63,953 nucleotides of DNA. Source: Kaistia soli DSM 19436 (GTDB lineage Bacteria; Pseudomonadota; Alphaproteobacteria; Rhizobiales; Kaistiaceae). The translations under genes and the position numbers were made by a program. The DNA lies in the NCBI RefSeq assembly GCF_900129325.1, contig NZ_FQUP01000012.1, forward strand, positions 1 through 63,953, read 5' to 3'. Below the pieces are notes generated by a model. That model was not told the origin of the DNA. It saw only the letters and a program-made list of their open reading frames with translations, and made no database searches. Below are positions 1-63,953 of the stretch, piece by piece. Every line of letters starts with the position of its first letter. Position 1 is the stretch's first letter.

Positions 1-255
1 GTCCGGCTGCGTCTGCTGGACGATGCGGATCAGGTTGGTCGAATCCGTCATGTCGCCATAGTGCAGGATGAAGCGCGGATGGCTCTCATGCGGATCCTGG
101 TAGAGATGCTCGACCCGGCCCGTGTTGAACGACGACGACCGCCGCTTGACGCCGTGCACGACATAGCCCTTCTCGAGCAGAAGCTCCGAGAGATACGCCC
201 CGTCCTGACCCGTCGCGCCGGTGATCAGCGCCGTCTTGCCCGTATGTGAAACCAT
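1..255 (-). CDS. gmd: GDP-mannose 4,6-dehydratase, N-terminal part (cut by window edge)
   Basis: First 85 codons of an enzyme that converts GDP-D-mannose to GDP-4-keto-6-deoxymannose in the cytoplasm, the first step towards GDP-fucose. The translated start ([19 protein letters not shown]) carries the Rossmann GxxGxxG loop (GATGQDG, residues 13-19). It is followed by family-typical stretches: [17 protein letters not shown] and [14 protein letters not shown]. The ATG is at 255-253. The gene runs off the left edge, so the YxxxK catalytic part is not visible. fcl at 6855 encodes the next enzyme, and the Wzc/Wza genes nearby suggest a fucose-containing exopolysaccharide. The start region and promoter recur inverted at the right end of the window. 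Confidence 0.95.
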
Positions 256-382
256 GAACTCTGTCGCCGCCCCGTAAAAGTTGAGCCGTCACTCGATGTG
301 CCGATGAGCCCGCACGCCCATACGCTTTCACATGAAGTTATGAAGGTTTTATGTGGCAGTGCAACATAAATGTGCAGCCGCA
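237..382. repeat. Left copy of a 146-bp inverted repeat (gmd promoter and start)
   Basis: Positions 237-382 are identical, as reverse complement, to 63808-63953, base for base. The repeat covers the first 19 nt of gmd and about 127 nt of upstream DNA. Identity stops at 383 on the inner side. On the outer side it reaches the window edge at 63953, so the true repeat may be longer. This could be a real inverted duplication of gmd or an assembly effect at a repeated sequence. Confidence 0.95.
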
Positions 383-753
383 TCATAACCCGCGATGTCC
401 CGCATGAACCCGCTCAGCCGCTTTCATACGCCGCCGCGACCGGCACCGCCAGCGCGCCACCGCCGCGATGAGCTATCCCCGCAATCATTGAAGACCTGAC
501 CAGCAGGAGCATTGGCGAAACTGAAGAATGGCACGCGTTGAAGATCTCGACCGACGACAGCGTCGTCTCAAGCAGGCGGCGTGCCTACCCACCCAGCCAT
601 GCTTGCCTGCCGGTCTGCGGGCGTGACGGCTGCTCGGGTGTCGCGGTCAGGAAAACCATGCCCCGATGCGGATATGAGCGTCCGCCTCGAAGGGTCGGCG
701 CCGGCGCCAGGATCGGCGGGCTTGATCCGAAAAGATCGGCAACGGCCGGAAGC
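383..753. other. Intergenic stretch, no gene seen
   Basis: No reading frame here has recognisable protein features; the frames on both strands look like compositional ORFs of high-GC DNA. It separates the gmd promoter from the 3' end of the J-domain gene. Confidence 0.6.
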
Positions 754-1371
754 TTAGCCTTCCACCCGCTGCGGCACCCAGACATGGCGAAACTTGTGCT
801 TCCGCCGCTGCTCCGGATGATCAGCGGTGACGGGCGCTGCCACCGTCTCGGCTTGAATGGAAGGCACGGGGAGCGTCTGCCCGGCTCCAGAGAGGGCCGC
901 AGACGCTGCGAGCACCCGAACCGACAGCGCTGCCAGATTCGAGTTGGCATTCCGGTCGGGATGCAGCCATTTCAAGAGCCACTTTCTGTGGTCCTGGATC
1001 AGATCGGCCGGGGCTCCCGGGGGGACACCAAGCGTCCGACTCGGATCGGTCTCCTGTTCGAACAGGACGACGAGCAAATATAGCGTCGCGATTCGCATCA
1101 GTGCTGCTTGGTCGAGCCCCGTCCTCGCAACCGCATCGGCGCAGGATGTCGGGCAGCCTGCCGCAATCCTGATCACGCGGATGATCTCAGGCGGTAAAGG
1201 CGAGCGTCGAACGCTCTTTACGAGACCAGGCGACCGATAGAGCCGAACGGCAACCGTCAGCGCATCGTCCGGCTTGATCGCCGGAGCGGCAGCTTGCGTT
1301 GCGCCAGAAGCCAACGACCGCGTCGTCGGCGTTCGACTGCGCCGAACGTGAGGTCCCAGATAATGGCGCAT
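754..1371 (-). CDS. J-domain-like (DnaJ-type) protein beside exopolysaccharide genes
   Basis: About 205 aa. The C-terminal half contains a short J-domain-like segment: TLGVPPGAPADLIQDHRKW, then LLKWLHPDRNA, which includes the HPD tripeptide needed for DnaK stimulation, then a helix (LAALSVRVLAASAAL). Before it lies an all-helical region (PPEIIRVIRIAAGCP onward). No Gly/Phe-rich or zinc-finger region is present, so it is not a canonical DnaJ. The ATG at 1371 is preferred over an upstream in-frame GTG at 1392. The gene is co-directional with, and just downstream of, the Wzc-like kinase gene. A chaperone-cofactor role in envelope or polymer export is inferred from position only. Confidence 0.72.
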   Translation of the reverse strand: MRHYLGPHVRRSRTPTTRSLASGATQAAAPAIKPDDALTVAVRLYRSPGLVKSVRRSPLPPEIIRVIRIAAGCPTSCADAVARTGLDQAALMRIATLYLLVVLFEQETDPSRTLGVPPGAPADLIQDHRKWLLKWLHPDRNANSNLAALSVRVLAASAALSGAGQTLPVPSIQAETVAAPVTADHPEQRRKHKFRHVWVPQRVEG

Positions 1372-1471
1372 TCTCGATTCCCACCCTCGCACCCGGTTGA
1401 CTCCAGGTTGCGAGCGGAAACTAGCCGATGCGTGCCTGGACCGCCAGACCTCAGTCCCGCCCGCTTGCGAC

Positions 1472-3742
1472 CTAAGCCGCTGGCAGCGAGGGCAGGTTGT
1501 CCTTGCCGTACCCGTAATAGTCGTAGCCGTAATAGGCGTAACCGTAGCCGGCCTTCTGGGCGTTGAACTTCGTCAGGATGCCACCGAGCATCTGGCTATT
1601 GGTCATGGCAAGCCGCTTCGTCGCGGCCTTGACGGTCTCCACCGGCGTGTCGCCGGCCGAGCAGACGATCAGCGTGCCATCGGCGACGCTCGAAAGCAGC
1701 AGCGCGTCCGCAAGCCCCATGACCGGCGCGCTGTCGACGATGATGAGGTCGAACGTGTCCCGGAACTCGGTCAGCAAGGTCAGCATCTTGGGGCTGGACA
1801 GGAGCTCGGCCGGGTTGGGCGGAATCGGTCCCGAAGTCATCAGCGACACGTTCTCGACGCCGCTTTCGCGAATGATCGCCTCGGGCTCCGCGCCGCCCGA
1901 CAGATAGTTGCTGAGACCGAAGCTGTTTTCGATGCCGGCGACCTTGTGCAGCGACGGATTGCGCAAGTCGGCGTCGATGACGAGGATCTTCACGCCGATC
2001 TGGCCAAACATTCGAGCCAGCGTCATAACGGTCGTCGTCTTGCCTTCCGAGGGCCGCGCGCTGGTCACCACGAAATTCCTGGGCACACCGCGATCGGTCG
2101 AGAACTGAAGCGCGGTTCGCGCACTTCGGTAGGCTTCAGAGAGCGCTGAATGCGGATCGGCCAGCACGGACTGGACCGACTGATCGGCGGGCAGCATGGG
2201 AATGACACCAAGGACCGGAATGCCCAAGAGAGCTTCCATCTGGTCAGGCGTCTTGATGGTGTTGTCGAAGTACTCCATGCCCAATGCCGCGCCAAGACCG
2301 AGACCAATTCCAGCGATCAGGGCGAGCATCAAGTTGAGAGCAAAGCGCGGCGAATATGGGCTGCCCGGAAGACTGGCCGTATCGACAATGGACAGTCCGT
2401 TCGCGGAACTGCCGCCGATGACGCTGATTTCCTTGTAGCGCTGCAGCAAGCCATCATAGAGCGTGCGGTTGGTGTCCGCCTCGCGCTGGAGCATCGTATA
2501 TTCGACGCTGCGGTTACGGGTGTCGATCAGCTCGGCGCGCGTGGCATCGAGGTCGGAGGCCAGCGCCTGTTCGCGCTGAACCGCGAGCTCATAGGTCGAG
2601 CGAATCGTGTTCTTGATCTTGTCGACTTCCTCCGCGATCTGCTGATCGGTGTCGTCAATGCGGGCCTTCAGCGCGACCATGACCGGGAAGCCCGGCTTGA
2701 AGGTCAGTTGCTTCGATTCGTAATCGGCAACCAGCTGCGAACGCGATGCCCGAAGCTGATCGATGATCGAGGGCGCCTGGGATCCACTCGACGTATTGGG
2801 GATGTCGGAATAGTCCTTCACATCCTTGACCTGCAGCCACAGCTGCTCTGCATTGGCGCGGTCAACAGACGCTTTTCCTAGGGCCGTGTTGAGATCGGCG
2901 AGCTTCTGAGAAAGAATTGTTTTCTGGTCGTCGAGCGTCACCAGCTTTTCGCGGTCCGCATAAGCAACGACCTTGCGCTCAGAATCCTCGAGCTTCAGCT
3001 TCACCTGCTGCAGCTGATCCTCCAGGAACAGGCGCGCATAGGTCGTCGCGTCGAAGCGGCGGTCGAGATTGGCCTTGATAAAGCCGGATGCGAGAGCATC
3101 GGCGATGCGCTGCGCCCGGCGCGGGTCGGAATCGCTATAGGTGATGGTCAGGAGCCGAGATAACTTGACGACCTTCGCCGAGGTGTTCCTGATGACCGTG
3201 GCAATTGCAGTCTTCTTTCGGGACTCGAGCGACCGCGGCTGCTCGGCGGGGGAACCGAAAATGAGTGCCTTGGCTCGCGCGACAAGCGAGCGATTGACCG
3301 GAGCCACGAAGCTCGGATCGTCAGCCAGTTTCAGATCATCGACGACGCGCTCAGCCAGCGATCGGCTGCTGATCAACTCGACATAAGTCGCGATCTCGGC
3401 TTGGTCGTTGGTTGGCTGCTGAGCATCGAGCGACTTGTCGCTCATCACGTTGACGGTGTCGGACGACGTCTCGATCGTCACATCCGACATATAGAGCGGG
3501 GTCGCCGTCAGGGTCGCGATGATGCCGATCACCAGGCAGGCGCAAACAATGCCGCCGATGATCAGCCGGTGCTTCATCACCATCCGGAACAGCCGGACGA
3601 TGTCCAGTTGGAACTTGTCGGCATGCGTGTCGACCGGCGCAGGCCCGTAGACATTGCGCGACAAAGCCGTCGAAGCGTTAGCCGGCGCCGAGGAAGCGCT
3701 CCACGTCGTCACCGCCTTGTCCGACCTTGGGTCCGCGCTCAT
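1472..3742 (-). CDS. Polysaccharide co-polymerase / tyrosine autokinase (Wzc/ExoP-like)
   Basis: About 756 aa inner-membrane protein that controls polymerisation and export of exopolysaccharide. An N-terminal Wzz-type domain is bracketed by two membrane segments (near residues 60-80 and 470-490), with a long periplasmic coiled-coil region between. The cytoplasmic BY-kinase domain has Walker A near residue 565 (ARPSEGKTTT), Walker A' (ILVIDADLRNP) and Walker B (LIIVDSAPVMG near 670). The C terminus is a tyrosine cluster (eight Tyr in AGYGYAYYGYDYYGYGK), the usual autophosphorylation tail. The ATG at 3742 follows GGGAGA; an in-frame TTG lies one codon upstream. It sits downstream of the export lipoprotein and the phosphatase that would dephosphorylate it. 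Confidence 0.93.
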   Translation of the reverse strand: MSADPRSDKAVTTWSASSAPANASTALSRNVYGPAPVDTHADKFQLDIVRLFRMVMKHRLIIGGIVCACLVIGIIATLTATPLYMSDVTIETSSDTVNVMSDKSLDAQQPTNDQAEIATYVELISSRSLAERVVDDLKLADDPSFVAPVNRSLVARAKALIFGSPAEQPRSLESRKKTAIATVIRNTSAKVVKLSRLLTITYSDSDPRRAQRIADALASGFIKANLDRRFDATTYARLFLEDQLQQVKLKLEDSERKVVAYADREKLVTLDDQKTILSQKLADLNTALGKASVDRANAEQLWLQVKDVKDYSDIPNTSSGSQAPSIIDQLRASRSQLVADYESKQLTFKPGFPVMVALKARIDDTDQQIAEEVDKIKNTIRSTYELAVQREQALASDLDATRAELIDTRNRSVEYTMLQREADTNRTLYDGLLQRYKEISVIGGSSANGLSIVDTASLPGSPYSPRFALNLMLALIAGIGLGLGAALGMEYFDNTIKTPDQMEALLGIPVLGVIPMLPADQSVQSVLADPHSALSEAYRSARTALQFSTDRGVPRNFVVTSARPSEGKTTTVMTLARMFGQIGVKILVIDADLRNPSLHKVAGIENSFGLSNYLSGGAEPEAIIRESGVENVSLMTSGPIPPNPAELLSSPKMLTLLTEFRDTFDLIIVDSAPVMGLADALLLSSVADGTLIVCSAGDTPVETVKAATKRLAMTNSQMLGGILTKFNAQKAGYGYAYYGYDYYGYGKDNLPSLPAA

Positions 3743-3775
3743 CAAATTCTCCCGAGAATCAGTCCCAAGTAGTAG

Positions 3776-4525
3776 CTAAAGCGCTGCCGCGAACGAAGCC
3801 GCGGGAATCGCCGACAGGAAATCCGTCCACGCCGAGCGTACGCCCGAAACCGGAACAACGATCGTGTCGCCGCCATAGACAACAGGGTCCGCCGCCTGGC
3901 CCTTGCGGATTTGAGCGACATTGAATCGTGCCGCCATCCGCTTGCCGTCGATCTGGCGGAAGATCACAACATTGTTTGGATCGGCCTGCCGAGGCATCCC
4001 GCCGGCCAAAGCGATATATTCAAGCAAGGTGGCGCTGCCCGAGGCGACCGGGAAACTGCCAGGCTTCGCGACCGAGCCGTCCACCGTGACCTTCTGGCTG
4101 TTGAACCCCGTCACTTGGACGGTGACCTGCGGCTGCTGGAGGTAGGAAGCGGCCAGCTTGGCCGTGATTTCCTTCTGCACATCCTGCACCGTCCGACCGG
4201 CGGCCCGCACGGAGCCGATCAGCGGCAGGGCCAGCGACCCGTCGGAGCCGACCTGGAACGCGCCGGAGAGGTCGGGCACCTGGAACACCACGATGTTGAG
4301 CGTGTCGAGAGGACCGAGCCGGTACTGCGCCGCCGTCGGCGCCGCATTGTAGTTTGGCGCCGGCAGCTGACCATTGCTGACCATCGGAGACCCGGCCGCC
4401 ATCGCACCCGAAGAGCCGCCGGAATACTTGTTCGCGAGCGCCTCGTTCGACGGCGAAGAAACCGATGAACAGCCACCCAACAGAGCAACGAACAAAACAA
4501 CCGCTATGGAAATCCGGACGGTCAC
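3776..4525 (-). CDS. Polysaccharide export lipoprotein (Wza-like)
   Basis: Outer-membrane export protein, about 249 aa. With a GTG start at 4525, preceded by AGGAG at good spacing, the protein begins with a compact lipoprotein signal ending in the lipobox LLGGC, lipidated Cys near residue 19. An upstream ATG at 4576 would give an unusually long signal. It then has a Poly_export domain (YRLGPLDTLNIVVFQVPDL to PQVTVQVTG) and an SLBB-type domain (VDGSVAKPGSFPVASG to VYGGDTIVVP). It lies between the phosphatase gene and the Wzc-like kinase gene, 33 bp from the latter, consistent with one export operon. It is shorter than E. coli Wza, as is common in alphaproteobacteria. Confidence 0.9.
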   Translation of the reverse strand: MTVRISIAVVLFVALLGGCSSVSSPSNEALANKYSGGSSGAMAAGSPMVSNGQLPAPNYNAAPTAAQYRLGPLDTLNIVVFQVPDLSGAFQVGSDGSLALPLIGSVRAAGRTVQDVQKEITAKLAASYLQQPQVTVQVTGFNSQKVTVDGSVAKPGSFPVASGSATLLEYIALAGGMPRQADPNNVVIFRQIDGKRMAARFNVAQIRKGQAADPVVYGGDTIVVPVSGVRSAWTDFLSAIPAASFAAAL

Positions 4526-4642
4526 TGAAACTCCTGTCGCGCAAAGCTGAAGGTTGGCCGCGCTGCTGAGATTCACTATATCAGTCGCGCCTCATGACGC
4601 AATGCGGGATGATCCCGCACTGCACCATACGGCCAGACAATT

Positions 4643-5461
4643 CTACGACGTCCGACTATGCCAACCAAGACCTAGACGAGCCAGAAAACTCTTCGGGGCG
4701 CCGCTTCTGGCGGCATGCTGGACGGCGTGTAGCGCCGGCATTCTCTCGGGCGGCAGATTGTCGATGATCACCTGAGGGCGCGTCAGTGTCATGTGGACAC
4801 TTTCGGCCTCGCCGAGGCGCTCCGCGATCTCATCGCGCGCTTCAGAAAGGTTGGGCGGCCGGCCGGTCAGGTTGTGAGCGTCCGTTGAAACAACATGGAC
4901 CAGCCCCTCATCGAGCATCTTGTCGGCCCAGCGCTGCACGCGCCGTCCGAACCGGCCCGTGACTGACCCTGCCGTGATCTGCACGATCACGCCCATGCGC
5001 ACGAGCCGCTCCATCATCGCATAATGCGTCTCGATCCAGGATAGACGCTCCGGATGCGTGAGGATGGGCACATAGCCAGCCGACATGATTGAAAAGATGT
5101 TGTCCTCGAGCCTCGGCGGCGGAACGTGATGCGGCGGCTCGAACAGGAAATAACGTGAGTCATTGAGAGAAGGGATGCGTCCCGATTTGAGGCCCGACAC
5201 CAGCTCGACGTCCATGTGGACGTCGGCGCCGATCGCCAGCTTCAGATCGATACCCTCGTCGGCGAGTCGCGCCGCGAGGATGGCCATACGCTCTTCGATG
5301 ATCGTCCGGTTGTTATTGTAGACGCCTGGCATGATGTGCGGCGTGCAGGCTGTCATCGTGATGCCATCGGCAACGGCCGCCCTCGCCATGGCGATCGAAA
5401 CTTCGAGGTCAGTAGCGCCGTCATCGATCCCAGGCAGCAAATGACAATGTAGGTCGATCAA
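4643..5461 (-). CDS. CpsB/CapC-type PHP-family tyrosine phosphatase
   Basis: Metal-dependent protein-tyrosine phosphatase of the PHP fold, about 272 aa, expected to dephosphorylate the Tyr tail of the Wzc-like kinase. Metal-ligand motifs appear in order: DLHCH at the N terminus, GIDDGA, ACTPH, GADVH, THPER and STDAHN. The start is read as TTG at 5461, which gives MIDLHCHLLPGIDDG, the usual family start, with AGGAG 8 nt upstream. The in-frame extension to 5554 has no family character. Gram-negative Wzc systems more often pair with low-molecular-weight phosphatases; here the CpsB type takes that place. It is first in the run phosphatase - Wza-like - Wzc-like. Confidence 0.9.
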   Translation of the reverse strand: MIDLHCHLLPGIDDGATDLEVSIAMARAAVADGITMTACTPHIMPGVYNNNRTIIEERMAILAARLADEGIDLKLAIGADVHMDVELVSGLKSGRIPSLNDSRYFLFEPPHHVPPPRLEDNIFSIMSAGYVPILTHPERLSWIETHYAMMERLVRMGVIVQITAGSVTGRFGRRVQRWADKMLDEGLVHVVSTDAHNLTGRPPNLSEARDEIAERLGEAESVHMTLTRPQVIIDNLPPERMPALHAVQHAARSGAPKSFLARLGLGWHSRTS

Positions 5462-5655
5462 ACAGCCAACTCCTGCAATCACGCGCGCGCAACCATTCTC
5501 GAAGCTCCTCGTGAGGCCACCCTGAAGGCGGGTATCGGCGCGGGCGCGACGCAACCGAACTCTGCCGAGAAGGCACCGACGAATATAAGCTTCTAATCAA
5601 GTGGAATTATGGCTGAATTGCGCCGCACAATATATATCGCGATGCAGCATCGGCA

Positions 5656-6489
5656 TCAAGGCCCCTGTGCTGCTGCAAGGAGCGGCGCTACGGCCGCAGC
5701 CTTCGGACGCAGCCGATCGATGACCTTGGGCAGCCGGGTCATCGCTTCCTCTCGGGTCATGCCCGCCAGAATGTCGCGATCATAGACAGCCGAAAGGAGG
5801 TACCAATCGAACAATCCGAACGTCCCGACGTCATTGTCGTCGTTATAAAGCGAATATGGCAGCTGATCACTGTCATTGGCCGGCCCGAGTGCCTGAGTCA
5901 GTTCCTCGGCGAGGCAGCTTGCGAATGCCTTGTCGCCCCGATCTGCCAACACGAAGACATAGGCGCGGTCGAGCACGCCGGTGGTGCGGTTCCACATGAT
6001 CGTCGAGCAGCGGCTGCCTTTGAGGAACGAGGCCTGCTCGCCCTTCGGCAGCGCGTCGGTGATTACGCGGCGATAGTTCGACCGATCGACGAGGAACAGA
6101 AAGATTCTCGCCTTGTTCGGATCATCCGTCATCGCGATCTTCAAATTGGGAATCGTCCGCGACAGCAGCCCGACAAACGAACGGACCTCGCCTTCACGCG
6201 AGGGAGCGGAGCTGCTGTCGAGCACCAGCACGCCGACGGGATCGACGAATTTGTTGACATACTGGCCCGCCTCCGCGCTCGATTTCGGTCCCTCACGCCC
6301 GAACACCGTCAGCGTGAAACCGCGCGTCAGTTCGGCGGTGCTGTAGTCGGCTGGGGGCCGGATGGCGGCTGGACCGGCAAGGGCCGTGGCTGGCAGGAGC
6401 GCGAGCGCGAGCAATACGAAAGACCGACCGAACTGCCGGAGGCGCGCCAGGAGAAATACGGGAATCGAGGTGAGGTGATGTGCCAACAT
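5656..6489 (-). CDS. Secreted DUF2927 domain protein
   Basis: About 277 aa. The ATG at 6489 gives an N-terminal signal peptide (hydrophobic SFVLLALALLPATALAG, likely cleaved after ALA near residue 37). The longer reading frame upstream runs into tRNA-Lys and is not coding. The body matches my memory of DUF2927: a conserved Cys followed by EELTQALGPANDSDQLPYS and SLYNDDNDVGTFGLFDWYLL near the C terminus. Function is unknown; an envelope or periplasmic location is inferred from the signal. It lies between the polysaccharide block and tRNA-Lys. Confidence 0.8.
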   Translation of the reverse strand: MLAHHLTSIPVFLLARLRQFGRSFVLLALALLPATALAGPAAIRPPADYSTAELTRGFTLTVFGREGPKSSAEAGQYVNKFVDPVGVLVLDSSSAPSREGEVRSFVGLLSRTIPNLKIAMTDDPNKARIFLFLVDRSNYRRVITDALPKGEQASFLKGSRCSTIMWNRTTGVLDRAYVFVLADRGDKAFASCLAEELTQALGPANDSDQLPYSLYNDDNDVGTFGLFDWYLLSAVYDRDILAGMTREEAMTRLPKVIDRLRPKAAAVAPLLAAAQGP

Positions 6490-6633
6490 GCGATCTGAAT
6501 TCCGCGACAGATCCCTGTTATCGGCGGCACCTCTCGTCGGCGCAAGCAGCGGCGCCGAGCGCCCATGCTTGGCGCTATTGACCCACCGCCGCGCGGCGAC
6601 TAGGTTCCGCGCACTTTCGCGCAGGTCCCTGAC

Positions 6634-6709
6634 GAGCCCGTAGCTCAGCCGGTAGAGCACGTGACTTTTAATCATGGGGTCATGGGTTCGAATCCCATCG
6701 GGCTCACCA
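6634..6709 (+). tRNA. tRNA-Lys (TTT)
   Basis: 76 nt cloverleaf. The acceptor stem GAGCCCG pairs with CGGGCTC, the anticodon loop is CTTTTAA (anticodon TTT), the T-arm is ATGGG-TTCGAAT-CCCAT, and the 3' ACCA is encoded. Confidence 0.97.
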
Positions 6710-6854
6710 GGACCTCCGCGACGTCCGCCGGAATCGGTCGCCACTCATGGCGACCGTGCCGCGATCCTGCCGGCTAGACAGAAAGGCCCTTTCGGGCAAT
6801 GCTGCGTCGCACAAGTCCACGCCAAAGCATTCATTCAAGGAAGGGTTGCTGTCG

Positions 6855-7799
6855 ATGACCGAGTTTTCGCTCTCGAATCGGCGGGTGTATGTCGCCGGGC
6901 ATCGCGGGATGGTCGGGTCGGCCGTCGTCCGCCGGCTTGAGCGCGACGGCGTCGAGGTCGTGACGGCGACCCGTGAGGAAGCCGATCTGCGCGACCCCGC
7001 GGCGGTCACCGCCTTCCTGAAGCGCACCAAGCCGGATGTCGTGGTCGTCGCTGCAGCCAAGGTGGGCGGAATCCTCGCCAACGACACTTATCCGGCCGAC
7101 TTTCTCTACGAAAATCTCATGATCGAGGCGAACCTCATTCACGGCGCCTTCACGGTCGGGACGGACAAGCTGCTATTTCTCGGCTCGTCCTGCATCTATC
7201 CGAAAGTCTCGCCGCAGCCGATCCCCGAAGACGCGCTGCTGACCGGCCCGCTCGAATCGACCAACGAGTGGTACGCGATCGCCAAGATCGCCGGCATCAA
7301 GCTTTGCCAAGCTTACCGCAAACAGCACGGCGTCGACTACATCTCGGCGATGCCGTCGAACCTCTACGGGCCGAACGACTATTTCGACCCGCAGAAGAGC
7401 CACGTCATCCCTGCCCTGCTCCGCCGCTTTCATGAGGCCGAGCAGCGCGGCGACGCCTCGGTCACCTGTTGGGGCACCGGCACGCCGCGGCGTGAATTCC
7501 TCTATGTCGACGATCTCGCCGACGCCTGCGTCTTCCTGCTGCAGAATTACTCCGGCTACGAGCATCTCAATGTCGGCACTGGCTCCGACATCACCATCGC
7601 CGAACTCGCCGACACGGTCCGCCGCGTCACCGCCTTCAAGGGCGAGATCGAGTGGGACAGGACCAAGCCGGACGGCACGATGCTGAAGCGCATGGATGTC
7701 GAGCGCATCAACGAGCTCGGCTGGCATGCGACGACCTCGTTCGAGGACGGCCTCTCCAAGGCCTATCACTGGTTCCTCGAAAACCCGATCCGCACCTGA
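6855..7799 (+). CDS. fcl: GDP-L-fucose synthase
   Basis: NADPH-dependent epimerase/reductase that turns GDP-4-keto-6-deoxymannose into GDP-L-fucose, about 314 aa. It is a short-chain dehydrogenase with nucleotide loop AGHRGMVGSA near residue 14, catalytic Ser in FLGSSCIYP, YxxxK in NEWYAIAKIAG, and substrate-loop stretches SNLYGPNDYFDP and RREFLYVDDLADA. The ATG at 6855 (MTEFSLSNRR) follows an AAGGAAGGG-like site; upstream in-frame ATGs would extend into non-conserved sequence next to tRNA-Lys. It completes the two-step pathway begun by gmd at the left edge, though the two genes are 6.6 kb apart and on opposite strands. Confidence 0.95.
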   Translation: MTEFSLSNRRVYVAGHRGMVGSAVVRRLERDGVEVVTATREEADLRDPAAVTAFLKRTKPDVVVVAAAKVGGILANDTYPADFLYENLMIEANLIHGAFTVGTDKLLFLGSSCIYPKVSPQPIPEDALLTGPLESTNEWYAIAKIAGIKLCQAYRKQHGVDYISAMPSNLYGPNDYFDPQKSHVIPALLRRFHEAEQRGDASVTCWGTGTPRREFLYVDDLADACVFLLQNYSGYEHLNVGTGSDITIAELADTVRRVTAFKGEIEWDRTKPDGTMLKRMDVERINELGWHATTSFEDGLSKAYHWFLENPIRT

Positions 7800-7999
7800 G
7801 GGCGCACCGTTCAGGCGGACGTCCGGTCGTCGCCTGAGCGTATCGCCGTCAGTGGCGCGCTGGTCTGGCAAATCCGAAGCCCGGCCTTGGTGTAACGGTC
7901 GAGCTTCTCAGTCAGAGGACGAGGCGGCGATCGCTTGATCCGCCGCCGCTGCTCGTCCCCGGTCACGCGGCAAAGACTGCCCGGACGACGGTCTCCGCC

Positions 8000-9373
8000 T
8001 CAGGAGGCGTCACCACCGTCGCTGCCCTTGCGCCGCCGATCGATATCCTCGAGCACGCGCACGACAACGTCGCCCATGGCCTTCATCCAGATCTCGAGAT
8101 CGACGCGATTGGGTTCGCGGTTGGGAAGGTCGAGGCCGAAGCCCGGCTGATAGAGCACGTGCCCGTCCGACTCGGCGATCCGGACCGTACCGAGCGGCTT
8201 CGGCAATCCCTTGACCACAAGATCCAGACCGAGATCGACCTTGCGCAATTCGATCCGGTTGCCCGTGCGCTGCGCGGCTTCTTCAAGCAGCCGCCCCGAT
8301 GAAAGCTGGTCGGCTGCGGCATGAAGGCGGCGGATCTTGGGATCGGCAGCGGTGACTGGCGCAGTCTCTGGCGGCAGCACAGGCGCTTCTTCGACCGTTT
8401 CGCCCTCATCGTCCGAAAATGCCTTAACAGGCTCATTCGCATCGTCGGATGGCTCGACCTCATTGGCCGCAGCAGCCTGCCGGCGTCCAAGCCCTGGCAG
8501 GCGGAACCGCCACAGGAATCGTCCGGCCAAACCCTGTTTCGGCTCCGCGACGTCCCGGTCCTCCCGCAGATCGGCGCCGTCCTCGAAATCCTCCTCGATC
8601 CATTCCGGCTCGTCATCGCCTGGTTCGGCAGTGTGCTCGTCGGCCGCGACCCGCTCTATGTCAGGAGCGGCTTCCACGGGCCGCTCGTCCTCGGATTTCG
8701 GCGCTTCGGACGATTTTGAGAACTCTGCCGGAGAAACCGATGGAGCCTCGATCGCCGGGACGGGTTCGGGTTGCGAAGGCTGCGGCGCGGCTAGACTGGC
8801 CTTCGCCGCAGACGCGATCATGTCCTCGAAGGACGGTATCGGCGCCTTGATCGTCTCCGCAGCCTCAGCCACGGGTGGCACAGCCAGGATCGGCTCACTC
8901 GAAACGACGAGGGATTCCTCTTTCTGTCCTGCAGCCATCGGCGGCGCCGATGGCTCGACCGAAACTGGAACTGGCGCCGGGGCGGGGGCCGAAGCGGGCG
9001 GCTGACGCCATGGCGGCGACGGTCGATCGGCCCTCGGCGCCTTTTCTGCGACGTCCGTGTCGAAACTGCTCTTCGTCGCCGGCGGGACTTTCTTCTCAGC
9101 GGCAGGCGCCGGCATCTCAGGAACGCCGCGGGGACCTGCCTCCTGATCGCGCTCTACGTCAGCTGCATTGATCAGGGATGTAAGCCGGTCATCCAACAGA
9201 ATCAGAAGCCGGGCCGCCTCGTTCGCGTTCAGATCCTTGATCAGCGCATCCATCGCAGAATGGAGCATCGAGTGGATCTTCCGCAGCTCCAGAAGATGTG
9301 CTTCGGAGGCTCTCAATTTCGACACTTCAGGTGCGTCTCCGCGGCCATAGGGAACAGCAGTGGCGTCCGTCAT
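8000..9373 (-). CDS. Acidic Pro/Ala-rich protein of unknown function
   Basis: About 457 aa; I do not recognise it. The N-terminal 80 residues form a plausible helical/coiled-coil segment (ASEAHLLELRKIHSMLHSAMDALIKDL). A long low-complexity middle is rich in Pro, Ala, Glu and Asp. The C-terminal 120 residues look folded (IRRLHAAADQLSSGRLLEEA, then KVDLGLDLVVKGLPKPLGTV, then IWMKAMGDVVVRVLEDIDRR). There is no signal peptide or membrane segment. The start at 9373 (MTDATAVPYG) follows AAAGGG. Domain organisation suggests a scaffold or adaptor linked by a flexible acidic region, which is inference only. Confidence 0.6.
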   Translation of the reverse strand: MTDATAVPYGRGDAPEVSKLRASEAHLLELRKIHSMLHSAMDALIKDLNANEAARLLILLDDRLTSLINAADVERDQEAGPRGVPEMPAPAAEKKVPPATKSSFDTDVAEKAPRADRPSPPWRQPPASAPAPAPVPVSVEPSAPPMAAGQKEESLVVSSEPILAVPPVAEAAETIKAPIPSFEDMIASAAKASLAAPQPSQPEPVPAIEAPSVSPAEFSKSSEAPKSEDERPVEAAPDIERVAADEHTAEPGDDEPEWIEEDFEDGADLREDRDVAEPKQGLAGRFLWRFRLPGLGRRQAAAANEVEPSDDANEPVKAFSDDEGETVEEAPVLPPETAPVTAADPKIRRLHAAADQLSSGRLLEEAAQRTGNRIELRKVDLGLDLVVKGLPKPLGTVRIAESDGHVLYQPGFGLDLPNREPNRVDLEIWMKAMGDVVVRVLEDIDRRRKGSDGGDAS

Positions 9374-9988
9374 CGCACGCCCTTTGCCTTGTGCCCTCAC
9401 TTGAACCCGACCTGCCTGCGAAACCTATCGCAATGCTGGAAGCGTTGCGCAACGGGCATCGGCCGCAAAACACGAATTGTGCGGCGTTTCGCGCCAGAGG
9501 CAGTCGCGCGATCGGCTGTCGGCTGGGTCGCACTCTTTCCCGAACGTCGCCATCGACCAAGCCGGAAGCCCGAATCGCCGATAGAAGTCGACTGGAAAAC
9601 GCTGCGCCGTGACCGCGAACGAAGGCTTGGACCTTCTAGCCGATAACCCTGGACAGGATTTTTGCGACGCCATAAGGCATCCAGGCTGGCACACGGCGGT
9701 AAGGGTGCCCTTTGGGCAGGCTCAAGCGCTGCCGACGCGCATTGCGCGCTTCAAATTGGGCGCGCCTTGCGCTCATCGGCAGCGGAAACTGACTGACGGC
9801 AGGATCAAATGGCCGTACGTCGCCCATCGAACGCTCCAAATACGGTTGCCGGCCGCCCCCCGACCCGATCAACTGTCGAGAGTTTACCGGGATGGATGGT
9901 CAAGTTGGATGGTGGATTTGTATCGAATGATTGCTGCCTGCCCTGCCGCTGATCGCTGCCCGGGTTTGAGCCTGCAGTTAGGGGTATC
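9374..9988. other. Long intergenic region before cobD, no gene seen
   Basis: About 600 bp without a convincing reading frame. A 9-bp inverted pair (CGCTGCCGA near 9727 and TCGGCAGCG near 9777) is the only structure noted. I do not see the conserved boxes of a cobalamin riboswitch here, unlike upstream of cbtB. Confidence 0.5.
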
Positions 9989-10990
9989 GTGACCGAATCC
10001 AGTTTCGAATGGCGGCTGTGGCTGCTCCTGGCCGCCATTCTCATCGATGGCCTTGTCGGTGATCCCGACTGGCTGTGGCGGCGGGCGCCGCATCCGGTTG
10101 CCTGGTTTGGTGGCCTCATCGGCTGGATCGACCGATCCTTCAATGCTGCGCCGCCGGCAGCGGGCGACCAACGCGCGGAGGCGCTACGCCGCATCGCGGG
10201 CGTCATCGCCATCATGGTGCTCGTCGCGATTGCCGCGGGCGCCGGCGTCTTGATCGAGGCCATGCTGGCGCGCTGGACCTATGGTTTCATTGCCATACCG
10301 GTCATCGCATCGATCTTCCTGGCGAGCCGCAGCCTCTATGATCACGTCGCTCGCGTCCGCGACGCCTTTGCCGAAGGCACCCTCGCTTCGGCGCGCGCGG
10401 CCGTCTCGATGATTGTTGGCCGCGACCCGAACAGCCTCGACCGCGCCGGCATCTCGCGGGCCGCCATCGAATCGACAGCCGAGAACTTCTCCGATGGCTT
10501 CGTCGCGCCCGCGCTGTGGTTCGCGCTTCTCGGCCTGCCCGGCCTCTTCGCCTACAAGATGATCAACACGGCCGACTCGATGATCGGCCATCGCAGTGAG
10601 CGTCACCGTGCCTTCGGCTGGGCCTCGGCCCGACTGGACGATGTCGTCAACCTGCCGGCCAGCCGCCTTGCCGGCTTTCTCATCGTGATGGCGGCGCCGT
10701 TCGTCGGCGCCTCGATCGGCACCGCCTTCGTCGTCATGCTCGACAACGCCCGCAAGCACCGTTCACCGAATGCCGGCTGGCCGGAGGCGGCCATGGCCGG
10801 CGCTCTCGATCTGGCGCTGGCGGGTCCCCGCCGTTATGGCGCTGAGGTCGTCGAGGATCCCTTCCTCAATCCAGCCGGACGAACCGATGCCGAACCGGCG
10901 GACATCACCCGAGCCCTGAAAGTCCTGAAGGTCGCGACGATCCTCGGCGCGACGCTCACCGTCATCATCGCGCTGTGGCTGCGATCGTGA
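9989..10990 (+). CDS. cobD: Adenosylcobinamide-phosphate synthase
   Basis: CbiB/CobD family membrane enzyme, about 333 aa, that attaches aminopropanol (or its phosphate) to adenosylcobyric acid. Recognisable stretches are [62 protein letters not shown]-like [14 protein letters not shown], and [20 protein letters not shown]. Several hydrophobic segments and a final one near the C terminus fit the family. The start is GTG at 9989. Its last 26 bp overlap the 3' end of the convergent cobQ gene. It supplies the step after cobyric acid, made by the neighbouring cobQ product. Confidence 0.93.
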
Positions 10991-12422
10991 GAATGGCCCC
11001 GATGTCGAGATGCGTCTCGAGATGATCGGCGAGCCGGTCGAGCACCGCGTCCACCTCGGCCTCATAGTCGAGTTTTGACGGCGCCGCCCCGATGGAGCTG
11101 AGGAAATCGCGGCGAAAGGCATCGGCCGAGAAGAGGCCGTGCACATAGGAGCCACGAACGCGTCCATCAGGCGATATGGCGCCCTCGCCGCCGTCCGGCC
11201 CGATCAGCCAGGGTCTTCGGCGATCCTCGCCATCACTGTGGCCGAGATGGATCTCATAGCCGCTGACGGCGAGGTCGGACCCCGCCTCATGCCCGGCAAA
11301 GGCGGTTGTCGTCTTGTCATCGCCGAGCACGGTATCAACCGCGAGCAGGCCGAGCCCCTCTGCGATCCGCGTTCCGCTTTCGATGCCCTCAGGATCGGCA
11401 ATGCTGCGGCCGAGCATCTGATAGCCGCCACAGAGACCGATGACCCGGCCGCCTCGGCGGTGGTGGGCGAGGATATCGACGTCCCAGCCCTCAGTGCGCA
11501 GGAAGGCGAGATCGGCGATCGTCGATTTCGAACCGGGGAGAATGATGAGGTCTGCAACGGGGATCGCCTCGCCCGGCTTGACCAGCACGAGTTCGACGCC
11601 CGGCTCCTGCGCCAGCGGATCGAGGTCGTCGAAATTGGCAATGCGCGGCAGCAGCAGCACGGCGATGACGCAGCCCTTGCCGTCCGGGCGCGAACGGCCA
11701 AGGTCGAGGATGTCCTCCGCAGGCAGCCTCCCAGCCTCCGCGAACCACGGCACGACGCCGAGCCCTGGCCAACCCGTCGCGGCCGTGATCGCCGTCAGCC
11801 CGGCATCGAACAGCGTCGCGTCGCCGCGCATCCGATTGATGAGGTAGCCGGCGATACGGTCACGATCGGCGCGCGGCAGCACGGCGCGCGTCCCGACAAG
11901 GCTGGCAATGACACCGCCGCGATCGATGTCGCCGATGAGAATCACCGGCAATCCCGCTGCCTCGGCAAAGCCCATATTGGCGATGTCGCCAGCGCGCAGG
12001 TTGATCTCGGCCGGACTGCCGGCGCCTTCGACGAGGACGATGTCGGCGTCTCGCGCGAGACGTTCATAGCTGTCGAGGACGAAGGGCAGCAGCTCGGCCT
12101 TCCGGCTGCCATATTCGCGCGCCCGCATCGTGCCAAGGCGCCGGCCCTGCACGATCACCTGCGCGCCAATCTCGCTCTCGGGCTTGAGCAGCACCGGGTT
12201 CATATGCACGCTGGCCGGAAGCCCGGCCGCGCGAGCCTGCAGCGCCTGCGCCCGGCCGATCTCGCCGCCATCCGCCGTCACCGCGGCGTTGTTGGACATG
12301 TTCTGCGGCTTGAACGGCGCGACCGTCATCCCGCGCCGCGCCAGCAGGCGCGCGAGGCCGGCGACGATCGTCGACTTGCCGACATTCGACCCAGTGCCCT
12401 GGAACATGACGGCGCGGGTCAT
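10965..12422 (-). CDS. cobQ: Cobyric acid synthase
   Basis: ATP- and glutamine-dependent amidation of adenosylcobyrinic acid a,c-diamide at four carboxylates, about 485 aa. The N-terminal dethiobiotin-synthase-like domain has a P-loop ([20 protein letters not shown]) and [11 protein letters not shown]. The C-terminal type I glutamine amidotransferase domain has its nucleophile Cys in [11 protein letters not shown] and a His in SYVHGLF. It is last in the operon that starts at cbtB, 22 bp after cobO. Its 3' end overlaps the 3' end of cobD by 26 bp. Confidence 0.95.
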
Positions 12423-12444
12423 GGCTTCTGACGGCTTCCGCGCC

Positions 12445-13068
12445 TCAAAACTCGATGCCCTTCTGCGCCTTCACGCCAGAGCGGAAGGGATGCTTGATCA
12501 TCTCCATTTCGGTGACGAGGTCGGCGATCTCGATCAGGGCGTCCGGCGCATTGCGCCCCGTGATGACCACATGCACATAGGTGGGCTTCTCGGTGGTGAG
12601 AAAGTCGATCACTTCCTGGACCGGCAGATAGTCGTAGCGGAGCACGATGTTGAGTTCGTCGAGCAGCACGATGTGATGCGCGCCGCCGCGGATCAGGTCC
12701 TTGGCGGTTTCCCAGGCATGCCGCGCAGCGGCGATGTCGCGCTGGCGATCCTGCGTCTCCCAGGTGAAGCCTTCACCAAGCGTGTTGATTGAGACCAGAT
12801 CGCCGAAACGCTCGAGCGCGAACCGCTCGCCCGTCTCCCAGGCGCCCTTGACGAACTGCACGACGGCGACCGGGAAGCCGTGTCCGAGGGAGCGGAAGAC
12901 CATCCCGAAAGCGGCCGTCGATTTTCCCTTGCCCTTGCCGGTGTGAATGATGATCAGCCCCTTTTCGACCGTCTTGGTCGCAAGGATCTTGTCGCGCACG
13001 GCCTTCTTCTTCTTCATCTTCTCGGCGTGGCGGGCATCGATATCAGGGGCGGCGGGTTCGTCCGTCAT
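12445..13068 (-). CDS. cobO: Cob(I)yrinic acid a,c-diamide adenosyltransferase
   Basis: Transfers the adenosyl group of ATP to Co(I) corrinoids, about 207 aa. It carries the CobA/CobO P-loop ([18 protein letters not shown]), then [15 protein letters not shown], and the Walker-B-like segment [18 protein letters not shown], then [19 protein letters not shown]. The N terminus is Lys-rich ([14 protein letters not shown]), as often seen in this family. Its ATG overlaps the cobN stop by 4 bp, so translation is probably coupled. Confidence 0.95.
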
Positions 13069-16000
13069 GCTGTCGTCTCCAAAAGCGCGGGCCGTGCCGA
13101 GAGCGCGGCGAGGCGGGCGCGCGTGCTATTGCGCAGCGGCGACCAGAGGCCGCGCGCGATCGCGTCCTCGAAGCGCGCCGCCATCCCGGCCAGCGCCGCC
13201 GGATTGGCATCGGCGATGAAGTCCGCCACCCGCTCATCGGCGAGATAGGCATTGTAGAGCGCATCGAAATGATGATCGCCGACCGCGTGCGTGGTCGCGG
13301 CGAAGCCGAACAAAAGATCGACGGTGGCCGCGATCTCGAAGGCGCCGCGATAGCCATGGCGCATCGCGCCGTCGATCCATTTCGGATTGGTGGCACGCGC
13401 CCGGACGACCCGGCCGATCTCTTCCGAAAGCGGCCGGATGACCGGATTTTCGGGCGTCGAATGATCGCCATGATAAAGGCGAGGCGCGTTCCCGGAAATC
13501 TGTTCGGCCGCCAGTGCCAGTCCACCCTGGAACTGGTGATATTCGTCGCTGTCGAGGATGTCGTGCTCGCGGTTATCCTGATTGTGCAGGACAGCATCGA
13601 CGGCGCCGAGACGGGTACGAAGCTCAGAACTCGCCGCCCTGCCCTCCGCGCCGCCGCCATAGGCGTAGCCGCTTGCGCCAAGAAACGCCTCCGCGAGGTC
13701 GGCGCTGTCGGTCCAGATGTCATGGTCCATCATCGCCTGCAGCCCGGAGCCATAGGCCCCCGGCCGGCTGCCGAAGATGCGCAGCGCATCGCCCTCCCGC
13801 CGCCTTGCGGCCGCGATCGGGTTGGCGTCGTCGGGCTCGTCCCGTTCCGCCACTGCGCGGATCGCCGAATCGATCAGATCGATCTGCTCGGGAAAAGCAT
13901 CTCGGAACATGCCGGAGATACGCAGCGTGACATCGACGCGCGGCCGCTTCAGCTCGGCAAGCGTCAGCACGCGAAAGCCGGTGACGCGTCCGGTGCCCGC
14001 TTCCCACACCGGTTCGGCACCGATCAGCGCCAGCACCTGCGCGATGTCGTCGCCGCCGGTGCGCATGTTCGCCGTGCCCCAGACGGTCAGCGCGATGGCC
14101 CGCGGCCATGCGCCCTCGTCCTGCATATAGCGCATCACCAGCGCTTCGGCCGAACGGCGCCCGATCCGCCAGGCGGCCTCGGTCGGCACGGCGCGCGTAT
14201 CGACCGAGAAGAAGTTTCGTCCCGTCGGCAGCGCATCCGGGCGACCGCGCGAGGGCGCCCCCGCCGGCCCTGGCGACACGAACCGTCCGTCGAGCGCCGT
14301 CAAGACCGCGGACATCTCGCTGGCGCCCGAATTGCCGAGGGCCGGGGCCAGGTCGTCGACCATCCAATCCAGCACCGCTTCGGTCGCCGGGCCGAAGCGC
14401 GGGGCCTCATCACCTTCGCGCTGCGGATGGGCCGCGAGCGCCTCGCGCGCAAGCTGTAGCGCCAGCAACTCGATGCGCTCCGCCGTGTCACCGGCGCTGC
14501 GCCAGACTGCATCTGTGACCGCCGCCAAAGCCTGAGGACGTGGACCGCTCCAGAAGGCAGCATGATCGGGCGCCAGCGGGTCGAAATCACTGAGGTCGAG
14601 ATCCGCGGCGATGGCGCGGATGAGCGAGGCATCGGCCGGGCGTCCGCCCGAACGGGGAATGCGGGCGATCGCCGCCATCGTGCTGGCCAGCGCTTGACCC
14701 GCCGGACTCTCGCCGAACACATGCAGGCCGTCGCGGATCTGCAGTTCCTTGATGTCGCAAAGATGGGCATCGATTGCCCTGAGCGCCTTGGCGGGATCGC
14801 CTGCGCCGATCTCTAGATCGCGGTCGATGCCGTACCGCGCGGCGCGATCGAGAATCTCGCGCTCGAGATCATCGCGGCGGCGGGGGTCGGCGCCGAGCGC
14901 CAGATGATATTCGTCGATCAGCGTTTCGAGTTCGGCGAATGGGCCATGCGCCTCGGCGCGCGTGATCGCCGGCATGAGATGATCGACGATCACCGCGGCG
15001 CTGCGGCGCTTCGCCTGCGCGCCCTCGCCGGGATCGTTGACGATGAACGGATAGATGAGCGGCAGCGGCCCCAGCGCGGCCTCCGGCCAGCACGCCGCCG
15101 AAAGGCCGATCGCCTTGCCCGGCAGCCATTCGAGATTGCCATGCTTGCCCACTTCGACCACAGCGTCGGCAACGAACACGCGCCGAAGCCAGGCGTAAAA
15201 GGCAAGGTAGTGGTGTGGCGGCGGCAGCGCCGGATCGTGATAGGTCGCCTTCGGATCGACGCCATAGCCCCGCGCCGGCTGCACACCGACCACGATGTTG
15301 CCGAAGCGGCAGATCGCAAGTCGGAAAGCCCCATCGACAAAGGTCGGATCCTGCTCCGGCGCGCCCCAGCGCGCGGCGAGCTCCTCGCGAAGCGCCTCCG
15401 GCAGCGCGTCATGAAAGGCGCGGTAGTCCGTCAGCGAAATTGCGATCTGCTCGGTGCCGGCGGCGCCCGCCTGAGCCTGTTCCAGAGCCGCCATCAAGGC
15501 GCTGCCGGTCTCCGGGAAACCAGCCAGACCATAGCCTGCCGCGCGCATCGCCGCCGCGATGCGAACCGTGCTTTCGGGCGTATCGAGGCCAACGCCATTG
15601 CCGATGCGTCCGTCGCGGCCCGGATAATTGGAGAGGATGATCGCGACACGCCGCTCGGAAGCCGACTTGCGGCCGAGGTGCACCCAGCGCGACGCCTGCG
15701 CTGCCACGAAGGCGATACGCTCGCGATCGGCGTGATAGGCGACGATCCGGCTGTCGGTGACGCCATCGCGCGGCAGTTCCTCCTTGAACGACACCGGCCG
15801 CGTCAGGATGCGCCCGTCCACCTCGGGCAGCACGACGTTCATGATCATGTCGCGCGGCCCAAGACCCCGCGCCGACTGCGCCCAGGCATCACGGGTCGTC
15901 CCGGCAAAGACGATCTGCAGCACCGGCCGTCCCGGCCGATCGAGCACCGTCGGCTCCGTGCGCCGGCCGGGCTTCGAAAGGGCGAAGGCGGTGCCATTGA

Positions 16001-16748
16001 TGACGATATCGGGCGGGAGCTCCTCGGCGAGTCGCCTGAGATAGTCAGCAGCCTCGGGATTTTTCGGGCTGCTGACGAAGGCGGCGCGCGCGGAAATCCC
16101 CTCCGCGTCCAGCGCCTCGATCAGCGCGTCCACCGGTCCGGTCGAACCGCCTTCGATCAGCGCGCGGTAGAACACGATCAGGGCCAGCGGCCTGCCATCC
16201 GCGCCATCATGATGCAGCCCCGCGACGGGCAGCGGTTCAGCCTCGCCCGGCCGTACGCCAAAGCCGACGAGATGACGGGCGAGCTGCAGCGCGCGATCGA
16301 TATTGCCGGGGCCGCCCGCGACCGCTGCCCGCCAGAACTGCCGGCAATCTTCAAGCGGAACGGTGCAATAGGCCTCCAGCGCCGGATCCCAACGCTCGTC
16401 GCCGCCCGGAACAACGATGAGCCGCGGCCCGCCGCCGCGCGAGAGGGCTCGCAGCGCTTCCAGTCCATACGGCCAGTAGCCGGCGCTGCCGATAAGCCGC
16501 AGCACCACCAGCTTGGCCTGGGAGAGCGTCTTCTCCAGATAGAGATCGACCGAATAGGGATGGCCGAGCCGCATCAGATTGGCGAGGCGAAGGCTGGGCC
16601 CCTCGCCGATCCGCCCGGCCGCAGCCGCGAAGGCGGCCAGTTCCGAATCGGCCGCCGAGATGAACACGATTTCGCCAGGCGTCTGGTCGAGGTCGACGGC
16701 CGAACTGCCATCGTCGATCCGCTCCGTTTCCCCGGCGACGAGATGCAT
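13065..16748 (-). CDS. cobN: Cobaltochelatase subunit CobN
   Basis: Large subunit of the aerobic ATP-dependent cobalt chelatase that inserts cobalt into hydrogenobyrinic acid a,c-diamide, about 1227 aa, the usual family size. Conserved stretches include EVGKHGNLEWLPGKAIGLS, ALPPPHHYLAFYAWLRR, MRTGGDDIAQVLALIG, FNVFRDAFPEQ-like GMFRDAFPEQIDLIDSAIR, and MDHDIWTDSADLAEAFLG near the C terminus. The ATG at 16748 (MHLVAG) is chosen because family members start this way and it falls 4 bp after the cobW stop; a longer frame to 16793 would overlap cobW. No CobS/CobT-type chelatase partner genes are in the window. Confidence 0.95.
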   Translation of the reverse strand: MHLVAGETERIDDGSSAVDLDQTPGEIVFISAADSELAAFAAAAGRIGEGPSLRLANLMRLGHPYSVDLYLEKTLSQAKLVVLRLIGSAGYWPYGLEALRALSRGGGPRLIVVPGGDERWDPALEAYCTVPLEDCRQFWRAAVAGGPGNIDRALQLARHLVGFGVRPGEAEPLPVAGLHHDGADGRPLALIVFYRALIEGGSTGPVDALIEALDAEGISARAAFVSSPKNPEAADYLRRLAEELPPDIVINGTAFALSKPGRRTEPTVLDRPGRPVLQIVFAGTTRDAWAQSARGLGPRDMIMNVVLPEVDGRILTRPVSFKEELPRDGVTDSRIVAYHADRERIAFVAAQASRWVHLGRKSASERRVAIILSNYPGRDGRIGNGVGLDTPESTVRIAAAMRAAGYGLAGFPETGSALMAALEQAQAGAAGTEQIAISLTDYRAFHDALPEALREELAARWGAPEQDPTFVDGAFRLAICRFGNIVVGVQPARGYGVDPKATYHDPALPPPHHYLAFYAWLRRVFVADAVVEVGKHGNLEWLPGKAIGLSAACWPEAALGPLPLIYPFIVNDPGEGAQAKRRSAAVIVDHLMPAITRAEAHGPFAELETLIDEYHLALGADPRRRDDLEREILDRAARYGIDRDLEIGAGDPAKALRAIDAHLCDIKELQIRDGLHVFGESPAGQALASTMAAIARIPRSGGRPADASLIRAIAADLDLSDFDPLAPDHAAFWSGPRPQALAAVTDAVWRSAGDTAERIELLALQLAREALAAHPQREGDEAPRFGPATEAVLDWMVDDLAPALGNSGASEMSAVLTALDGRFVSPGPAGAPSRGRPDALPTGRNFFSVDTRAVPTEAAWRIGRRSAEALVMRYMQDEGAWPRAIALTVWGTANMRTGGDDIAQVLALIGAEPVWEAGTGRVTGFRVLTLAELKRPRVDVTLRISGMFRDAFPEQIDLIDSAIRAVAERDEPDDANPIAAARRREGDALRIFGSRPGAYGSGLQAMMDHDIWTDSADLAEAFLGASGYAYGGGAEGRAASSELRTRLGAVDAVLHNQDNREHDILDSDEYHQFQGGLALAAEQISGNAPRLYHGDHSTPENPVIRPLSEEIGRVVRARATNPKWIDGAMRHGYRGAFEIAATVDLLFGFAATTHAVGDHHFDALYNAYLADERVADFIADANPAALAGMAARFEDAIARGLWSPLRNSTRARLAALSARPALLETTA

Positions 16749-16752
16749 CGCC

Positions 16753-17766
16753 TCAGCCCAGCGCCGCTTCGATGGCGGCGCGGTCGAGGCCACGCTCGCC
16801 GATCACGACCAGCCGACCCGCTTCGCCGCCGGCGGCAAAATAGGTCTCGACACGCGGGCCGACGGCTTGAACGACGGCGGGCAGCGGCTTGCCGGTCACG
16901 CCGGCCCGGCCCTTGATGCGTAGAACGCCGGGTATGGCCATGGCCCGGGCAACGCTGGCTCCGAGCGCCTCGATCGAGGCAGCGACCGGCGCCCGCACCG
17001 TGAAGCTGTCGAAATCGTCGTGATCGTGTTCTTCGCCCTCGAGATCATGATGGCTCTTGCGCGCGAACGCATCGTTCTCGGCAGCGGCGCCAATTCCGAG
17101 CAGCACCTCGGCCGGCAACACCCCCCTCTCGGCACGAACGCTGCGCGCCGCGGGTCGAGCCTCGCGCCTGACCACGGCTTCGACCTCGGCAAGCGCGGCC
17201 GAATCGATCAGGTCGGCCTTGGAGAGCACGATGAGATCGGCGCAGGAAAGTTGATCCTCGAACAGTTCTTCGATCGGATCTTCATGATCGACTGAGGGGT
17301 CGGCGATACGCTGCGCCGTCACGGCCTCTTCATCATGGGCGAAGCGACCCTCGGCGACAGCAGCGGCGTCGACCACCGTCACGACGCCGTCGATGGTGAC
17401 GCGGTGGCGCACCGACGGCCAGGTGAAGGCGCGCACCAGCGGCTGCGGCAGCGCGAGGCCCGACGTCTCGATGACGATATGCTCCGGCGCAGGATCACGG
17501 GCGAGCAGCATCTCCATCGTCGGCAGGAAATCGTCGGCAACCGTGCAGCAGATGCAACCATTGGTGAGTTCAACGACCGTATCCGGCTTGCAGTCATCAT
17601 CGCCGCAATCCGACAAAAGGCCGCCATCAAAACCCATGTCGCCGAACTCATTGACGATGAGCGCGATTCGGCGGCCGTTCGAGCGGGCGATGAGATTGCG
17701 GATCAGCGTCGTCTTGCCGGCGCCGAGAAAGCCGGTGACGATCGTGGCTGGGATGCGGTCCGTCAA
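16753..17766 (-). CDS. cobW: CobW, G3E-family GTPase of the cobalamin operon
   Basis: P-loop GTPase thought to deliver metal to the chelatase, about 337 aa. Motifs: Walker A (GFLGAGKTTL near residue 15), VNEFGDMGFDGG, the metal-binding CxCC motif in ELTNGCICCTVADDF, and VLSKADLID as the G4 element. A His/Asp-rich stretch (EGEEHDHDDFD) before the C-terminal CobW_C domain probably binds metal. It overlaps cobP by 4 bp and precedes cobN by 4 bp, which supports a cobalt-chaperone role for CobN. Confidence 0.93.
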   Translation of the reverse strand: MTDRIPATIVTGFLGAGKTTLIRNLIARSNGRRIALIVNEFGDMGFDGGLLSDCGDDDCKPDTVVELTNGCICCTVADDFLPTMEMLLARDPAPEHIVIETSGLALPQPLVRAFTWPSVRHRVTIDGVVTVVDAAAVAEGRFAHDEEAVTAQRIADPSVDHEDPIEELFEDQLSCADLIVLSKADLIDSAALAEVEAVVRREARPAARSVRAERGVLPAEVLLGIGAAAENDAFARKSHHDLEGEEHDHDDFDSFTVRAPVAASIEALGASVARAMAIPGVLRIKGRAGVTGKPLPAVVQAVGPRVETYFAAGGEAGRLVVIGERGLDRAAIEAALG

Positions 17767-18311
17767 AGCTGGAACTCCGGAGCGGGTTTGAGGCGCAGCG
17801 GCTGGCCGGCTGCGACGAGGATGACTTGGGTTGCCACGGCGGCGACCGTCTGGTTGAGACGCCCCTGTGCATCGGCGAAGCGCCGCGCCAGGGCATTGAT
17901 CGGCACGATGCCCGCACCGACCTCATTGCTGACGAGAACGACCGGCCCCTCGGCCTTCGCGAGGAACGCAGCAAGCGCCCGCCCCTCCGCTTCGACGTCG
18001 CGCTCCGCCTCGATGAGATTGGAGAGCCAGAGCGTCAGGCAGTCCACCAGCACCACGGCGTCCGAGGATACAACGGAGCCCAGCGCCGGAACGAGATCGC
18101 GCGGCTCCTCGATCGTCGTCCAGCCAGCGTCGGCGCGCATCCGTCGATGGCTCGCGATCCGCGCGGCCATCTCGTCATCACGCGCTTCGGCCGTCGCCAC
18201 ATAGATGGGCACGAGCCCCGTACCGAGCGCCATGCGCTCGGCAAACCGGCTCTTGCCGGAACGGGCGGCGCCGATCACCAGCGCCGTCCGCTGCGGCAGC
18301 GCGATGCTCAT
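17763..18311 (-). CDS. cobP: Adenosylcobinamide kinase / guanylyltransferase
   Basis: Bifunctional enzyme that phosphorylates adenosylcobinamide and converts it to the GDP form, about 182 aa. Motifs: P-loop VIGAARSGKSRFAE near residue 15, VYVATAEARDDEM-like IYVATAEARDDEM, ASHRRMRADAGW, VDCLTLWLSNL and VSNEVGAGIVPINALARRFAD. The start at 18311 (MSIALPQRT) overlaps the cbtA stop by an ATGA; the longer in-frame extension is an artefact over cbtA. Confidence 0.94.
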   Translation of the reverse strand: MSIALPQRTALVIGAARSGKSRFAERMALGTGLVPIYVATAEARDDEMAARIASHRRMRADAGWTTIEEPRDLVPALGSVVSSDAVVLVDCLTLWLSNLIEAERDVEAEGRALAAFLAKAEGPVVLVSNEVGAGIVPINALARRFADAQGRLNQTVAAVATQVILVAAGQPLRLKPAPEFQL

Positions 18312-19057
18312 CCGGCCGGGCGCGAGAGGCGCTGGTAGAGCCAGGCCGAAGAGAGCCCCGCCAGCGACCAGAGCAGCGCGCTCGCCACCAGCGAGGCAAC
18401 GACGAACTCTGCCCCAAGCGCTGCCGGATAGGCTGCCTCCAGCGTCGGTGGCGGCGGCGCGCCGATGACATGCGGCACGATGGCGATCATGACGCCGAGC
18501 AGCTTGAGAAGATAGAAGCGCGCAAAGACCACGAGGGCCAGCGCGATGGCCGAGGCACCAGCCGTGCCGAGCCACCAGAGCTGGCGCGAGCCTATCTCGG
18601 CCGCGGCCGTTCCCGGCAATTCCGGCGCAAGACCGAGCGCAGGCAGAAGGCTTGCTGCGAAGAAGCCGCCTAGGCCCCACAACACGCCGCGCCGTGCATC
18701 GATCGGATCACCCTTCAGCGTCATGACACCGAGCAGGATGGCGGAAACGGCAACCCCCATGAGGAGATTGGCCAGAAGCGTATAGGCCGAACGCTCGAAG
18801 CCATCGGCGGGCTGCCAGGCGCCCTCATCATGATGATGCGCCTCGCCGGCGGCGGCGGCGCCATGATCATGTCCCGCCATCGTCGACATGGCCGGAACCG
18901 GCGCGGTCTCCGGAGCCGGCGCCGGGGCCTCCGCCGCCTGCTCGTAGGTTTCGCCGTGCAGGATCAGCGGCTCGGTCGTGAGAAATTGCACGCCGGTCAG
19001 AATGACGCCCACGAGCAATCCAGCGCCGAAGGCGCTCAACACAATTGATTTCAACAT
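18308..19057 (-). CDS. cbtA: Cobalt transporter subunit CbtA
   Basis: Membrane protein of the B12-regulated CbtAB cobalt uptake system, about 249 aa. It has an N-terminal membrane segment (SIVLSAFGAGLLVGVILTG), a His-rich exposed loop (AGHDHGAAAAGEAHHHDEG) that could bind metal, then about four more hydrophobic segments, and ends with VASLVASALLWSLAGLSSAW. The start at 19057 (MLKSIVL) is 10 bp after the cbtB stop. The CbtAB family was defined by its association with cobalamin riboswitches, and that pairing is seen here. Confidence 0.9.
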   Translation of the reverse strand: MLKSIVLSAFGAGLLVGVILTGVQFLTTEPLILHGETYEQAAEAPAPAPETAPVPAMSTMAGHDHGAAAAGEAHHHDEGAWQPADGFERSAYTLLANLLMGVAVSAILLGVMTLKGDPIDARRGVLWGLGGFFAASLLPALGLAPELPGTAAAEIGSRQLWWLGTAGASAIALALVVFARFYLLKLLGVMIAIVPHVIGAPPPPTLEAAYPAALGAEFVVASLVASALLWSLAGLSSAWLYQRLSRPAG

Positions 19058-19067
19058 GATGAACCCG

Positions 19068-19256
19068 TCAGTGGCAGGGCAAGCCGAAGGCGTGACGCGT
19101 GTCGTGCGTCGCGTTGTGGATCTGGCTCGGCGCGGCAAAGCCGGTCGCGAGAAAGACCACGAGCCCGAAAGCCAGCGCAGCGAGGCCAGCGGCGATTCGG
19201 GTGGCAGCCAGCGGACGGCTGGAAATGGACGGGGAAGAGGCAGTCGAAGCGTTCAT
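19068..19256 (-). CDS. cbtB: Cobalt transporter subunit CbtB
   Basis: Small single-span protein, about 62 aa. It has a hydrophobic segment (AAGLAALAFGLVVFLATGF) followed by a His-containing tail (IHNATHDTRHAFGLPCH) typical of CbtB and likely to bind cobalt. It is the first gene after the cobalamin riboswitch and is followed at once by cbtA. The start at 19256 (MNASTASS) is chosen because longer frames enter the riboswitch. Confidence 0.9.
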   Translation of the reverse strand: MNASTASSPSISSRPLAATRIAAGLAALAFGLVVFLATGFAAPSQIHNATHDTRHAFGLPCH

Positions 19257-19301
19257 GTCGTCTCCTTGGCCGTCCCACCGACGGCCGGTTCGAGTTCCAT
19301 G

Positions 19302-19486
19302 CCCTGGCTGGTCTCCTGGCTTGCGGGTCACAGCTCCCTCGACGCCTTCCCGGTTTCCCAGTGGCTTCGTACGAGGTCGCTCACCGCTCACAGTTGCGGG
19401 GGCAGCTCCGGTTTCCGAGCCCCGTCAGGGTCGCTCGCCACCAGATTCCCATTTCATCCCCCAAGGTCTCAGACCCATCGGGGGAA
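19302..19486 (-). promoter_or_regulatory. Cobalamin riboswitch upstream of the cbtB-cobQ operon
   Basis: Reading the minus strand, the conserved elements come in the right order: AATGGGAATCTGGTG, then GAGCTGCCCCCGCAACTGT, the B12-box-like GCCACTGGGAAACCGGGAAG, and the closing GACCCGCAAGCCAGGAGACC. A stem of CCCCC/GGGGG (19458-19484) precedes the core. It ends about 45 bp before the cbtB start, where it could control translation or termination of the seven-gene operon when adenosylcobalamin is abundant. Confidence 0.95.
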
Positions 19487-19542
19487 CCAGTGCAATGAAA
19501 GACGCTAGTGCCGATCGCCCCGCCACGCAAGGCGTCAAACGG

Positions 19543-19800
19543 CTATTCCGCCGGCGTCACGGCACGGCCGCGAAAACGCGCCCAGCGGCGCGCGATACGC
19601 ACATCCCATTTGCGACGGAATCGGCGGATGCGCGGAAAATCATGCGAAAGAACGATCAGCCCGACCGGCAGCATCCAGATGCCCAGCACCGGCAGAAACG
19701 AGAAGACTCCACCCGCTATAAATGCGCCGCCAATCCCCACACGCAGAATGCGGCTCTTTGGCAGACTGATGGACTTTTTGCCGAACCGAATAGAAGGCAT
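19543..19800 (-). CDS. Small membrane protein of unknown function
   Basis: 85 aa. A basic N terminus (MPSIRFGKKSISLPKSRI) leads into a hydrophobic hairpin (VGIGGAFIAGGVFSFLPVLG and IWMLPVGLIVLSHDF), then a strongly basic tail (RIRRFRRKWDVRIARRW). Small proteins with an LPVLGxWMLPxGLxxLS stretch are common in Hyphomicrobiales, but I know of no function. It is the last gene upstream of the cobalamin riboswitch and is probably transcribed separately. Confidence 0.72.
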   Translation of the reverse strand: MPSIRFGKKSISLPKSRILRVGIGGAFIAGGVFSFLPVLGIWMLPVGLIVLSHDFPRIRRFRRKWDVRIARRWARFRGRAVTPAE

Positions 19801-19981
19801 GGGGCGTGGCGGGGCTCGCTCTTCACAGGTTTTGACTATTGTTAGCGGATCGCGATGGCCGGCCGCAAGCGCGACGCGGCGGGAGTGCGACGTGAGCCGT
19901 TGCCCCGCAGTGCAGCAGGGCCTGCCCTCGCCTCGACCGAATCTGGAGTGACCTGGCGGCGGTCACGTCGCCCCCAAATGA

Positions 19982-20016
19982 TCAAGGGGCTGAACCTTGC
20001 CGGCTCAACCCCTTGA
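19982..20016 (-). terminator. Stem-loop downstream of tRNA-Asn
   Basis: TCAAGGGG pairs with CCCCTTGA around a GC-containing loop, just after the tRNA-Asn 3' end in its reading direction. There is no long T run, so this is a weak or factor-assisted terminator or a processing hairpin. Confidence 0.45.
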
Positions 20017-20022
20017 AGAATC

Positions 20023-20098
20023 TGGCTCCGCGAGCTGGACTCGAACCAGCGACCCGGTGATTAACAGTCACCTGCTCTACCAACTGAGCTATCGCGGA
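20023..20098 (-). tRNA. tRNA-Asn (GTT)
   Basis: 76 nt. The acceptor stem TCCGCGA pairs with TCGCGGA, the anticodon stem GGTGA pairs with TCACC around CTGTTAA (anticodon GTT), the T-loop is TTCGAGT, and CCA is encoded. Confidence 0.97.
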
Positions 20099-20537
20099 AC
20101 AGCACGTCTTGTGCCGCGGGCGTCGCTATAGCAAAGGCTGGATCGGCTTGCAAAGCCTTAAAATTGCGAATGTCACAAGCCGTCCACAGGCATGGCCACC
20201 GATTGCGGCTCAATGGGTCGGCAATCACTGGCTCATACGTCCGCCTTTCAGGGAGCGATAGAGCGGCCTCGGGCCGAAATCCCACGCAATCGACAGCGCG
20301 TTGGGAGACACGCGGGCTTGCTCCGCCGGAGCCCAGTAGATCCGTTCGTCAGTCAGGCCCACATCGCCATAGAACACCGCCGAGTGTCGTCATGCCCCTG
20401 TCATCCACAGCCCGGCAATGCCTCGGATTGAGTGTTGACGCTGCCAGCGCGGCGCTGTACGTAACTGCCGCCGAACGCAATCCAGTCGCGCAACGCTTGC
20501 AGCGCTTCAGGATACGGCCGTAACTGGCTGACGCGAT
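20099..20537. other. Intergenic region between two tRNA genes, no gene seen
   Basis: About 440 bp between tRNA-Asn and tRNA-Gln. The frames here lack start signals and protein-like character. I see no conserved RNA motif. Confidence 0.5.
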
Positions 20538-20611
20538 TGGGGAATAGTTTAATGGTAGAACAGCGGACTCTGACTCCGCTAGTCTTGGTTCGAATCCAGG
20601 TTCCCCAGCCA
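20538..20611 (+). tRNA. tRNA-Gln (CTG), integration site of the element
   Basis: 74 nt. The acceptor TGGGGAA pairs with TTCCCCA, the anticodon stem GCGGA pairs with TCCGC around CTCTGAC (anticodon CTG), and GCCA ends the gene. Its last 19 nt form the left att core of the integrated element. The tRNA gene stays complete after integration. Confidence 0.97.
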
Positions 20612-20612
20612 C
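20593..20612. other. attL core (20 bp)
   Basis: AATCCAGGTTCCCCAGCCAC at the 3' end of tRNA-Gln is repeated exactly, in the same orientation, at 37465-37484. The base after the repeat differs (c here, t there). This is the classic layout for tyrosine-integrase insertion into a tRNA gene. Confidence 0.95.
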
Positions 20613-20663
20613 CTTTTGAAAACCGCAGAAATTCGCCATTTCTAGCCCTTCCGGGGAGAGTTA

Positions 20664-20691
20664 TGTATAGCAGGTGTGTAGCTGCTATACA
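20664..20691. repeat. Inverted repeat, candidate integrase arm sites next to attL
   Basis: TGTATAGCAG and its complement CTGCTATACA are separated by 8 bp, starting 51 bp inside attL. The same 9-mer TGTATAGCA occurs twice near attR (37383-37404). The shared motif at both ends points to arm-type integrase or excisionase sites; an operator is the alternative. Confidence 0.65.
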
Positions 20692-20916
20692 CGGAATGCT
20701 GCCGGGCGCGCTTGGTGTTGCCCGATCGCCCAGTCGATCCTGATGTTGACAAACACTCGGACACTACCTAGCTTCTGAATCGTCAGTGACTGATCCCCTA
20801 AGGCTTTTACCGAGCGCGCTGACCCGCCAGGAAACTGGTCACTTGCTTATGGCTGTGGGCCGAAAGGTTTGGATTGGGGAGAATGCTTATGGGCGGCTTC
20901 GGCCGCCCAACTCTTT

Positions 20917-21456
20917 TCATAGACTCAAGTCTGCCATCCGTCGCTCGACTGCCTTGCCGAAAGGCATCCTAGCCGCGGACGCAACAGGGTTCGCCCTGCT
21001 GTAAGCACTCTCAACATAAAGATCCAAATTGATCGCGCCGTCCTTCCATGTTCCCACTGGTGACGGATGCATGCGAAAGAACACATAATAGATCTCGCCC
21101 TGCGGCAACGCAGGAGCCATCGTCAATCTGTAAACGAACCAATTACCCGTGGTTGCTAACGCTACCGATGTAGTAGGCTTGGCAAATAGCCCATCCACGA
21201 TTTGCGGAAGATGAAGCGAATATTCGTGACGACTCGGACAAAAAATCCTATCCGAGCTTCCGTCATTGACAATGTAGCTTCCTGCGACTCTTGGTAAGCC
21301 AGCATCTGAATAGCAGTGAGTGCTATAATCAATCCGAACGCTATATGTAACCTCCACCTTCTCCGCTGTCTTCCATCGAAATTCCGCAAGCGCCCGATTT
21401 AGGTGACCAAGAGAATATTGAGCACCGCAGTGATTTATCGATTCTGGATGAAACAA
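20917..21456 (-). CDS. Uncharacterised cargo protein of the element
   Basis: Up to 179 aa; the start is uncertain (TTG at 21456, or a later alternative start near LGHLNRALAEF). GC is visibly lower than in the host genes around the element. Recognisable order: a VEVTYSVRIDYSTHCYSD segment, a CPSRHEYSLHLPQIVDGL helix, TGNWFVYRLT, then IYYVFFRMHPSP and INLDLYVESAYSRA near the C terminus. This resembles a small beta-rich family that I remember being labelled stationary phase growth adaptation protein in some annotations; no function is established. It is isolated at the attL end, transcribed towards attL, which is a typical cargo position. Confidence 0.6.
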   Translation of the reverse strand: MFHPESINHCGAQYSLGHLNRALAEFRWKTAEKVEVTYSVRIDYSTHCYSDAGLPRVAGSYIVNDGSSDRIFCPSRHEYSLHLPQIVDGLFAKPTTSVALATTGNWFVYRLTMAPALPQGEIYYVFFRMHPSPVGTWKDGAINLDLYVESAYSRANPVASAARMPFGKAVERRMADLSL

Positions 21457-21886
21457 GAGACACTCGCTGCTAGGCTAACAGCCACAATTTACACGATAGC
21501 AAATGCTCGTCTACACGGCGCATGAAAATGGCGCCCAACCGTAGCCGGGCGCCCTCTTATCGTCGCGTATATCAGCAAGGCGCAACAACTTCGCCAGGCT
21601 CGGCTTCAGCTGAAGCGCGAAGAGCGTACGTCTCCAATCACAAGCGCCAAAAAACTTGCTCGAATCATGTGTATGCGCGCTCGTATGGCGTGAAAGCCTT
21701 GTGAGTCACTATGCAGGAAGTGCCTCCATCTTGGCTATGAGTTGAACTGCCCGATGCGCGGCGACACGGACGGGGTGATGGCGGCTGGTACGATGGCGGG
21801 AATCGGATGCATGAAAAGCGTTAGCGATGATAGAAATCTTTCTAGGAGTTGGTCAGCCATCTGCCGGAACAAAACGGGCCTAAGAA
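21457..21886. other. Divergent intergenic region between two cargo genes
   Basis: About 430 bp of lower-GC DNA separating the divergent cargo genes at 20917 and 21887. It holds a GC-rich hairpin (GGCGCCC/GGGCGCC type, 21530-21553) without a T run. No protein-like frame was seen. Promoters for both cargo genes should lie here. Confidence 0.5.
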
Positions 21887-22588
21887 ATGACCTTATTACT
21901 TACGGATGAAGAACTGGACCTGCTACCACCGGACCCTCTCGAAGCTTTTTTAGAGTTCGAGGCGATAGCACGGGAACGAACACTCGGTATGATCAGCGAT
22001 AGTGATACTTATGGCGAGGACATCTATGTTTCCAACATATTCGCCATGGCAGAGGTGTTTGACATCGAGTCAATAATCGATGTTCGAAACGAATATGGCG
22101 GGCCGAAGAGTATATTAGAGCTTTACGGCATTATTAGAAACAGGGTCGATACGCTTTCTTTGACGTTTCGCTTGGAGAAGTTCAAACAGCGACGTTCCGG
22201 ACACGGACCAGTACTATCGATATCTGCCGATATTATAGAAACTTTGCGGTTTCATTTAACGCAAATGAGGAGCGCAGTCGACAAAGTTGAAGGCATTCCG
22301 ATCCGAAAACGAGAAGCGATAGTTAAGCGACTTTCTGAACTTGACTATGAGATCTCAACTAGCCGCACTAAGTGGGAATCTTGGCTCGATTTGGCGCTCG
22401 AACTTGCCGACACGACTAGTGAAGTTGCTGAAAAGCTCGCCCCTACGAAAAAAATGCTAGACGCAATCTTTAAGCGCTTAGCGAAAGCTAAGCGAAATGC
22501 TCAATCGCTCCCATCGCCTGACAAGCAGAAACAGATAGAGCATCAGTCGGACGACGAGATCGAGTCAGAAGATGACATTCCCTTCTAG
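21887..22588 (+). CDS. Orphan cargo protein with SSB-like C-terminal tip (DDIPF)
   Basis: 233 aa, not recognised. GC and codon use are clearly lower than in the host genes (many att, ata, gaa). The N-terminal part is acidic and helical (TDEELDLLPPDPLEAFLEFE). The middle is helical with a predicted coiled coil (SADIIETLRFHLTQMRSAVD to SELDYEISTSRTKWESW). A basic linker (KRLAKAKRNAQSL) precedes an acidic tail ending SDDEIESEDDIPF. The last five residues match the conserved tip of bacterial SSB (DDDIPF), the docking peptide for RecO, RecQ, PriA, ExoI and others. This suggests the protein hooks into SSB-binding repair or replication proteins. A strong hairpin terminator follows at 22597. Confidence 0.7.
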   Translation: MTLLLTDEELDLLPPDPLEAFLEFEAIARERTLGMISDSDTYGEDIYVSNIFAMAEVFDIESIIDVRNEYGGPKSILELYGIIRNRVDTLSLTFRLEKFKQRRSGHGPVLSISADIIETLRFHLTQMRSAVDKVEGIPIRKREAIVKRLSELDYEISTSRTKWESWLDLALELADTTSEVAEKLAPTKKMLDAIFKRLAKAKRNAQSLPSPDKQKQIEHQSDDEIESEDDIPF

Positions 22589-22596
22589 GCGTTTGA

Positions 22597-22623
22597 GGGC
22601 GCCCAAGCTCTCGCTGGGCGCCC
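22597..22623. terminator. GC-rich hairpin between convergent genes
   Basis: GGGCGCCCA pairs with TGGGCGCCC around a 9-nt loop, immediately after the stop of the 233-aa cargo gene and before the 3' end of the minus-strand gene at 22651. It can serve both directions, although no T run of note follows. Confidence 0.6.
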
Positions 22624-22650
22624 TGTGATTATGACGGTGAGGATCGGGCC

Positions 22651-22847
22651 CTAGAGCCACTCGACCGGGTTATTTCCCGGCTGCTGCGTCCAAAGCAGGT
22701 GCTTTTGAATAAACGCCTGCGTTGTGGCGTCGATTTCAGCGAGCCGATTAAACCGGCGCGCTGCTCGGCGCAGTCAATGCCGCCTACGTGGTAGTCTTGA
22801 AGGATCTCCTCGATGGCCGGCGGTACGTTGGTCGGAAGCGGCTCCAT
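22651..22847 (-). pseudogene. Small phage-type gene with an apparent frameshift
   Basis: Reading from the ATG at 22847, the first 28 or so codons look protein-like (EPLPTNVPPAIEEILQDYHV, then GGIDCAEQ). The frame then turns into an Arg/Ser-rich shadow. In a neighbouring frame the DNA from about 22765 onward reads RRFNRLAEIDATTQAF, IQKHLLWTQQPG and NNPVEWL, then a TAG at 22653-22651. A one-base indel near 22765 would join the two into a ~66-aa protein. The start overlaps the previous stop as TGATG, which supports real translation. It may be a mutation, a sequencing error or a programmed frameshift. Confidence 0.55.
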
Positions 22848-23164
22848 CAGACGGCCGTGTCGGTCAGCTTGGATAAGTCGAGCCCGAAAGCCCTCGCGGC
22901 GATGACGGCGCGCCGCAGGCGCCGGCGCGCATTCTGGAGCGATGCCCCCTTGCCTCGCCCGTTAATTGCGAGGATTAGGCGATCGTTCAGGCTGAAAATC
23001 TCGCCTTCAGCCATAAGACCGACGCGCCCGATATGCAGCTCGCGCTGCAGGCGACCCATACGGGCAAGGGCGCTAACGGGTGCGAGGCGGGTCAGCCAAG
23101 AGCCGGTCTCGGCAATAGTGTCGTGCTTGGTTATAGCGGTCTCCAGAGGGCCAGGTTGCCCCAT
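22847..23164 (-). CDS. Small hypothetical protein of the element
   Basis: 105 aa. There is no recognised domain. The sequence is helical and basic in the C-terminal half (KGASLQNARRRLRRAVIAAR, then AFGLDLSKLTDTAV). The start at 23164 has AGGGCAAA just upstream. The stop overlaps the next ATG as TGATG, so the two are probably translated together. Location beside the 75-aa gene suggests an early or regulatory cluster of the element. Confidence 0.5.
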   Translation of the reverse strand: MGQPGPLETAITKHDTIAETGSWLTRLAPVSALARMGRLQRELHIGRVGLMAEGEIFSLNDRLILAINGRGKGASLQNARRRLRRAVIAARAFGLDLSKLTDTAV

Positions 23165-23260
23165 TTTGCCCTATAGCGAGCGGCTTGTTGGAAATGCCGA
23201 GAAGGCGAGTGCGGCTGGCGGTCGCACCTGGGGCAGACTGTCCCAAATCGCCCAGGGCGC

Positions 23261-23488
23261 TCACTGACGGCCGTTCTCGTCGCGAGCCGCATAGTTCGAC
23301 CGGGCCAGAGAAACGCCGCTGGCAGGCCTCCTAGCGAGTCTGAACGAGTCGTCGAGCACCTTGCGAGGCCAGATGCCGTGATCGCCGAGGGTTTCAATGA
23401 TCAGGTCGCGCTCGACCTTGCCGGCGAGCTTCTGAAGCTCGGCGATCAGCTTCCAGTAGATTTCATCAGCGATAAAGTGTTCGCGCAT
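23261..23488 (-). CDS. Small hypothetical protein of the element
   Basis: 75 aa starting MREHFIADEIYWKLIAEL. The start at 23488 is well supported by GGAGG with 6-nt spacing; the longer in-frame extension has no such signal. The N-terminal half is a helix pair (LIAELQKLAGKVERDLIIE), followed by TLGDHGIWPRKVLDDSFRL. Function is unknown. Its promoter must lie in the region holding the 21-bp repeat array. Confidence 0.6.
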   Translation of the reverse strand: MREHFIADEIYWKLIAELQKLAGKVERDLIIETLGDHGIWPRKVLDDSFRLARRPASGVSLARSNYAARDENGRQ

Positions 23489-23907
23489 TTGCGCCTCCGG
23501 TTGGTGACAAGACGAGAGTCGCATGGCTAGAAACCGCCCGTCAAGACGAATTCCACAATGATTTCAATAAGTAAGCACTTCCTTATGTCGGCAGATTTCG
23601 CGGAAGGTTCCGGGGCGTGCCGGAAGGCTGTGGATTTAGCTGTGCCATCGAGAGCTTGCGGCACGGTGTCCGATACCGGGACGGGGTGATGTCTCTCAGA
23701 GGCTATTCTGGGGGACAGGACGGTTTCGCCGAGAACCGGAGGATAGGAACCTACGGGTTGCCTCTCCTGCTCTTGTTCCTCACCTTCTCCGGTGAAGAAC
23801 CGGAAGCCGGCGCGAGCCCGAAGGGCGAGCAGCGAGCCTTGGCGAGCGCTTTCCTTGCTTCCTTCCTAACTCCCTTCCCTTCTCTTCCCTTTCTTACTTC
23901 TATGGAT
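23489..23907. other. Non-coding region with a long pyrimidine-rich tract
   Basis: No convincing gene. From about 23869 to 23901 the plus strand is almost only pyrimidines (runs of ctt, tcc and ccc), that is, a purine tract on the minus strand, leading directly into the 21-bp repeats. A frame on the plus strand (23617-24039) spans both but has no other protein-like features. Such a layout is seen at some replication origins; here that is inference. Confidence 0.5.
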
Positions 23908-24016
23908 GACGTGCTTTCGTTCCCAAAGGACGTGCTTTCGTTCTCAAAGGACGTGAAATCGTTCCTAAAGGACGTGCTTTCGTTCCACCAGAAAGGACGC
24001 GCTTTCGTTCCAAATG
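23908..24016. repeat. Five 21-bp tandem repeats (iteron-like)
   Basis: Units begin at 23908, 23929, 23950, 23971 and 23996. The consensus is GACGTGCTTTCGTTCCNAAAG; the third unit has AAA in place of CTT, and a 4-bp AAAG spacer precedes the fifth. Period 21 places the copies on the same face of the helix. Options are iterons of a replication origin, an operator array for the minus-strand genes starting at 23488, or a heptad repeat in a protein (DVLSFPK type) if the plus-strand frame is translated. Confidence 0.8.
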
Positions 24017-24077
24017 CCGGCCCTCATTTCTCTCATTAGGCGATAGTTCGAGCATTATCCCGGTTGACGTGTAAGTG

Positions 24078-24091
24078 TCATAGTACTATGA
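24078..24091. promoter_or_regulatory. 14-bp palindrome, probable operator
   Basis: TCATAGTACTATGA is a perfect palindrome lying 8 bp downstream of a TTGACG hexamer (24064-24069) and 26 bp before the ATG at 24118. The position inside the promoter of the 24118 gene suggests autoregulation by its product or by another element regulator. Confidence 0.55.
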
Positions 24092-24117
24092 TGCCTTCAC
24101 CGTCCACGGAGATTCCC

Positions 24118-24534
24118 ATGCCGACTCAAATGCTTCTTCCTGATGAACGCGCCTTACAGATCAAGGCCCTCGCCACCGCTCGCGGTATCACGTCGATCGA
24201 CGTGATTGGGCATCTGATCAATGCGGCGATTGAGCGTGGCGAGCTTGAGGACACCCTTCCCGGCTGGCTGATCGCGCGCGAGGGCGATGAAGTCGTGTTC
24301 GCGGTCGGCGAGAGCGAAACGACGCGCTATCCGCTTCAGGTCGCCCGCGTCTTCGCCGAGCGCATCCGCGCCGTCATGTCTGGCGAGTTGCCTAGCCTGC
24401 TCGATCTTGATGATGACTATCTCATCACGCGCGCAGGGACGGGCTTCAAGATCGGAAACTCGACGGCCAGCAAGCCGGTCGCGCCGAGCGTCGCCGTCGA
24501 TATTGCCCGCCTTCTCAACAAGGCAGCTGCATAA
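24118..24534 (+). CDS. Hypothetical protein, possibly a DNA-binding regulator
   Basis: 138 aa starting MPTQMLLPDERALQIKALA, with GGAG 7 bp before the ATG. The N-terminal 50 residues (ALATARGITSIDVIGHLINA) resemble a ribbon-helix-helix or antitoxin-like segment. The rest is an alpha/beta region (PGWLIAREGDEVVFAVGESE, then SGELPSLLDLDDDYLITRAG). I cannot assign a family. The palindromic site in its promoter fits a regulator, and it is the best candidate for a control gene in an element that has no obvious CI-like repressor. Confidence 0.55.
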   Translation: MPTQMLLPDERALQIKALATARGITSIDVIGHLINAAIERGELEDTLPGWLIAREGDEVVFAVGESETTRYPLQVARVFAERIRAVMSGELPSLLDLDDDYLITRAGTGFKIGNSTASKPVAPSVAVDIARLLNKAAA

Positions 24535-24539
24535 AGAAA

Positions 24540-24567
24540 AGCCCGTGATGTTCGAACATCACGGGCT
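24540..24567 (-). terminator. 28-bp perfect palindrome with a T-rich tail on the minus strand
   Basis: The arms GCCCGTGATGTTC and GAACATCACGGGC are contiguous, so the hairpin has almost no loop. On the minus strand it is followed by TTTTCTTTA, an intrinsic terminator layout. It may end transcripts from the structural operon after they run antisense through the 24615 gene, or act at the 3' end of the 24118 gene on the other strand. Confidence 0.65.
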
Positions 24568-24614
24568 CAAATCAGTTCTGTGTATGCCGCTGAGCAATAC
24601 GAAAGAACAATAGC

Positions 24615-25187
24615 ATGCATCTTCATGAAGATCCAGACGACATTGATGAATTTTACCGGCAAATTAATGCAAATTTCTCTTGTACTCACGGAAATATAGG
24701 TGAAGCGAGGCGCAGAGAGCGCGAATTGGCACCGTATGAGCTGAGACTATTCCAAGAGCTGGACGCAATTCATTGTTCTGCATCGGAGGATGCCGATCAA
24801 GTCGCAATGAACGCGCTGCTGGACGAGCTAGATATCGAGGCTGCTGATGCCGAGCCGGAAGGCGCGTCGGAACAATCCAAGCTCGCCCCTCTACTCAATC
24901 TCGTTGCGACGGCACGCGCGGCCTATCCCAAGTATCAGCGCCGCAAGCACACGGTCATCATTCCGGTTGACGCCTCGCCTGCCGAGCGGCGGCGACTGAA
25001 GCGCAACTCGCGCGAGCGCCAGGACCGCGCGGCTGAGAATGGCGGTAAGTCGAGAGCATATCGCGCTGATCGCAGAACGATGACGCCTGAGCAGCAGCGC
25101 CAGCATGACAGCGCGCTCGGCGCTGTCCGCAAGCGCCGTTGGAAAGAGAAGCATGGGGCCGCGTCGCCGGCTAGCTCCGGCGATTGA
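24615..25187 (+). CDS. Hypothetical protein of the element
   Basis: 190 aa, not recognised. It has an acidic N-terminal half (HLHEDPDDIDEFYRQINANF, then ASEDADQVAMNALLDELDIE) and a very basic C-terminal half (SPAERRRLKRNSRERQDRAA, and TPEQQRQHDSALGAVRKRRW). The polarity suggests a nucleic-acid-binding or head/DNA-associated protein, but this is only composition. It is the one plus-strand gene next to the structural operon and overlaps the tape measure gene tail to tail by 17 bp. Confidence 0.5.
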   Translation: MHLHEDPDDIDEFYRQINANFSCTHGNIGEARRRERELAPYELRLFQELDAIHCSASEDADQVAMNALLDELDIEAADAEPEGASEQSKLAPLLNLVATARAAYPKYQRRKHTVIIPVDASPAERRRLKRNSRERQDRAAENGGKSRAYRADRRTMTPEQQRQHDSALGAVRKRRWKEKHGAASPASSGD

Positions 25188-27186
25188 CCATATTCCCCGG
25201 TCGCATCTGCCGCCGAAGCTCATCAGCCACGACGCCGCGCACGGTGCTCTCCATTTCCTTCCGCATGCGGTTGGCGAGATCCTGGTTCTGCTCGGGCGAG
25301 CCGGAGCTGCCATTGACCGTGATCGGCGCCGAAATCTGGATCGACTGGGGCGGCACGGCGCCACCCGGCCGAGCTCCCACGCTGGTCGGCACTGCCGTCT
25401 CAGGGGTGCCGTAGATCCCACCAGTCGCGAACAAGCTCGAGCCGCTATTGATAGCGTGCAGCAAGGCGCGGTGCTTCGCAGTGGCCTTGGCGTTGACAAT
25501 GAACTCCCCGTTCGAAGCCCAAATCGGGATGCTGTCGCTGGTGCCGGTGCCGGGACCACGGATGTCGCCGCCCTCGGCGTAGACGCCGCCGGCGGCAGGT
25601 GCGCCGAGAGCGATGCTGCCGAGGATCGAGGTGAGATTGAAGCCTCCCGAGAGCTTATCGAACGCCTGGTCGAGAAGCTTGTCGATGACGCGATCCAGGG
25701 CGCCAGAGAGGGCGTCGGCCGCGCTTGCGCCGTTGCGCAAGTCATCGATGAGGCCGCGCACGGCATCGGTGGCTACACCTTTGAAGGCCTGCTGCGCCTG
25801 ATTGGCGCTCTTCTGCGCGGCCTCCTGCTGCTCAATCGCCGCCGTGAGCTCGCGGATCTTCGCCTTCTGCTGTTCGGTCGCCGAGGCGCCCGCCTGCCGG
25901 AGATTGGTCGCGACGGCGCGCTCCGCATCGGTCTTGCCGACCAGGGCGAGCTCTTCCTCGAGAGAGCTGATCAGAGCCTCGACAGCGTCGGCCTCGCTGC
26001 GAGCTGCGCCAGCCGATGCCGCACGAGAGCCGCCTCCTCCGCCACCACGGGCGACGGGGTTCGGGTCATAGTCCAGGAGGTTCGGCGGCCGGTAGGGAAT
26101 GGGCGGCAAGTTGGTCTGCGAGATCGGCGGACCATCAGAAGCCCGCGCGCGGGTGGCGCGATCCTCAGAGACGACGGGCGCCGCCGTCCCCGCCGAGAAG
26201 GTGCGAGCGCGCGCGTTCTCGCGGGCGTCGTCGGCCGGTCCAGGCAAGGCGCGCTTCTGCGCCAGGAGCTCGACGTTGCCGCCGAGCATGAAGGCGTTGA
26301 AGTTGAGCCAGTTCGGATCGTTCATGAAGCGCGAGAACGAATTGCCGAGGGCGTTGCTCTGGGCGATGAGCGGCCCCATGGCGCTCGACGCCGACAGAAT
26401 CGCCGAGACGAGATTGCCCTTGATGACAGTCGCAATGAGATCCCACTGCGCCGCGAGCAGCGCCGCGCGGTCGACCAGCTCGGTCTCGATGATGGCGCCG
26501 GACGCCTTCGCCTCGTCGCCGACGCGCTGGATCTTGTCCGCTCCCATGTCGACCAGACGAATGAATTGCTCGGCGCCGGTGCCGCCAAAGAGCTCGTCGA
26601 GATTGAGAATACGCGCCGAGGTGTCGAGCTGCTGCAAGCGGCCAATGACCTCGAGGAAGAGCGCCGAGGGATCGCGCAACTTCGCCTTCAACTGGTCGGC
26701 GGTGTAGCCGAGCCTGGTTAAGGCATCCGCCGCCGAGCCCTTGCCGGTGAGAGCGAACTCTGCGCCGCGAAGCTGGAGCTCCTTCAAACCGTCGACCAGG
26801 GCGTCGGTGCCGACGCGCGCGTGCCGAGCGGCAACGTTGAGGCGCTGGAAACCCTCGACGCCGACGCCGGCCTGCTGTGCCTGGGCTTTCAGGTCGGCGA
26901 TGCCCTTGACCGCGCCCTCAATGGCGCCGGTGAACTCGCCAATGACACCAGCGGCCAGGCCGCCGGCGAAGCCCGTCGCGAAACCCTTCAGACTGCCGAA
27001 AGCCTTGTCGATCGACGAAGCGGCCTTGTCCATGTCGCGCGAGATCCGCTTGGAAGCGCGAGTGGAGCCTGCCGTCATTTCGTCAAACTTGCGCAACGTC
27101 AACGCGGTTGACTTCGTGAGCTCCTTTTCCAGGCGGCTGGTGCGCGCCTCGATCTGGGCAATTACGAGCCGAGGAACTTCAGTCAT
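25171..27186 (-). CDS. Tail tape measure protein
   Basis: 671 aa. The N terminus is a long coiled coil (VIAQIEARTSRLEKELTKST), then a hydrophobic Gly-rich segment (KGFATGFAGGLAAGVIGEF). A tape-measure domain follows (AQQAGVGVEGFQRLNVAARH and ELFGGTGAEQFIRLVDMGAD). The C terminus has the typical GPGTGTSDSIPIWASNGEF and VNAKATAKHR segments. In siphophages the length of this protein sets tail length; 671 aa would give a tail of roughly 100 nm. It starts 3 bp after the TerL stop, an unusual neighbour, and no tail tube gene precedes it. This is the last gene of the minus-strand module. Confidence 0.88.
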   Translation of the reverse strand: MTEVPRLVIAQIEARTSRLEKELTKSTALTLRKFDEMTAGSTRASKRISRDMDKAASSIDKAFGSLKGFATGFAGGLAAGVIGEFTGAIEGAVKGIADLKAQAQQAGVGVEGFQRLNVAARHARVGTDALVDGLKELQLRGAEFALTGKGSAADALTRLGYTADQLKAKLRDPSALFLEVIGRLQQLDTSARILNLDELFGGTGAEQFIRLVDMGADKIQRVGDEAKASGAIIETELVDRAALLAAQWDLIATVIKGNLVSAILSASSAMGPLIAQSNALGNSFSRFMNDPNWLNFNAFMLGGNVELLAQKRALPGPADDARENARARTFSAGTAAPVVSEDRATRARASDGPPISQTNLPPIPYRPPNLLDYDPNPVARGGGGGGSRAASAGAARSEADAVEALISSLEEELALVGKTDAERAVATNLRQAGASATEQQKAKIRELTAAIEQQEAAQKSANQAQQAFKGVATDAVRGLIDDLRNGASAADALSGALDRVIDKLLDQAFDKLSGGFNLTSILGSIALGAPAAGGVYAEGGDIRGPGTGTSDSIPIWASNGEFIVNAKATAKHRALLHAINSGSSLFATGGIYGTPETAVPTSVGARPGGAVPPQSIQISAPITVNGSSGSPEQNQDLANRMRKEMESTVRGVVADELRRQMRPGNMVNRRS

Positions 27187-27189
27187 GGT

Positions 27190-28806
27190 TCAAATCCAAA
27201 GATCTTCAGGTGAAATGCGGGGGTCGGAATAGATCGAATAGCGTTTCTTCGATCCTGCCGAGGCGCGGCCGACTGCCATCGCTGCAGCGACAGCACCATC
27301 GATGCGGTCGCGGCTCTTGCCCTTGTGGAAGGACTTGTTGCCGGCCTTGTCGGTCTCGACGCTGATGTTCTCGAAGTGCCAGCGGAGGATCGGATTGCCG
27401 CCGTGACGCAAGCGGCCGGCGATGATCGCGCGCTCGAGCTCCTTGATCGCCGGCGCCATGGTGATCCAGCCCTGCCGCATCTCAATGGCGGGGAAGCCGT
27501 CCTCGGCGAGGTTCGCCATCATGTTGCGCGCCAGGTGTGGATCGAAGGCGATCTCGCGAACATCGTAGGCGTCGCAGAGCTCGCGGATCTTCTCCTCGAC
27601 GGCGCGGAAGTCGACGACGTTGCCAGGCGTGGCGGTGATGAAGCCTTCCTCTTTCCAACGGGGATACGGAACGCCATCGCGGTCAGCTCTGCCGCGTAGG
27701 TTCTGCTCTGGGCAGAAGAACCAGGGATGCACGACGTAGCCGTCGCCATCGCGCCAGGCCGCGACGACAACGGTGAGATCAGAATTGGAAGAGAGATCGA
27801 CGCCGAGCCAGCAAGGTTCTCCCTTCAGCGCCTCGAGGTCGACGGGAGGCTCGGCGCCCTGGTCGTAGATCGCCATCTCGACGAAGGGATCGGCGCTGTG
27901 ATCGAGCCAGACATTGAGGTTCAACTGCCGAAAGGCTTCGCGGTCGCCAGGGCGGTGCTCTGCCTCGGCCGCTAGCTGGCGAAGCCCTTCGATGTCGGGA
28001 TAGGCCGGCGAGCATGACAAGCCAGGATTGGCGCGGTGCCAAACGGCCTCATCTCGCCAATCGGTATCGGGGTCGGTTTCGAACAAGATCGGCAGCGTCG
28101 CCGGGTCGTGGATCTCGCCACGCGCAACCTTGCGGGCATAGTCGACGATATCGAAGGCGACGTTCTCCTGCCCGCGTCCTGCCGTCGTCGCGACGACCAG
28201 GAGCGAGCCGGGCGTCTTCACCAGGCCGGACTTCAGCACGTCCCAGAGGTCACGCTTTTTCCAGGCGTGGAGCTCGTCAGCCAGAACGAAAACGGGCGTG
28301 CGGCCGTGCTGGGTGCCGGCATCGCACGAGATAGCCTCATAGAACGAGCCGTGCTTCCTGGACGTGAGCCGGTTGCGGTAATCCTGCAGCGAGACGACAG
28401 AGGCAACAGGAGCCGTCGCGCGAACGATGCCGAGCGCCTCGGCATAAGCAAGCCGCGCCTGCTTGCGATCTGAGGCGGCGCTGATCACTTCGCCACCAGG
28501 CACGCGCTCGGGGCCGACTGTGTGCAGGAGGGCGAGCGCCGCCGAGAGCGAGGTCTTCCGGTTGCCGCGCGGCAGGAGGAGGACAACGGTCTTCACGATC
28601 CTGGTGCCGTCCTCATGGCGCGGCCCATAGATGCGACGAACGATCCGCTCCTGCCAGGCGTCGAGAACGAAGGGATGGCCGCGCTTGAGGTTCTTGGGGT
28701 GACGGAGCGCCTTCAGGAACCGAACAGCACGCTCGCCATAGCCAAAGGGGTCCGGGATCTCCGAGCCGTCATAGATCCAATGCGGGAAGGTCGCTGCAGC
28801 TGCCAT
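27190..28806 (-). CDS. Terminase large subunit
   Basis: Packaging ATPase and nuclease, about 538 aa. The ATPase domain has a Walker-A-like VVLLLPRGNRKTSLSAA near residue 80, and Walker B VFVLADELHAW with the catalytic Glu. The coupling motif region is LLVVATTAGRG. The RNase-H-like nuclease domain has GVDLSSNSDLTVVVA, EIAFDPHLARNMMA and a final acidic residue in RDRIDGAVAAAMAVG. It belongs to the Terminase_1/HK97 group. The ATG at 28806 overlaps the TerS stop as TGATG; an in-frame GTG is one codon upstream. Confidence 0.94.
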   Translation of the reverse strand: MAAAATFPHWIYDGSEIPDPFGYGERAVRFLKALRHPKNLKRGHPFVLDAWQERIVRRIYGPRHEDGTRIVKTVVLLLPRGNRKTSLSAALALLHTVGPERVPGGEVISAASDRKQARLAYAEALGIVRATAPVASVVSLQDYRNRLTSRKHGSFYEAISCDAGTQHGRTPVFVLADELHAWKKRDLWDVLKSGLVKTPGSLLVVATTAGRGQENVAFDIVDYARKVARGEIHDPATLPILFETDPDTDWRDEAVWHRANPGLSCSPAYPDIEGLRQLAAEAEHRPGDREAFRQLNLNVWLDHSADPFVEMAIYDQGAEPPVDLEALKGEPCWLGVDLSSNSDLTVVVAAWRDGDGYVVHPWFFCPEQNLRGRADRDGVPYPRWKEEGFITATPGNVVDFRAVEEKIRELCDAYDVREIAFDPHLARNMMANLAEDGFPAIEMRQGWITMAPAIKELERAIIAGRLRHGGNPILRWHFENISVETDKAGNKSFHKGKSRDRIDGAVAAAMAVGRASAGSKKRYSIYSDPRISPEDLWI

Positions 28807-29189
28807 CACTCAAGCGCCAGGTCGTCGGCGCCGTCGTCCAGGTCGTCGGCGCGGATGGCAGGCCTGCTGCGGCTAACAGGCGTCAGGCCATATTCCGCGG
28901 CGAGCTGGCGCGCGGTCTGCATCGCCTTGTCGGCCATGCGGAAGAGGACCGGATCAATGGCGCCGGCCTTCTGGATCTCGAGCTCGAGGTCGCGGACGCG
29001 GCCCATGGCGACGCAATAATTCTCGACGCCGCCCATGTCAGCTTCGTCCAAGATCTTGCGCGCGACCAGGTCCGGCATGATCCGGCGCCACTCGGCGCGC
29101 GCGTGCTTGCCGAGCCAGGCCGGCGGCTTGGGGATGCCGGTGACGGCCGAGCTACCCGCGACGATCGCACTGGGCTTGCGGCCTCTCAC
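28806..29189 (-). CDS. Terminase small subunit (P27 family)
   Basis: About 127 aa, DNA-recognition subunit of the packaging motor. Starting at GTG (29189) the protein reads MRGRKPSAIVAGSSAVTG, the usual P27 N terminus, with GGAGG at good spacing and a GTGA overlap with the upstream stop. The central part (PPAWLGKHARAEWRRIMPDL, then ADMGGVENYCVAMGRVRDLE) and C-terminal LTPVSRSRP are typical of Terminase_4. It sits directly before TerL. The terminase pair lies downstream of the head-completion genes rather than at the start of the module. Confidence 0.9.
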   Translation of the reverse strand: MRGRKPSAIVAGSSAVTGIPKPPAWLGKHARAEWRRIMPDLVARKILDEADMGGVENYCVAMGRVRDLELEIQKAGAIDPVLFRMADKAMQTARQLAAEYGLTPVSRSRPAIRADDLDDGADDLALE

Positions 29190-29509
29190 GGTTCGATCCT
29201 CCGGCATTCAAGCTCGAGCTCGACGCACCTTTCAGGCTCGCTGATCTTGATGACGCGGTATGGCTCGCCGGCGAAGACGACTTGATCCTCGCGCCGGAGA
29301 TCGGCGAGCCAGCGCACGCGAAGGATGAGCGTGCTCTCACTGAGCGTGCCGCTGTCGTGCTGCATCTCGGCGATCGTACGCTCAACCAGCTCGGCGCGCC
29401 TGGTGGCGATGGCCGACCAGGTGGTGACAGGCCGGCCGGCATCGTCGACGGTGACGGCCGAGCGCTCGATGGCAATGGTGTGAGCGAGAAGTCCCGCACG
29501 GATGGTCAT
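29186..29509 (-). CDS. Phage head closure / head-tail adaptor protein
   Basis: 107 aa, small beta-barrel protein of the head-tail joining family. Typical features are IRAGLLAHTIAIERSAVTVD near the N terminus, TTWSAIATRRAELVER, and a C-terminal WLADLRREDQVVFAGEPYRV segment. It follows the DUF3168 gene with an ATGA overlap. In standard siphophages head closure precedes gp10 and DUF3168, so the order here is shifted. Confidence 0.85.
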   Translation of the reverse strand: MTIRAGLLAHTIAIERSAVTVDDAGRPVTTWSAIATRRAELVERTIAEMQHDSGTLSESTLILRVRWLADLRREDQVVFAGEPYRVIKISEPERCVELELECRRIEP

Positions 29510-29928
29510 GCGCTCGCCCTTTCCTGGAGGATGGCGCGGACAGAGACGACGCCATGCGCGTGCAGCCCGTCCGGGTCGCGCATGAACGTTTCACCGGCGA
29601 CGCTGAGGTCGTGGCAGGTGTAGCCAGGCGCCGACCAGGGATATCCTCTGAGCGCCAAGCGGATCGCATGCGCGATCTCCTTCACCTCGACGGTGCTCGG
29701 CTCTGCGGTCCAGATGTGCAGATCCGAGAAGAGCTCGTCATGGTGGTTGCCCTCGTACCAGTAGGTGCCGAGATTGCCATAACCCTCGCCGATGATGATG
29801 CAGGGGAAGGCAGTCGGCCGGCCGCTGCGATCGAGGATGAAGTCGCGGCTCACGAGCGCCGTCACCTCGGCCGAGTTGACCAGGCGCGCATAGACGAGCT
29901 TCTGTAGGGCGAGCGAAGGGCTGGTCAC
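29506..29928 (-). CDS. DUF3168 tail completion / terminator protein
   Basis: 140 aa. It carries DUF3168 hallmarks: SPSLALQKLVYARLVNSAEV, TAFPCIIIGEGY, and DLHIWTAEPSTVEVKEIAHA. This protein caps the tail tube and joins it to the head-closure protein in siphophages. It overlaps both neighbours by ATGA. Its presence means the element makes the head side of a tail interface although no tail tube gene is seen. Confidence 0.87.
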   Translation of the reverse strand: MTSPSLALQKLVYARLVNSAEVTALVSRDFILDRSGRPTAFPCIIIGEGYGNLGTYWYEGNHHDELFSDLHIWTAEPSTVEVKEIAHAIRLALRGYPWSAPGYTCHDLSVAGETFMRDPDGLHAHGVVSVRAILQERASA

Positions 29929-30293
29929 GCGTTGTACCTCTTCACAGCTGCGGTGATCGCGCGGTTGATGCGGCTGGTGGAACGACGCCGAAACGAACGG
30001 ACGATCGGCCAGAAATAGGGCTGCGCCGGAGTATCGATGGTGCCGAACTCGACGTAGGTGGCGTGCGGTGCCGCCGCGTTGCCGGCGACGACCTTCCGGG
30101 ACAGCTCGTGTTGACCAGGCTCAACACGGATGCTAGCGCGGAGATCGCCGTCATCGGACGGCGCCAGCGACTTCATCGCCGACACCATTTCGTCGGCCGA
30201 TTTGTCCACTGCCGGGGCGATGTCGGCCTTGATCTGGGCCGGAAGCGCCGCCATGAAGGCCTTAAAGCGAGCTTTTCCGCCGTCGTCTGCCAT
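29925..30293 (-). CDS. HK97 gp10-like head-tail joining protein
   Basis: 122 aa. The family signature is seen in MVSAMKSLAPSDDGDLRASI and then NAAAPHATYVEFGTIDTPAQ and PYFWPIVRSFRR. HK97 gp10-like proteins act at the head-tail junction. It overlaps the next gene by 4 bp, and its first base coincides with the last base of the gp6-like gene. Confidence 0.88.
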   Translation of the reverse strand: MADDGGKARFKAFMAALPAQIKADIAPAVDKSADEMVSAMKSLAPSDDGDLRASIRVEPGQHELSRKVVAGNAAAPHATYVEFGTIDTPAQPYFWPIVRSFRRRSTSRINRAITAAVKRYNA

Positions 30294-30586
30294 TATCCGA
30301 CCGTCCGATTACGCATTTCGCGCAGGAGATCGCGCGCGCCGAGGGGGATCTCGGCCGCGTTGGCGCCGACCAGGACGGCCTCGCGGTTCGTGTTGAAGTG
30401 GCCGACCAGCATTCGGACGGCGTGCTTGAAATCCTCAGGGATCTCCCCATCCTCTGCGAAGATCGGTCCGGTATAGCGGAGCGCATAGGCTTCAGCCGCC
30501 GCGATCATGCTGAGCAGCACGGCGTCGTCTTCATCTCCTTCGATGCGGAGGAAGCTCTTGGCGTCCTCAACGGTGATCACGGGCAT
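30293..30586 (-). CDS. Head-tail connector (HK97 gp6-like)
   Basis: 97 aa all-helical protein: VTVEDAKSFLRIEGDEDDAV-like N terminus, SMIAAAEAYALRYTGPIF, EDFKHAVRMLVGHFNTNREA and a C-terminal RDLLREMRNRTV. This is the adaptor that docks onto the portal. It follows an 86-bp gap after the HTH-like gene that includes a run of eight G on the coding strand, the only sizeable gap inside the module. Confidence 0.88.
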   Translation of the reverse strand: MPVITVEDAKSFLRIEGDEDDAVLLSMIAAAEAYALRYTGPIFAEDGEIPEDFKHAVRMLVGHFNTNREAVLVGANAAEIPLGARDLLREMRNRTVG

Positions 30587-30672
30587 TTCAAAATCCTATT
30601 TCGGCTCGATATTGCGCGTTTGACAGCACGCCGGTCTTCACTGAATACTTCAAAGGTGCTTGATACCCCCCC

Positions 30673-31098
30673 CTAGGCCGCTCGCTTCCTCTTTCGAGGT
30701 GCACGGAAGCCATAAGGTGCAGTCAGGGCCTCGCCGACAGGCCAGCCACTCTTGAGACGGCCACGGAGAACGCTGCGATCGAGGCCGAGGCGCTCCGACC
30801 ATTCGGCAATGGTGTGGCGCTCGCCTTCGAACTCGTAACTGCACTCGGCGCGCTCGGGATTAGCGTCATAGGCTTGGATGCAGCGAACGGCGCCTTCACG
30901 AACGGCTTTCGGATCGAGACCGGCGAGGTGGCAGACTTCGTTGAAGTCGGCGCTCGGCTTGGTGAGCCAAGAGCGAGCTTGATAGCGCACAAGGTCTTTG
31001 TTGTTTTGCGCGGCTGCGGTGAGGGTCGCATCGTCTATCGCCAAAGCAATGACGTTGATCCAGAGCTGGCGCGCGCAGTCGGCAGCGTCGGCGCTCAT
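30673..31098 (-). CDS. Hypothetical phage protein with HTH-like C terminus
   Basis: 141 aa from the ATG at 31098, which overlaps the HNH stop by ATGA. The N-terminal half is helical (CARQLWINVIALAIDDATLT, then RSWLTKPSADFNEVCHLAGL and DPKAVREGAVRCI). The C-terminal half contains an HTH-like element (HTIAEWSERLGLDRSVLRGR, then LKSGWPVGEALTAPYG), similar to the small DNA-binding helices that accompany HNH nucleases in phages. It may guide the HNH enzyme or regulate packaging; this is inference. Confidence 0.6.
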   Translation of the reverse strand: MSADAADCARQLWINVIALAIDDATLTAAAQNNKDLVRYQARSWLTKPSADFNEVCHLAGLDPKAVREGAVRCIQAYDANPERAECSYEFEGERHTIAEWSERLGLDRSVLRGRLKSGWPVGEALTAPYGFRAPRKRKRAA

Positions 31099-31439
31099 GG
31101 CTGGCACTCCAGGCGCTGCTTGATCGAGCTGTGACAGGTGGCGCATAGGGATTGCAGGTTGCTCGCGTCCCTGAGCAGAGCGCGGTCGCCGCGGTGCGCG
31201 ACGACATGGTCGGCGATCGTCGCCGGCTCACTGCACATGACGCAGTTCGGGTGCTGCGCCAGGTGGTGCATGCGGGCGATGCGATGTTCACGGTCATAGC
31301 CGCGACGCCAGGCCGAGGGACGTCTCGCATCATGGCGACGGTGACGCTCCAGGAGGCGCCTGCGCTGGCAAGCGCAGAGCTCGCCGGCAGGGACGATCTC
31401 GCCGCAGCAAGGGCGGATGCGGGGAGGCTTGAACGGCAT
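31095..31439 (-). CDS. HNH endonuclease
   Basis: 114 aa starting MPFKPPRIRPCCGEIVP. Zinc-ligand Cys pairs (CCG...CAC and CVMC...CATC) frame the HNH core: ADHVVAHRGDRALLRDASNL then QSLCATCHSSIKQR, with the invariant His in DHV and Asn in SNL. HNH proteins next to terminase and portal genes are needed for DNA packaging in cos-type phages and in capsid-forming satellites. Here it is between the capsid and connector genes. Confidence 0.85.
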   Translation of the reverse strand: MPFKPPRIRPCCGEIVPAGELCACQRRRLLERHRRHDARRPSAWRRGYDREHRIARMHHLAQHPNCVMCSEPATIADHVVAHRGDRALLRDASNLQSLCATCHSSIKQRLECQP

Positions 31440-31443
31440 GTGC

Positions 31444-32085
31444 TCAGGCTCCCAACTTCGCCTTAAGGGCGTGCAGCCCGGCGCGGTCAAACTCGACATC
31501 CATGCCGGTGACAGGATCGACGGTGGGCTCCAGGTGATAGAGCTGCTGGAGATCCTGGTCGTCAGGATGCGCCGGCGGAGGGAGCTCTTTCGACAGCGCC
31601 TCGGCGACGGTAAGAGCGTGTATATGGGCGTTGAGAGCGACGTCGAGCTCGGCGAGCGTGGCGTCGAGCACCTGGTCGGGAGTCCAGTGGAAAGTTACGA
31701 TGCAGGCGCCGTAAAGCCGCCTGTAGTGCTTCGCCAGAGAGAAGGGCTTGGCGGTGATGGCTGGCGTCGCCTGGGGCGGCCGCTGCGACTCATCCGGGTC
31801 GACGCCGGACAGAATGAGCAGAAAGCGCAGGAGCGGCTCCTGGAGGCTCCTGAGCGTCTTGCCGAGCGGGCCGAAGTCGAGCTCGTCCAGGAGGTCGGAC
31901 GGGTCATCCTCTGCGCCCTCGACGATGATCGCCTTGATGAGCGTGACGTTGCCCTCGACGATCGCCGAGGCGAGCCGAGAGAAGCCGATGCGCTCGAGGC
32001 GGATCGCGGCTCGCAGCGACGCGCGAAGCCGGATCGGCACTCCAGGACCGATCGAGATCACAATGTCGTCTGCGAGCCGCAACAT
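31444..32085 (-). CDS. Hypothetical protein of the structural module
   Basis: 213 aa, not recognised with confidence. The N-terminal 60 residues (VISIGPGVPIRLRASLRAAI, RLERIGFSRLASAIVEGNV) look like a small domain. The C-terminal half (YRRLYGACIVTFHWTPDQVL, DATLAELDVALNAHIHALT) has the W-T-P and helical pattern of some tail-assembly chaperones. It could be a tail chaperone, a head decoration protein or a DNA-packaging accessory. It lies 2 bp after the major capsid gene. Confidence 0.5.
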   Translation of the reverse strand: MLRLADDIVISIGPGVPIRLRASLRAAIRLERIGFSRLASAIVEGNVTLIKAIIVEGAEDDPSDLLDELDFGPLGKTLRSLQEPLLRFLLILSGVDPDESQRPPQATPAITAKPFSLAKHYRRLYGACIVTFHWTPDQVLDATLAELDVALNAHIHALTVAEALSKELPPPAHPDDQDLQQLYHLEPTVDPVTGMDVEFDRAGLHALKAKLGA

Positions 32086-32087
32086 GG

Positions 32088-33212
32088 TTACGCCTTCACG
32101 CGCAGCTTGGTCAGAGCCTCGCCGAGCACGACCTTGCCGCCGACGCGACGACGGGCGCCGAACTTGACGATGCCGTTGCCATAGCCGGTGACTTCGTCGC
32201 GGATCGGGTCGATTGCCACGCGGTCGGTGATCAGGTAGCCGGATGCCAAGTCGCCGAAGACGATCGGCACCAGGCCGGCGGTGGGGTTCGGCATATGCGG
32301 GGCCTCATAGACCGGACGGCCGAGGAGGCTCGGCGGCTGACCAGCCGCGACGGACTTCTCCCAAATGTACTGACCATCAGAACCCTTCATCTTGCGGATG
32401 AGAGCCATGGTGGCGCGGTTCATGAGCCAGGAGCCGCTCGCCGAATAGGCCGACTGGAGGCCGTAGAAGAGATCGATGATCTCATCGGCGACGATGGTGC
32501 CGGTGGTGGCAGTCGTGAGCATCGAAAGCTCGGTGCTGGTCAGGACGCCTTCCGCCTGGGTCGTGCCGTTGCCAGAGATGAACCACGACGACTCGAGGGC
32601 GCCGAACTTCTTCGCCAGGTGGTTGCCAATGAACGACCCGATGTCGATCACGCTATCCTCGAGGGTAATGCGCGAGACGGGGACGACCACGGCCATCTCG
32701 AAATTCTTGATGTCGATCTGTTCGAAGGTCGGCTCGTCCTCGGTGCGCGCGGCGACTTCGGTCACGCTGACAGGCACGACTTCGTCGACCAGGCGCGGGA
32801 TCTGGAGCAAGCCGCCGTTGACGCTGACGACCTGTGCAAGCTGCCGGACCGGGCTGAACGTCGTGAGCTTCTCGATGATCTCTTCCCGGCGAATGGTCGG
32901 AATGAGCGGCGCGCCGGAGCCGGCGCCGGTGGTGAGCGCCTTGGTCTCGAGCGAGATATGGCCGGTGCGAAGCCACTCGTCATAGGCCTTCACGTCGGCG
33001 TCGCTGTCGTCGGCCTTGGTGATCAGAGCGGGCCGGCCGAGCTTCGCCTCGATCTTGTCGAGACGGTCGCCGGCCTTCTTCTCGATGTCGACCAGGCGCG
33101 CCTCAACGGTCGACTGGAGATCGCCGAGCGCCTTGGTCACGATGTCGTCGGCCTCATCGCCGGCCTTCAGTTCGATCGGCGAGAACGCCGCAGAGGGATA
33201 GCATGCAGACAC
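32088..33212 (-). CDS. HK97-family major capsid protein
   Basis: 374 aa, GTG start at 33212 with an AAAGGC site. An N-terminal coiled-coil delta domain (KALGDLQSTVEARLVDIEKK) is followed by a linker near residues 70-90, where the prohead protease would cut. Then comes the HK97 fold: GAPLIPTIRREEIIEKLTTF, SPVRQLAQVVSVNGG, SWFISGNGTTQAEGVLTS, PPSLLGRPVYEAPHMPN and FGDLASGYLITDR. It is preceded by the protease gene, the normal order. Confidence 0.94.
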   Translation of the reverse strand: MSACYPSAAFSPIELKAGDEADDIVTKALGDLQSTVEARLVDIEKKAGDRLDKIEAKLGRPALITKADDSDADVKAYDEWLRTGHISLETKALTTGAGSGAPLIPTIRREEIIEKLTTFSPVRQLAQVVSVNGGLLQIPRLVDEVVPVSVTEVAARTEDEPTFEQIDIKNFEMAVVVPVSRITLEDSVIDIGSFIGNHLAKKFGALESSWFISGNGTTQAEGVLTSTELSMLTTATTGTIVADEIIDLFYGLQSAYSASGSWLMNRATMALIRKMKGSDGQYIWEKSVAAGQPPSLLGRPVYEAPHMPNPTAGLVPIVFGDLASGYLITDRVAIDPIRDEVTGYGNGIVKFGARRRVGGKVVLGEALTKLRVKA

Positions 33213-33223
33213 GAGTTTGCCTT

Positions 33224-33724
33224 TCAGGTGCGAAGCGCCACGGCGGCGCGGGTGATAGCCTCGGCAATGCGAATTGCGGCCGTGGCGTCCTTGGAGGCGG
33301 TGATGCGCGCTCCGGGATGGGCGGGAATGGTCACGAGCGAGATCTCGACCAGGTTCAGATCCGAGATGTTCCGACCGCCGCCCTTGCGGGGCGCGGCCTT
33401 GCGGGTCATGAAACCGATCGACAGGCCGGTGACGGCGCCGGCCTGGACCAGGCTGCGGATCTCGCGGGCGCGCTCGACGGTGTCGACCAGGAGCCGGCCG
33501 CGCACCTCGAGGCCGGCCTCGGTCTCGGTGGCGCTTTCCCAGATGCCGATCGGCTCGGCGGGATCGTGCGCGAATAGCATCGGGATCGGCAGGGAGGCGC
33601 CGGCGAAGGCGCCCTTCTCGATCATGTCGCCGACGCGATCGGGCGTGCCGAAGGGCCAGGCGGTGCCGCTGATCATGCCGGCATCGTCAATGCCAAAGCT
33701 GGCCTTGAGCTCGACGCGGTTCAT
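33224..33724 (-). CDS. HK97-family prohead protease
   Basis: 166 aa serine protease that matures the capsid. The catalytic His is in PMLFAHDPAEPIG and the Ser in TGLSIGFMTRK. The usual end strand NLVEISLVTIPAHPGARI is present. It starts at 33724 in an ATGA overlap with the small gene before it and ends 11 bp before the capsid GTG. Confidence 0.92.
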   Translation of the reverse strand: MNRVELKASFGIDDAGMISGTAWPFGTPDRVGDMIEKGAFAGASLPIPMLFAHDPAEPIGIWESATETEAGLEVRGRLLVDTVERAREIRSLVQAGAVTGLSIGFMTRKAAPRKGGGRNISDLNLVEISLVTIPAHPGARITASKDATAAIRIAEAITRAAVALRT

Positions 33725-33906
33725 GCGGCGCCTCCGTGAACCTTCTTCTCGACGGAGAGCTCGTGCTGCAGCCGGAGATGGTCAATCGCGTGGATGATCG
33801 ACTTCGCCATGTCGGTTTCGCGCCGAGAGTACTTGTGGCTGTCGGCGACCATGCGCTCGAGGCTCGCTTTCACGATCTCGACGATTTCGGTGTCGATGTG
33901 TTTCAT
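33721..33906 (-). CDS. Small helical protein of the structural module
   Basis: 61 aa starting MKHIDTEIVEIVKASLERMV. It is highly charged and helical, with two His-rich turns (DSHKYSRRETDMAKSIIHAI and DHLRLQHELSVEKKVHG). Both ends overlap the neighbouring genes by ATGA, which is good evidence that it is translated. Function is unknown. Confidence 0.7.
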   Translation of the reverse strand: MKHIDTEIVEIVKASLERMVADSHKYSRRETDMAKSIIHAIDHLRLQHELSVEKKVHGGAA

Positions 33907-34244
33907 GCTGCCACCTCGTGCGGCTCGGCGTCCGCCTGGTCGTCGGCGCCGAACCACAAGCGCTCGAGGATCGCCAGGGCGAGCGGATAGGTCTCATTGA
34001 GGGGCCGGCCGGTGACATAGACGCCGACCAGGTGCAGAGCGCGTTCAGGCGACATGCCGCCGCCGATCAGGGCGAGGCGGATGATCTCGGCGAGGTCCGA
34101 CAGGTAGAAGGCGCGCGCGATGACACGCGAAAACAGCGTGCCGATGCCGGCGCCAGTGAGGCGCTCGAGCTCGGCGACGTTTGCGGGCGTGAGGCAGAAA
34201 TCGTGCTCGGCATCGCCGAGGAATTCGCGGTGCGACAGGGTCAT
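33903..34244 (-). CDS. Tail assembly chaperone-like protein (GTA gp10 / Phage_TAC_11-like)
   Basis: 113 aa. The pattern matches the gene-transfer-agent family chaperone I remember: GDAEHDFCLTPANVAELERL, TGAGIGTLFSRVIARAF, DLAEIIRLALIGGGMSPERA, then VGVYVTGRPLNETYPLALAI. In GTAs and siphophages this gene stands between the tail tube and tape measure genes. Here it lies between portal and protease, coupled to both sides by ATGA. The displacement is odd, and its normal partner, the tail tube, is not found in the element. Confidence 0.78.
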   Translation of the reverse strand: MTLSHREFLGDAEHDFCLTPANVAELERLTGAGIGTLFSRVIARAFYLSDLAEIIRLALIGGGMSPERALHLVGVYVTGRPLNETYPLALAILERLWFGADDQADAEPHEVAA

Positions 34245-35488
34245 TGCGGAGCCTCGATCTGACGGGGAGCCGGAGTGGTGTTGCTGGTGGTGTTCGGGTT
34301 CATGAATTGATCGCCGCCGGCATACGGGGCGCGGTTTTCCATCGCGCGCGCCTCATTGGGCGAGAGCACGCGGGCGCTGATCAGCTTGGCGTAGGACTCG
34401 GCGCGCGCGCCGAAGTCGGCCCTGAGGAGATCGTCGATAAGGAACTCGGCAAACGAGCTCTGGCGCTCATCGGGCGCAAAGAGCTTGAGGCGGATCTCGC
34501 CTTCCCAGGCCTTGAGCCAGCGAGCGAGCGTGTAGGTGAGGAATTGCTGTCCGCCGAACTCGGCGTTCGCCCATGTCTGCCGGCTGTAGTCCATGAGCAG
34601 GACCGGCGGCACGCGGAAGACGCGGGCAATATCCGAGATCAGATAGGCCCAAATCTGCAAGAGCTGGCTGTCGACGCTGTTCATGGTGAGCGACTCGATC
34701 GCCTTCACGCCCTGGAGAACTGCGGTGCCGCCCTGCCGAGAACCGCCGTGCGCGGCTTTCCAACTCGCGACGATCTTCTCGAGCGCGCCCTCGCCGGGAT
34801 CTTCATCCAGGAGGACCGCGAGAGACGGGCGAGCGCCATTGCCGAACAGCCGGGCGGTATGCGCCTCGAGCGCGATCAAGACGCCGATGGTCTCCTTCGC
34901 CAGGATGACCGGCGAGGCGCCGGAAACGCCGTCGAGCGAGGGCGCCGAGATATGCAGAATGCTGCCGCGGTCGAGCTGGCGCCGGCCTGCCTGGGTTGAG
35001 ATGAAATACAAGGGCGCGCCGAAGTCGTCCTGGTCGACGGTGACGGATCGCGGGTCGAGCCGCTGGAGCTCGATCGGCCGGCCGTCAAAGGCGCGGGAGA
35101 TGTAGCCGTAGCCGTTGCCGTGCAGGAGCGCGTCGCGCGTCACCTGCTCTTTGAAAGAGCTCGCCGACTGCCAGGTGTTCGGCGCGTCGTGCAGGATCTC
35201 ATAGAGCGGGTGGCTGGTGTCGCGCTCCTTGGCGCCAGCCGGGTCTCGGCTGTAGACAATAACCGGGAGCTGGCCGACAGCTTCGGCAATAGCCTGTACT
35301 GCGCAGCGGACGGCCGCAGAGCGCATCGCGGTCTCGGGCGTAACAGATACGCCGGACGCGACGGGCTGAGATCCGATGAGATCCAGGAACCACGGCGCCG
35401 GCGACGACACGCCAGAGACGAGCGACTTCTTCTCCAGGACGCCGCCACGGATGAAACCGCCGGCTTTGCTGATCCATGACGCAAGCAA
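34241..35488 (-). CDS. HK97-family portal protein
   Basis: About 415 aa. It forms the dodecameric portal through which DNA is packaged. Conserved stretches are SVTPETAMRSAAVRCAVQAI, LYEILHDAPNTWQSASSFK, LLHGNGYGYISRAFDGRP, DRGSILHISAPSLDGVSGAS, RVFRVPPVLLMDYSRQTWAN and LSPNEARAMENRAPYAGGDQ. No ATG fits the start. TTG at 35488 has GGAAGG at good spacing; TTG at 35503 is the alternative and lies in an inverted repeat. The integrase gene ends only about 60-80 bp upstream on the same strand. Confidence 0.92.
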   Translation of the reverse strand: MLASWISKAGGFIRGGVLEKKSLVSGVSSPAPWFLDLIGSQPVASGVSVTPETAMRSAAVRCAVQAIAEAVGQLPVIVYSRDPAGAKERDTSHPLYEILHDAPNTWQSASSFKEQVTRDALLHGNGYGYISRAFDGRPIELQRLDPRSVTVDQDDFGAPLYFISTQAGRRQLDRGSILHISAPSLDGVSGASPVILAKETIGVLIALEAHTARLFGNGARPSLAVLLDEDPGEGALEKIVASWKAAHGGSRQGGTAVLQGVKAIESLTMNSVDSQLLQIWAYLISDIARVFRVPPVLLMDYSRQTWANAEFGGQQFLTYTLARWLKAWEGEIRLKLFAPDERQSSFAEFLIDDLLRADFGARAESYAKLISARVLSPNEARAMENRAPYAGGDQFMNPNTTSNTTPAPRQIEAPQ

Positions 35489-35497
35489 CAGAAGGCC

Positions 35498-35517
35498 TTC
35501 CAAGTTTGATCTTGGAA
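35498..35517. repeat. Inverted repeat between integrase and portal genes
   Basis: TTCCAAG and CTTGGAA are separated by 6 bp. The repeat sits exactly at the junction of the integrase gene and the structural module and overlaps the possible portal start, so it may be an operator or an RNA hairpin controlling late genes. There is no T run. Confidence 0.55.
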
Positions 35518-35566
35518 AACCTTAGCACGGTATCAGGATACCTACAAAGCGAATTTTGAACGACGT

Positions 35567-37360
35567 TCAGAATCCCTGTCTGGTGGCCGGATATAGGTGG
35601 CTGAGATCCAGGCCGGGATAGGCGATAGCCTCGACCAGCTCGACGCGCTGCCGCAGCATTCCCTCGGGTAGATGCCCATACCGGCCGGTCTGCGTGTGCT
35701 TGGCGTGGCCGAGGATCATCGCAAACTCCTCGTCAAGATATTCGGCGCGGCGCAGCGCATCAGCCGAACCATGGCGGAACGAATAGAGCGACGGGCCGCG
35801 TCCCTCCTTGATGGCGACCTTCTCCAGGTAGCGCCCGAAGTCGCGGGAGAACTTCGCCGCCATTTGACCGCGGCTGTTGCGCTCCGCCTCGGGGAACAGG
35901 TGCTTCTCGCCCTTCTCCTTCTGCGCTTTCGCGAAGTCGACGAAGCCGAGCCGGACCAGCTCTGTATGGATCGGCACGACGCGCATACTGCCCTTCGTCT
36001 TCATGCTCTTGTCGTCGCTGCCCTCCTCGGTGATGTGCATGATCCACTTCCCGTGCTGCTCGCGGACGTCTTTGACCAGGAGCTGCGCGATCTCTGCCGG
36101 CCGAGCGCCGGACCAGAGCATGACGAGCGGAAGCCAATAGCGGTGGTCGCGGATCTGGAGATTGCCGGGTTGCGCTATGAGCGCCAGTTTCTCGTCGGAC
36201 TGGCATCCGGTGAACAGTGGCGACGAGAACAGCGTCGTCAGCTCTTCCGTCGAGAAGACGGGTTTGCTGGTGTCCTTCTCCACGGTGATGAACATATCGA
36301 GAAGCGGGTTGGCCGGGAGATGACCCTGTGGAACCAGCCAATTCGCGAATGCCGACAGGCCAGCCATGTATCGATTGACCGTTTTTGGCGAGATCGGCGG
36401 CTTTCGCTGCTCCTCGGGTAGAGCGTCATTACAGGCGACGATCTCCTCGAGGGACAGGCCGGCGAAGATCTTGGTCTCGGCGGCCTTCACAGGATACCTT
36501 AGCAGGAGATCCTTCCAATCACCGACGCGTAGCTTGTCGATGACTGTCACCGGCGAGCGCTCGCCGACATAGCCAATGAAGAGCTTAACCGCCATCCGCG
36601 TCTGAGCGAGCGTGTCAGGCTTCACGTTCTTTGGGTTCTCGCGGACGTAGCGCTCAAAGAGCGCCGGGATACTCCTGCCAGGCGCAGCTGCTGGAGCTGC
36701 GACCGGAGGCTTGACTAACCTGTCACGGGGAACGCCGGAGAAGTCGCCCTCGTCGCGCTCCTGGGCGCGCTGGAGCGCCTCGAGCTCGGCCCGCTGGAGA
36801 CCCTGAGCAAGTTTCTTGTAGTCGCTGGATCCCTTCGGTAGCGCGACGCGCTTGGCCTTGGCGACCTTCATCACTGCGCCGGCGACCAGCTGCGTGTCGC
36901 CCCGTGAAGTGCCGATCTTCAATGCGGTGAGCCGCTGGGCACGCTCGGCCTGGTCGTGCTCGATCCGATCGCGAATGGTCTCGAAGATGCGATAGGCTTG
37001 GAGGTCGAACTCGCCGAACTCGGCCTCGAGATGGCGCCAGATCTCATCCAGGTCGTCGCCGTCCGGTTGATCCTGCCTGAAGCGCTCATCGGCATCGACG
37101 AGCTCGTTATAGCGGCTCCAGACGGCTTCCTGGATGTCATGCTCGCTCATGGAAGTGCGAGCTCGCATGTCGTCGAACTCGCGGTCGAGCTCGTCGAGCA
37201 CGCGTCGCGCACGTCGCTTCGCCTCTTCCGGGTCGGGCGTGCCGAGCGAACGCCAGATGAGCTTATTGCCGAACGCCTGCCAGAGATCCTTCGGCATCCT
37301 CTTGCGGACGCTATAGTTGGCGGATCCGGCGCGGCGGACGATGTTGGTCGCGAGAACCAT
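35567..37360 (-). CDS. int: Tyrosine site-specific integrase
   Basis: About 597 aa. The N-terminal region (IVRRAGSANYSVRKRMPKDL, then RSLGTPDPEEAKRRARRV) matches the DUF6538 arm-binding-type domain seen in large proteobacterial integrases. A long helical middle precedes the core-binding domain (RYVRENPKNVKPDTLAQTRM). The catalytic domain shows Arg in WSGARPAEIAQL, the His-Arg region YSFRHGSADALRR, then LGHAKHTQTGRYGH with the Tyr nucleophile. The ATG at 37360 is chosen because upstream frames enter the att site. It lies about 105 bp from attR and reads towards the portal gene, so it is co-directional with the structural genes. Confidence 0.93.
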   Translation of the reverse strand: MVLATNIVRRAGSANYSVRKRMPKDLWQAFGNKLIWRSLGTPDPEEAKRRARRVLDELDREFDDMRARTSMSEHDIQEAVWSRYNELVDADERFRQDQPDGDDLDEIWRHLEAEFGEFDLQAYRIFETIRDRIEHDQAERAQRLTALKIGTSRGDTQLVAGAVMKVAKAKRVALPKGSSDYKKLAQGLQRAELEALQRAQERDEGDFSGVPRDRLVKPPVAAPAAAPGRSIPALFERYVRENPKNVKPDTLAQTRMAVKLFIGYVGERSPVTVIDKLRVGDWKDLLLRYPVKAAETKIFAGLSLEEIVACNDALPEEQRKPPISPKTVNRYMAGLSAFANWLVPQGHLPANPLLDMFITVEKDTSKPVFSTEELTTLFSSPLFTGCQSDEKLALIAQPGNLQIRDHRYWLPLVMLWSGARPAEIAQLLVKDVREQHGKWIMHITEEGSDDKSMKTKGSMRVVPIHTELVRLGFVDFAKAQKEKGEKHLFPEAERNSRGQMAAKFSRDFGRYLEKVAIKEGRGPSLYSFRHGSADALRRAEYLDEEFAMILGHAKHTQTGRYGHLPEGMLRQRVELVEAIAYPGLDLSHLYPATRQGF

Positions 37361-37382
37361 GACTGCTATCCCCAATGGGCTC

Positions 37383-37404
37383 TGTATAGCAATAATGTAT
37401 AGCA
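37383..37404. repeat. Direct repeat pair, candidate integrase arm sites next to attR
   Basis: TGTATAGCA occurs at 37383-37391 and 37396-37404, 13 bp apart, 61-82 bp inside attR. A partial inverted copy (CTGCTAT) is at 37363-37369 beside the integrase start. The same 9-mer forms the inverted repeat near attL. The sites also overlap the likely integrase promoter, so they may double as an autoregulatory operator. Confidence 0.65.
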
Positions 37405-37464
37405 TCGCGGCAGTCAAACACGAGGAAATGCAACGTTTCTGCGGCTTCCAGGCGATCGGCTTAA

Positions 37465-37484
37465 AATCCAGGTTCCCCAGCCAC
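37465..37484. other. attR core (20 bp)
   Basis: Exact copy of the last 19 nt of tRNA-Gln(CTG) plus one base, in the same orientation as 20593-20612. No other part of a tRNA is present here, so this is the element-derived right end. Confidence 0.95.
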
Positions 37485-37727
37485 TTTCCTAAAGTCGGCA
37501 AAAATTACATTTCATAATGCCCCTCTTCGGATGAAGAGCGTCGCCGGGCCGATCATGCGACCAAACCCCGCGCCTTGGAATGCCGATCAATTTCGGTGCA
37601 ACTGCATCTGGTGCGGTGGCCCTTCCGAACGGCTGTGATCGCGCTGAAAGCTGCCTGCTGGCGCCATGAGCAACCCTGCGCCGTTCTGCTGACCCGTGGC
37701 ACGCCGGGATAGCCCGTCCGAAGCGGA

Positions 37728-38170
37728 TCACCCCCAGGGAAAACCCAAGGCGGCTCTCCAAAAATCGCACCTTAGCCACTGCTTGATCTCGGACGCGTGA
37801 CTGCCGCGCAGCGCATTGATTGACGCCTCAGTCATCGCGACTGGAAGAAGCGCCGTATTGCCGCGAAGGCCTCTTCTTCCTTTGGGCAGAAGATGCGCGA
37901 AGAAATAGAAGCCGTGCGGCATCCTGGGGCTGACCGACAGCATCACCTCTCGACCGGCGGCCTCAAGCTTTGCTGCAAACGCGCGGTTGTCATCGGTAGA
38001 GCCGTGATGCATCCCCGCCGATCGAGCCCGCATGACTGCGAAGCCACTCGAACACGACGAGGATATCATCCGCTCGGGAACGGCCACTCCGACGCAAGTC
38101 GATAACGCCAGCGGATCGACAAGGTAGAAGGCCGAGACGGCAAGACCGCGAATGCGCTCTGCAGCGCGAC
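37728..38170 (-). pseudogene. Degraded alpha/beta hydrolase (esterase-like) gene
   Basis: Pieces of an HSL-type esterase appear in different frames. One frame has DILVVFEWLRSHAGSIGGDA followed by SRLY (the usual helix before the nucleophile elbow). Another has DDNRAFAAKLEAAGREVMLS and SPRMPHGFYFFAHLLPK (the His-containing C-terminal part). The GxSxG segment is not seen. Several frameshifts and an internal deletion are needed to explain this. It borders the attR end of the element and the sugar operon. Confidence 0.6.
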
Positions 38171-38269
38171 TTTAGCTGTCGGATGCCTGCCGCATGTCGC
38201 CCGGTTGGAACGGCATTAAGGTCATGCGAATCATGACAAAGGCCTCCAGCATGCCGGCACGGGCGACGC

Positions 38270-39121
38270 CTATCTCCCCGCCAACGAACCGCCAATTCCG
38301 CCGATTGAAAAGAACCGGTTGAGCAGGGCGAAGATGACGACCGGCGGCGCCAGCATGACGACAGCGCAGGCCATGACCGGTCCCCAATCGGTCTGGTTCT
38401 GCTGGAAGAAGGTCTGCAGCCCGATCGGCAGTGTGAACCGATCGTCGGAGCGCAGGAAGACGAGCGCGACCAGATAATCGTTCCAGGCGAGAAGGAAGGA
38501 ATAGATCGCGGTCGAAAGCACGCCCGGCAGCGAGTTTCTGAGCACGATGCGGACGAAGCCCCCAAACACCGAGCAGCCGTCGATCCAGGCGGCCTCCTCG
38601 AGGGTGACCGGGATAGTGTCGAAATAAGCCGACATCATCCAGCAGGCGACGGCGATCGACGAGGCGACATAGATGATTGCGACGCCGCCGAGCGAATCGA
38701 CCAGTCCGACCGAAGCGAACATGATGAAGAGCGGAATGACGAAAACGACGACGGGGAAGCTCTGCACCACGAAGATGAACAGCGAGTAGGCCGAGACCGC
38801 CCCGCCGCGTCCGCGCGACAGCACATAGCCTGCCGGCGCAGCGACCATCACCGATACAATGGTCGCCAAGATCGAGACCATCGCGCTGTTCTTGAGCCAG
38901 AGCAGGATGTCGGTATTGGCGAAGATATAGCCGAAGGTCTCCAGCGTCGGTCCGGTGATGTCGGTATAGAGCCGCGGCCGCAGCGCCAGCCAGAACACGG
39001 CGAGGATGGGCCCGAGCATGACCAGCGTCACGATCGCCGCAGCGAACGTGCGGCCAAGCCCTGCCCGTCTTGGATCAAGCGCGGCCGCGGTTCGCGGCGC
39101 CGTGGCAGCTGAGGTCGTCAT
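38270..39121 (-). CDS. Carbohydrate ABC transporter permease (MalG/LacG type)
   Basis: About 283 aa inner-membrane subunit with six predicted spans. The ATPase-contact EAA loop is EEAAWIDGCSVFGGFVRIVL. Conserved neighbours include VSVMVAAPAGYVLSRGRG and SFLLAWNDYLVALVFL. The start at 39121 overlaps the previous permease by ATGA; a longer frame extends upstream only as a shadow. It is last in the sugar operon, and no ATPase gene follows, so a shared ATPase encoded elsewhere is probably used. Confidence 0.9.
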   Translation of the reverse strand: MTTSAATAPRTAAALDPRRAGLGRTFAAAIVTLVMLGPILAVFWLALRPRLYTDITGPTLETFGYIFANTDILLWLKNSAMVSILATIVSVMVAAPAGYVLSRGRGGAVSAYSLFIFVVQSFPVVVFVIPLFIMFASVGLVDSLGGVAIIYVASSIAVACWMMSAYFDTIPVTLEEAAWIDGCSVFGGFVRIVLRNSLPGVLSTAIYSFLLAWNDYLVALVFLRSDDRFTLPIGLQTFFQQNQTDWGPVMACAVVMLAPPVVIFALLNRFFSIGGIGGSLAGR

Positions 39122-40050
39122 GCGATGTTCGCCTTGCGGATCTGGCGGAAGAGAATGATCGACAGGGTCACGAGCGCGCCGGTCATGAGGAAGGAGATCG
39201 CGACGCCGTATCCGGGCCGGAAGTCCTGGAACACCGAACGATAGGCGAGGACGATCAGCGAGGTCGTCGAATCGACCGGCCCACCTCCCGTGAGCAGATA
39301 GATCGTGGCGAAATCGTTGACCGAGAACATCGCCATCAGGATCCAGGCGATATAGGTCGAGCGCGCCGTCATCGGCAGCACTATGTAGCGAAGTTGCTGG
39401 CGCGAATTGGCGCCATCGACGCGGGCCGCCTCGTAGAGATTGGGCTCGATGCCTTCCAGCGCGCCCGACATCATCATCATCATGAAGGGATAGCTGATCC
39501 AGATCTTGAACAGGCAGACGGTGATCATCGCCATGGTCGGGTCGGCGAGGAACATCACGCGGCCGAAACCGAAATCGCGCGCAAGCACAGGCAGCAGGCT
39601 GTCCGGCGTCGCGGTCAGCCAGTTCCAGCTCATCGAGGACACCACGATGGGCACGATCCACGGCAGCAGCAGGAGAATCTTGAAGACGCTCTTGCCCGGA
39701 AAGTTCGGCTTCAGCATCAGCGCCAGCGCGAAGCCAAGCAGCCAGGACCCGAACACGCCGCAAAGGCTGAAGACGACCGTGAAGCGCGCCGACCGCCAGA
39801 ACAGCGGATCGGTCAAGGCGTCACGGAAATTGGCAAGGCCGACAAAGTTGCCGAGATTGAGCAGATCGCCGTCGTGCAGCGCCTGAATGCCGGCATAGAC
39901 GACCGGATAGGCATTGACGACGGCCATGAGCACGACGGCGGGCAGCGCGAGCCCGGCCAGCGTCATGGCGCGGCCGAGATCGGGCCGCCGGCGCCGCGCT
40001 TCCGCGGGGCGCCGGCTTTGCCGCTCGGCGAGGGTTCCAGTCGCCTGCAC
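39118..40050 (-). CDS. Carbohydrate ABC transporter permease (MalF/LacF type)
   Basis: 310 aa, six or so spans. The EAA loop is LYEAARVDGANSRQQLRYIV. Other family stretches are LLLLPWIVPIVVSSMSWNW and FATIYLLTGGGPVDSTTSLI. It pairs with the downstream permease (4-bp overlap) and follows the binding protein gene by 4 bp, giving the common order binding protein - F type - G type. Confidence 0.92.
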   Translation of the reverse strand: MQATGTLAERQSRRPAEARRRRPDLGRAMTLAGLALPAVVLMAVVNAYPVVYAGIQALHDGDLLNLGNFVGLANFRDALTDPLFWRSARFTVVFSLCGVFGSWLLGFALALMLKPNFPGKSVFKILLLLPWIVPIVVSSMSWNWLTATPDSLLPVLARDFGFGRVMFLADPTMAMITVCLFKIWISYPFMMMMMSGALEGIEPNLYEAARVDGANSRQQLRYIVLPMTARSTYIAWILMAMFSVNDFATIYLLTGGGPVDSTTSLIVLAYRSVFQDFRPGYGVAISFLMTGALVTLSIILFRQIRKANIA

Positions 40051-40054
40051 GCTG

Positions 40055-41356
40055 CTACTTCACGACTTTCTCGAGGGCGGCCTGAAGCGTCTCGAGGATC
40101 TGCTTCGAGGCTGTCTTGCCCTCGATGATCTGTTGGATGAACGCCGCACCGGCGCCGCCGCCATCGACCGCATTGAGCGCGCCGAAGGGACGCGGCGCCT
40201 GTGCTCCGATGGTCTTGCCGACGGGCTGCCATTCGGCGATCGACTTCTGCAGATTGGCATTCTGCTTCAAATTCGGCAGGTCAGCGATGCTCTTGCGGAC
40301 CGGCACGTCGATGGCGACGCCCTTCTCCCAGAACACCTTCATATTATCGAGATACCAGGTGAGGAACGCCTCCGACGAAGGCTGGGAAGCGGTCGTTTTG
40401 AACATCATCAGCGGATTGATGTAGTAGACCGTGCCCATATCGCCGCGTGTCGACTTGATCGGGCTGATGACCGTCAGGTCCGACTGCTGGTCGGTCGGAA
40501 AGTTCTTGTCGAGCCCCGTCTGACCGAAGCCCATCCCGACGCGGCCCGAGAGCCAGTCGCGCGTCACGTTGTCGGACGTATAGCTCGCAGCATAGGGATC
40601 GATGATGCCCTTGCGGACCAGCTCGTTCAGGAAGTCGAGCGTCTCGATATTGCGATCGGTGACGCAGTCGAGCGTCCCGTCTGTTGCAAAGAGCCCGCCG
40701 CCATTGTTGATCATCAGCGCCGAGACGGTGTGCTGCCCGTCCGTCGTCGTGCTGCCGCCGGCAAGGCCGAGGCCGACGACGTCGATCTTTTTCAGCGCCT
40801 CGCCAACCTTGATGAAGCTCTGCCAGTCCGTTGGTGCCTCGACACCGGCCTTCTCGAGCAGCGACTTGCGCACCCAGATGACACGAAGGTCCATCGACCA
40901 GGGCATCGCGGCATAGCCCTTGTCGGTCTTCATCGCGTCGAGCACGCCCGGCAGGAAGTCGTTGGTGCCGCTCTTGTCGAAGCCGGCAACGACATCGTCG
41001 GCCGGAGCGATCACGCCTTGCTCGATGAAATAGAACGGCAGGAAGGCGGCGCCGGAGGAAACCGCCGGGGTGGTGCGCGAAGCGGCCGCGGACGTGAAGG
41101 TCTGGTACCAGTTGGCCCAGGGAATGGACTGGTAGCGCACGCCGAGATTGTCGCCGGAAGGCTGGTAGCTGCCGACGAGCTCCTTAGCCGCGGCGGTGTA
41201 GCTGGCGCCCGTGCCCCAGACCATGTCCCAGAACTTGATCTCTTCGGCGCCGAACGCCGCCTTCTGGCCGACCGTCATCGCGGCGGCCGCGGCGGCCGTC
41301 GTTCCGAGAAAGGCGCGCCGAGTCATGCTGCTCCGGCTGGCATTGAATTCGTTCAT
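40055..41356 (-). CDS. Sugar ABC transporter substrate-binding protein, Tat-type signal
   Basis: 433 aa family 1 extracellular solute-binding protein. The signal has a twin-arginine motif (SSMTRRAFLGTTAAAAAAMT), so export through Tat is likely. The mature part contains IPWANWYQTFTSAAASRTTP, GYAAMPWSMDLRVIWVRKSL and LSGRVGMGFGQTGL, typical of family 1 binding proteins. The ligand cannot be read from sequence; the neighbouring dehydrogenase and isomerase suggest a sugar, polyol or cyclitol. Confidence 0.9.
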   Translation of the reverse strand: MNEFNASRSSMTRRAFLGTTAAAAAAMTVGQKAAFGAEEIKFWDMVWGTGASYTAAAKELVGSYQPSGDNLGVRYQSIPWANWYQTFTSAAASRTTPAVSSGAAFLPFYFIEQGVIAPADDVVAGFDKSGTNDFLPGVLDAMKTDKGYAAMPWSMDLRVIWVRKSLLEKAGVEAPTDWQSFIKVGEALKKIDVVGLGLAGGSTTTDGQHTVSALMINNGGGLFATDGTLDCVTDRNIETLDFLNELVRKGIIDPYAASYTSDNVTRDWLSGRVGMGFGQTGLDKNFPTDQQSDLTVISPIKSTRGDMGTVYYINPLMMFKTTASQPSSEAFLTWYLDNMKVFWEKGVAIDVPVRKSIADLPNLKQNANLQKSIAEWQPVGKTIGAQAPRPFGALNAVDGGGAGAAFIQQIIEGKTASKQILETLQAALEKVVK

Positions 41357-41431
41357 TCTTTCCTCCCGTTTTCTTGAACGATGCTTAGCTTCGACCGCGC
41401 ACGCGGCCTTGGATCCGACCTCGCAGTTGGC

Positions 41432-42520
41432 TCAGTCCGGAAAGGCCGCGATGATGTCGGCGAAGAGCTTCAGGTCTTCGGCCGCATCCTCCAGCGTGGT
41501 GTCGACCGGCACACCGGCTGTGATCGCGTCGTGAAAATGGAGCCATTCGGACGTGTAGGGATCGCGATAGCTCGGCCGCTCGATCGCAACGGAAAGCGCG
41601 TCGCCCTCCGTCGACTGGACCGTGAGGAGCGTCGGCAGGTGGCGAATGAACGGCGTGTCATAGTCGATCCGAAGCCGCTCGCTGCCCGTGAAGGCCTCGA
41701 TCGAAGCGTCGAAGCGGCCGACCTGATCGAGCCCCATCTCGAAGGTCGCCATGAAGCTCCCATAATCGAGAATGGCGGCAACGTAGCGTCCGCCGCTCTT
41801 CTTGCCGGCACCGATCACGCCCTTTGGGGCGCCGATCAGGCCCCGCATGGCCGACAGGTCGTGGCTACCGAGCCCGCAGAGCAGCCGGTAGGCTGAAACC
41901 GCGTCGCTCGAAACCTGCCCGAGCGCGGCGCGGACCTGCGATTCCGCCCGCTCCTGCCTCTCAGCAATCAGCGAGGGCGCGATGTCGTCGCCCACTTCCA
42001 CGACCGTGGTCTGTCCAATGAAGAATGCGTTCGGCCCGATGATGTCGCGGACGGCAACATGCAGCGGCGACGGGCCGCTCGCGAGGCGCGCCTTCATCGC
42101 GGCATAGGCGCCAGCGAAGCGCCGCATATAACCGACAAAGGCGATCTTCCCGGCCGCGTCCCGCGCCGCAATGATCCGGTCGAGATCCGCGAGCGAAAGG
42201 CAGACGGGCTTTTCGATCAGCACATGCGCGCCGGAGGCCAACGCATCCACAGCGCAATCGGCGTGATACTCGTCCGAATTGATGACGGCGACGACGTCAA
42301 GCTTCTCAGCCGCCAGCATCGCGGCGTGATCGGTGTAGCGCCCCTCGACCTGGTAGGCGTCGGCGACCCGCTCGACCAGCCGTGCCGACACGTCGCAGAC
42401 CGCGACGACCTCGAACTTGTCTTTGAGACCGCCGAGGACGGGCAGATGCACCACCTGACCGACGGTCCCGAGCCCAATGAGGCCCACTCTCAATTTTTCC
42501 ACGTGCTTTGTCCGATACAT
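41432..42520 (-). CDS. Gfo/Idh/MocA-family oxidoreductase
   Basis: 362 aa NAD(P)-dependent dehydrogenase. The N-terminal Rossmann domain has RVGLIGLGTVGQVVHLPVLG, and the family EKP motif is in GAHVLIEKPVCLSLADLD. The C-terminal domain has GSHDLSAMRGLIGAPKGVIG. Expected to oxidise a sugar, inositol or a glycoside in the pathway served by the adjacent transporter. ATG at 42520 is used; a GTG at 42502 is possible. Confidence 0.9.
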   Translation of the reverse strand: MYRTKHVEKLRVGLIGLGTVGQVVHLPVLGGLKDKFEVVAVCDVSARLVERVADAYQVEGRYTDHAAMLAAEKLDVVAVINSDEYHADCAVDALASGAHVLIEKPVCLSLADLDRIIAARDAAGKIAFVGYMRRFAGAYAAMKARLASGPSPLHVAVRDIIGPNAFFIGQTTVVEVGDDIAPSLIAERQERAESQVRAALGQVSSDAVSAYRLLCGLGSHDLSAMRGLIGAPKGVIGAGKKSGGRYVAAILDYGSFMATFEMGLDQVGRFDASIEAFTGSERLRIDYDTPFIRHLPTLLTVQSTEGDALSVAIERPSYRDPYTSEWLHFHDAITAGVPVDTTLEDAAEDLKLFADIIAAFPD

Positions 42521-42566
42521 CGATATCTGGGACGGGGCGCAGCAGCGCCCCGGTTTGGTAGCCGCC

Positions 42567-43340
42567 TCAGGCCGTCATCTGGACGAGATAGGCGTGGCTC
42601 CGCGCCGCAAACCCGGCCGGATCGCTCGGGTTGTCGTGCTCGACCGTCATGATGCCGGCGCCATTGTCGCGAGCGACCTTCCAGAGCAGCGGCCAGTCGA
42701 GAATGCCGGCTCCCACATCGGTCCAACCGTCGTCGGCCGTGACGCCCGCAGGTGCTTGGTCCTTCACATGCGCGGAAGTCAGGATGGAGCTGTAGCGGCC
42801 GAGCCAAGCGACGGGATCAACGCCGCCGCGCGCCAGCCAGGCAATGTCGGCCTGCCAGGTCAGCGGCGATCCGGCCGCGCCTAGGAAGAAGCTCTCAAGC
42901 GCCGTACGGCCGTCGTCGAGAACCTCGAGTTCCCAATGATGGTTGTGATAGCCAAGCCCGATCGACTGGGCTTTCAGCGTTTCGGCGATCGCGCCGAGTT
43001 CCGCGCCGGCCTTCGCCCAGCTTTCGCTCGTCTTGCCGCGCTCGGCCTCGGGATAGGCCGGCATATAAAGCTGCCGGATCCCCGCCTCCTTCGCCGCCTC
43101 GATGATGCGCGGCAGATCGCTGCGGAGATCGCCGATGCCGATATGGCCACTCGGTGCCGTCAGGCCGCGTCGATCGAGCTGCGCCTTCAGCATCTTCGGA
43201 TCGGCGAGATGGCTTCCGATCGTTTCGACAAGACGGAAGCCGGCAGCCTCGGCTGCATCGAGCTGACGCTCCAGGGGGCCGAGGCCGCGGAGCGAATAGA
43301 GCTGGATCGAGAGAATATCGCTGATGTCCATGGGTCTCAT
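42567..43340 (-). CDS. Sugar phosphate isomerase/epimerase (xylose isomerase-like TIM barrel)
   Basis: 257 aa AP_endonuc_2-type TIM barrel. Metal-binding and active-site-like stretches are LGYHNHHWELEV, ADIAWLARGGVDP, SAHVKDQAPAG, VGAGILDWPLLW and MTVEHDNPSDP. It is the first gene of the sugar operon, transcribed away from the LacI gene. Together with the Gfo/Idh enzyme it resembles the inosose/ketoglycoside type of pathway, which is inference. Confidence 0.88.
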   Translation of the reverse strand: MRPMDISDILSIQLYSLRGLGPLERQLDAAEAAGFRLVETIGSHLADPKMLKAQLDRRGLTAPSGHIGIGDLRSDLPRIIEAAKEAGIRQLYMPAYPEAERGKTSESWAKAGAELGAIAETLKAQSIGLGYHNHHWELEVLDDGRTALESFFLGAAGSPLTWQADIAWLARGGVDPVAWLGRYSSILTSAHVKDQAPAGVTADDGWTDVGAGILDWPLLWKVARDNGAGIMTVEHDNPSDPAGFAARSHAYLVQMTA

Positions 43341-43517
43341 GTCCGGAAGTATGAGGGCGATGCGATGCCGGCGGGACGCGCCGGAGGGCAGCAGAATTCA
43401 GGCAGCGCGACGGGAGTCGCGCCGGTGTTGGAACCAGGCGTGGTCAAGTTGTCCTCCAGGCCCGCGCGGTCTCCTCCCCGCAGGCGACGCCAGCTCCCAC
43501 TCGTCGGGAGCAACTGG

Positions 43518-43578
43518 CGCAATCGAATGCACAATGCATATCACGCAATCGATTGCGCGCAAGACGCAATCGATTGTG
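43518..43578. promoter_or_regulatory. Three LacI-type operator palindromes
   Basis: CGCAATCGATTGCG at 43544-43557 is a perfect 14-bp palindrome with a central CG, the LacI-family hallmark. Close copies are CGCAATCGATTGTG (43565-43578) and CGCAATCGAATGCA (43518-43531). The cluster lies in the divergent promoter region between the sugar operon (start 43340) and the LacI gene (start 43724). Confidence 0.85.
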
Positions 43579-43723
43579 CGAGGCAGCAATGCGTGGCAAA
43601 GGCAGCACGAGAGCGCATCGGCATGCCGCAGCCATCGGGCGCCGCGCGGCGTGCTAGCCTTCAGGGAAATCGCGCTGGATGCGCGTCGCCTGCAGTGAAT
43701 GAGGGGTGGGGTTGGGAAGCGAT

Positions 43724-44803
43724 ATGCCCAGAAAGCCGCAGGACGAGAACACGCCCTCGAAGGAGAGCGTCCGCGCACGGTCGCCGACCATGGCCGATAT
43801 CGCCCGCCTCGCCGGCGTTTCCGCTTCGACCGTCAGCCGCTCGCTCGCCGGCCTGCCTGAGATCAGCGAGGAGACTCGTATCCGTGTCGAGCGGGCGGCG
43901 CAGGAGGCTGGCTACAAGATCAACCGCCATGCCCGCTCCCTCCGCCTGCAACGCAGCGCGATCCTGCTGGTCCTGATCCCGGACCTTGCCAACCAGAACT
44001 ACTCCGACCTGTTGATGAACATCGACCGCGCCGCCTTCGAGCTCGGTTACGGCATCATGATCGGCCATACCAATGTCGATCTCGAGCGGCCGGACCGGTT
44101 GGCGGACGAATTGTTCACCGGCGGTATCGACGGCATCCTGCTGACCTCGGGTTATTGTCCGGCCCGGATCCGCAGCCGGATCGAGAACGGCAGCCGCCTG
44201 CCGGTGGTGCGGACGATGAGCCCGACCGAAGCCGGGAGCGGCATCGCGTCGGTTCAGATCGACGAGGTCGAGGCGGCGGCGGACGTCGTCCGACATCTGA
44301 TTGCCAATGGCCACCGCCGTATCGCCCATCTGGCGGGACCGATGACGGAACTCGTCTCCCAGCTTCGCCGCGACGGTTGGCGGCGGGCCCTGGCCGAGGC
44401 AGGACTGCCGGAGGGACAGGACTTGCTGCTGCCCGGCGGTTTTCACCTGGAAGACGGCAAGGCGGTCGCCCGCCGCCTCATCGCTGCCGGTACGCTGCCG
44501 GACGCGATCTTCTGCGGCAACGACGAATCGGCCTTTGGGCTGATGACGGAACTGAAGCGCTCGGGCGTTCGGATTCCGAACGATATCGCCGTTGCCGGGT
44601 TCGACGACCTGACGTTTTCGCAAGTGTTCGATCCGCCGCTCACCACCGTCCGGCTGCCTCGGCGCGAGATGGCGGAGGCCTCGGTTCTCTACCTGAAACA
44701 GATGATCGAGGGCGGAGCCTCTCTGGAGGACCAGATCGTGCCGCATGAACTGATCATCCGCGAAAGCTCGGGTCCCGGCTCGCCGCATCGCGACAGAAGC
44801 TAG
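43724..44803 (+). CDS. LacI-family transcriptional regulator
   Basis: About 359 aa from MPRKPQDENTPSKE. The HTH is TMADIARLAGVSASTVSRSL near residues 22-42, with the hinge helix around INRHARSLRLQRS. It is followed by a periplasmic-binding-protein-like effector domain (LLVLIPDLANQNYSDLLMNI, DGILLTSGYCP, PNDIAVAGFDDLTFSQVFDP, LTTVRLPRREM). It is divergent from the sugar operon and the three operators lie between, so it very likely represses that operon and perhaps itself. Confidence 0.93.
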   Translation: MPRKPQDENTPSKESVRARSPTMADIARLAGVSASTVSRSLAGLPEISEETRIRVERAAQEAGYKINRHARSLRLQRSAILLVLIPDLANQNYSDLLMNIDRAAFELGYGIMIGHTNVDLERPDRLADELFTGGIDGILLTSGYCPARIRSRIENGSRLPVVRTMSPTEAGSGIASVQIDEVEAAADVVRHLIANGHRRIAHLAGPMTELVSQLRRDGWRRALAEAGLPEGQDLLLPGGFHLEDGKAVARRLIAAGTLPDAIFCGNDESAFGLMTELKRSGVRIPNDIAVAGFDDLTFSQVFDPPLTTVRLPRREMAEASVLYLKQMIEGGASLEDQIVPHELIIRESSGPGSPHRDRS

Positions 44804-45145
44804 GCCTGGCCGATCCGCCCGGGCGGTTCAGCGGCAGGGCGAACGGTTCTGCTTCGGCAATCGGACCATCCCGGCATCTTCCGATGCATCGCTCGGCGGC
44901 GTCACCCGGGCCGCGGACAATGAGCGGCGCGCAAATTCCTCAGACCAGCCTGCGAAACAACGCGCGTCATCGCGGCGACGCGCATTCCGGAACCAGCCCC
45001 CAAACAAGGCCCAGCGAAGCCTCGCGGGAGAATGACATCTAAGCTTCAAAGAGGCATGATAGCGTTCGCAAGTAGACGGCTTAGGATCCATGATTTCTAT
45101 CGGGACGGGCGCTCGGGGCGTCAGGCCGCGAACGGGAGAAAAAGA
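44804..45145. other. Intergenic region with hairpin after the LacI gene
   Basis: A GC palindrome (CCGCCCGGGCGG) lies just after the LacI stop and may act as a weak terminator. The rest must hold the promoter of the ABC operon starting at 45146. No further gene was seen on either strand. Confidence 0.5.
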
Positions 45146-46246
45146 ATGAAGACCATCGGGATGCGGTTGACGGTCTCTGTACTGGCGCTGACCGCTTCGG
45201 CGGGGCTGGCTTTCGCGCAGAGCGACGAGCTGATCGCTGCGGCCAAGAAGGAAGGCTCGCTCACCACGATCGCGTTGCCGCATGATTGGTGCGGCTATGG
45301 CGACGTCATCGCCGGCTTCAAGGCGAAGTACGGCCTAGAGGTCAACGAGCTCAATCCGGACGCCGGCTCGGCCGACGAGATCGAGGCGATCAAGGCCAAC
45401 AAGGGCAATACGGGCCCGCAGGCGCCTGACGTCATCGATGTCGGCCTCTCCTTCGGTCCGTCGGCCAAGGCCGAAGGCCTGATCCAGCCCTACAAGGTCT
45501 CGACCTGGGACTCGATCCCGGACAGCGCCAAGGATGCCGACGGCTACTGGTATGGCGATTATTACGGCGTCATGGCCTTCATGGTGAACAAGGACCTCGT
45601 CAAGACGATGCCGACCGACTGGTCGGATCTGCTCTCCGACGAATATGCCAACGCTGTCGCTCTCGCCGGCGCGCCGCAAACCGCCAATCAGGCGATCCAG
45701 GGCGTATTCGCGGCCGGTCTCTCGGCCGCGAAGGGCGACGTCGCCAAGGCGGGCGAGGAAGGCCTGAAGTTCTTCGCCGAGATGAACAAGAAGGGCAATT
45801 TCGTCCCCGTCACCGGCAAGTCGGCCTCGCTCGCACAGGGCACCACGCCGATCATCATCGCCTGGGACTACAATGCCCTCTCCTGGCGTGACGTTCTCGC
45901 CGGCAACCCGCCGGCCGAGGTCATCATCCCGAAGACGGGCGTCGTCGCGGGCGTCTATGTGCAGGCGATCAGCGCCTTCGCGCCGCATCCGAACGCCGCC
46001 AAGCTCTGGATGGAATATCTCTATTCGGACGAGGGTCAGCTCGGCTGGCTGAAGGGCTATTGCCATCCGATCCGCTTCAACGCGCTCGCCAAGGAAGGCA
46101 AGATCCCGGCCGAACTGCTGGCCAAGCTCCCGCCGGCTGAATCTTACGCCCCGGCGATTTTCCCGACGCTCGAGCAGCAGGGCGCGGCCAAGGACGTGAT
46201 CGCCAAGAAGTGGAGCGAAGTCGTCGGCGCCGACGTCGCCAAGTAG
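45146..46246 (+). CDS. ABC transporter substrate-binding protein (PotD/Fbp-like)
   Basis: 366 aa periplasmic protein. The signal peptide is MKTIGMRLTVSVLALTASAG followed by LAFAQ, cleaved after AFA. The mature N terminus (SDELIAAAKKEGSLTTIALP, HDWCGYGDVIAGFKAKYGLE) is typical of the iron/polyamine/aminophosphonate binding-protein group. The ligand is not known. GGGAGAAA precedes the ATG at 45146. It is the first gene of a complete importer operon with two permeases and an ATPase. Confidence 0.88.
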   Translation: MKTIGMRLTVSVLALTASAGLAFAQSDELIAAAKKEGSLTTIALPHDWCGYGDVIAGFKAKYGLEVNELNPDAGSADEIEAIKANKGNTGPQAPDVIDVGLSFGPSAKAEGLIQPYKVSTWDSIPDSAKDADGYWYGDYYGVMAFMVNKDLVKTMPTDWSDLLSDEYANAVALAGAPQTANQAIQGVFAAGLSAAKGDVAKAGEEGLKFFAEMNKKGNFVPVTGKSASLAQGTTPIIIAWDYNALSWRDVLAGNPPAEVIIPKTGVVAGVYVQAISAFAPHPNAAKLWMEYLYSDEGQLGWLKGYCHPIRFNALAKEGKIPAELLAKLPPAESYAPAIFPTLEQQGAAKDVIAKKWSEVVGADVAK

Positions 46247-46347
46247 TCGCTTAGCGGAACGGGCGCCGCCCTCAACGGGTTGGCGCCCGTTTCAAATCGG
46301 CTGGCGGGGTTTGCCGGCTCACAATGGACGTCTTGCCCAGGAATGCC

Positions 46348-47232
46348 ATGAGCATCACCGCACTGCCGGCGACCGCCGCACGCGAGAGACGGATCACTTG
46401 GTCCTGGCTCGGCATTCTGCCATTCATTCTGTTCTCGCTGATGTTTCTGCTGCTGCCGGCCGCCAACCTGATCGTTGGCGCGTTTCAGGACGCGAGCGGT
46501 AATTTCACGCTGCAGAACATCGTCAATCTCGGCCAGCCCTCGATCATCCGCTCCTATACGCTGAGCCTCCAGATCAGCGCGGCCTCGGCGCTTGGTGGTG
46601 TGCTGATCGGCTTCGCTCTCGCGCTCGCGACGATCCTTGGCGGCTTGCCGCGCTGGGTCCGTCCGACGCTGATGACATTCTCCGGCGTCGCGTCGCAATT
46701 TGCCGGCGTGCCGCTCGCCTTCGCCTTCCTGGCGACACTCGGGCGCACCGGCCTCGTGACGGCGCTGCTGTTCAGCATCTTCGACATCAACATCTACCGC
46801 GGCGGCTTCAACCTGCTCTCGTTCTGGGGGTTGACGATCACCTATCTCTATTTCCAGATCCCGCTGATGGTGCTGGTCGTCTCCCCTGCCCTCGACGGCT
46901 TGAAGCGCGAATGGCGCGAGGCCGCTGCCATTCTGGGCGCGACGGGCTGGCAATACTGGACGATGATCGCGTTGCCGATCCTGTGGCCGAGCCTTCTCGG
47001 CGCGTTTCTGCTGCTGTTCGCGAATGCCTTCGGGGCGATCGCCACCGCCTATGCACTGACGGGCTCGTCCTTCAACATCGTCACGATCCTGCTCTATGCG
47101 CAGATCCGCGGCGACGCGCTGCATGACCCCAATCTCGGCTATGCGCTGGCGCTCGGCATGATCGTCATCACCGGCGTCTCAAACGGTGCCTATATCTGGC
47201 TCGCCTCGCGCAGCGCCCGGTGGATCCGATGA
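46348..47232 (+). CDS. ABC transporter permease (PotB-like)
   Basis: 294 aa, six spans. The first is LGILPFILFSLMFLLLPAAN. The EAA loop is WREAAAILGATGWQYWTMIA followed by LPILWPSLLGAF. The ATG at 46348 (MSITALPAT) is preferred over 46324 because AGGAATG precedes it. It is translationally coupled to the next permease (ATGA). Confidence 0.9.
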   Translation: MSITALPATAARERRITWSWLGILPFILFSLMFLLLPAANLIVGAFQDASGNFTLQNIVNLGQPSIIRSYTLSLQISAASALGGVLIGFALALATILGGLPRWVRPTLMTFSGVASQFAGVPLAFAFLATLGRTGLVTALLFSIFDINIYRGGFNLLSFWGLTITYLYFQIPLMVLVVSPALDGLKREWREAAAILGATGWQYWTMIALPILWPSLLGAFLLLFANAFGAIATAYALTGSSFNIVTILLYAQIRGDALHDPNLGYALALGMIVITGVSNGAYIWLASRSARWIR

Positions 47233-48011
47233 AACAGTCACGCTTCTTTCCGTGGATCGGCTTCATCTTTGGGGCGATCTATTTCCTCGTCCCACTGATC
47301 GCCACTTTCGAATTTTCGCTGCGCATGCAGCGCGGCACCTATTCGTTCAAGGCTTATCAGGTCGTTCTCGCCGATCCCGGCTTCCAGGCCAGCTTCTCCT
47401 ATTCAGCGCTGATCGCGCTCCTGACCATCATCGTCGGGATCGCGCTCGTGGTGCCAACCGCCTATCTCGTGCAGTTGAAGCTGCCGAAGCTGCGGCCCGT
47501 CGTCGAATTCATGACGCTGCTGCCGCTGGTCGTTCCGGCCATCGTGATCGTGTTCGGCTATCTGCGGATGTACAATTCCTCGTCATGGCTGCCGCTGACC
47601 GGCAGCGCCCGCAGCACGGATCTCCTGCTCGTCTTCGCCTATGTGACGCTTTCTCTGCCCTATATGTATCGCTCCGTCGACACAGCGCTCCGAACCGTCG
47701 ATATCCGGACGCTTACGGAGGCGGCGCAGAGCCTCGGCAGTTCCTGGCCGCGCATCCTGATTCAGGTCATCCTGCCGAACATCCGCGTTGGCGTGCTTTC
47801 GGGCGCGTTCCTGACCTTCGCGATCGTCATCGGCGAGTTCACGATAGCCAGCCTGCTCAACCGGCCGGCTTTCGGCCCCTATATGCAGTTGATCGGAGCC
47901 AACCGCGCTTATGAGCCGGCGGCGCTTGCGGTCATCGCCTTCGCCATCACCTGGGCCTGCATGGGCCTGATCCAGCTCGTCGCCAGTTTCTCGCCCGGCC
48001 AGAAGCGCTGA
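47229..48011 (+). CDS. ABC transporter permease (PotC-like)
   Basis: 260 aa, six spans. The EAA loop is LTEAAQSLGSSWPRILIQVI followed by LPNIRVGVLSGAFLTFA. The segment FAIVIGEFTIASLLNRPAF is typical of the second permease in polyamine and iron importers. It starts inside the stop of the first permease gene and is followed 27 bp later by the ATPase. Confidence 0.92.
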   Translation: MKQSRFFPWIGFIFGAIYFLVPLIATFEFSLRMQRGTYSFKAYQVVLADPGFQASFSYSALIALLTIIVGIALVVPTAYLVQLKLPKLRPVVEFMTLLPLVVPAIVIVFGYLRMYNSSSWLPLTGSARSTDLLLVFAYVTLSLPYMYRSVDTALRTVDIRTLTEAAQSLGSSWPRILIQVILPNIRVGVLSGAFLTFAIVIGEFTIASLLNRPAFGPYMQLIGANRAYEPAALAVIAFAITWACMGLIQLVASFSPGQKR

Positions 48012-48038
48012 CGCCCAAAGGAAGACCCAAGGACCACC

Positions 48039-49109
48039 ATGGCTTTCCTCTCCATCGAGCGCATCACCAAGACCTTCGGCGCCACGACCACCGTCAAAGG
48101 CGTCGACCTGGCCGTCGAGCGGGGCGAGTTCGTCACCCTGCTGGGGCCGAGCGGCTGCGGCAAGACCACGATCCTCCGCATGGTTGCCGGCTTCGAGACA
48201 CCGTCGAGCGGGACGATCCGGATCGACGGCAAGGATGTGACTGATCTCAAGCCGCATCAGCGCAAGATTGGCATGGTCTTCCAGGCTTATGCGCTGTTCC
48301 CGAACATGACGGTGGCCGACAACATCGCCTTTGGCCTGAAGGTCGCACGCAAGAACGGCGCTGAAATCGCGAGCCGGGTCAAGGAGATGCTGGAGCTTAT
48401 CAAGCTGCCGCAGGTTGCCGAGCGCTATCCCTACCAGCTCTCAGGTGGCCAGCAGCAGCGCGTCGCACTCGCCCGCGCGCTGGCGATCAAGCCGCAGATC
48501 CTTCTCCTCGACGAGCCGCTCTCCGCGCTCGACGCCAAGATCCGCGTTTCGCTGCGCGACGAAATCCGCGCCGTGCAACGCCAGCTAGGCATCACGACGA
48601 TCTTCGTCACGCATGACCAGGAAGAGGCGTTGTCGATGTCCGACCGCGTCTGTGTGATGAGCGAGGGACGCATCGAGCAACTTGGGACGCCGTTCGAGAT
48701 CTACAATTATCCCAAGACCCGCTTTGTCGCCTCCTTCGTCGGCACACTGAACATCCTGAGCGGCCGGGTTTCCGACGGAGCCGAAGGACGGATCGTGGTC
48801 GACGGCCAGGAGATCGTGACGAGCCGCGGCCTCAACGGTGCGTCCACCGGCGACGCGCTCGCCGTGGCGCTGCGTCCCGAGGCGCTGTCCATTGGCCGGG
48901 CCAATGGCAGCAGCAACAATCTCGAGGGCACGATCGACGAAGTCCACTTCCTTGGCTCGGTGGTGCGCATTCGCGTCCGCTTCAAGGAGAGCGCCGTCTC
49001 CCTCGACACCTTCAACCGGCCGAACGCCGCCCCGCCCGAACGCGGCCAGCCGATCACCGTCAATTTTGGTCGCGAGGACATCCTCGTCCTCGAAGGGGCG
49101 CCGAACTAG
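48039..49109 (+). CDS. ABC transporter ATP-binding protein (PotA/FbpC-like)
   Basis: 356 aa. The nucleotide-binding domain has Walker A GPSGCGKTTI, Q-loop GMVFQAYALFPNMTV, signature YQLSGGQQQRVALARAL, Walker B ILLLDEPLSALD and H-loop VTHDQEEALSMSD. The C-terminal TOBE domain starts around VASFVGTLNILSGRV. It energises the importer encoded just upstream. This ATPase might also serve the sugar permeases at 38-40 kb, which lack their own, but PotA-type and sugar-type ATPases usually differ. Confidence 0.93.
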   Translation: MAFLSIERITKTFGATTTVKGVDLAVERGEFVTLLGPSGCGKTTILRMVAGFETPSSGTIRIDGKDVTDLKPHQRKIGMVFQAYALFPNMTVADNIAFGLKVARKNGAEIASRVKEMLELIKLPQVAERYPYQLSGGQQQRVALARALAIKPQILLLDEPLSALDAKIRVSLRDEIRAVQRQLGITTIFVTHDQEEALSMSDRVCVMSEGRIEQLGTPFEIYNYPKTRFVASFVGTLNILSGRVSDGAEGRIVVDGQEIVTSRGLNGASTGDALAVALRPEALSIGRANGSSNNLEGTIDEVHFLGSVVRIRVRFKESAVSLDTFNRPNAAPPERGQPITVNFGREDILVLEGAPN

Positions 49110-49136
49110 CTGCGAACGCGGCTGACGCGCTCAGCG

Positions 49137-50129
49137 TCACGCCGGCACCGGTGCCCGGCCAAGCAGCCGGTCGATCTCAGCCATCGCGTCCTGCGGCAAC
49201 GGCCCGAAGGCGAGCGCGCCCGCATTTTCCTCCGCTTGCGCGACGGTTCGAATGCCGGGGATCGGCAAGGTCCGGGACGAGCGACCCCAAAGCCAGGCGA
49301 GTGCACCCTGCGTCAACGTGCGACCGCCCGTGCGGAGCGTCTCGCGGATTCCGTCGAGCCGCGACGTGAATTCGGGCGAGACGCGGCCATCCTTGAAATA
49401 GGTCATCCATTCGACGTCGGCCGTGCGCACATCGTCTCGGGCAATCTCGGTCGCTGGGGTGAATTTGCCGGTCAGCAGCCCCATTGCTAGTGGACCGCGA
49501 TTAATCGACAGCAACCCGGCCCGCTCGATCACGGCAATCATCTCATCGGCGGGATCAAGGACGTTCATCTGGTGCTGGATCGAAACGAAGCCGTCGCGGC
49601 CGGCAAAGGCGGCGGCGCTGGCCGGCGTGTCCGTGCTCCAGCCAAAGGCGCCGATCTTCCCCGCCACGCGGAGGCGCCCGAGATGCTCGAAGACGGCTTC
49701 GGCCTCGACAACCGGCAGGTAGCCGACATGCAGTTGCAGCAGATCGATCTGCTCGCGCCGCAGGTTGCGCAGCGAGCGCTCGACGATCCGCGTGATGAAC
49801 TCGGACGATACATCGTCGGCGAGGGCCTGCTTGCTGGCCGGATCGACCACATGACCGAATTTGGTCGCGATCACGACATCGTCGCGCCCTGCCAAAGCGG
49901 CGCCCAGGACAGCCTCCGAATGTCCTCCGCCATAATTGCTCGCGGTATCGAAGAAGCGGATGCCGGCGTCGAGCGCCCGGTGAATGGCCGCCATTGATTC
50001 GCGATCGTCGACCTTGCCCCAGCCGAGCGGAACCTCGCCAGCGAAGAAGGGACCGCCGATCGCCCAACCGCCAAATCCGAGCGCGGGGCTCGTCTCGCCG
50101 TTCCACAGCGTGATCGTGTGCATGGTCAT
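49137..50129 (-). CDS. Aldo/keto reductase
   Basis: About 330 aa NADPH-dependent oxidoreductase. The catalytic tetrad is visible: Asp in RFFDTASNYGGGHSE, Tyr in the same segment, Lys in VVIATKFGHV, and His in DLLQLHVGYLP. LPIPGIRTVAQAEENAGAL near the C terminus binds the cofactor phosphate. The ATG at 50129 follows AAGGAT. It is convergent with the ABC operon and divergent from the LysR gene at 50256, which may regulate it. Confidence 0.92.
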   Translation of the reverse strand: MTMHTITLWNGETSPALGFGGWAIGGPFFAGEVPLGWGKVDDRESMAAIHRALDAGIRFFDTASNYGGGHSEAVLGAALAGRDDVVIATKFGHVVDPASKQALADDVSSEFITRIVERSLRNLRREQIDLLQLHVGYLPVVEAEAVFEHLGRLRVAGKIGAFGWSTDTPASAAAFAGRDGFVSIQHQMNVLDPADEMIAVIERAGLLSINRGPLAMGLLTGKFTPATEIARDDVRTADVEWMTYFKDGRVSPEFTSRLDGIRETLRTGGRTLTQGALAWLWGRSSRTLPIPGIRTVAQAEENAGALAFGPLPQDAMAEIDRLLGRAPVPA

Positions 50130-50255
50130 ATCCTTGTCGTTGCGGAAGGGTCGTTGCAGAATTGAAAGAAGCGGACAGACGGCGCTTTGGCGCGACCTGA
50201 CGCTTTCCAAACAATCTATAGCGGGCCAGACACGGTCCCAAGCTTCGGTTTCGCA

Positions 50256-51137
50256 ATGCCTGTTTCAAATTTGAAAGACATCGAATGGTCCGACCTGCGC
50301 CTCTTTCTCATTGTGGCACGGAGCGGCGGGCTCGGCGCGGCCGCGCGATCATCGGGTGTCAGTGCACCAACATTAGGCCGCCGGGTCGCCGTGCTCGAAC
50401 GTCAGTTGGGTATGCGGCTGTTCTCAAAGAGCCGCGTCGGCTATCAGCCCACCGAGGCAGGACGCAGATTGCTCTGCCATGCGGAAGAAGTTGAAACCGC
50501 CGTCGCCGGCATCGTCCGTTGGCGCGGCGAGACGGCTGGTCCTCGTGCTGTGCGCATCTCGGCTGGCCACTGGATGACGCGGTTTCTCGCCTCACATGTC
50601 GGCTCTGTTCGTCAGTCAGGCGACGATTGGACGCTCGACTTCGTCACTGCCAATGCGCGTCTCGATATCGGACGGCGCGAAGCGGATATAGGCATCCGCA
50701 ATCGCCGGCCAGACGAACACACGCTGGCCGGACGGCGCATCGCGACGGTCGCTTTTGCGGTGTATGCGCGGCGCGGATCCGATGCCCCGGCGCTGCCGTG
50801 GATCGGCCTTGCTGCCGATGCCGCGCTGACGCCCTCTGCCCAATGGCTGGAACGCGAGGCGGACGGGCCGATCGTTTTTCGCTGCACCGATCCGCGAACG
50901 CTGCTTGATCTGGCCCGCGTCGGCGTCGGCCGCGTCGTCCTGCCCTGCCTCGTCGGCGATGCCGATCCGCAACTAGAACGCGGAAGCGCCCTCATCGCAT
51001 CCCTGACATCGGAGCAATGGCTGGTCACGCATCATGACGATCGCCACGATGCAGCCGTCCATGCCGCAGCAATTCGGATTGCGCGGCTGATCGGCAGCCA
51101 CAAACGCCTCTTCGCAGGCGAGCGGCCGGCCGGCTGA
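50256..51137 (+). CDS. LysR-family transcriptional regulator
   Basis: 293 aa. The N-terminal winged HTH is EWSDLRLFLIVARSGGLGAA then ARSSGVSAPTLGRRVAVLER and QLGMRLFSKSRVGYQPTEAG. The effector domain (ADIGIRNRRPDEHTLAGRRI) is shorter than usual. The start at 50256 (MPVSNLKDIEW) is preferred to a frame starting at 50187. It is divergent from the aldo/keto reductase gene with about 125 bp between them, the typical LysR-target layout. Confidence 0.9.
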   Translation: MPVSNLKDIEWSDLRLFLIVARSGGLGAAARSSGVSAPTLGRRVAVLERQLGMRLFSKSRVGYQPTEAGRRLLCHAEEVETAVAGIVRWRGETAGPRAVRISAGHWMTRFLASHVGSVRQSGDDWTLDFVTANARLDIGRREADIGIRNRRPDEHTLAGRRIATVAFAVYARRGSDAPALPWIGLAADAALTPSAQWLEREADGPIVFRCTDPRTLLDLARVGVGRVVLPCLVGDADPQLERGSALIASLTSEQWLVTHHDDRHDAAVHAAAIRIARLIGSHKRLFAGERPAG

Positions 51138-51154
51138 ATCCGCGCCGAGACGGC

Positions 51155-51991
51155 TCAGGCAGCCTTGGCGATGCGATCGAAGGCCAGAAGGCGCTCGAGA
51201 AGCGCCGGCATATCATCGAGCGGCACCATGTTAGGGCCATCTGAAGGGGCGTTGTCGGGATCCTCATGCGTCTCGATGAAGACGCCGGCAACGCCAACCG
51301 CGACCGCCGCCCGCGCCAACACGGCAACGAATTCGCGCTGACCGCCCGTCGAGCCGCCCTGCCCTCCCGGCTGCTGCACGGAATGAGTCGCATCGAACAC
51401 GATCGGAGCGCCGAGCCCGGCCATGATCGGCAACGACCGCATGTCCGAAACCAGCGTGTTGTAGCCGAAGCTGGCGCCACGCTCAGTGAGGAGAATGTTC
51501 GGATTGCCGCTGGCGGTGAGCTTGTCGACGACGTTCTTCATGTCCCAGGGCGCAAGAAACTGACCCTTCTTCACGTTGACGACACGACCGGTTTCCGCGG
51601 CAGCGATCAGGAGATCGGTCTGGCGGCTGAGGAAAGCCGGGATCTGCAGGATGTCGACGACGTCAGCGACAACGGCGCACTGCTCGCGCTCATGCACGTC
51701 GGTGATGACGGGGAGACTGAGCTCGCGACGGATATCGGCGAAGATCGGCAGCGCCGCGTCGAGCCCCATGCCGCGCTTGCCGGAAAGGCTGGTGCGGTTC
51801 GCCTTGTCGAACGAGGTCTTATAGACGAGCCCGATGCCGAGCTTCGACGTCATTTCCTTCAGCCGGCCGGCGATGTCGAACGCGTGCGTCCGGCTTTCGA
51901 GCTGGCAGGGCCCGGCAATCAGCGTCAGCGGCAGGTCATTGCCGAAGGTAGCCGAGCCGGCGGCGACATGGGCGTTCGGGCGAAGGGTCAT
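51155..51991 (-). CDS. kdsA: 3-deoxy-8-phosphooctulonate synthase (KDO-8-P synthase)
   Basis: 278 aa enzyme condensing PEP and arabinose-5-phosphate for lipopolysaccharide core synthesis. Conserved stretches are [106 protein letters not shown] and [20 protein letters not shown]. The frame extending upstream passes into tRNA-Arg and is not coding; the ATG at 51991 fits family length. Confidence 0.96.
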
Positions 51992-52071
51992 GGTCGGAGG
52001 ATCTCGCGTGAATTGCGCGCCCTCCATACACCGGGAACGCGACAGAGGCGACCCGTCCGGACCCGGGCGAA

Positions 52072-52148
<77 letters not shown>

Positions 52149-52164
52149 GGTTCGCGGCGACGGC

Positions 52165-52470
52165 CTAATGGGTCCAGGACTGCAGACGGCCGTAGCGGAA
52201 ATTGTCGGAATAGGAAATCTTCTTGCGGGTGTCCGTATGGGGCTCGAACACGCGATAGGGAATGCCATTCTTCTGCGCGTAGGCAACGGCTTCTTCCTGG
52301 GTGTCGAAATGAAGCTTGATCTGACGCTTCATGTCGGCGCTGGACGTGTAGCCCATCAAAGGCTCCACAGCGAGCGGCACCTCGGGCTCGTAGGTCAGCA
52401 TCCAGCGATCGGTCTTGGCCTTGCCGGATTGCATGGCGTTACGGGCCGGCTTGAAAATACGTGCAACCAT
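52165..52470 (-). CDS. NADH dehydrogenase accessory subunit (NDUFS4 / ETC complex I family)
   Basis: 101 aa. It matches the small alphaproteobacterial homologue of mitochondrial complex I subunit NDUFS4: ARIFKPARNAMQSGKAKTDR, then MGYTSSADMKRQIKLHFDTQ, EEAVAYAQKNGIPYRVFEP and a C-terminal SYSDNFRYGRLQSWTH. Acts in the peripheral arm of respiratory complex I. It lies alone between two tRNA genes. Confidence 0.92.
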   Translation of the reverse strand: MVARIFKPARNAMQSGKAKTDRWMLTYEPEVPLAVEPLMGYTSSADMKRQIKLHFDTQEEAVAYAQKNGIPYRVFEPHTDTRKKISYSDNFRYGRLQSWTH

Positions 52471-52508
52471 CTCTGCGCTGCTTCCTGAACGAGCGGTCCG
52501 AAGGTCAA

Positions 52509-52585
<77 letters not shown>

Positions 52586-52667
52586 ACATTGAACACGGGC
52601 CTCGATTAGCATTTCCCCGCGGCCACCCGCAAGGATGCGATTGGTCGCAAATCGCCGGATGGCACCG

Positions 52668-53099
52668 TCATCGCGCCGGTATCAACACCTTGTCCCCCGG
52701 CGCAAGCTTGAGCGCATCCGCCTTGCCGCCGTTGATTTCCAGCACGTAGCGCACGGACGCGCCTCCGGGGATGATCGACTCCGAAAACGGCGTCGCACGC
52801 TTTGCGATCCGCCGCACGGTGCCGTCGGCCCCGATAAACACCATGTCGAGCGACAGCGGCGTATTCTTCATCCAGAAGTCGACGCTCTGCTCGGTGCCGA
52901 AATCGAACAGCATGCCGGTATCGGTCGGCATACTCTTGCGGAACATCAATCCCTTCGCTCGCTCGCTGGGTGTCACCGCCCACTCGACGCTGATCGGATG
53001 GCGACCAGACACGGTAACCAATTCCACCACATTGCCGTTGTCCACGGCAGCGGCGAGCGGCGCAAACCAGAACGAGAGGAGTAACAGCAAAGCGGCCAT
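52668..53099 (-). CDS. Exported DUF192 family protein
   Basis: About 143 aa. It has a signal peptide (MAALLLLLSFWFAPLAAA). The DUF192 domain follows: ISVEWAVTPSERAKGLMFRK, SMPTDTGMLFDFGTEQSVDF, WMKNTPLSLDMVFIGADGTV and a C-terminal VRYVLEINGGKADALKLAPG. Function is unknown. It is the next gene after the double cold-shock protein on the same strand, 47 bp away; the two are often adjacent in Hyphomicrobiales as far as I recall. A GTG about 15 codons upstream is an alternative start. Confidence 0.88.
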   Translation of the reverse strand: MAALLLLLSFWFAPLAAAVDNGNVVELVTVSGRHPISVEWAVTPSERAKGLMFRKSMPTDTGMLFDFGTEQSVDFWMKNTPLSLDMVFIGADGTVRRIAKRATPFSESIIPGGASVRYVLEINGGKADALKLAPGDKVLIPAR

Positions 53100-53146
53100 C
53101 CAAGAGCGGACGGCCGATTTCGTCTGAAGTGGCGATGCTATCACGG

Positions 53147-53731
53147 TCAGTGCGACGAAGCCGGACCGCCAGCCGAGCCCTCCGGCATGATCTCGGCCGC
53201 CATCAGACCTTTGTCGCCCGGCCCGAAGCGGACGAGCACGACCTGCCCGGGCCGCAGTTCCATGAGCCCATAACGGCGAAGCGTCTCCATATGGACGAAG
53301 ATGTCTTCGGTGCCCTCGCCGCGCGACACGAAGCCATAGCCCTTCACGCGGTTGAACCACTTGACCACGCAACGCTCCAACCCGCTGGTTGGCGTCACCA
53401 CCTGATGGGTGCGCGCCGGACCGGACTGGGCCGGATGAACGGCGGTCGATTCGTCCATCGACAGAATGCGGAAGGCCTGAAGCCCACGCGTGCCCTGCTG
53501 GGCCTCGCAAACGATCCGCGCGCCTTCATAGGCCGTCTGGAAGCCGTCGCGGCGCAGACATGTCACGTGGAGGAGGACGTCGGGTGCACCGTCGTCGGGG
53601 ACTATGAAGCCGTAACCCTTGGAGGCATCAAACCACTTGATGGCGCCAACCACCTCGACAAGGTCCAGCCCCGCCGCATCATCGCCATCGGCGACCGATG
53701 CCGAAGAGCCGGTGTGATTCTTGGACCCCAT
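53147..53731 (-). CDS. Protein with two cold-shock domains
   Basis: 194 aa. Two CspA-like OB folds: the first near residues 24-90 ([31 protein letters not shown]) and the second near 120-185 ([33 protein letters not shown]). RNP1-like KGYGFI/KGYGFV and RNP2-like segments are visible in each; the first repeat has LLHV instead of IFVH, so its binding site is diverged. Double-CSD proteins are typical of alphaproteobacteria (CspC/CspD group of Caulobacter) and bind single-stranded RNA or DNA. The start at 53731 is chosen over longer frames. Confidence 0.93.
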
Positions 53732-54026
53732 AGGCTTCGGCCCCCAATCCGGCCAACATCCGCGGCCCACAATACACATTCGATCGGCAATTCTGCGCGT
53801 CGCAGTTAGTTGCATGACCGATTCATCACCGCAACAATAGCATCGGCATATCCGCTGAACAGTGACTTAGAGGCCACAAGTTCGGATTTCCACGCCGGAG
53901 CCAACAAGGCGCCGCTGCGTTTGTTCTTTGGCGTCCCTGGCAATATGGTGCGTCCCGAAGGCAAGGGCCCCGCGCCGTTCGCGCAGGCGCTGCCGCTCCG
54001 ATACGAGACGGGAGAAGAAACACGCA

Positions 54027-54443
54027 ATGAAATACCTTCACACCATGGTTCGCGTCACCGATGTCGAGGCATCGCTGGCATTTTATAGCCTTCTCGGCCT
54101 GCAGGAAGTCCGGCGTATCGAGAACGAAAAAGGCCGCTTCACCCTGATCTTCCTCGCCGCGCCTGGCGACGAAGCTGCTCAGGTCGAACTGACCTACAAC
54201 TGGGACCCAGAAGTTTATGGCGAGGGTCGCAATTTCGGCCATCTCGCCTATCGTGTCGATGACATCTATGCGCTCTGCGACAAGCTGCAGAAGGCGGGCG
54301 TCACCATTAACCGTCCGCCGCGCGACGGCCACATGGCGTTCGTGCGCTCACCGGACAATATCTCGATCGAGCTGATCCAGGCCGGTGACGCATTGCCGGC
54401 GCAGGAGCCCTGGGCCTCGATGCCGAACACCGGGAAATGGTGA
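54027..54443 (+). CDS. gloA: Lactoylglutathione lyase (glyoxalase I)
   Basis: 138 aa. Detoxifies methylglyoxal with glutathione. The VOC fold metal ligands are visible: His in YLHTMVRVTDVEASLAFYSL, Glu in AAQVELTYNWD, His in NFGHLAYRVDDIYALCDKL, and Glu in NISIELIQAG. Glutathione-binding RGxGHLAY is replaced by GRNFGHLAY, normal for the family. GGGAGAAG precedes the ATG at 54027. Confidence 0.93.
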   Translation: MKYLHTMVRVTDVEASLAFYSLLGLQEVRRIENEKGRFTLIFLAAPGDEAAQVELTYNWDPEVYGEGRNFGHLAYRVDDIYALCDKLQKAGVTINRPPRDGHMAFVRSPDNISIELIQAGDALPAQEPWASMPNTGKW

Positions 54444-54553
54444 TCCGGAGCCGCTAAACGGCTCCGAATGGGACAGCGTCGGATGACGCTGTCCACAGGC
54501 GCTGCTGAGCGATCTTGTCTCGACAGGGAATCGCATCTATAAGCCGCGCCGAC

Positions 54554-54628
54554 GCGCCCTTCGTCTATCGGTCAGGACGCCACCCTTTCACGGTGGAGAG
54601 AGGGGTTCGATTCCCCTAGGGCGCGCCA
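54554..54628 (+). tRNA. tRNA-Glu (TTC)
   Basis: 75 nt. The acceptor GCGCCCT pairs with AGGGCGC, the anticodon stem CCACC pairs with GGTGG around CTTTCAC (anticodon TTC), the T-arm is AGGGG-TTCGATT-CCCCT, and GCCA ends the gene. Confidence 0.97.
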
Positions 54629-54670
54629 TCTTCCCAACATTGACCGAACCGGCATGAACGTCAGCTAGCC

Positions 54671-55246
54671 TCACGGCTGTCTTGTGGCGAGCGGCAATCC
54701 GATATCGTCGAAAAGGCCTGGCGACTTGGCTGTGCGGGCCCGCTCGCGCGTCAGCATGACGAGCTTCGTCGCGACGCCGCCCGGCGCTGAAAAGCCGCCA
54801 GCCTTGCCCCCGGCCGCCAGGACGCGATGGCACGGCACAATGATCGGAAATGGGTTGCGGCCGAGAACAGCGCCGATCGCGCGCGCCTCTCCCTCACTGC
54901 CGACTTGTTTCGCCAGCGCGCCGTAAGTGATCGTCTCGCCCGGCCCGATATGCCGCAGCGCTTCATAAACCCGTTTTGGGAACGGCTCGATGCCGGTCAT
55001 GTCGAGCGGCGCTTCGCGCAGATGCTCCCGCGCGCCATCGAGCAAGGCCTGGATGCCCTCGATGGTCGCGGCAATTTCGGCCGCGGGCGAACGCTCAGCA
55101 GCGTCCGGAAAGAGCTTTCCCACCAGACGGCGTGTCTCGCCTTCGTCCGTCTCCGGCAGCAGCGTCCGGCGGATGCCGCTATTGCCCCAGACGATGGCGG
55201 ACCGGCCGATCGCGGTTTCGAACAGCGTGAAGCTGAGATCGCTCAT
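54671..55246 (-). CDS. ogt: Methylated-DNA-[protein]-cysteine S-methyltransferase
   Basis: 191 aa suicide enzyme that removes O6-alkyl groups from guanine. The C-terminal DNA-binding domain has FPKRVYEALRHIGPGETITY, GALAKQVGSEGEARAIGAVL and the acceptor-Cys motif IVPCHRVLAAGGKAGGF. The N-terminal domain is diverged, as in Ogt. It is convergent with tRNA-Glu and transcribed away from the lipoprotein gene at 55405. Confidence 0.94.
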   Translation of the reverse strand: MSDLSFTLFETAIGRSAIVWGNSGIRRTLLPETDEGETRRLVGKLFPDAAERSPAAEIAATIEGIQALLDGAREHLREAPLDMTGIEPFPKRVYEALRHIGPGETITYGALAKQVGSEGEARAIGAVLGRNPFPIIVPCHRVLAAGGKAGGFSAPGGVATKLVMLTRERARTAKSPGLFDDIGLPLATRQP

Positions 55247-55404
55247 AATCTGAGATTAGCACGAAAGCGGAACATGCGGCATGCACCTTATCCGTCAGGA
55301 AGCGGTTGCGTTTGCCGCGATGGCTCTTCATCATGCCGCCACATCCGGGGCGACGGCGACGGAGATCGCGCACCTGCCGGACGCCAACCGTGGGAGGGAG
55401 ACGG

Positions 55405-55995
55405 ATGGTCCTCGCGTCGATCGAATGTGCCGGCCTGCGGCAGAGTGTTCGCCAGCACGGCCAGCTTATGCTCGCTCTTGTCTTCGCAGCGGGTCTCGCA
55501 GCTTGCAATTCCGACACTGCCCTCCAGGGCGCCAGCCTTACGGCGCCGGCCGTCGCGCCGATCACGGCCGATGAGCTGGTCGGCAAATGGGGCCTCGGCT
55601 CGTTCCGCACCGAGGCGGACCTTGCGCGTACGACCAATGAAGCGCGCCGCTATTGCAGCAATCCCTATGTCATCGGCAAAGGCACGAATGGCGGCGTCAT
55701 GATGTATCTCGCCGACCAGACGCAGCCGTCCGAGGTTTTCATCAAGAGTGCTGGCGGCCGCGTTTACATTGGTCCGCCAGGTCCAGCCGGCGTGAAGCAG
55801 GACCGTCAGGTGACATCGTTCGAGAACGGCGTCCTCGTCGCGGCATGGGTCGACCCGACCGTTACAGCGCGATACGGGACGATGGTGTTCGTGCGATGCG
55901 ATACGCCTGCAGCGCCTGCGAAAACCGCAGCAGCAGTGGCAGCGCCAGCAACGACCGCCGCGCCCGTCCCGGCTCCACCCCCGGCGACTCGATAG
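55405..55995 (+). CDS. Putative lipoprotein of unknown function
   Basis: 196 aa from MVLASIECAGLRQSV, with GGGAGGGAG ahead of the ATG. The signal ends with the lipobox GLAACNSD. The folded part (ELVGKWGLGSFRTEADLART, RRYCSNPYVIGKGTNGGVMM, VYIGPPGPAGVKQDRQVTSF) looks like a small beta-barrel that I have seen in Hyphomicrobiales next to L,D-transpeptidases. The tail is Ala/Pro-rich. It precedes the L,D-transpeptidase gene by 32 bp and probably shares its transcript. Confidence 0.72.
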   Translation: MVLASIECAGLRQSVRQHGQLMLALVFAAGLAACNSDTALQGASLTAPAVAPITADELVGKWGLGSFRTEADLARTTNEARRYCSNPYVIGKGTNGGVMMYLADQTQPSEVFIKSAGGRVYIGPPGPAGVKQDRQVTSFENGVLVAAWVDPTVTARYGTMVFVRCDTPAAPAKTAAAVAAPATTAAPVPAPPPATR

Positions 55996-56027
55996 CCGGC
56001 CCTCGCCTTTCCATCGAAGAGGCCCTG

Positions 56028-56663
56028 ATGCGACAGACGAAACGCTCCCTCAACCTCGCCGCCATCGCAGCTCTTATCATGGTGGCCACGGCCAGCCTCA
56101 CGACAGCACCCGCGGCCGCCGCGCCCTCGGTGCCGGATGCCCGCGCCCCGTTGCAGATCGGCGACCAGCCCGGACTCGTGCCAACCGAACAGGATTCGCT
56201 GCTGCCGCCGGAGTTCCGCCTGCAGCCGGTCTATTTCCGCACAACTGAGAAGCCAGGAACGATCATCATCAACACCGATGAGCGCTTCCTCTACTTGGTC
56301 CAGGGTGACAATCGCGCCTTGCGCTATGGTGTCGGGGTCGGTCGCGACGGCTTCCAGTGGTCGGGCCTTCTCAAGGTCTCTCGCAAGGCGGAATGGCCCG
56401 ATTGGAGGCCACCGGCGGACATGATCCAGCGCCAGCCCTATCTGCCGCGGTTCATGGCCGGCGGCGAGGGCAATCCGATGGGCGCCCGAGCGCTCTATCT
56501 TGGTGACACCATCTATCGCATTCACGGCACCAACCAGCCACAGACCATCGGCCACGCGCTGTCCTCCGGCTGTTTCCGCATGGTGAATGCCGATGTGGTC
56601 GATCTGTTCGAGCGCGTCCCGGTCGGCACCAAGGTGGTCGTGCTACAGCGTGCCAAGCTGTAA
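56028..56663 (+). CDS. L,D-transpeptidase (YkuD family)
   Basis: 211 aa, exported by a signal peptide (LAAIAALIMVATASLTTAPA). The catalytic domain has QPVYFRTTEKPGTIIINTDE, HGTNQPQTIGHALSSGCFRM with the His and the nucleophile Cys of the HxxN...SSGCxRM motif, then VPVGTKVVVL. It cross-links peptidoglycan or anchors outer-membrane proteins to it. It is in a likely two-gene unit with the preceding lipoprotein. Confidence 0.93.
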   Translation: MRQTKRSLNLAAIAALIMVATASLTTAPAAAAPSVPDARAPLQIGDQPGLVPTEQDSLLPPEFRLQPVYFRTTEKPGTIIINTDERFLYLVQGDNRALRYGVGVGRDGFQWSGLLKVSRKAEWPDWRPPADMIQRQPYLPRFMAGGEGNPMGARALYLGDTIYRIHGTNQPQTIGHALSSGCFRMVNADVVDLFERVPVGTKVVVLQRAKL

Positions 56664-56734
56664 CGACGAACGGTCCGCGCATGGCGCGGTCCGCCTATGA
56701 AAACCGCGACGACAGGCCACCCGGGGGAGTTCTC

Positions 56735-57760
56735 ATGTCCATTCGATCGACCGCATCTTCACTCGCAGCAGCTGCGGCGCTTCTGCTTGCCGGCGGTCTC
56801 GCTGCCAGCGCGTCGACGCTCGAGGAGGTCAAAGCGCGCGGCACGCTTAATTGCGGCGTCAATGAAGGTTTGCTCGGTTTCGGCGCCAAGGATTCCGCCG
56901 GCAACTGGAGTGGCTTCGATGTCGATTTCTGCAAGGCCGTCGCGACTGCGATCTTCAATGATCCGGCCAAGGTGACTTATGTCCCACTCTCGGCGACCGA
57001 CCGCTTCGATGCGCTGAAGACCGGCAAGGTCGATCTGCTCTCCCGCAATTCGACCTGGACGCTCGACCGCGAAGCCGATCTCGGCATCGTCTTCGCCGGC
57101 GTGACCTACTACGACGGCCAGGGCTTCATGGTGAAAAGGGCCAGCGGCAAGACGTCCGCACTCGAGCTCGACGGCGCCACGGTCTGTGTGCAGGCGGGCA
57201 CGACGACCGAGCCGAACTTCATCGACTATTTCACGACCAACACGATGAAATACACCGAGGTTTCCGCGGCGACGCCGGCCGAAGCGCTCGATGCCTACAC
57301 CTCCGGCAAGTGCGATACGATCACCAGTGACGTCTCGCAGCTTTATGCCGAAAAGGCCGGCCTTTCCGCCCCGGGCGACAGCATCATCCTTCCTGAGGTC
57401 ATCTCCAAGGAGCCGCTCGGACCGGCGGTGCGCGCCGACGACGAGGCATGGCGCCTGCTGGTGCAGTGGGTGAATTTTGCGCTGGTGAATGCCGAGGAAC
57501 TTGGTGTCTCGTCGGATCGCATCGACGAGGCGAAAGCCTCGAAGAAGCCCGAGGTGATGCGCCTCATCGGCACTGATGGCGACTTCGGGAGCAAGCTCGG
57601 TCTCTCTAACGATTGGATCGCCAATATGGTCAAGGCGGTCGGCAATTACGGAGAGATCTACGAGCGCAATCTTGGCGTCGATTCGAAGCTCGGCATCCCG
57701 CGTGGCCTTAACCAGCTCTGGAGCCGGGGCGGTATCCAGTATGCGCCGCCAATCCGCTGA
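56735..57760 (+). CDS. aapJ: General amino acid ABC transporter binding protein (AapJ-like)
   Basis: 341 aa. The signal peptide (SSLAAAAALLLAGGLAASAS) is followed by TLEEVKARGTLNCGVNEGLL, the AapJ/BztA start, then GFDVDFCKAVATAIFNDPAK, GKVDLLSRNSTWTLDREADL and DAYTSGKCDTITSDVSQLYA. The ATG at 56735 follows GGGGGAG. AapJ is normally followed by aapQMP, but here lexA follows, so this is either a stand-alone binding protein or the transport genes are elsewhere. Confidence 0.9.
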   Translation: MSIRSTASSLAAAAALLLAGGLAASASTLEEVKARGTLNCGVNEGLLGFGAKDSAGNWSGFDVDFCKAVATAIFNDPAKVTYVPLSATDRFDALKTGKVDLLSRNSTWTLDREADLGIVFAGVTYYDGQGFMVKRASGKTSALELDGATVCVQAGTTTEPNFIDYFTTNTMKYTEVSAATPAEALDAYTSGKCDTITSDVSQLYAEKAGLSAPGDSIILPEVISKEPLGPAVRADDEAWRLLVQWVNFALVNAEELGVSSDRIDEAKASKKPEVMRLIGTDGDFGSKLGLSNDWIANMVKAVGNYGEIYERNLGVDSKLGIPRGLNQLWSRGGIQYAPPIR

Positions 57761-57866
57761 GTTGGCACATTCAGGAATCCCGCGTTCAGGAGGCTAGCGT
57801 TTCTCCCGCGGGCACTGCCGTTCGTGCCGGCTCAGGCGCCTTTCGCTTCAACCCGCGATGCTTGCG

Positions 57867-57905
57867 GAACACATACAGAACATGTAGGTTGTTCGTGTTT
57901 TGTAC
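57867..57905. promoter_or_regulatory. Two LexA (SOS) boxes upstream of lexA
   Basis: GAAC-N7-GAAC at 57867-57881 is the reverse complement of the alphaproteobacterial SOS box GTTC-N7-GTTC. A near match in the forward sense, GTTC-N7-GTAC, is at 57891-57905. Both lie within 70 bp of the lexA start, so LexA very likely represses itself. Confidence 0.88.
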
Positions 57906-57933
57906 CGGATGATTCTGGCGCGCGGATCGGGAA

Positions 57934-58638
57934 ATGCTCACACGCAAACAATACGAGCTTCTGCTCTTCATCCATGAACGTTTGAAGGAGGCCGGTGTGC
58001 CGCCGTCATTCGATGAGATGAAGGATGCGCTCGACTTGCGCTCCAAGTCGGGCATTCACCGCCTGATCAAGGCGCTGGAGGAGAGAGGCTTCATCCGACG
58101 CCTGCCTAACCGTGCCCGTGCGCTGGAGGTGGTGCGCCTGCCGGAAGCCATGGCGCCGACCATGGCGCGGCCGCGCAAGCCCGGCTTTGCGCCCAGCGTC
58201 ATCGAAGGCAGCCTCGGCCGCGTGCGACCTGCTGAGGGGGCGGAGCCCTATCATGAGCCGGTGATTGTCCCGGTGATGGGCCGCATCGCCGCCGGCGTTC
58301 CGATCTCAGCCATCCAGTCGCAGAGCCATTCGATCACGGTTCCGCCCGAGATGCTCGGCGGCGGTGAGCATTTCGCGCTTGAAGTGCGCGGCGATTCGAT
58401 GATCGAGGCGGGCATTCTCGACGGCGACACTGTTCTCATCCGCAAGACGGATAGTGCCGAGAATGGCGACATCATCGTCGCGCTCGTCGACGAGGAAGAG
58501 GCGACGCTGAAGCGTCTTCGCCGTCGCGGCGCCTCGGTGGCGCTCGAGGCCGCCAATCCCGCTTATGAAACCCGGATCTTCGGGCCGGACCGCGTCCGCA
58601 TCCAGGGCCGTCTCGTCGGGCTGATGCGTCGCTATTGA
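57934..58638 (+). CDS. lexA: LexA repressor
   Basis: 234 aa SOS repressor. The winged HTH is at [20 protein letters not shown] then [20 protein letters not shown]. The self-cleavage site Ala-Gly is in [10 protein letters not shown], the catalytic Ser in [16 protein letters not shown], and the catalytic Lys in [11 protein letters not shown]. It has the long linker typical of alphaproteobacterial LexA. SOS boxes lie upstream. Confidence 0.96.
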
Positions 58639-58797
58639 TCGAGCGACGGCCGCTCTTCCGGGCGCGCGGCCGTTCCAGGATTGCAGCAGGCGGAACGGAT
58701 CATTGCATGCCTGACCGGCCCCTCGCCTTGCTGAGGAAGTGGGGCGAGTCGCGGCAAGCTGATCACCCAATATCGTGAGCGATCAGCGGCCCAGGCG

Positions 58798-59823
58798 TCA
58801 GTCCTTGCCGGAAACGCCAGCCTGCGTGAAGGTCGCCATCCCCGCATGAATGAGCGCTGCGGCGCGAACAAGGCCAGTCGCGAGCGCAGCGCCGGTACCT
58901 TCGCCGAGCCGCATGCCGAGATCGAGCAGTGGCTTCTTGCCCATGGCGTCGAGCAGCCGGCGATGGGCGGGCTCGGCCGAGAGATGGCCGAACTGGCAGT
59001 GATCCAGGCTGCTCGGGTCGAGGCGGTAGAGCACGGCAGCAGCAGCGGTCGCGACATAGCCATCAAGGATGACCGGAATCCGGCTCATTCTGGCGGCAAG
59101 CACAGCGCCGGCGATGGCCGCCAGTTCCCGCCCGCCCAGCCGCCGCAGCACTTCGAGCGGATCGGCAAGATGCCCTGCATGGATGGCGAGCGCTGCATCG
59201 ACGGCGTCTGCCTTGCGCGCCACGCCGGCCGCGTCGAGCCCGGTGCCGGGCCCGACCCAGTCTGCGCCCGTACCGCCAAACAGGCCGGCGGCGACGGCGG
59301 CGGCAATAGTGGTGTTGCCGATGCCCATTTCGCCGAGAGCGATCAGGTCGACACCGCCAGCTGTCGCTTCCATGCCGAAGGCCATGGTCGCGGCACAGGC
59401 AGCTTCACCCATCGCCGCCTCGATCGTGATGTCGCCGGTCGGAATGTCGAGCGCCAGATCGAAGACTTTCAGCCCGAGATCGTTGGCGATGCAGATCTGA
59501 TTGATCGCGGCGCCACCGGCGGCGAAATTCTCGACCATCTGCTGCGTGACCGACGTTGGAAAAGCCGAAATGCCGCGCACCGCGACGCCGTGGTTGCCGG
59601 CAAAGATGGCGACAAGCGGCCGGTTGACCGCAGGCCGCGGCGTGCCCTGCCAGCCGCCGAGCCATTCTACAAGTGTCTCCATCTGCCCGAGCGAGCCGGC
59701 GGGCTTGGTCAATTCGGCATCGCGTGCACGGATTGCCGCCACGGCGGCCTCGTCACGCCCCGGCATGGCCGCGACGAGCGCGCGAATATCATCGAAGGGC
59801 AGGCCGGTGGCGGATCGGGACAT
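58798..59823 (-). CDS. cobT: Nicotinate-nucleotide-dimethylbenzimidazole phosphoribosyltransferase
   Basis: 341 aa enzyme making alpha-ribazole phosphate for the lower ligand of cobalamin. Conserved stretches are LTKPAGSLGQMETLVEWLGG, IFAGNHGVAVRGISAFPTSV, TQQMVENFAAGGAAINQI, GEMGIGNTTIAAAVAAGLFG and near the C terminus DLGMRLGEGTGAALATGLVR with the catalytic Glu. It is divergent from cobS with 110 bp between, so a shared promoter region is likely. It is named CobT in the aerobic nomenclature overlap (CobU of Pseudomonas); it is not the chelatase subunit. Confidence 0.94.
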   Translation of the reverse strand: MSRSATGLPFDDIRALVAAMPGRDEAAVAAIRARDAELTKPAGSLGQMETLVEWLGGWQGTPRPAVNRPLVAIFAGNHGVAVRGISAFPTSVTQQMVENFAAGGAAINQICIANDLGLKVFDLALDIPTGDITIEAAMGEAACAATMAFGMEATAGGVDLIALGEMGIGNTTIAAAVAAGLFGGTGADWVGPGTGLDAAGVARKADAVDAALAIHAGHLADPLEVLRRLGGRELAAIAGAVLAARMSRIPVILDGYVATAAAAVLYRLDPSSLDHCQFGHLSAEPAHRRLLDAMGKKPLLDLGMRLGEGTGAALATGLVRAAALIHAGMATFTQAGVSGKD

Positions 59824-59933
59824 GGGACGCTCATTCGCGAGAGATCGGCGGCGCTGGCCGGCCGCAGGCGCGCGATCTATAACCCTCGGCGTGCGACGCG
59901 GAAAGCTCCGTTGCCGTCGCGGAGGGATGAGTG

Positions 59934-60731
59934 ATGCCACGTGCTGATCGAGGTCTCGGGGATGTCGGCCGCGATATCGCGATCGCGCTGGCGTTCCTTA
60001 CGCGCGTTCCGGCAGTCCGGCTCGGCCTTGATCCAGCCGCTGCAACCGATCTCCGGCGCGCCGTGCGTGTCTTCCCGCTTGCCGGCGCGCTGATCGGCGC
60101 CGTCGGCGGCCTGGTGCTCCTCCTCGGCAATGCGCTCGGCTTGCCACCGCTTGCCAGTGCACTCATCGCGATCGGGACGATCGCCGTCGGAACCGGCGCA
60201 TTGCATGAGGATGGACTGGCCGACACCGCTGACGGCTTCGGCGGCGGTCGCACCCTCACCGCCCGCCTCGCAATCATGCGCGATTCCCGCATCGGCAGTT
60301 ATGGCGCCCTAGCGCTCATCTTCTCGGTCGTCCTGAAGGCGAGCTTGCTGGCAGCCTTCCTGCCACTGGCGCCTTGGGCTGCGGTGTTCGCGCTCGTCGC
60401 CGCCGAGACGATTGGCCGTGCATCCATCGTCTATCACTGGGCGGACCAGCCGCCGGCGCGGCCGGACGGACTTGCGGGCAGCATCGGCCAACCAGACGAA
60501 GAGACGCGCTGGATGACGCTGGTCTATGCGCTGGCGATCGGCCTCGTGGCTGGCACCGTCGCGGCGGGGCCGATCGCGGCGCTCGTTGCGCTCGCCGCAG
60601 CCGCTCTGGCTACGATCGGCTTCGGGCAGGCGTCGCGCCGCCTGATCGGGGGCCACACCGGCGACACGCTGGGCGCCGTCGAGCAGATCGCGGTCCTCGC
60701 CACCCTCATCGCTCTGGTCGCCTTCGCATGA
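59934..60731 (+). CDS. cobS: Adenosylcobinamide-GDP ribazoletransferase
   Basis: 265 aa membrane enzyme joining GDP-cobinamide and alpha-ribazole, the last assembly step of cobalamin. Typical motifs are IALAFLTRVPAV, FPLAGALIGAVGGLVLLLG, GTGALHEDGLADTADGFGGG, RDSRIGSYGALALIFSVVLK and RRLIGGHTGDTLGAVEQIAV. Six or so hydrophobic segments are visible. GGAGGG precedes the ATG at 59934 (GTG at 59931 is possible). Its stop overlaps the DUF1289 start by ATGA. Confidence 0.94.
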   Translation: MPRADRGLGDVGRDIAIALAFLTRVPAVRLGLDPAAATDLRRAVRVFPLAGALIGAVGGLVLLLGNALGLPPLASALIAIGTIAVGTGALHEDGLADTADGFGGGRTLTARLAIMRDSRIGSYGALALIFSVVLKASLLAAFLPLAPWAAVFALVAAETIGRASIVYHWADQPPARPDGLAGSIGQPDEETRWMTLVYALAIGLVAGTVAAGPIAALVALAAAALATIGFGQASRRLIGGHTGDTLGAVEQIAVLATLIALVAFA

Positions 60732-60961
60732 TCTCGCCCTGCGTCCGCATCTGCACAATGGACCCTGATTCCGGGCTCTGCGAGGGCTGCGGTCGCACGA
60801 TCGACGAGATCACGCGCTGGATGCGCATGGACGAGGCGGAACGGCAGGCGCTGATGGAGGCCCTTCCCGCCCGACTCGAGGCCAAGCGAGCGGCCGAATT
60901 GAAAAACGGTCTCAGGCTTCCGCGAGGGCGAGCTGCGCCTGGCGGTTGGCGATCACGCTGA
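60728..60961 (+). CDS. DUF1289 small Cys-rich protein
   Basis: 77 aa. The N terminus MISPCVRICTMDPDSGLCEG followed by CGRTIDEITRWMRM is the DUF1289 signature, with four Cys (PCVRIC and LCEGC) that likely bind a metal. The function is unknown. It is coupled to cobS by ATGA, and its 3' end overlaps the convergent SBF-like gene by 50 bp. Confidence 0.9.
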   Translation: MISPCVRICTMDPDSGLCEGCGRTIDEITRWMRMDEAERQALMEALPARLEAKRAAELKNGLRLPRGRAAPGGWRSR

Positions 60962-61895
60962 CGATCACGAGTTGGCAGAAGTGATAGAGCATGATCGGCG
61001 CAATGATGAGGCCGAGACCCGGGATCGTCCCGAAGATGATCGGCGCCAGCGGCACGCCCGTCGCCAGTGATTTTTTCGACGCACAGAAGAGACAGGCGAT
61101 CGTATCGGCGCGATTGAAGCCGAACAGCCGGCAGGGAATCTGCATCAGCCAGTAGATGATGAAGAACAGCGCGATCACGCCGACGATGATCTCGATGATC
61201 AGTGAGGCATCGTGGCCCTGCCAGACCCCTTCGACCATCGAATCCGAGAATGAATTGTAAACGATCGCGAGGATGATTGCGCGATCAGCAAGCTTGATCT
61301 GCTTGTTGTTGCGCCCCGCCCAGCCGGCGAGCCAATGGCGCGCGACCTGGCCGACGATAATCGGCAGCAGCACAAGCAGCACGATCTTGCCGATGACGGG
61401 CAGCAGCGGCATCGACAACCCGCTTGTCGACAGGAACCAGGCCATCAGCAGCGGCGTCGCGAAAACGCCGATGAGACTCGACAGCGTTGCATTGAAGATC
61501 GCCGCGGGGACATTGCCATGCGCCAGCGACGTCATCGCGACTGAGGACGACACGGTCGAAGGCAGCGCCGCGATATAGAAGAAGCCGATCCAGACCTCAG
61601 GCGGAACAAAGCCCTTGAGCGGTGTGCCAATCAGCAACACGACGACGGGGAACAGCACGAACGTGCAGAGCTGCACACAGATATGCAGCCGCCAATGCTT
61701 GACGCCCGCCTTCATCTTCTCCGGAGCCAGCGTCAGGCCGTAGAGGAAGAAAATGACGCCGACGCCATAGGTCGCGACCTGGTTCATGTGCAGGATGCCG
61801 CCGGTCGCACCCGGCCCCGGCAGGATGATGGCGATCGCCACCACGGCGACGAGAGCGAGGAGAAAGCCGTCGATCGTGAAGCCGCGGATGGTCAT
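60912..61895 (-). CDS. SBF-like bile acid:sodium symporter family protein
   Basis: 327 aa with about ten hydrophobic segments. The pattern fits PF13593-type (YfeH-like) members: FFLYGLTLAPEKMKAGVKHW, FFYIAALPSTVSSSVAMTSL, LLVLLPIIVGQVARHWL and FCASKKSLATGVPLAPIIFG. The substrate is unknown; some members transport organic anions with sodium. It is convergent with DUF1289, overlapping by 50 bp. Confidence 0.88.
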   Translation of the reverse strand: MTIRGFTIDGFLLALVAVVAIAIILPGPGATGGILHMNQVATYGVGVIFFLYGLTLAPEKMKAGVKHWRLHICVQLCTFVLFPVVVLLIGTPLKGFVPPEVWIGFFYIAALPSTVSSSVAMTSLAHGNVPAAIFNATLSSLIGVFATPLLMAWFLSTSGLSMPLLPVIGKIVLLVLLPIIVGQVARHWLAGWAGRNNKQIKLADRAIILAIVYNSFSDSMVEGVWQGHDASLIIEIIVGVIALFFIIYWLMQIPCRLFGFNRADTIACLFCASKKSLATGVPLAPIIFGTIPGLGLIIAPIMLYHFCQLVIVSVIANRQAQLALAEA

Positions 61896-61991
61896 GTCGA
61901 TCTGTCCGAAAAAAGTACTGGCGAACTGCAGCCCTCGCCCTCAATAGCGTGCACTGCGGCAAGGATAAAGGGCGGGCCCGGCAAAGGTCCT

Positions 61992-62981
61992 TCAGGCTGC
62001 GAGCGACGATGCCTCTTCAACAGCGCTTGCCGCCGCCCGTAGCACCGAAACGCCGGCATCACGGCGTGCACCCTCAACGGTGAGGATCTGCCGGAAGCGG
62101 CGGGCACCCGGCTGGCCGTGAAACAGGCCGAGCATATGGCGGGTGATGCGGTGCAGCGGGACGCCGCGCCGGAGCTGCGCCTCCACATATGGGATCATCG
62201 CCTCGACGATATCGTGCGGGTCTGGATCGGCGGTTTCGCAGCCGAAAAAGACGCGGTCGACGGACGCGAGCAATGCCGGTCCATGATAAGCGGCGCGGCC
62301 GAGCATGACGCCATCGAGCTTGTCGCTCTCGGCCTCGGCATCCGCGATCGTCTTCAACCCGCCATTGATGCCGACGAAGAGATCCGGGAGGCGCTGCTTC
62401 AGCCTGTGAACACGATCATAGTCGAGCGGCGGGATCTCGCGGTTTTCCTTGGGCGAGAGGCCGGCGAGCCAGGCCTTGCGCGCATGAACCCACAGCCCAT
62501 CGACGCCAGCCGCGACGACCGCGTCGGCGAACGTATCGAGAGCAGTTTCGATATCCTGCTCGTCCACGCCGATCCTGCATTTGACCGTGATCGGGATCGC
62601 GACGGCCGCTTTCATCGCGGCGACGCAGTCGGCAACACGTTGCGGCTCGCGCATCAGGCAGGCGCCAAATGTCCCTGACTGGACGCGATCGGATGGGCAG
62701 CCGCAATTGAGATTAATCTCGTCATAGCCAAGATCCGCGCCGATCTTCGCGGCGGCGGCGAGCTTCGCTGGATCGGAGCCGCCGAGCTGCAATGCGATCG
62801 GATGTTCCGCCGGGTCGAAGCCCAGCAGTTTGTCTCGGTCGCCATGGATGACCGCATCGGCCACCACCATCTCGGTGTAGAGCAGCGCGCGCTTCGAGAG
62901 CTGACGATGAAAGAACCGGCAATTCCGATCCGTCCAATCCATCATAGGTGCCACAGCAAATCTAAAGGATCGATTTTTCAC
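61992..62981 (-). CDS. dusA: tRNA-dihydrouridine synthase A
   Basis: 329 aa FMN enzyme that reduces U20/U20a in tRNA D-loops. Motifs: FAVAPMMDWTDRNCRFFHR, LYTEMVVADAVIHGDRDKLL, EINLNCGCPSDRVQSGTFGA with the catalytic Cys in GACLM, ITVKCRIGVDEQDIETALDT, WVHARKAWLAGLSPKENREI and FVGINGGLKTIADAE. A GTG at 62981 after AAAGAGA is the preferred start; ATG at 63011 would add ten residues. Confidence 0.94.
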   Translation of the reverse strand: MKNRSFRFAVAPMMDWTDRNCRFFHRQLSKRALLYTEMVVADAVIHGDRDKLLGFDPAEHPIALQLGGSDPAKLAAAAKIGADLGYDEINLNCGCPSDRVQSGTFGACLMREPQRVADCVAAMKAAVAIPITVKCRIGVDEQDIETALDTFADAVVAAGVDGLWVHARKAWLAGLSPKENREIPPLDYDRVHRLKQRLPDLFVGINGGLKTIADAEAESDKLDGVMLGRAAYHGPALLASVDRVFFGCETADPDPHDIVEAMIPYVEAQLRRGVPLHRITRHMLGLFHGQPGARRFRQILTVEGARRDAGVSVLRAAASAVEEASSLAA

Positions 62982-63129
62982 AATTATCTCTTTAGCATCA
63001 AATCGTTGCACGATCCCGTATGCACTTTATGTCACGCTAGAATGCGCCGCCATATGCGGCGTTTCGACCCCACACCGCACGCATGGCGCACACGAATATG
63101 GCCACGTTCACGAAGCTTCCTTCCGGCGC

Positions 63130-63387
63130 ATGACGCACCCAAGTCAGGCGCAAAGGAAAGTACGCAGTGAGACGTTCCTGTTGCGCGGTGACGCTGAGAT
63201 CTGGGCGCGAGAAACGGAGCGCCGGATCGATCGAGGCGAACCTATACTCTCAGATCGTTCGCTGACAAAGACCTTCGCCGGCCTCATCGATTTACGCCGG
63301 CAGGATCTGGAGGAGGTAGGGAAGACAATTGGTCGGTCCAAGGACGCAAGCCTGACCTGCCTGCGCGACCGCTTGGGCAAGCATCGA
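63130..63387 (+). pseudogene. Truncated phage-type integrase (N-terminal fragment)
   Basis: The first 86 codons resemble the N terminus of tyrosine integrases: ETFLLRGDAEIWARETERRI, DRGEPILSDRSLTKTFAGLI, then GRSKDASLTCLRDRLGKHR. The similarity ends abruptly where an IS3 orfA remnant begins on the other strand. The core-binding and catalytic domains are missing. It marks an old mobile element next to dusA. Confidence 0.65.
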
Positions 63388-63389
63388 CC

Positions 63390-63634
63390 CACCGACTCCG
63401 CCTTGAGCTTGGCGACCTCGCTTCGCAACTTCTCGATCTTGAGCTGCTCAGGCTTCATCTGCCCATGACAGGGAAAGGCCTGCTGCGGATCGGCCGACTG
63501 CTCCCGCACCCATTTGCGCAACACGTTCACATGCAGGTCCAGATCGCGCGCCGCCCGCGCCCGGTAACGCCCCGGTCCCTGACCAGCCTAACGGCCTCGA
63601 GCTTGAACTCCCGGCAGAACTTGCGTCCCTCCAT
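63390..63634 (-). pseudogene. IS3-family transposase orfA remnant
   Basis: Starting at 63634 the frame gives MEGRKFCREFKLEAVRLVRD then RGVTG, then shifts: the neighbouring frame continues AARDLDLHVNVLRKWVREQS, ADPQQAFPCHGQMKPEQLKI and EKLRSEVAKLKAE. This is the HTH and leucine-zipper part of IS3-family OrfA. It is broken by a frameshift near 63570 and cut at about 63390. No orfB is present and the terminal repeats are not recognisable. Confidence 0.8.
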
Positions 63635-63807
63635 CAAAACTCTCCAGTTCCAACAACACCTGAACTCGGTGTCTTCAAAACCGGCTGCAGCTCAATCCAG
63701 ACATCTGCCGTTGAAATTGAGTCTTGCCATTTGCTCAGGGATTTGGCCTTCGGCACGGCATATGTAGGCTTCGACAGGGTGGTTATCGCCGGCAGGGGCG
63801 GTGAATG

Positions 63808-63953
63808 TGCGGCTGCACATTTATGTTGCACTGCCACATAAAACCTTCATAACTTCATGTGAAAGCGTATGGGCGTGCGGGCTCATCGGCACATCGAGTG
63901 ACGGCTCAACTTTTACGGGGCGGCGACAGAGTTCATGGTTTCACATACGGGCA
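63808..63953. repeat. Right copy of the 146-bp inverted repeat
   Basis: Exact reverse complement of 237-382. It begins 174 bp upstream of the IS3 remnant's start codon end and continues to the window edge. Confidence 0.95.
63935..63953 (+). CDS. gmd: Start of a second gmd copy (cut by window edge)
   Basis: The last 19 bases are the first six codons and one base of gmd (MVSHTG), identical to 255-237 on the other strand. Only the start is visible, so whether a full gene follows cannot be said from this window. Confidence 0.7.

Follow-up and report, generated by a model that had tools for sequence, protein, structure and literature searches.

Organization of the element in tRNA-Gln

The window analyzed here is the whole 63,953-nt stretch of contig NZ_FQUP01000012.1 from Kaistia soli DSM 19436. 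A tRNA-Gln(CTG) gene identified by ARAGORN (20538–20611, plus strand) is the integration target, and a 20-bp sequence repeated exactly, in direct orientation, at 20593 and 37465 delimits an element of 16.9 kb (20593–37484). The left copy (attL core, 20593–20612) is the 3' end of the tRNA gene, and the right copy is the attR core (37465–37484). A tyrosine integrase is encoded at the right end (35567–37501, minus strand, longest ORF; Pfam DUF6538 and Phage_integrase, phrog_1), and translation probably begins at an ATG within it, because the longest ORF extends past attR. In a genome of the same genus (G007), the sibling tRNA-Gln is present with no element protein beside it, representing an unoccupied site. 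The repeat of the tRNA 3' end and this empty tRNA-Gln bear out the insertion that an earlier note had proposed from the sequence, and the element is real, integrated, and mobile. It is also filed as a viral contig in IMG/VR (L203).

The element carries the full HK97-type set of head, packaging, and neck genes by Pfam and PHROGs, all on the minus strand, confirming the complete head and packaging set described earlier. These encode the portal (34241–35503; PF04860, 5e-88), S78 prohead protease (33224–33724; PF04586), HK97-type major capsid protein (32088–33212; PF05065, 2e-63), HNH endonuclease (31095–31499; PF01844, 4e-5, phrog_589), gp6-like head-tail connector (30293–30586; PF05135), HK97-gp10-like tail completion/neck protein (29925–30293; PF04883), head completion/closure protein (29186–29509; PF05521), terminase small subunit TerS (28806–29207; PF05119, Terminase_4), and terminase large subunit TerL (27190–28809; phrog_9, 5e-142). 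The late genes have intact frames, as the earlier note had stated, but its description of almost all of them as overlapping by 1–4 bp was overstated. With longest-ORF starts, adjacent late genes overlap by 1–4 bp at 6 of their 14 junctions, and the remaining junctions show short gaps of 2–86 bp or longer overlaps of 22–56 bp.

Four further genes on the same strand belong, or probably belong, to tail assembly. The tape measure protein (TMP) has 671 aa (25171–27186; phrog_10574, E 9.7e-100), and a tail terminator/gp17-like tail completion protein, earlier called DUF3168, is encoded at 29506–29928 (PF11367, 2e-21; SPP1 gp17 chain, 3.4e-5). TAC11 (113 aa, 33903–34244) matches the GTA-gp10 family (PF11836, Phage_TAC_11, 2e-24; phrog_8985). 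Both matched families carry "tail tube" descriptions, and a correct label would give the element a tube of its own. We read TAC11 as a probable tail assembly chaperone and not as a tube, because in the Rhodobacter GTA the tail tube of known structure is a different protein, Rcc01691 (which the resident prophage's own major tail protein matches weakly, at E 0.15), the TAC11 matches among solved structures are designed helical repeats, a separate tail tube accompanies TAC11 in 10 of 16 TAC11 loci, and in the resident prophage OWN2 TAC11 has the major tail protein on one side and TMP on the other. The protein p213 (31444–32085; phrog_7493 of unknown function, 4e-7) is a probable second tail assembly chaperone on the basis of its family, 13 of whose 27 members match Pfam TAC_6; the window member matches it at 0.099 only and has no Pfam match at 0.01. 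A role of p213 as the tail tube was ruled out, since a tube coexists with p213 in several loci and the family matches TAC_6. The p213 profile has no similarity to TAC11, and profile comparison gave no support for a fused TAC_11–TAC_6 protein.

The profile search of the ORFs that the earlier note had called for revealed no tail tube, tip, fibre, baseplate, lysis, or replication gene among the called ORFs (Pfam and PHROGs profiles). Profiles of seven tail-tube and four gpM-like sibling proteins likewise gave no match at E ≤ 1 in stop-to-stop frames of at least 30 aa across 20501–37600. The reported lack of tail tube, lysis, and replication genes thus holds, with two caveats of labelling: the "tail tube" descriptions of TAC11, and the match of the TMP C-terminus to PHROGs labelled endolysin (phrog_971 and phrog_1768) over the same stretch as its TMP-family matches.

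The remaining genes are orf78 (33721–33957, minus strand; no convincing family), p157 (30673–31146, minus strand; phrog_3377, 3e-8), whose C-terminus resembles a domain of HNH homing enzymes, and three plus-strand genes: p190 (24615–25187; accessory, no family), which is convergent with the late operon, p156 (24064–24534), with profile matches near TMP in four relatives (G031, G223, G345, and L187), and p233 (21887–22588; accessory, no family). A 21-bp direct-repeat array of 4.8 copies (23908–24011) is a candidate origin or regulator site; as a conserved origin it was rejected, being absent from the other 30 mapped loci. For defence cargo, PADLOC gave no match in the window except Csm2 at 0.0087 for orf78, which we take as chance. 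PICI regulators are of the AlpA/Stl type, and none was recognized among ORFs of at least 78 aa, p156, p190, and p233 matching no family. A PICI-type primase-rep replication module is absent from the called genes of the window; primase/helicase-like genes occur in relatives G037, G101, L135, L163, and L184. With no primase and no recognized regulator found, this replication-less, regulator-poor element falls outside the usual PICI definition.

Relatives and their graded tail genes

All 15 genes occur in the same order in G023, from the same family (28–75% identity), and in G235, from another family, and 14 of the 15 are kept in G040, G045, G165a, and G345. Of the 31 mapped loci, 20 have an att-bounded size of 15.9–18.8 kb and one of 11.0 kb, and no repeat was found in 10. 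In the named-genome loci, whose length of at most 21.6 kb kept any longer elements from appearing, this size is 15.5–18.2 kb in 26 of 80 (3 of these being the same contigs as in the mapped set) and 11.9 kb in one, with no repeat found in 53. In the genome collection TerL has 253 relatives, the best 80 of which have 58–77% identity to the query family. Against phage records, TerL gave 2,064 matches, all below 60%, with 37% the best among those listed, and no close full-length phage was present among 50,697 phage records. Full-length phages at the same kind of site had been named beforehand as a finding that would speak against a satellite; the relatives at such sites are small att-bounded elements instead.

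Comparison of sibling TMP genes revealed an excess of third-position differences, with 56/45/214 differences at codon positions 1/2/3 for L126/L127 and 130/97/350 for L131/L132; the L194/L197 pair was left out by a filter that drops pairs with at least 60% of aligned residues different. On this codon pattern, the sequences show TMP to be under protein-level constraint in these sibling pairs. A tape-measure swap within one genome was ruled out for L126/L127, whose TMPs share 89% identity across 634 aa.

The tail genes of the relatives form a graded series, from none, through TMP (alone or accompanied by chaperones and terminator), to these together with a tail tube. TMP was called by profile in 24 of 29 loci, plus G040 by tblastn, and in 44 of 67 loci, plus L126 and L171, which scored negative by profile and positive by PHROGs. 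A tail tube gene is present in 8 of the 29 and 36 of the 67 sibling loci, so the missing tube of the window is a variable trait of the lineage. Given the tube in 36 of 67 relatives, the tail module may alternatively be left over from an ancestral phage. Head-only loci number 18 of 67 in the TerL clade after L126 and L171 were moved out, the scan having covered part of their unassigned ORFs. In Martelella lutilitoris, two loci without a detected tail gene (L136 and L137) lie beside one with tube and TMP (L131). On the TerL tree, TMP presence switches at least seven times, counted over 62 of 68 rows (leaving out L123, L146, and L149 as unclear and three neck-only loci).

Comparison with known satellites and alternative explanations

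Before tail chimerism was demonstrated for PLEs in 2026, the accepted picture was that head-making satellites borrow whole tails. In the passages of PMC10690885 that give the definition, cf-PICIs (Alqurainy et al.) are integrated elements of about 15–18 kb with their own capsid, protease, portal, connectors, TerS/TerL, and HNH and without a tail tube, tip, or lysis gene. The element is similar to them in that it sits in the host chromosome with an integrase and att repeats and has this same gene set. Unlike cf-PICIs as described in those passages, it adds TMP, two chaperone-like genes, gp10, and a tail terminator, so that the tail would not come from the helper alone, and no primase or recognized regulator was found in it. 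The tail-free character of cf-PICIs is itself softened, because a sampling of them encodes putative tmp genes according to the legend of Extended Data Fig. 10b in PMC12987554.

Passages of PMC12987554 describe chimeric tails in Vibrio cholerae PLE satellites, demonstrated by proteomics of virions, by tail length, and by deletion tests, with the PLE11 TMP and baseplate hub protein in virions and a tail about 10 nm shorter. As described there, PLEs combine a satellite TMP and tail chaperone with the helper tube and other parts; the element, known from genes alone, likewise encodes a TMP (by profile) and putative chaperones (by family). In contrast, PLEs in these passages use helper capsid proteins and a contractile-tailed phage, and some carry a baseplate hub, whereas the element encodes its own head genes, including capsid, portal, and protease, and a siphophage-type module. 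The Mulch/Flayer satellites of Streptomyces, in the passages of PMC10690885, resemble the element in their own capsid and packaging genes, and MulchRoom has long siphovirus-like tails; these passages report no significant similarity to PICIs and virulent Streptomyces phages as helpers, and they mention no tape measure. A literature search, mostly of sources other than subscription journals and preprints, found no tape-measure-bearing satellite family of Alphaproteobacteria.

Judged by the genes found and missing in the profile searches, the element is probably a capsid-forming satellite of its host's siphophages, whose own head is joined to a helper tail tube polymerized on the satellite's own ruler. 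This best-fitting reading is the second option of the earlier note, a satellite with its own tape measure and tail chaperone. We consider it unlikely that the element is a plain capsid-forming satellite using a complete helper tail, with TMP, chaperones, and terminator as unused passengers from the donor phage of the head module. The head-only loci of the TerL clade, the M. lutilitoris trio, and the lack in the window of a tube that many relatives have are consistent with such passengers, but these would be expected to decay in a size-limited genome, whereas the TMP frame is intact in the window, TMP is called in most loci, its sequence is under constraint in sibling pairs, and its repeated gain or loss on the TerL tree leaves the genes intact on the TMP side.

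A very small autonomous phage, with tube, tip, and lysis functions in the unrecognized p190, p156, p233, p157, and orf78, seems very improbable. Profiles assign no function to six window proteins and p156 weakly matches the tail terminator (probability 49.5), leaving some room for such functions. Yet five proteins of 78–233 aa do not suffice for a tube, tip, fibre, holin, endolysin, and replication; the mapped relatives do not conserve p190 and p233, and none of the five is similar to the tail tube or gpM profiles built from siblings. Nor does the element hold the tube, tip, lysis, and replication genes of a complete temperate siphophage. That it once did and is a prophage decaying through their loss is scarcely credible and already contradicted: most of its families are ordinary temperate siphophage families and some copies do decay (TerL is split over two ORFs in G089 and TMP in L152), but the gene order is the same in independent genomes, sizes are narrow at several tRNAs, no close full-length phage was found in the phage records, and the window frames are intact. 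The conserved 15-gene order in G023 and G235 and the third-position-biased TMP substitutions agree with the earlier judgement that decay was less likely. A GTA-like cluster is the most remote reading. In its favour, TAC_11 and TAC_6 are named in Pfam after GTA genes and the TAC_11, protease, and capsid families are common to alphaproteobacterial GTAs, but the integrase, att repeats, TerS, and unoccupied sibling site mark a mobile element, and a full set of tail genes is lacking.

Proposed assembly and implications of tail genes in a probable satellite

For the satellite with its own ruler, we propose the following sequence. Activity of a helper siphophage would let the satellite excise and be amplified, perhaps by helper enzymes, and its own heads would be filled with its 16.9-kb genome. 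On the tip complex of the helper, the satellite TMP and chaperones may start a new tail, in which helper tail tube subunits would polymerize along the satellite TMP; this tail would then be capped and attached to the satellite head by the satellite terminator and neck proteins, and hybrid particles would be freed by the helper holin and endolysin. As a rule, each TMP residue accounts for about 0.15 nm of tail length. The 671-aa TMP would accordingly be expected to give a tail of about 100 nm, regardless of the helper's own length.

The same genome holds two complete siphoprophages, OWN1 and OWN2, which could act as helpers. They resemble the element in their related TMPs, and OWN2 also shares the gp10, terminator, and TAC11 families; they differ in being complete phages that carry tail tube or tip genes (OWN1 with an endolysin) and in a TerL that is distant or from another family. 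A resident prophage as a matched helper found no support, as the window TMP is not unusually close to either TMP, ranking 7 of 99 matches for OWN1 and 21 of 110 for OWN2 among satellite TMPs (in a set of 123 in which some elements are present twice, from two collections).

The relatives tentatively suggest a broader picture, which we put forward with some doubt: a satellite lineage of Alphaproteobacteria in which tail assembly would be a swappable cassette, cut in steps, with the head and packaging core constant. The steps would run from head only, to a ruler, to ruler, chaperones, and terminator (the window), to a tail tube, and to a gpM-like tip protein, forming a graded series from satellite to phage in which the satellite may set tail length and change helpers by trading the cassette alone. 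The element points to a capsid-making satellite lineage that is common in Alphaproteobacteria, and the idea of a satellite ruler would recur in a capsid-making lineage unrelated to PLEs. If the cassette picture is true, each step would state which tail parts are borrowed. The natural variants with a constant head and a changing tail kit open two questions to direct testing: the minimal set of tail parts that a satellite has to bring in order to use another phage's tail, and which of the two partners, satellite or helper, determines the length of the tail.

Boundaries and gene content of the element

The element (20593-37484) is very likely a satellite and probably one with a hybrid tail. Its limits, as claimed in the earlier note, proved exact: the 20-bp sequence at 20593, the 3' end of tRNA-Gln, recurs at 37465. 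The late operon lies on the minus strand, running from portal to tape measure and preceded by the integrase, and three plus-strand genes with no assigned function sit between attL and the tape measure gene. Comparison with a genome of the same genus (G007) revealed that the left flank matches on through tRNA-Gln, the two being 92% identical as far as the attL core, and that 35 bp past attR align at 91%. A search of G007 for the element proteins found none, so the site is unoccupied there, though the right flank is not common to both base for base; synteny returns at 45029, past a differing segment that measures about 7.5 kb in the window and 8.3 kb in G007. In the window this segment (37500-45029) adjoins attR and holds a sugar-transporter-like operon, a variable region next to the satellite.

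Pfam and PHROGs named 13 proteins: integrase, portal, TAC_11, S78 protease, capsid, HNH, gp6, gp10, terminator, head completion, TerS, TerL and the tape measure protein (TMP). The 213-aa protein p213 matched only a PHROG of unknown function and p157 only PHROGs of HNH-associated domains; orf78, p190, p156 and p233 gained no function from these profile searches. The profile of p156 (24064-24534) weakly matches that of the tail terminator (hhalign probability 49.5), and upstream of its gene lie 4.8 copies of a 21-bp repeat (23908-24011), possibly iterons or an operator; the remaining 30 mapped loci lack the array as such. The gene set is intact, as the earlier note held, and its 1-4 bp overlaps occur at 6 of 14 junctions but not at the others.

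Missing functions and the proposed hybrid tail

The reported absences stood: no family of tail tube, tip or fibre, of lysis (holin, endolysin) or of replication (primase, helicase) was found in the element. Tail tube and gpM-like tip profiles built from sibling elements gave nothing there at E<=1, and profile-profile comparison of p213, p157, p156, p190, p233 and orf78 with both gave no match. Two family labels run counter to these absences. The first describes the TAC_11 gene product (33903-34244) as a tail tube; against this, the GTA tail tube of solved structure is another protein, the solved-structure matches of the TAC_11 product are designed helical repeats, and a separate tube is also present in 10 of 16 loci with this gene. 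The second is the match of the TMP C-terminus to two endolysin-labelled PHROGs, over the same stretch as its TMP-family matches. Endolysin PHROGs also match internal TMP stretches in three related loci (L083:846-4496, L102:10864-14229 and L114:6328-9075), which look as if a muralytic domain had been inserted.

Judged from gene content, the element could integrate, build and fill heads, close the neck, cap the tail and set its length, and would lack tube subunits, tip, fibres and lysis. The simplest working scheme is a hybrid tail in which a helper would supply tube and tip and the satellite ruler, chaperones and terminator. Such a tail has been demonstrated in PLE11 (PMC12987554): the TMP and baseplate hub in its virions come from the PLE and the remaining tail proteins from the helper ICP1, the tails are about 10 nm shorter, and loss of tmp lowers transfer by about 99.9%. 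The same genome carries two complete siphoprophages, OWN1 (C4, 395000-432000) and OWN2 (C4, 1243000-1280000); comparison of their TMPs with satellite TMPs made neither stand out as a matched helper.

Relatives across the order and beyond

Searches with the TMP (61 genomes) and TerL (397 genomes of the order, found in 27) together yielded 30 loci besides the window. In G023 and G235 all 15 compared genes keep their order; in G040, G045, G165a and G345, 14 of the 15 do. Of 31 loci, 21 yielded att-like repeats at tRNAs, which bound 15.9-18.8 kb in 20 of them and 11.0 kb in the other, and 10 yielded none; the target is tRNA-Gln in 9 of the 21, otherwise Leu, Ser, Thr, Pro, Asn or Arg. TMP length ranges from 424 to 1311 aa (123 TMPs, some elements counted twice), yet element size holds near 17.5 kb. 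Among the 29 loci having portal, capsid and TerL, profiles detected a TMP in 24 (25 counting G040, by tblastn), a tail tube in 8 and a gpM-like protein in 6. The att-bounded 11.0-kb element (L106/L107; G280, C19) has TerL and TMP with portal and capsid not detected, and is perhaps a further reduced relative. In L097 and L114 (G120, G263b) the TMP lies directly before portal, not after TerL. In the G235 element, a 641-aa protein adjoining the att tRNA (L068:7029-8954) matches PADLOC NsnA (4e-33), making it candidate defence cargo.

TerL alignment against named genomes gave 253 matching places, the best 80 in Hyphomicrobiales, Rhodobacterales, Azospirillaceae and other Alphaproteobacteria. In the 67 of these 80 whose stored stretch holds portal, capsid and TerL, profiles found TMP in 44, tail tube in 36, neck or terminator in 44 and chaperone families in 16; 20 had none of these, and PHROGs later revealed a TMP in two of them. 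All 2,064 TerL matches in isolated phages fall below 60% identity, the best among the matches listed being 37%, in Firmicutes phages. The window's element is itself present in IMG/VR as a viral contig of 15,474 bp (L203).

Changing tail kits and class of the element

A TerL tree of 68 rows, built by a quick maximum-likelihood method, requires at least seven changes in TMP presence (62 rows used), of which well supported branches force five; tube presence among TMP-bearing rows requires at least eight, five of them forced (47 rows). Both labels nonetheless remain clustered, with only 0-2 of 500 shuffles as low, so that tail kits change repeatedly while heads stay, but do not mix freely. One Martelella lutilitoris assembly (NZ_VCLB01 contigs) is a natural comparison, carrying L131 with tube and TMP beside L136 and L137, in which no tail gene was detected; TerL of L131 and L136 is 85% identical. 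In sibling pairs, protein-level constraint acts on the tail genes (the window TMP has no close relative to compare); between the TMPs of L126 and L127 there are 56 differences at first, 45 at second and 214 at third codon positions.

The element resembles capsid-forming phage-inducible islands (cf-PICIs) in how its head would work, and a PLE in how its tail would. We do not class it as a cf-PICI because, when absence of tail genes and mode of replication were tested, it had tail genes and no PICI-type replication module. What would be new to specialists is the proposed graded tail cassette across the whole lineage.
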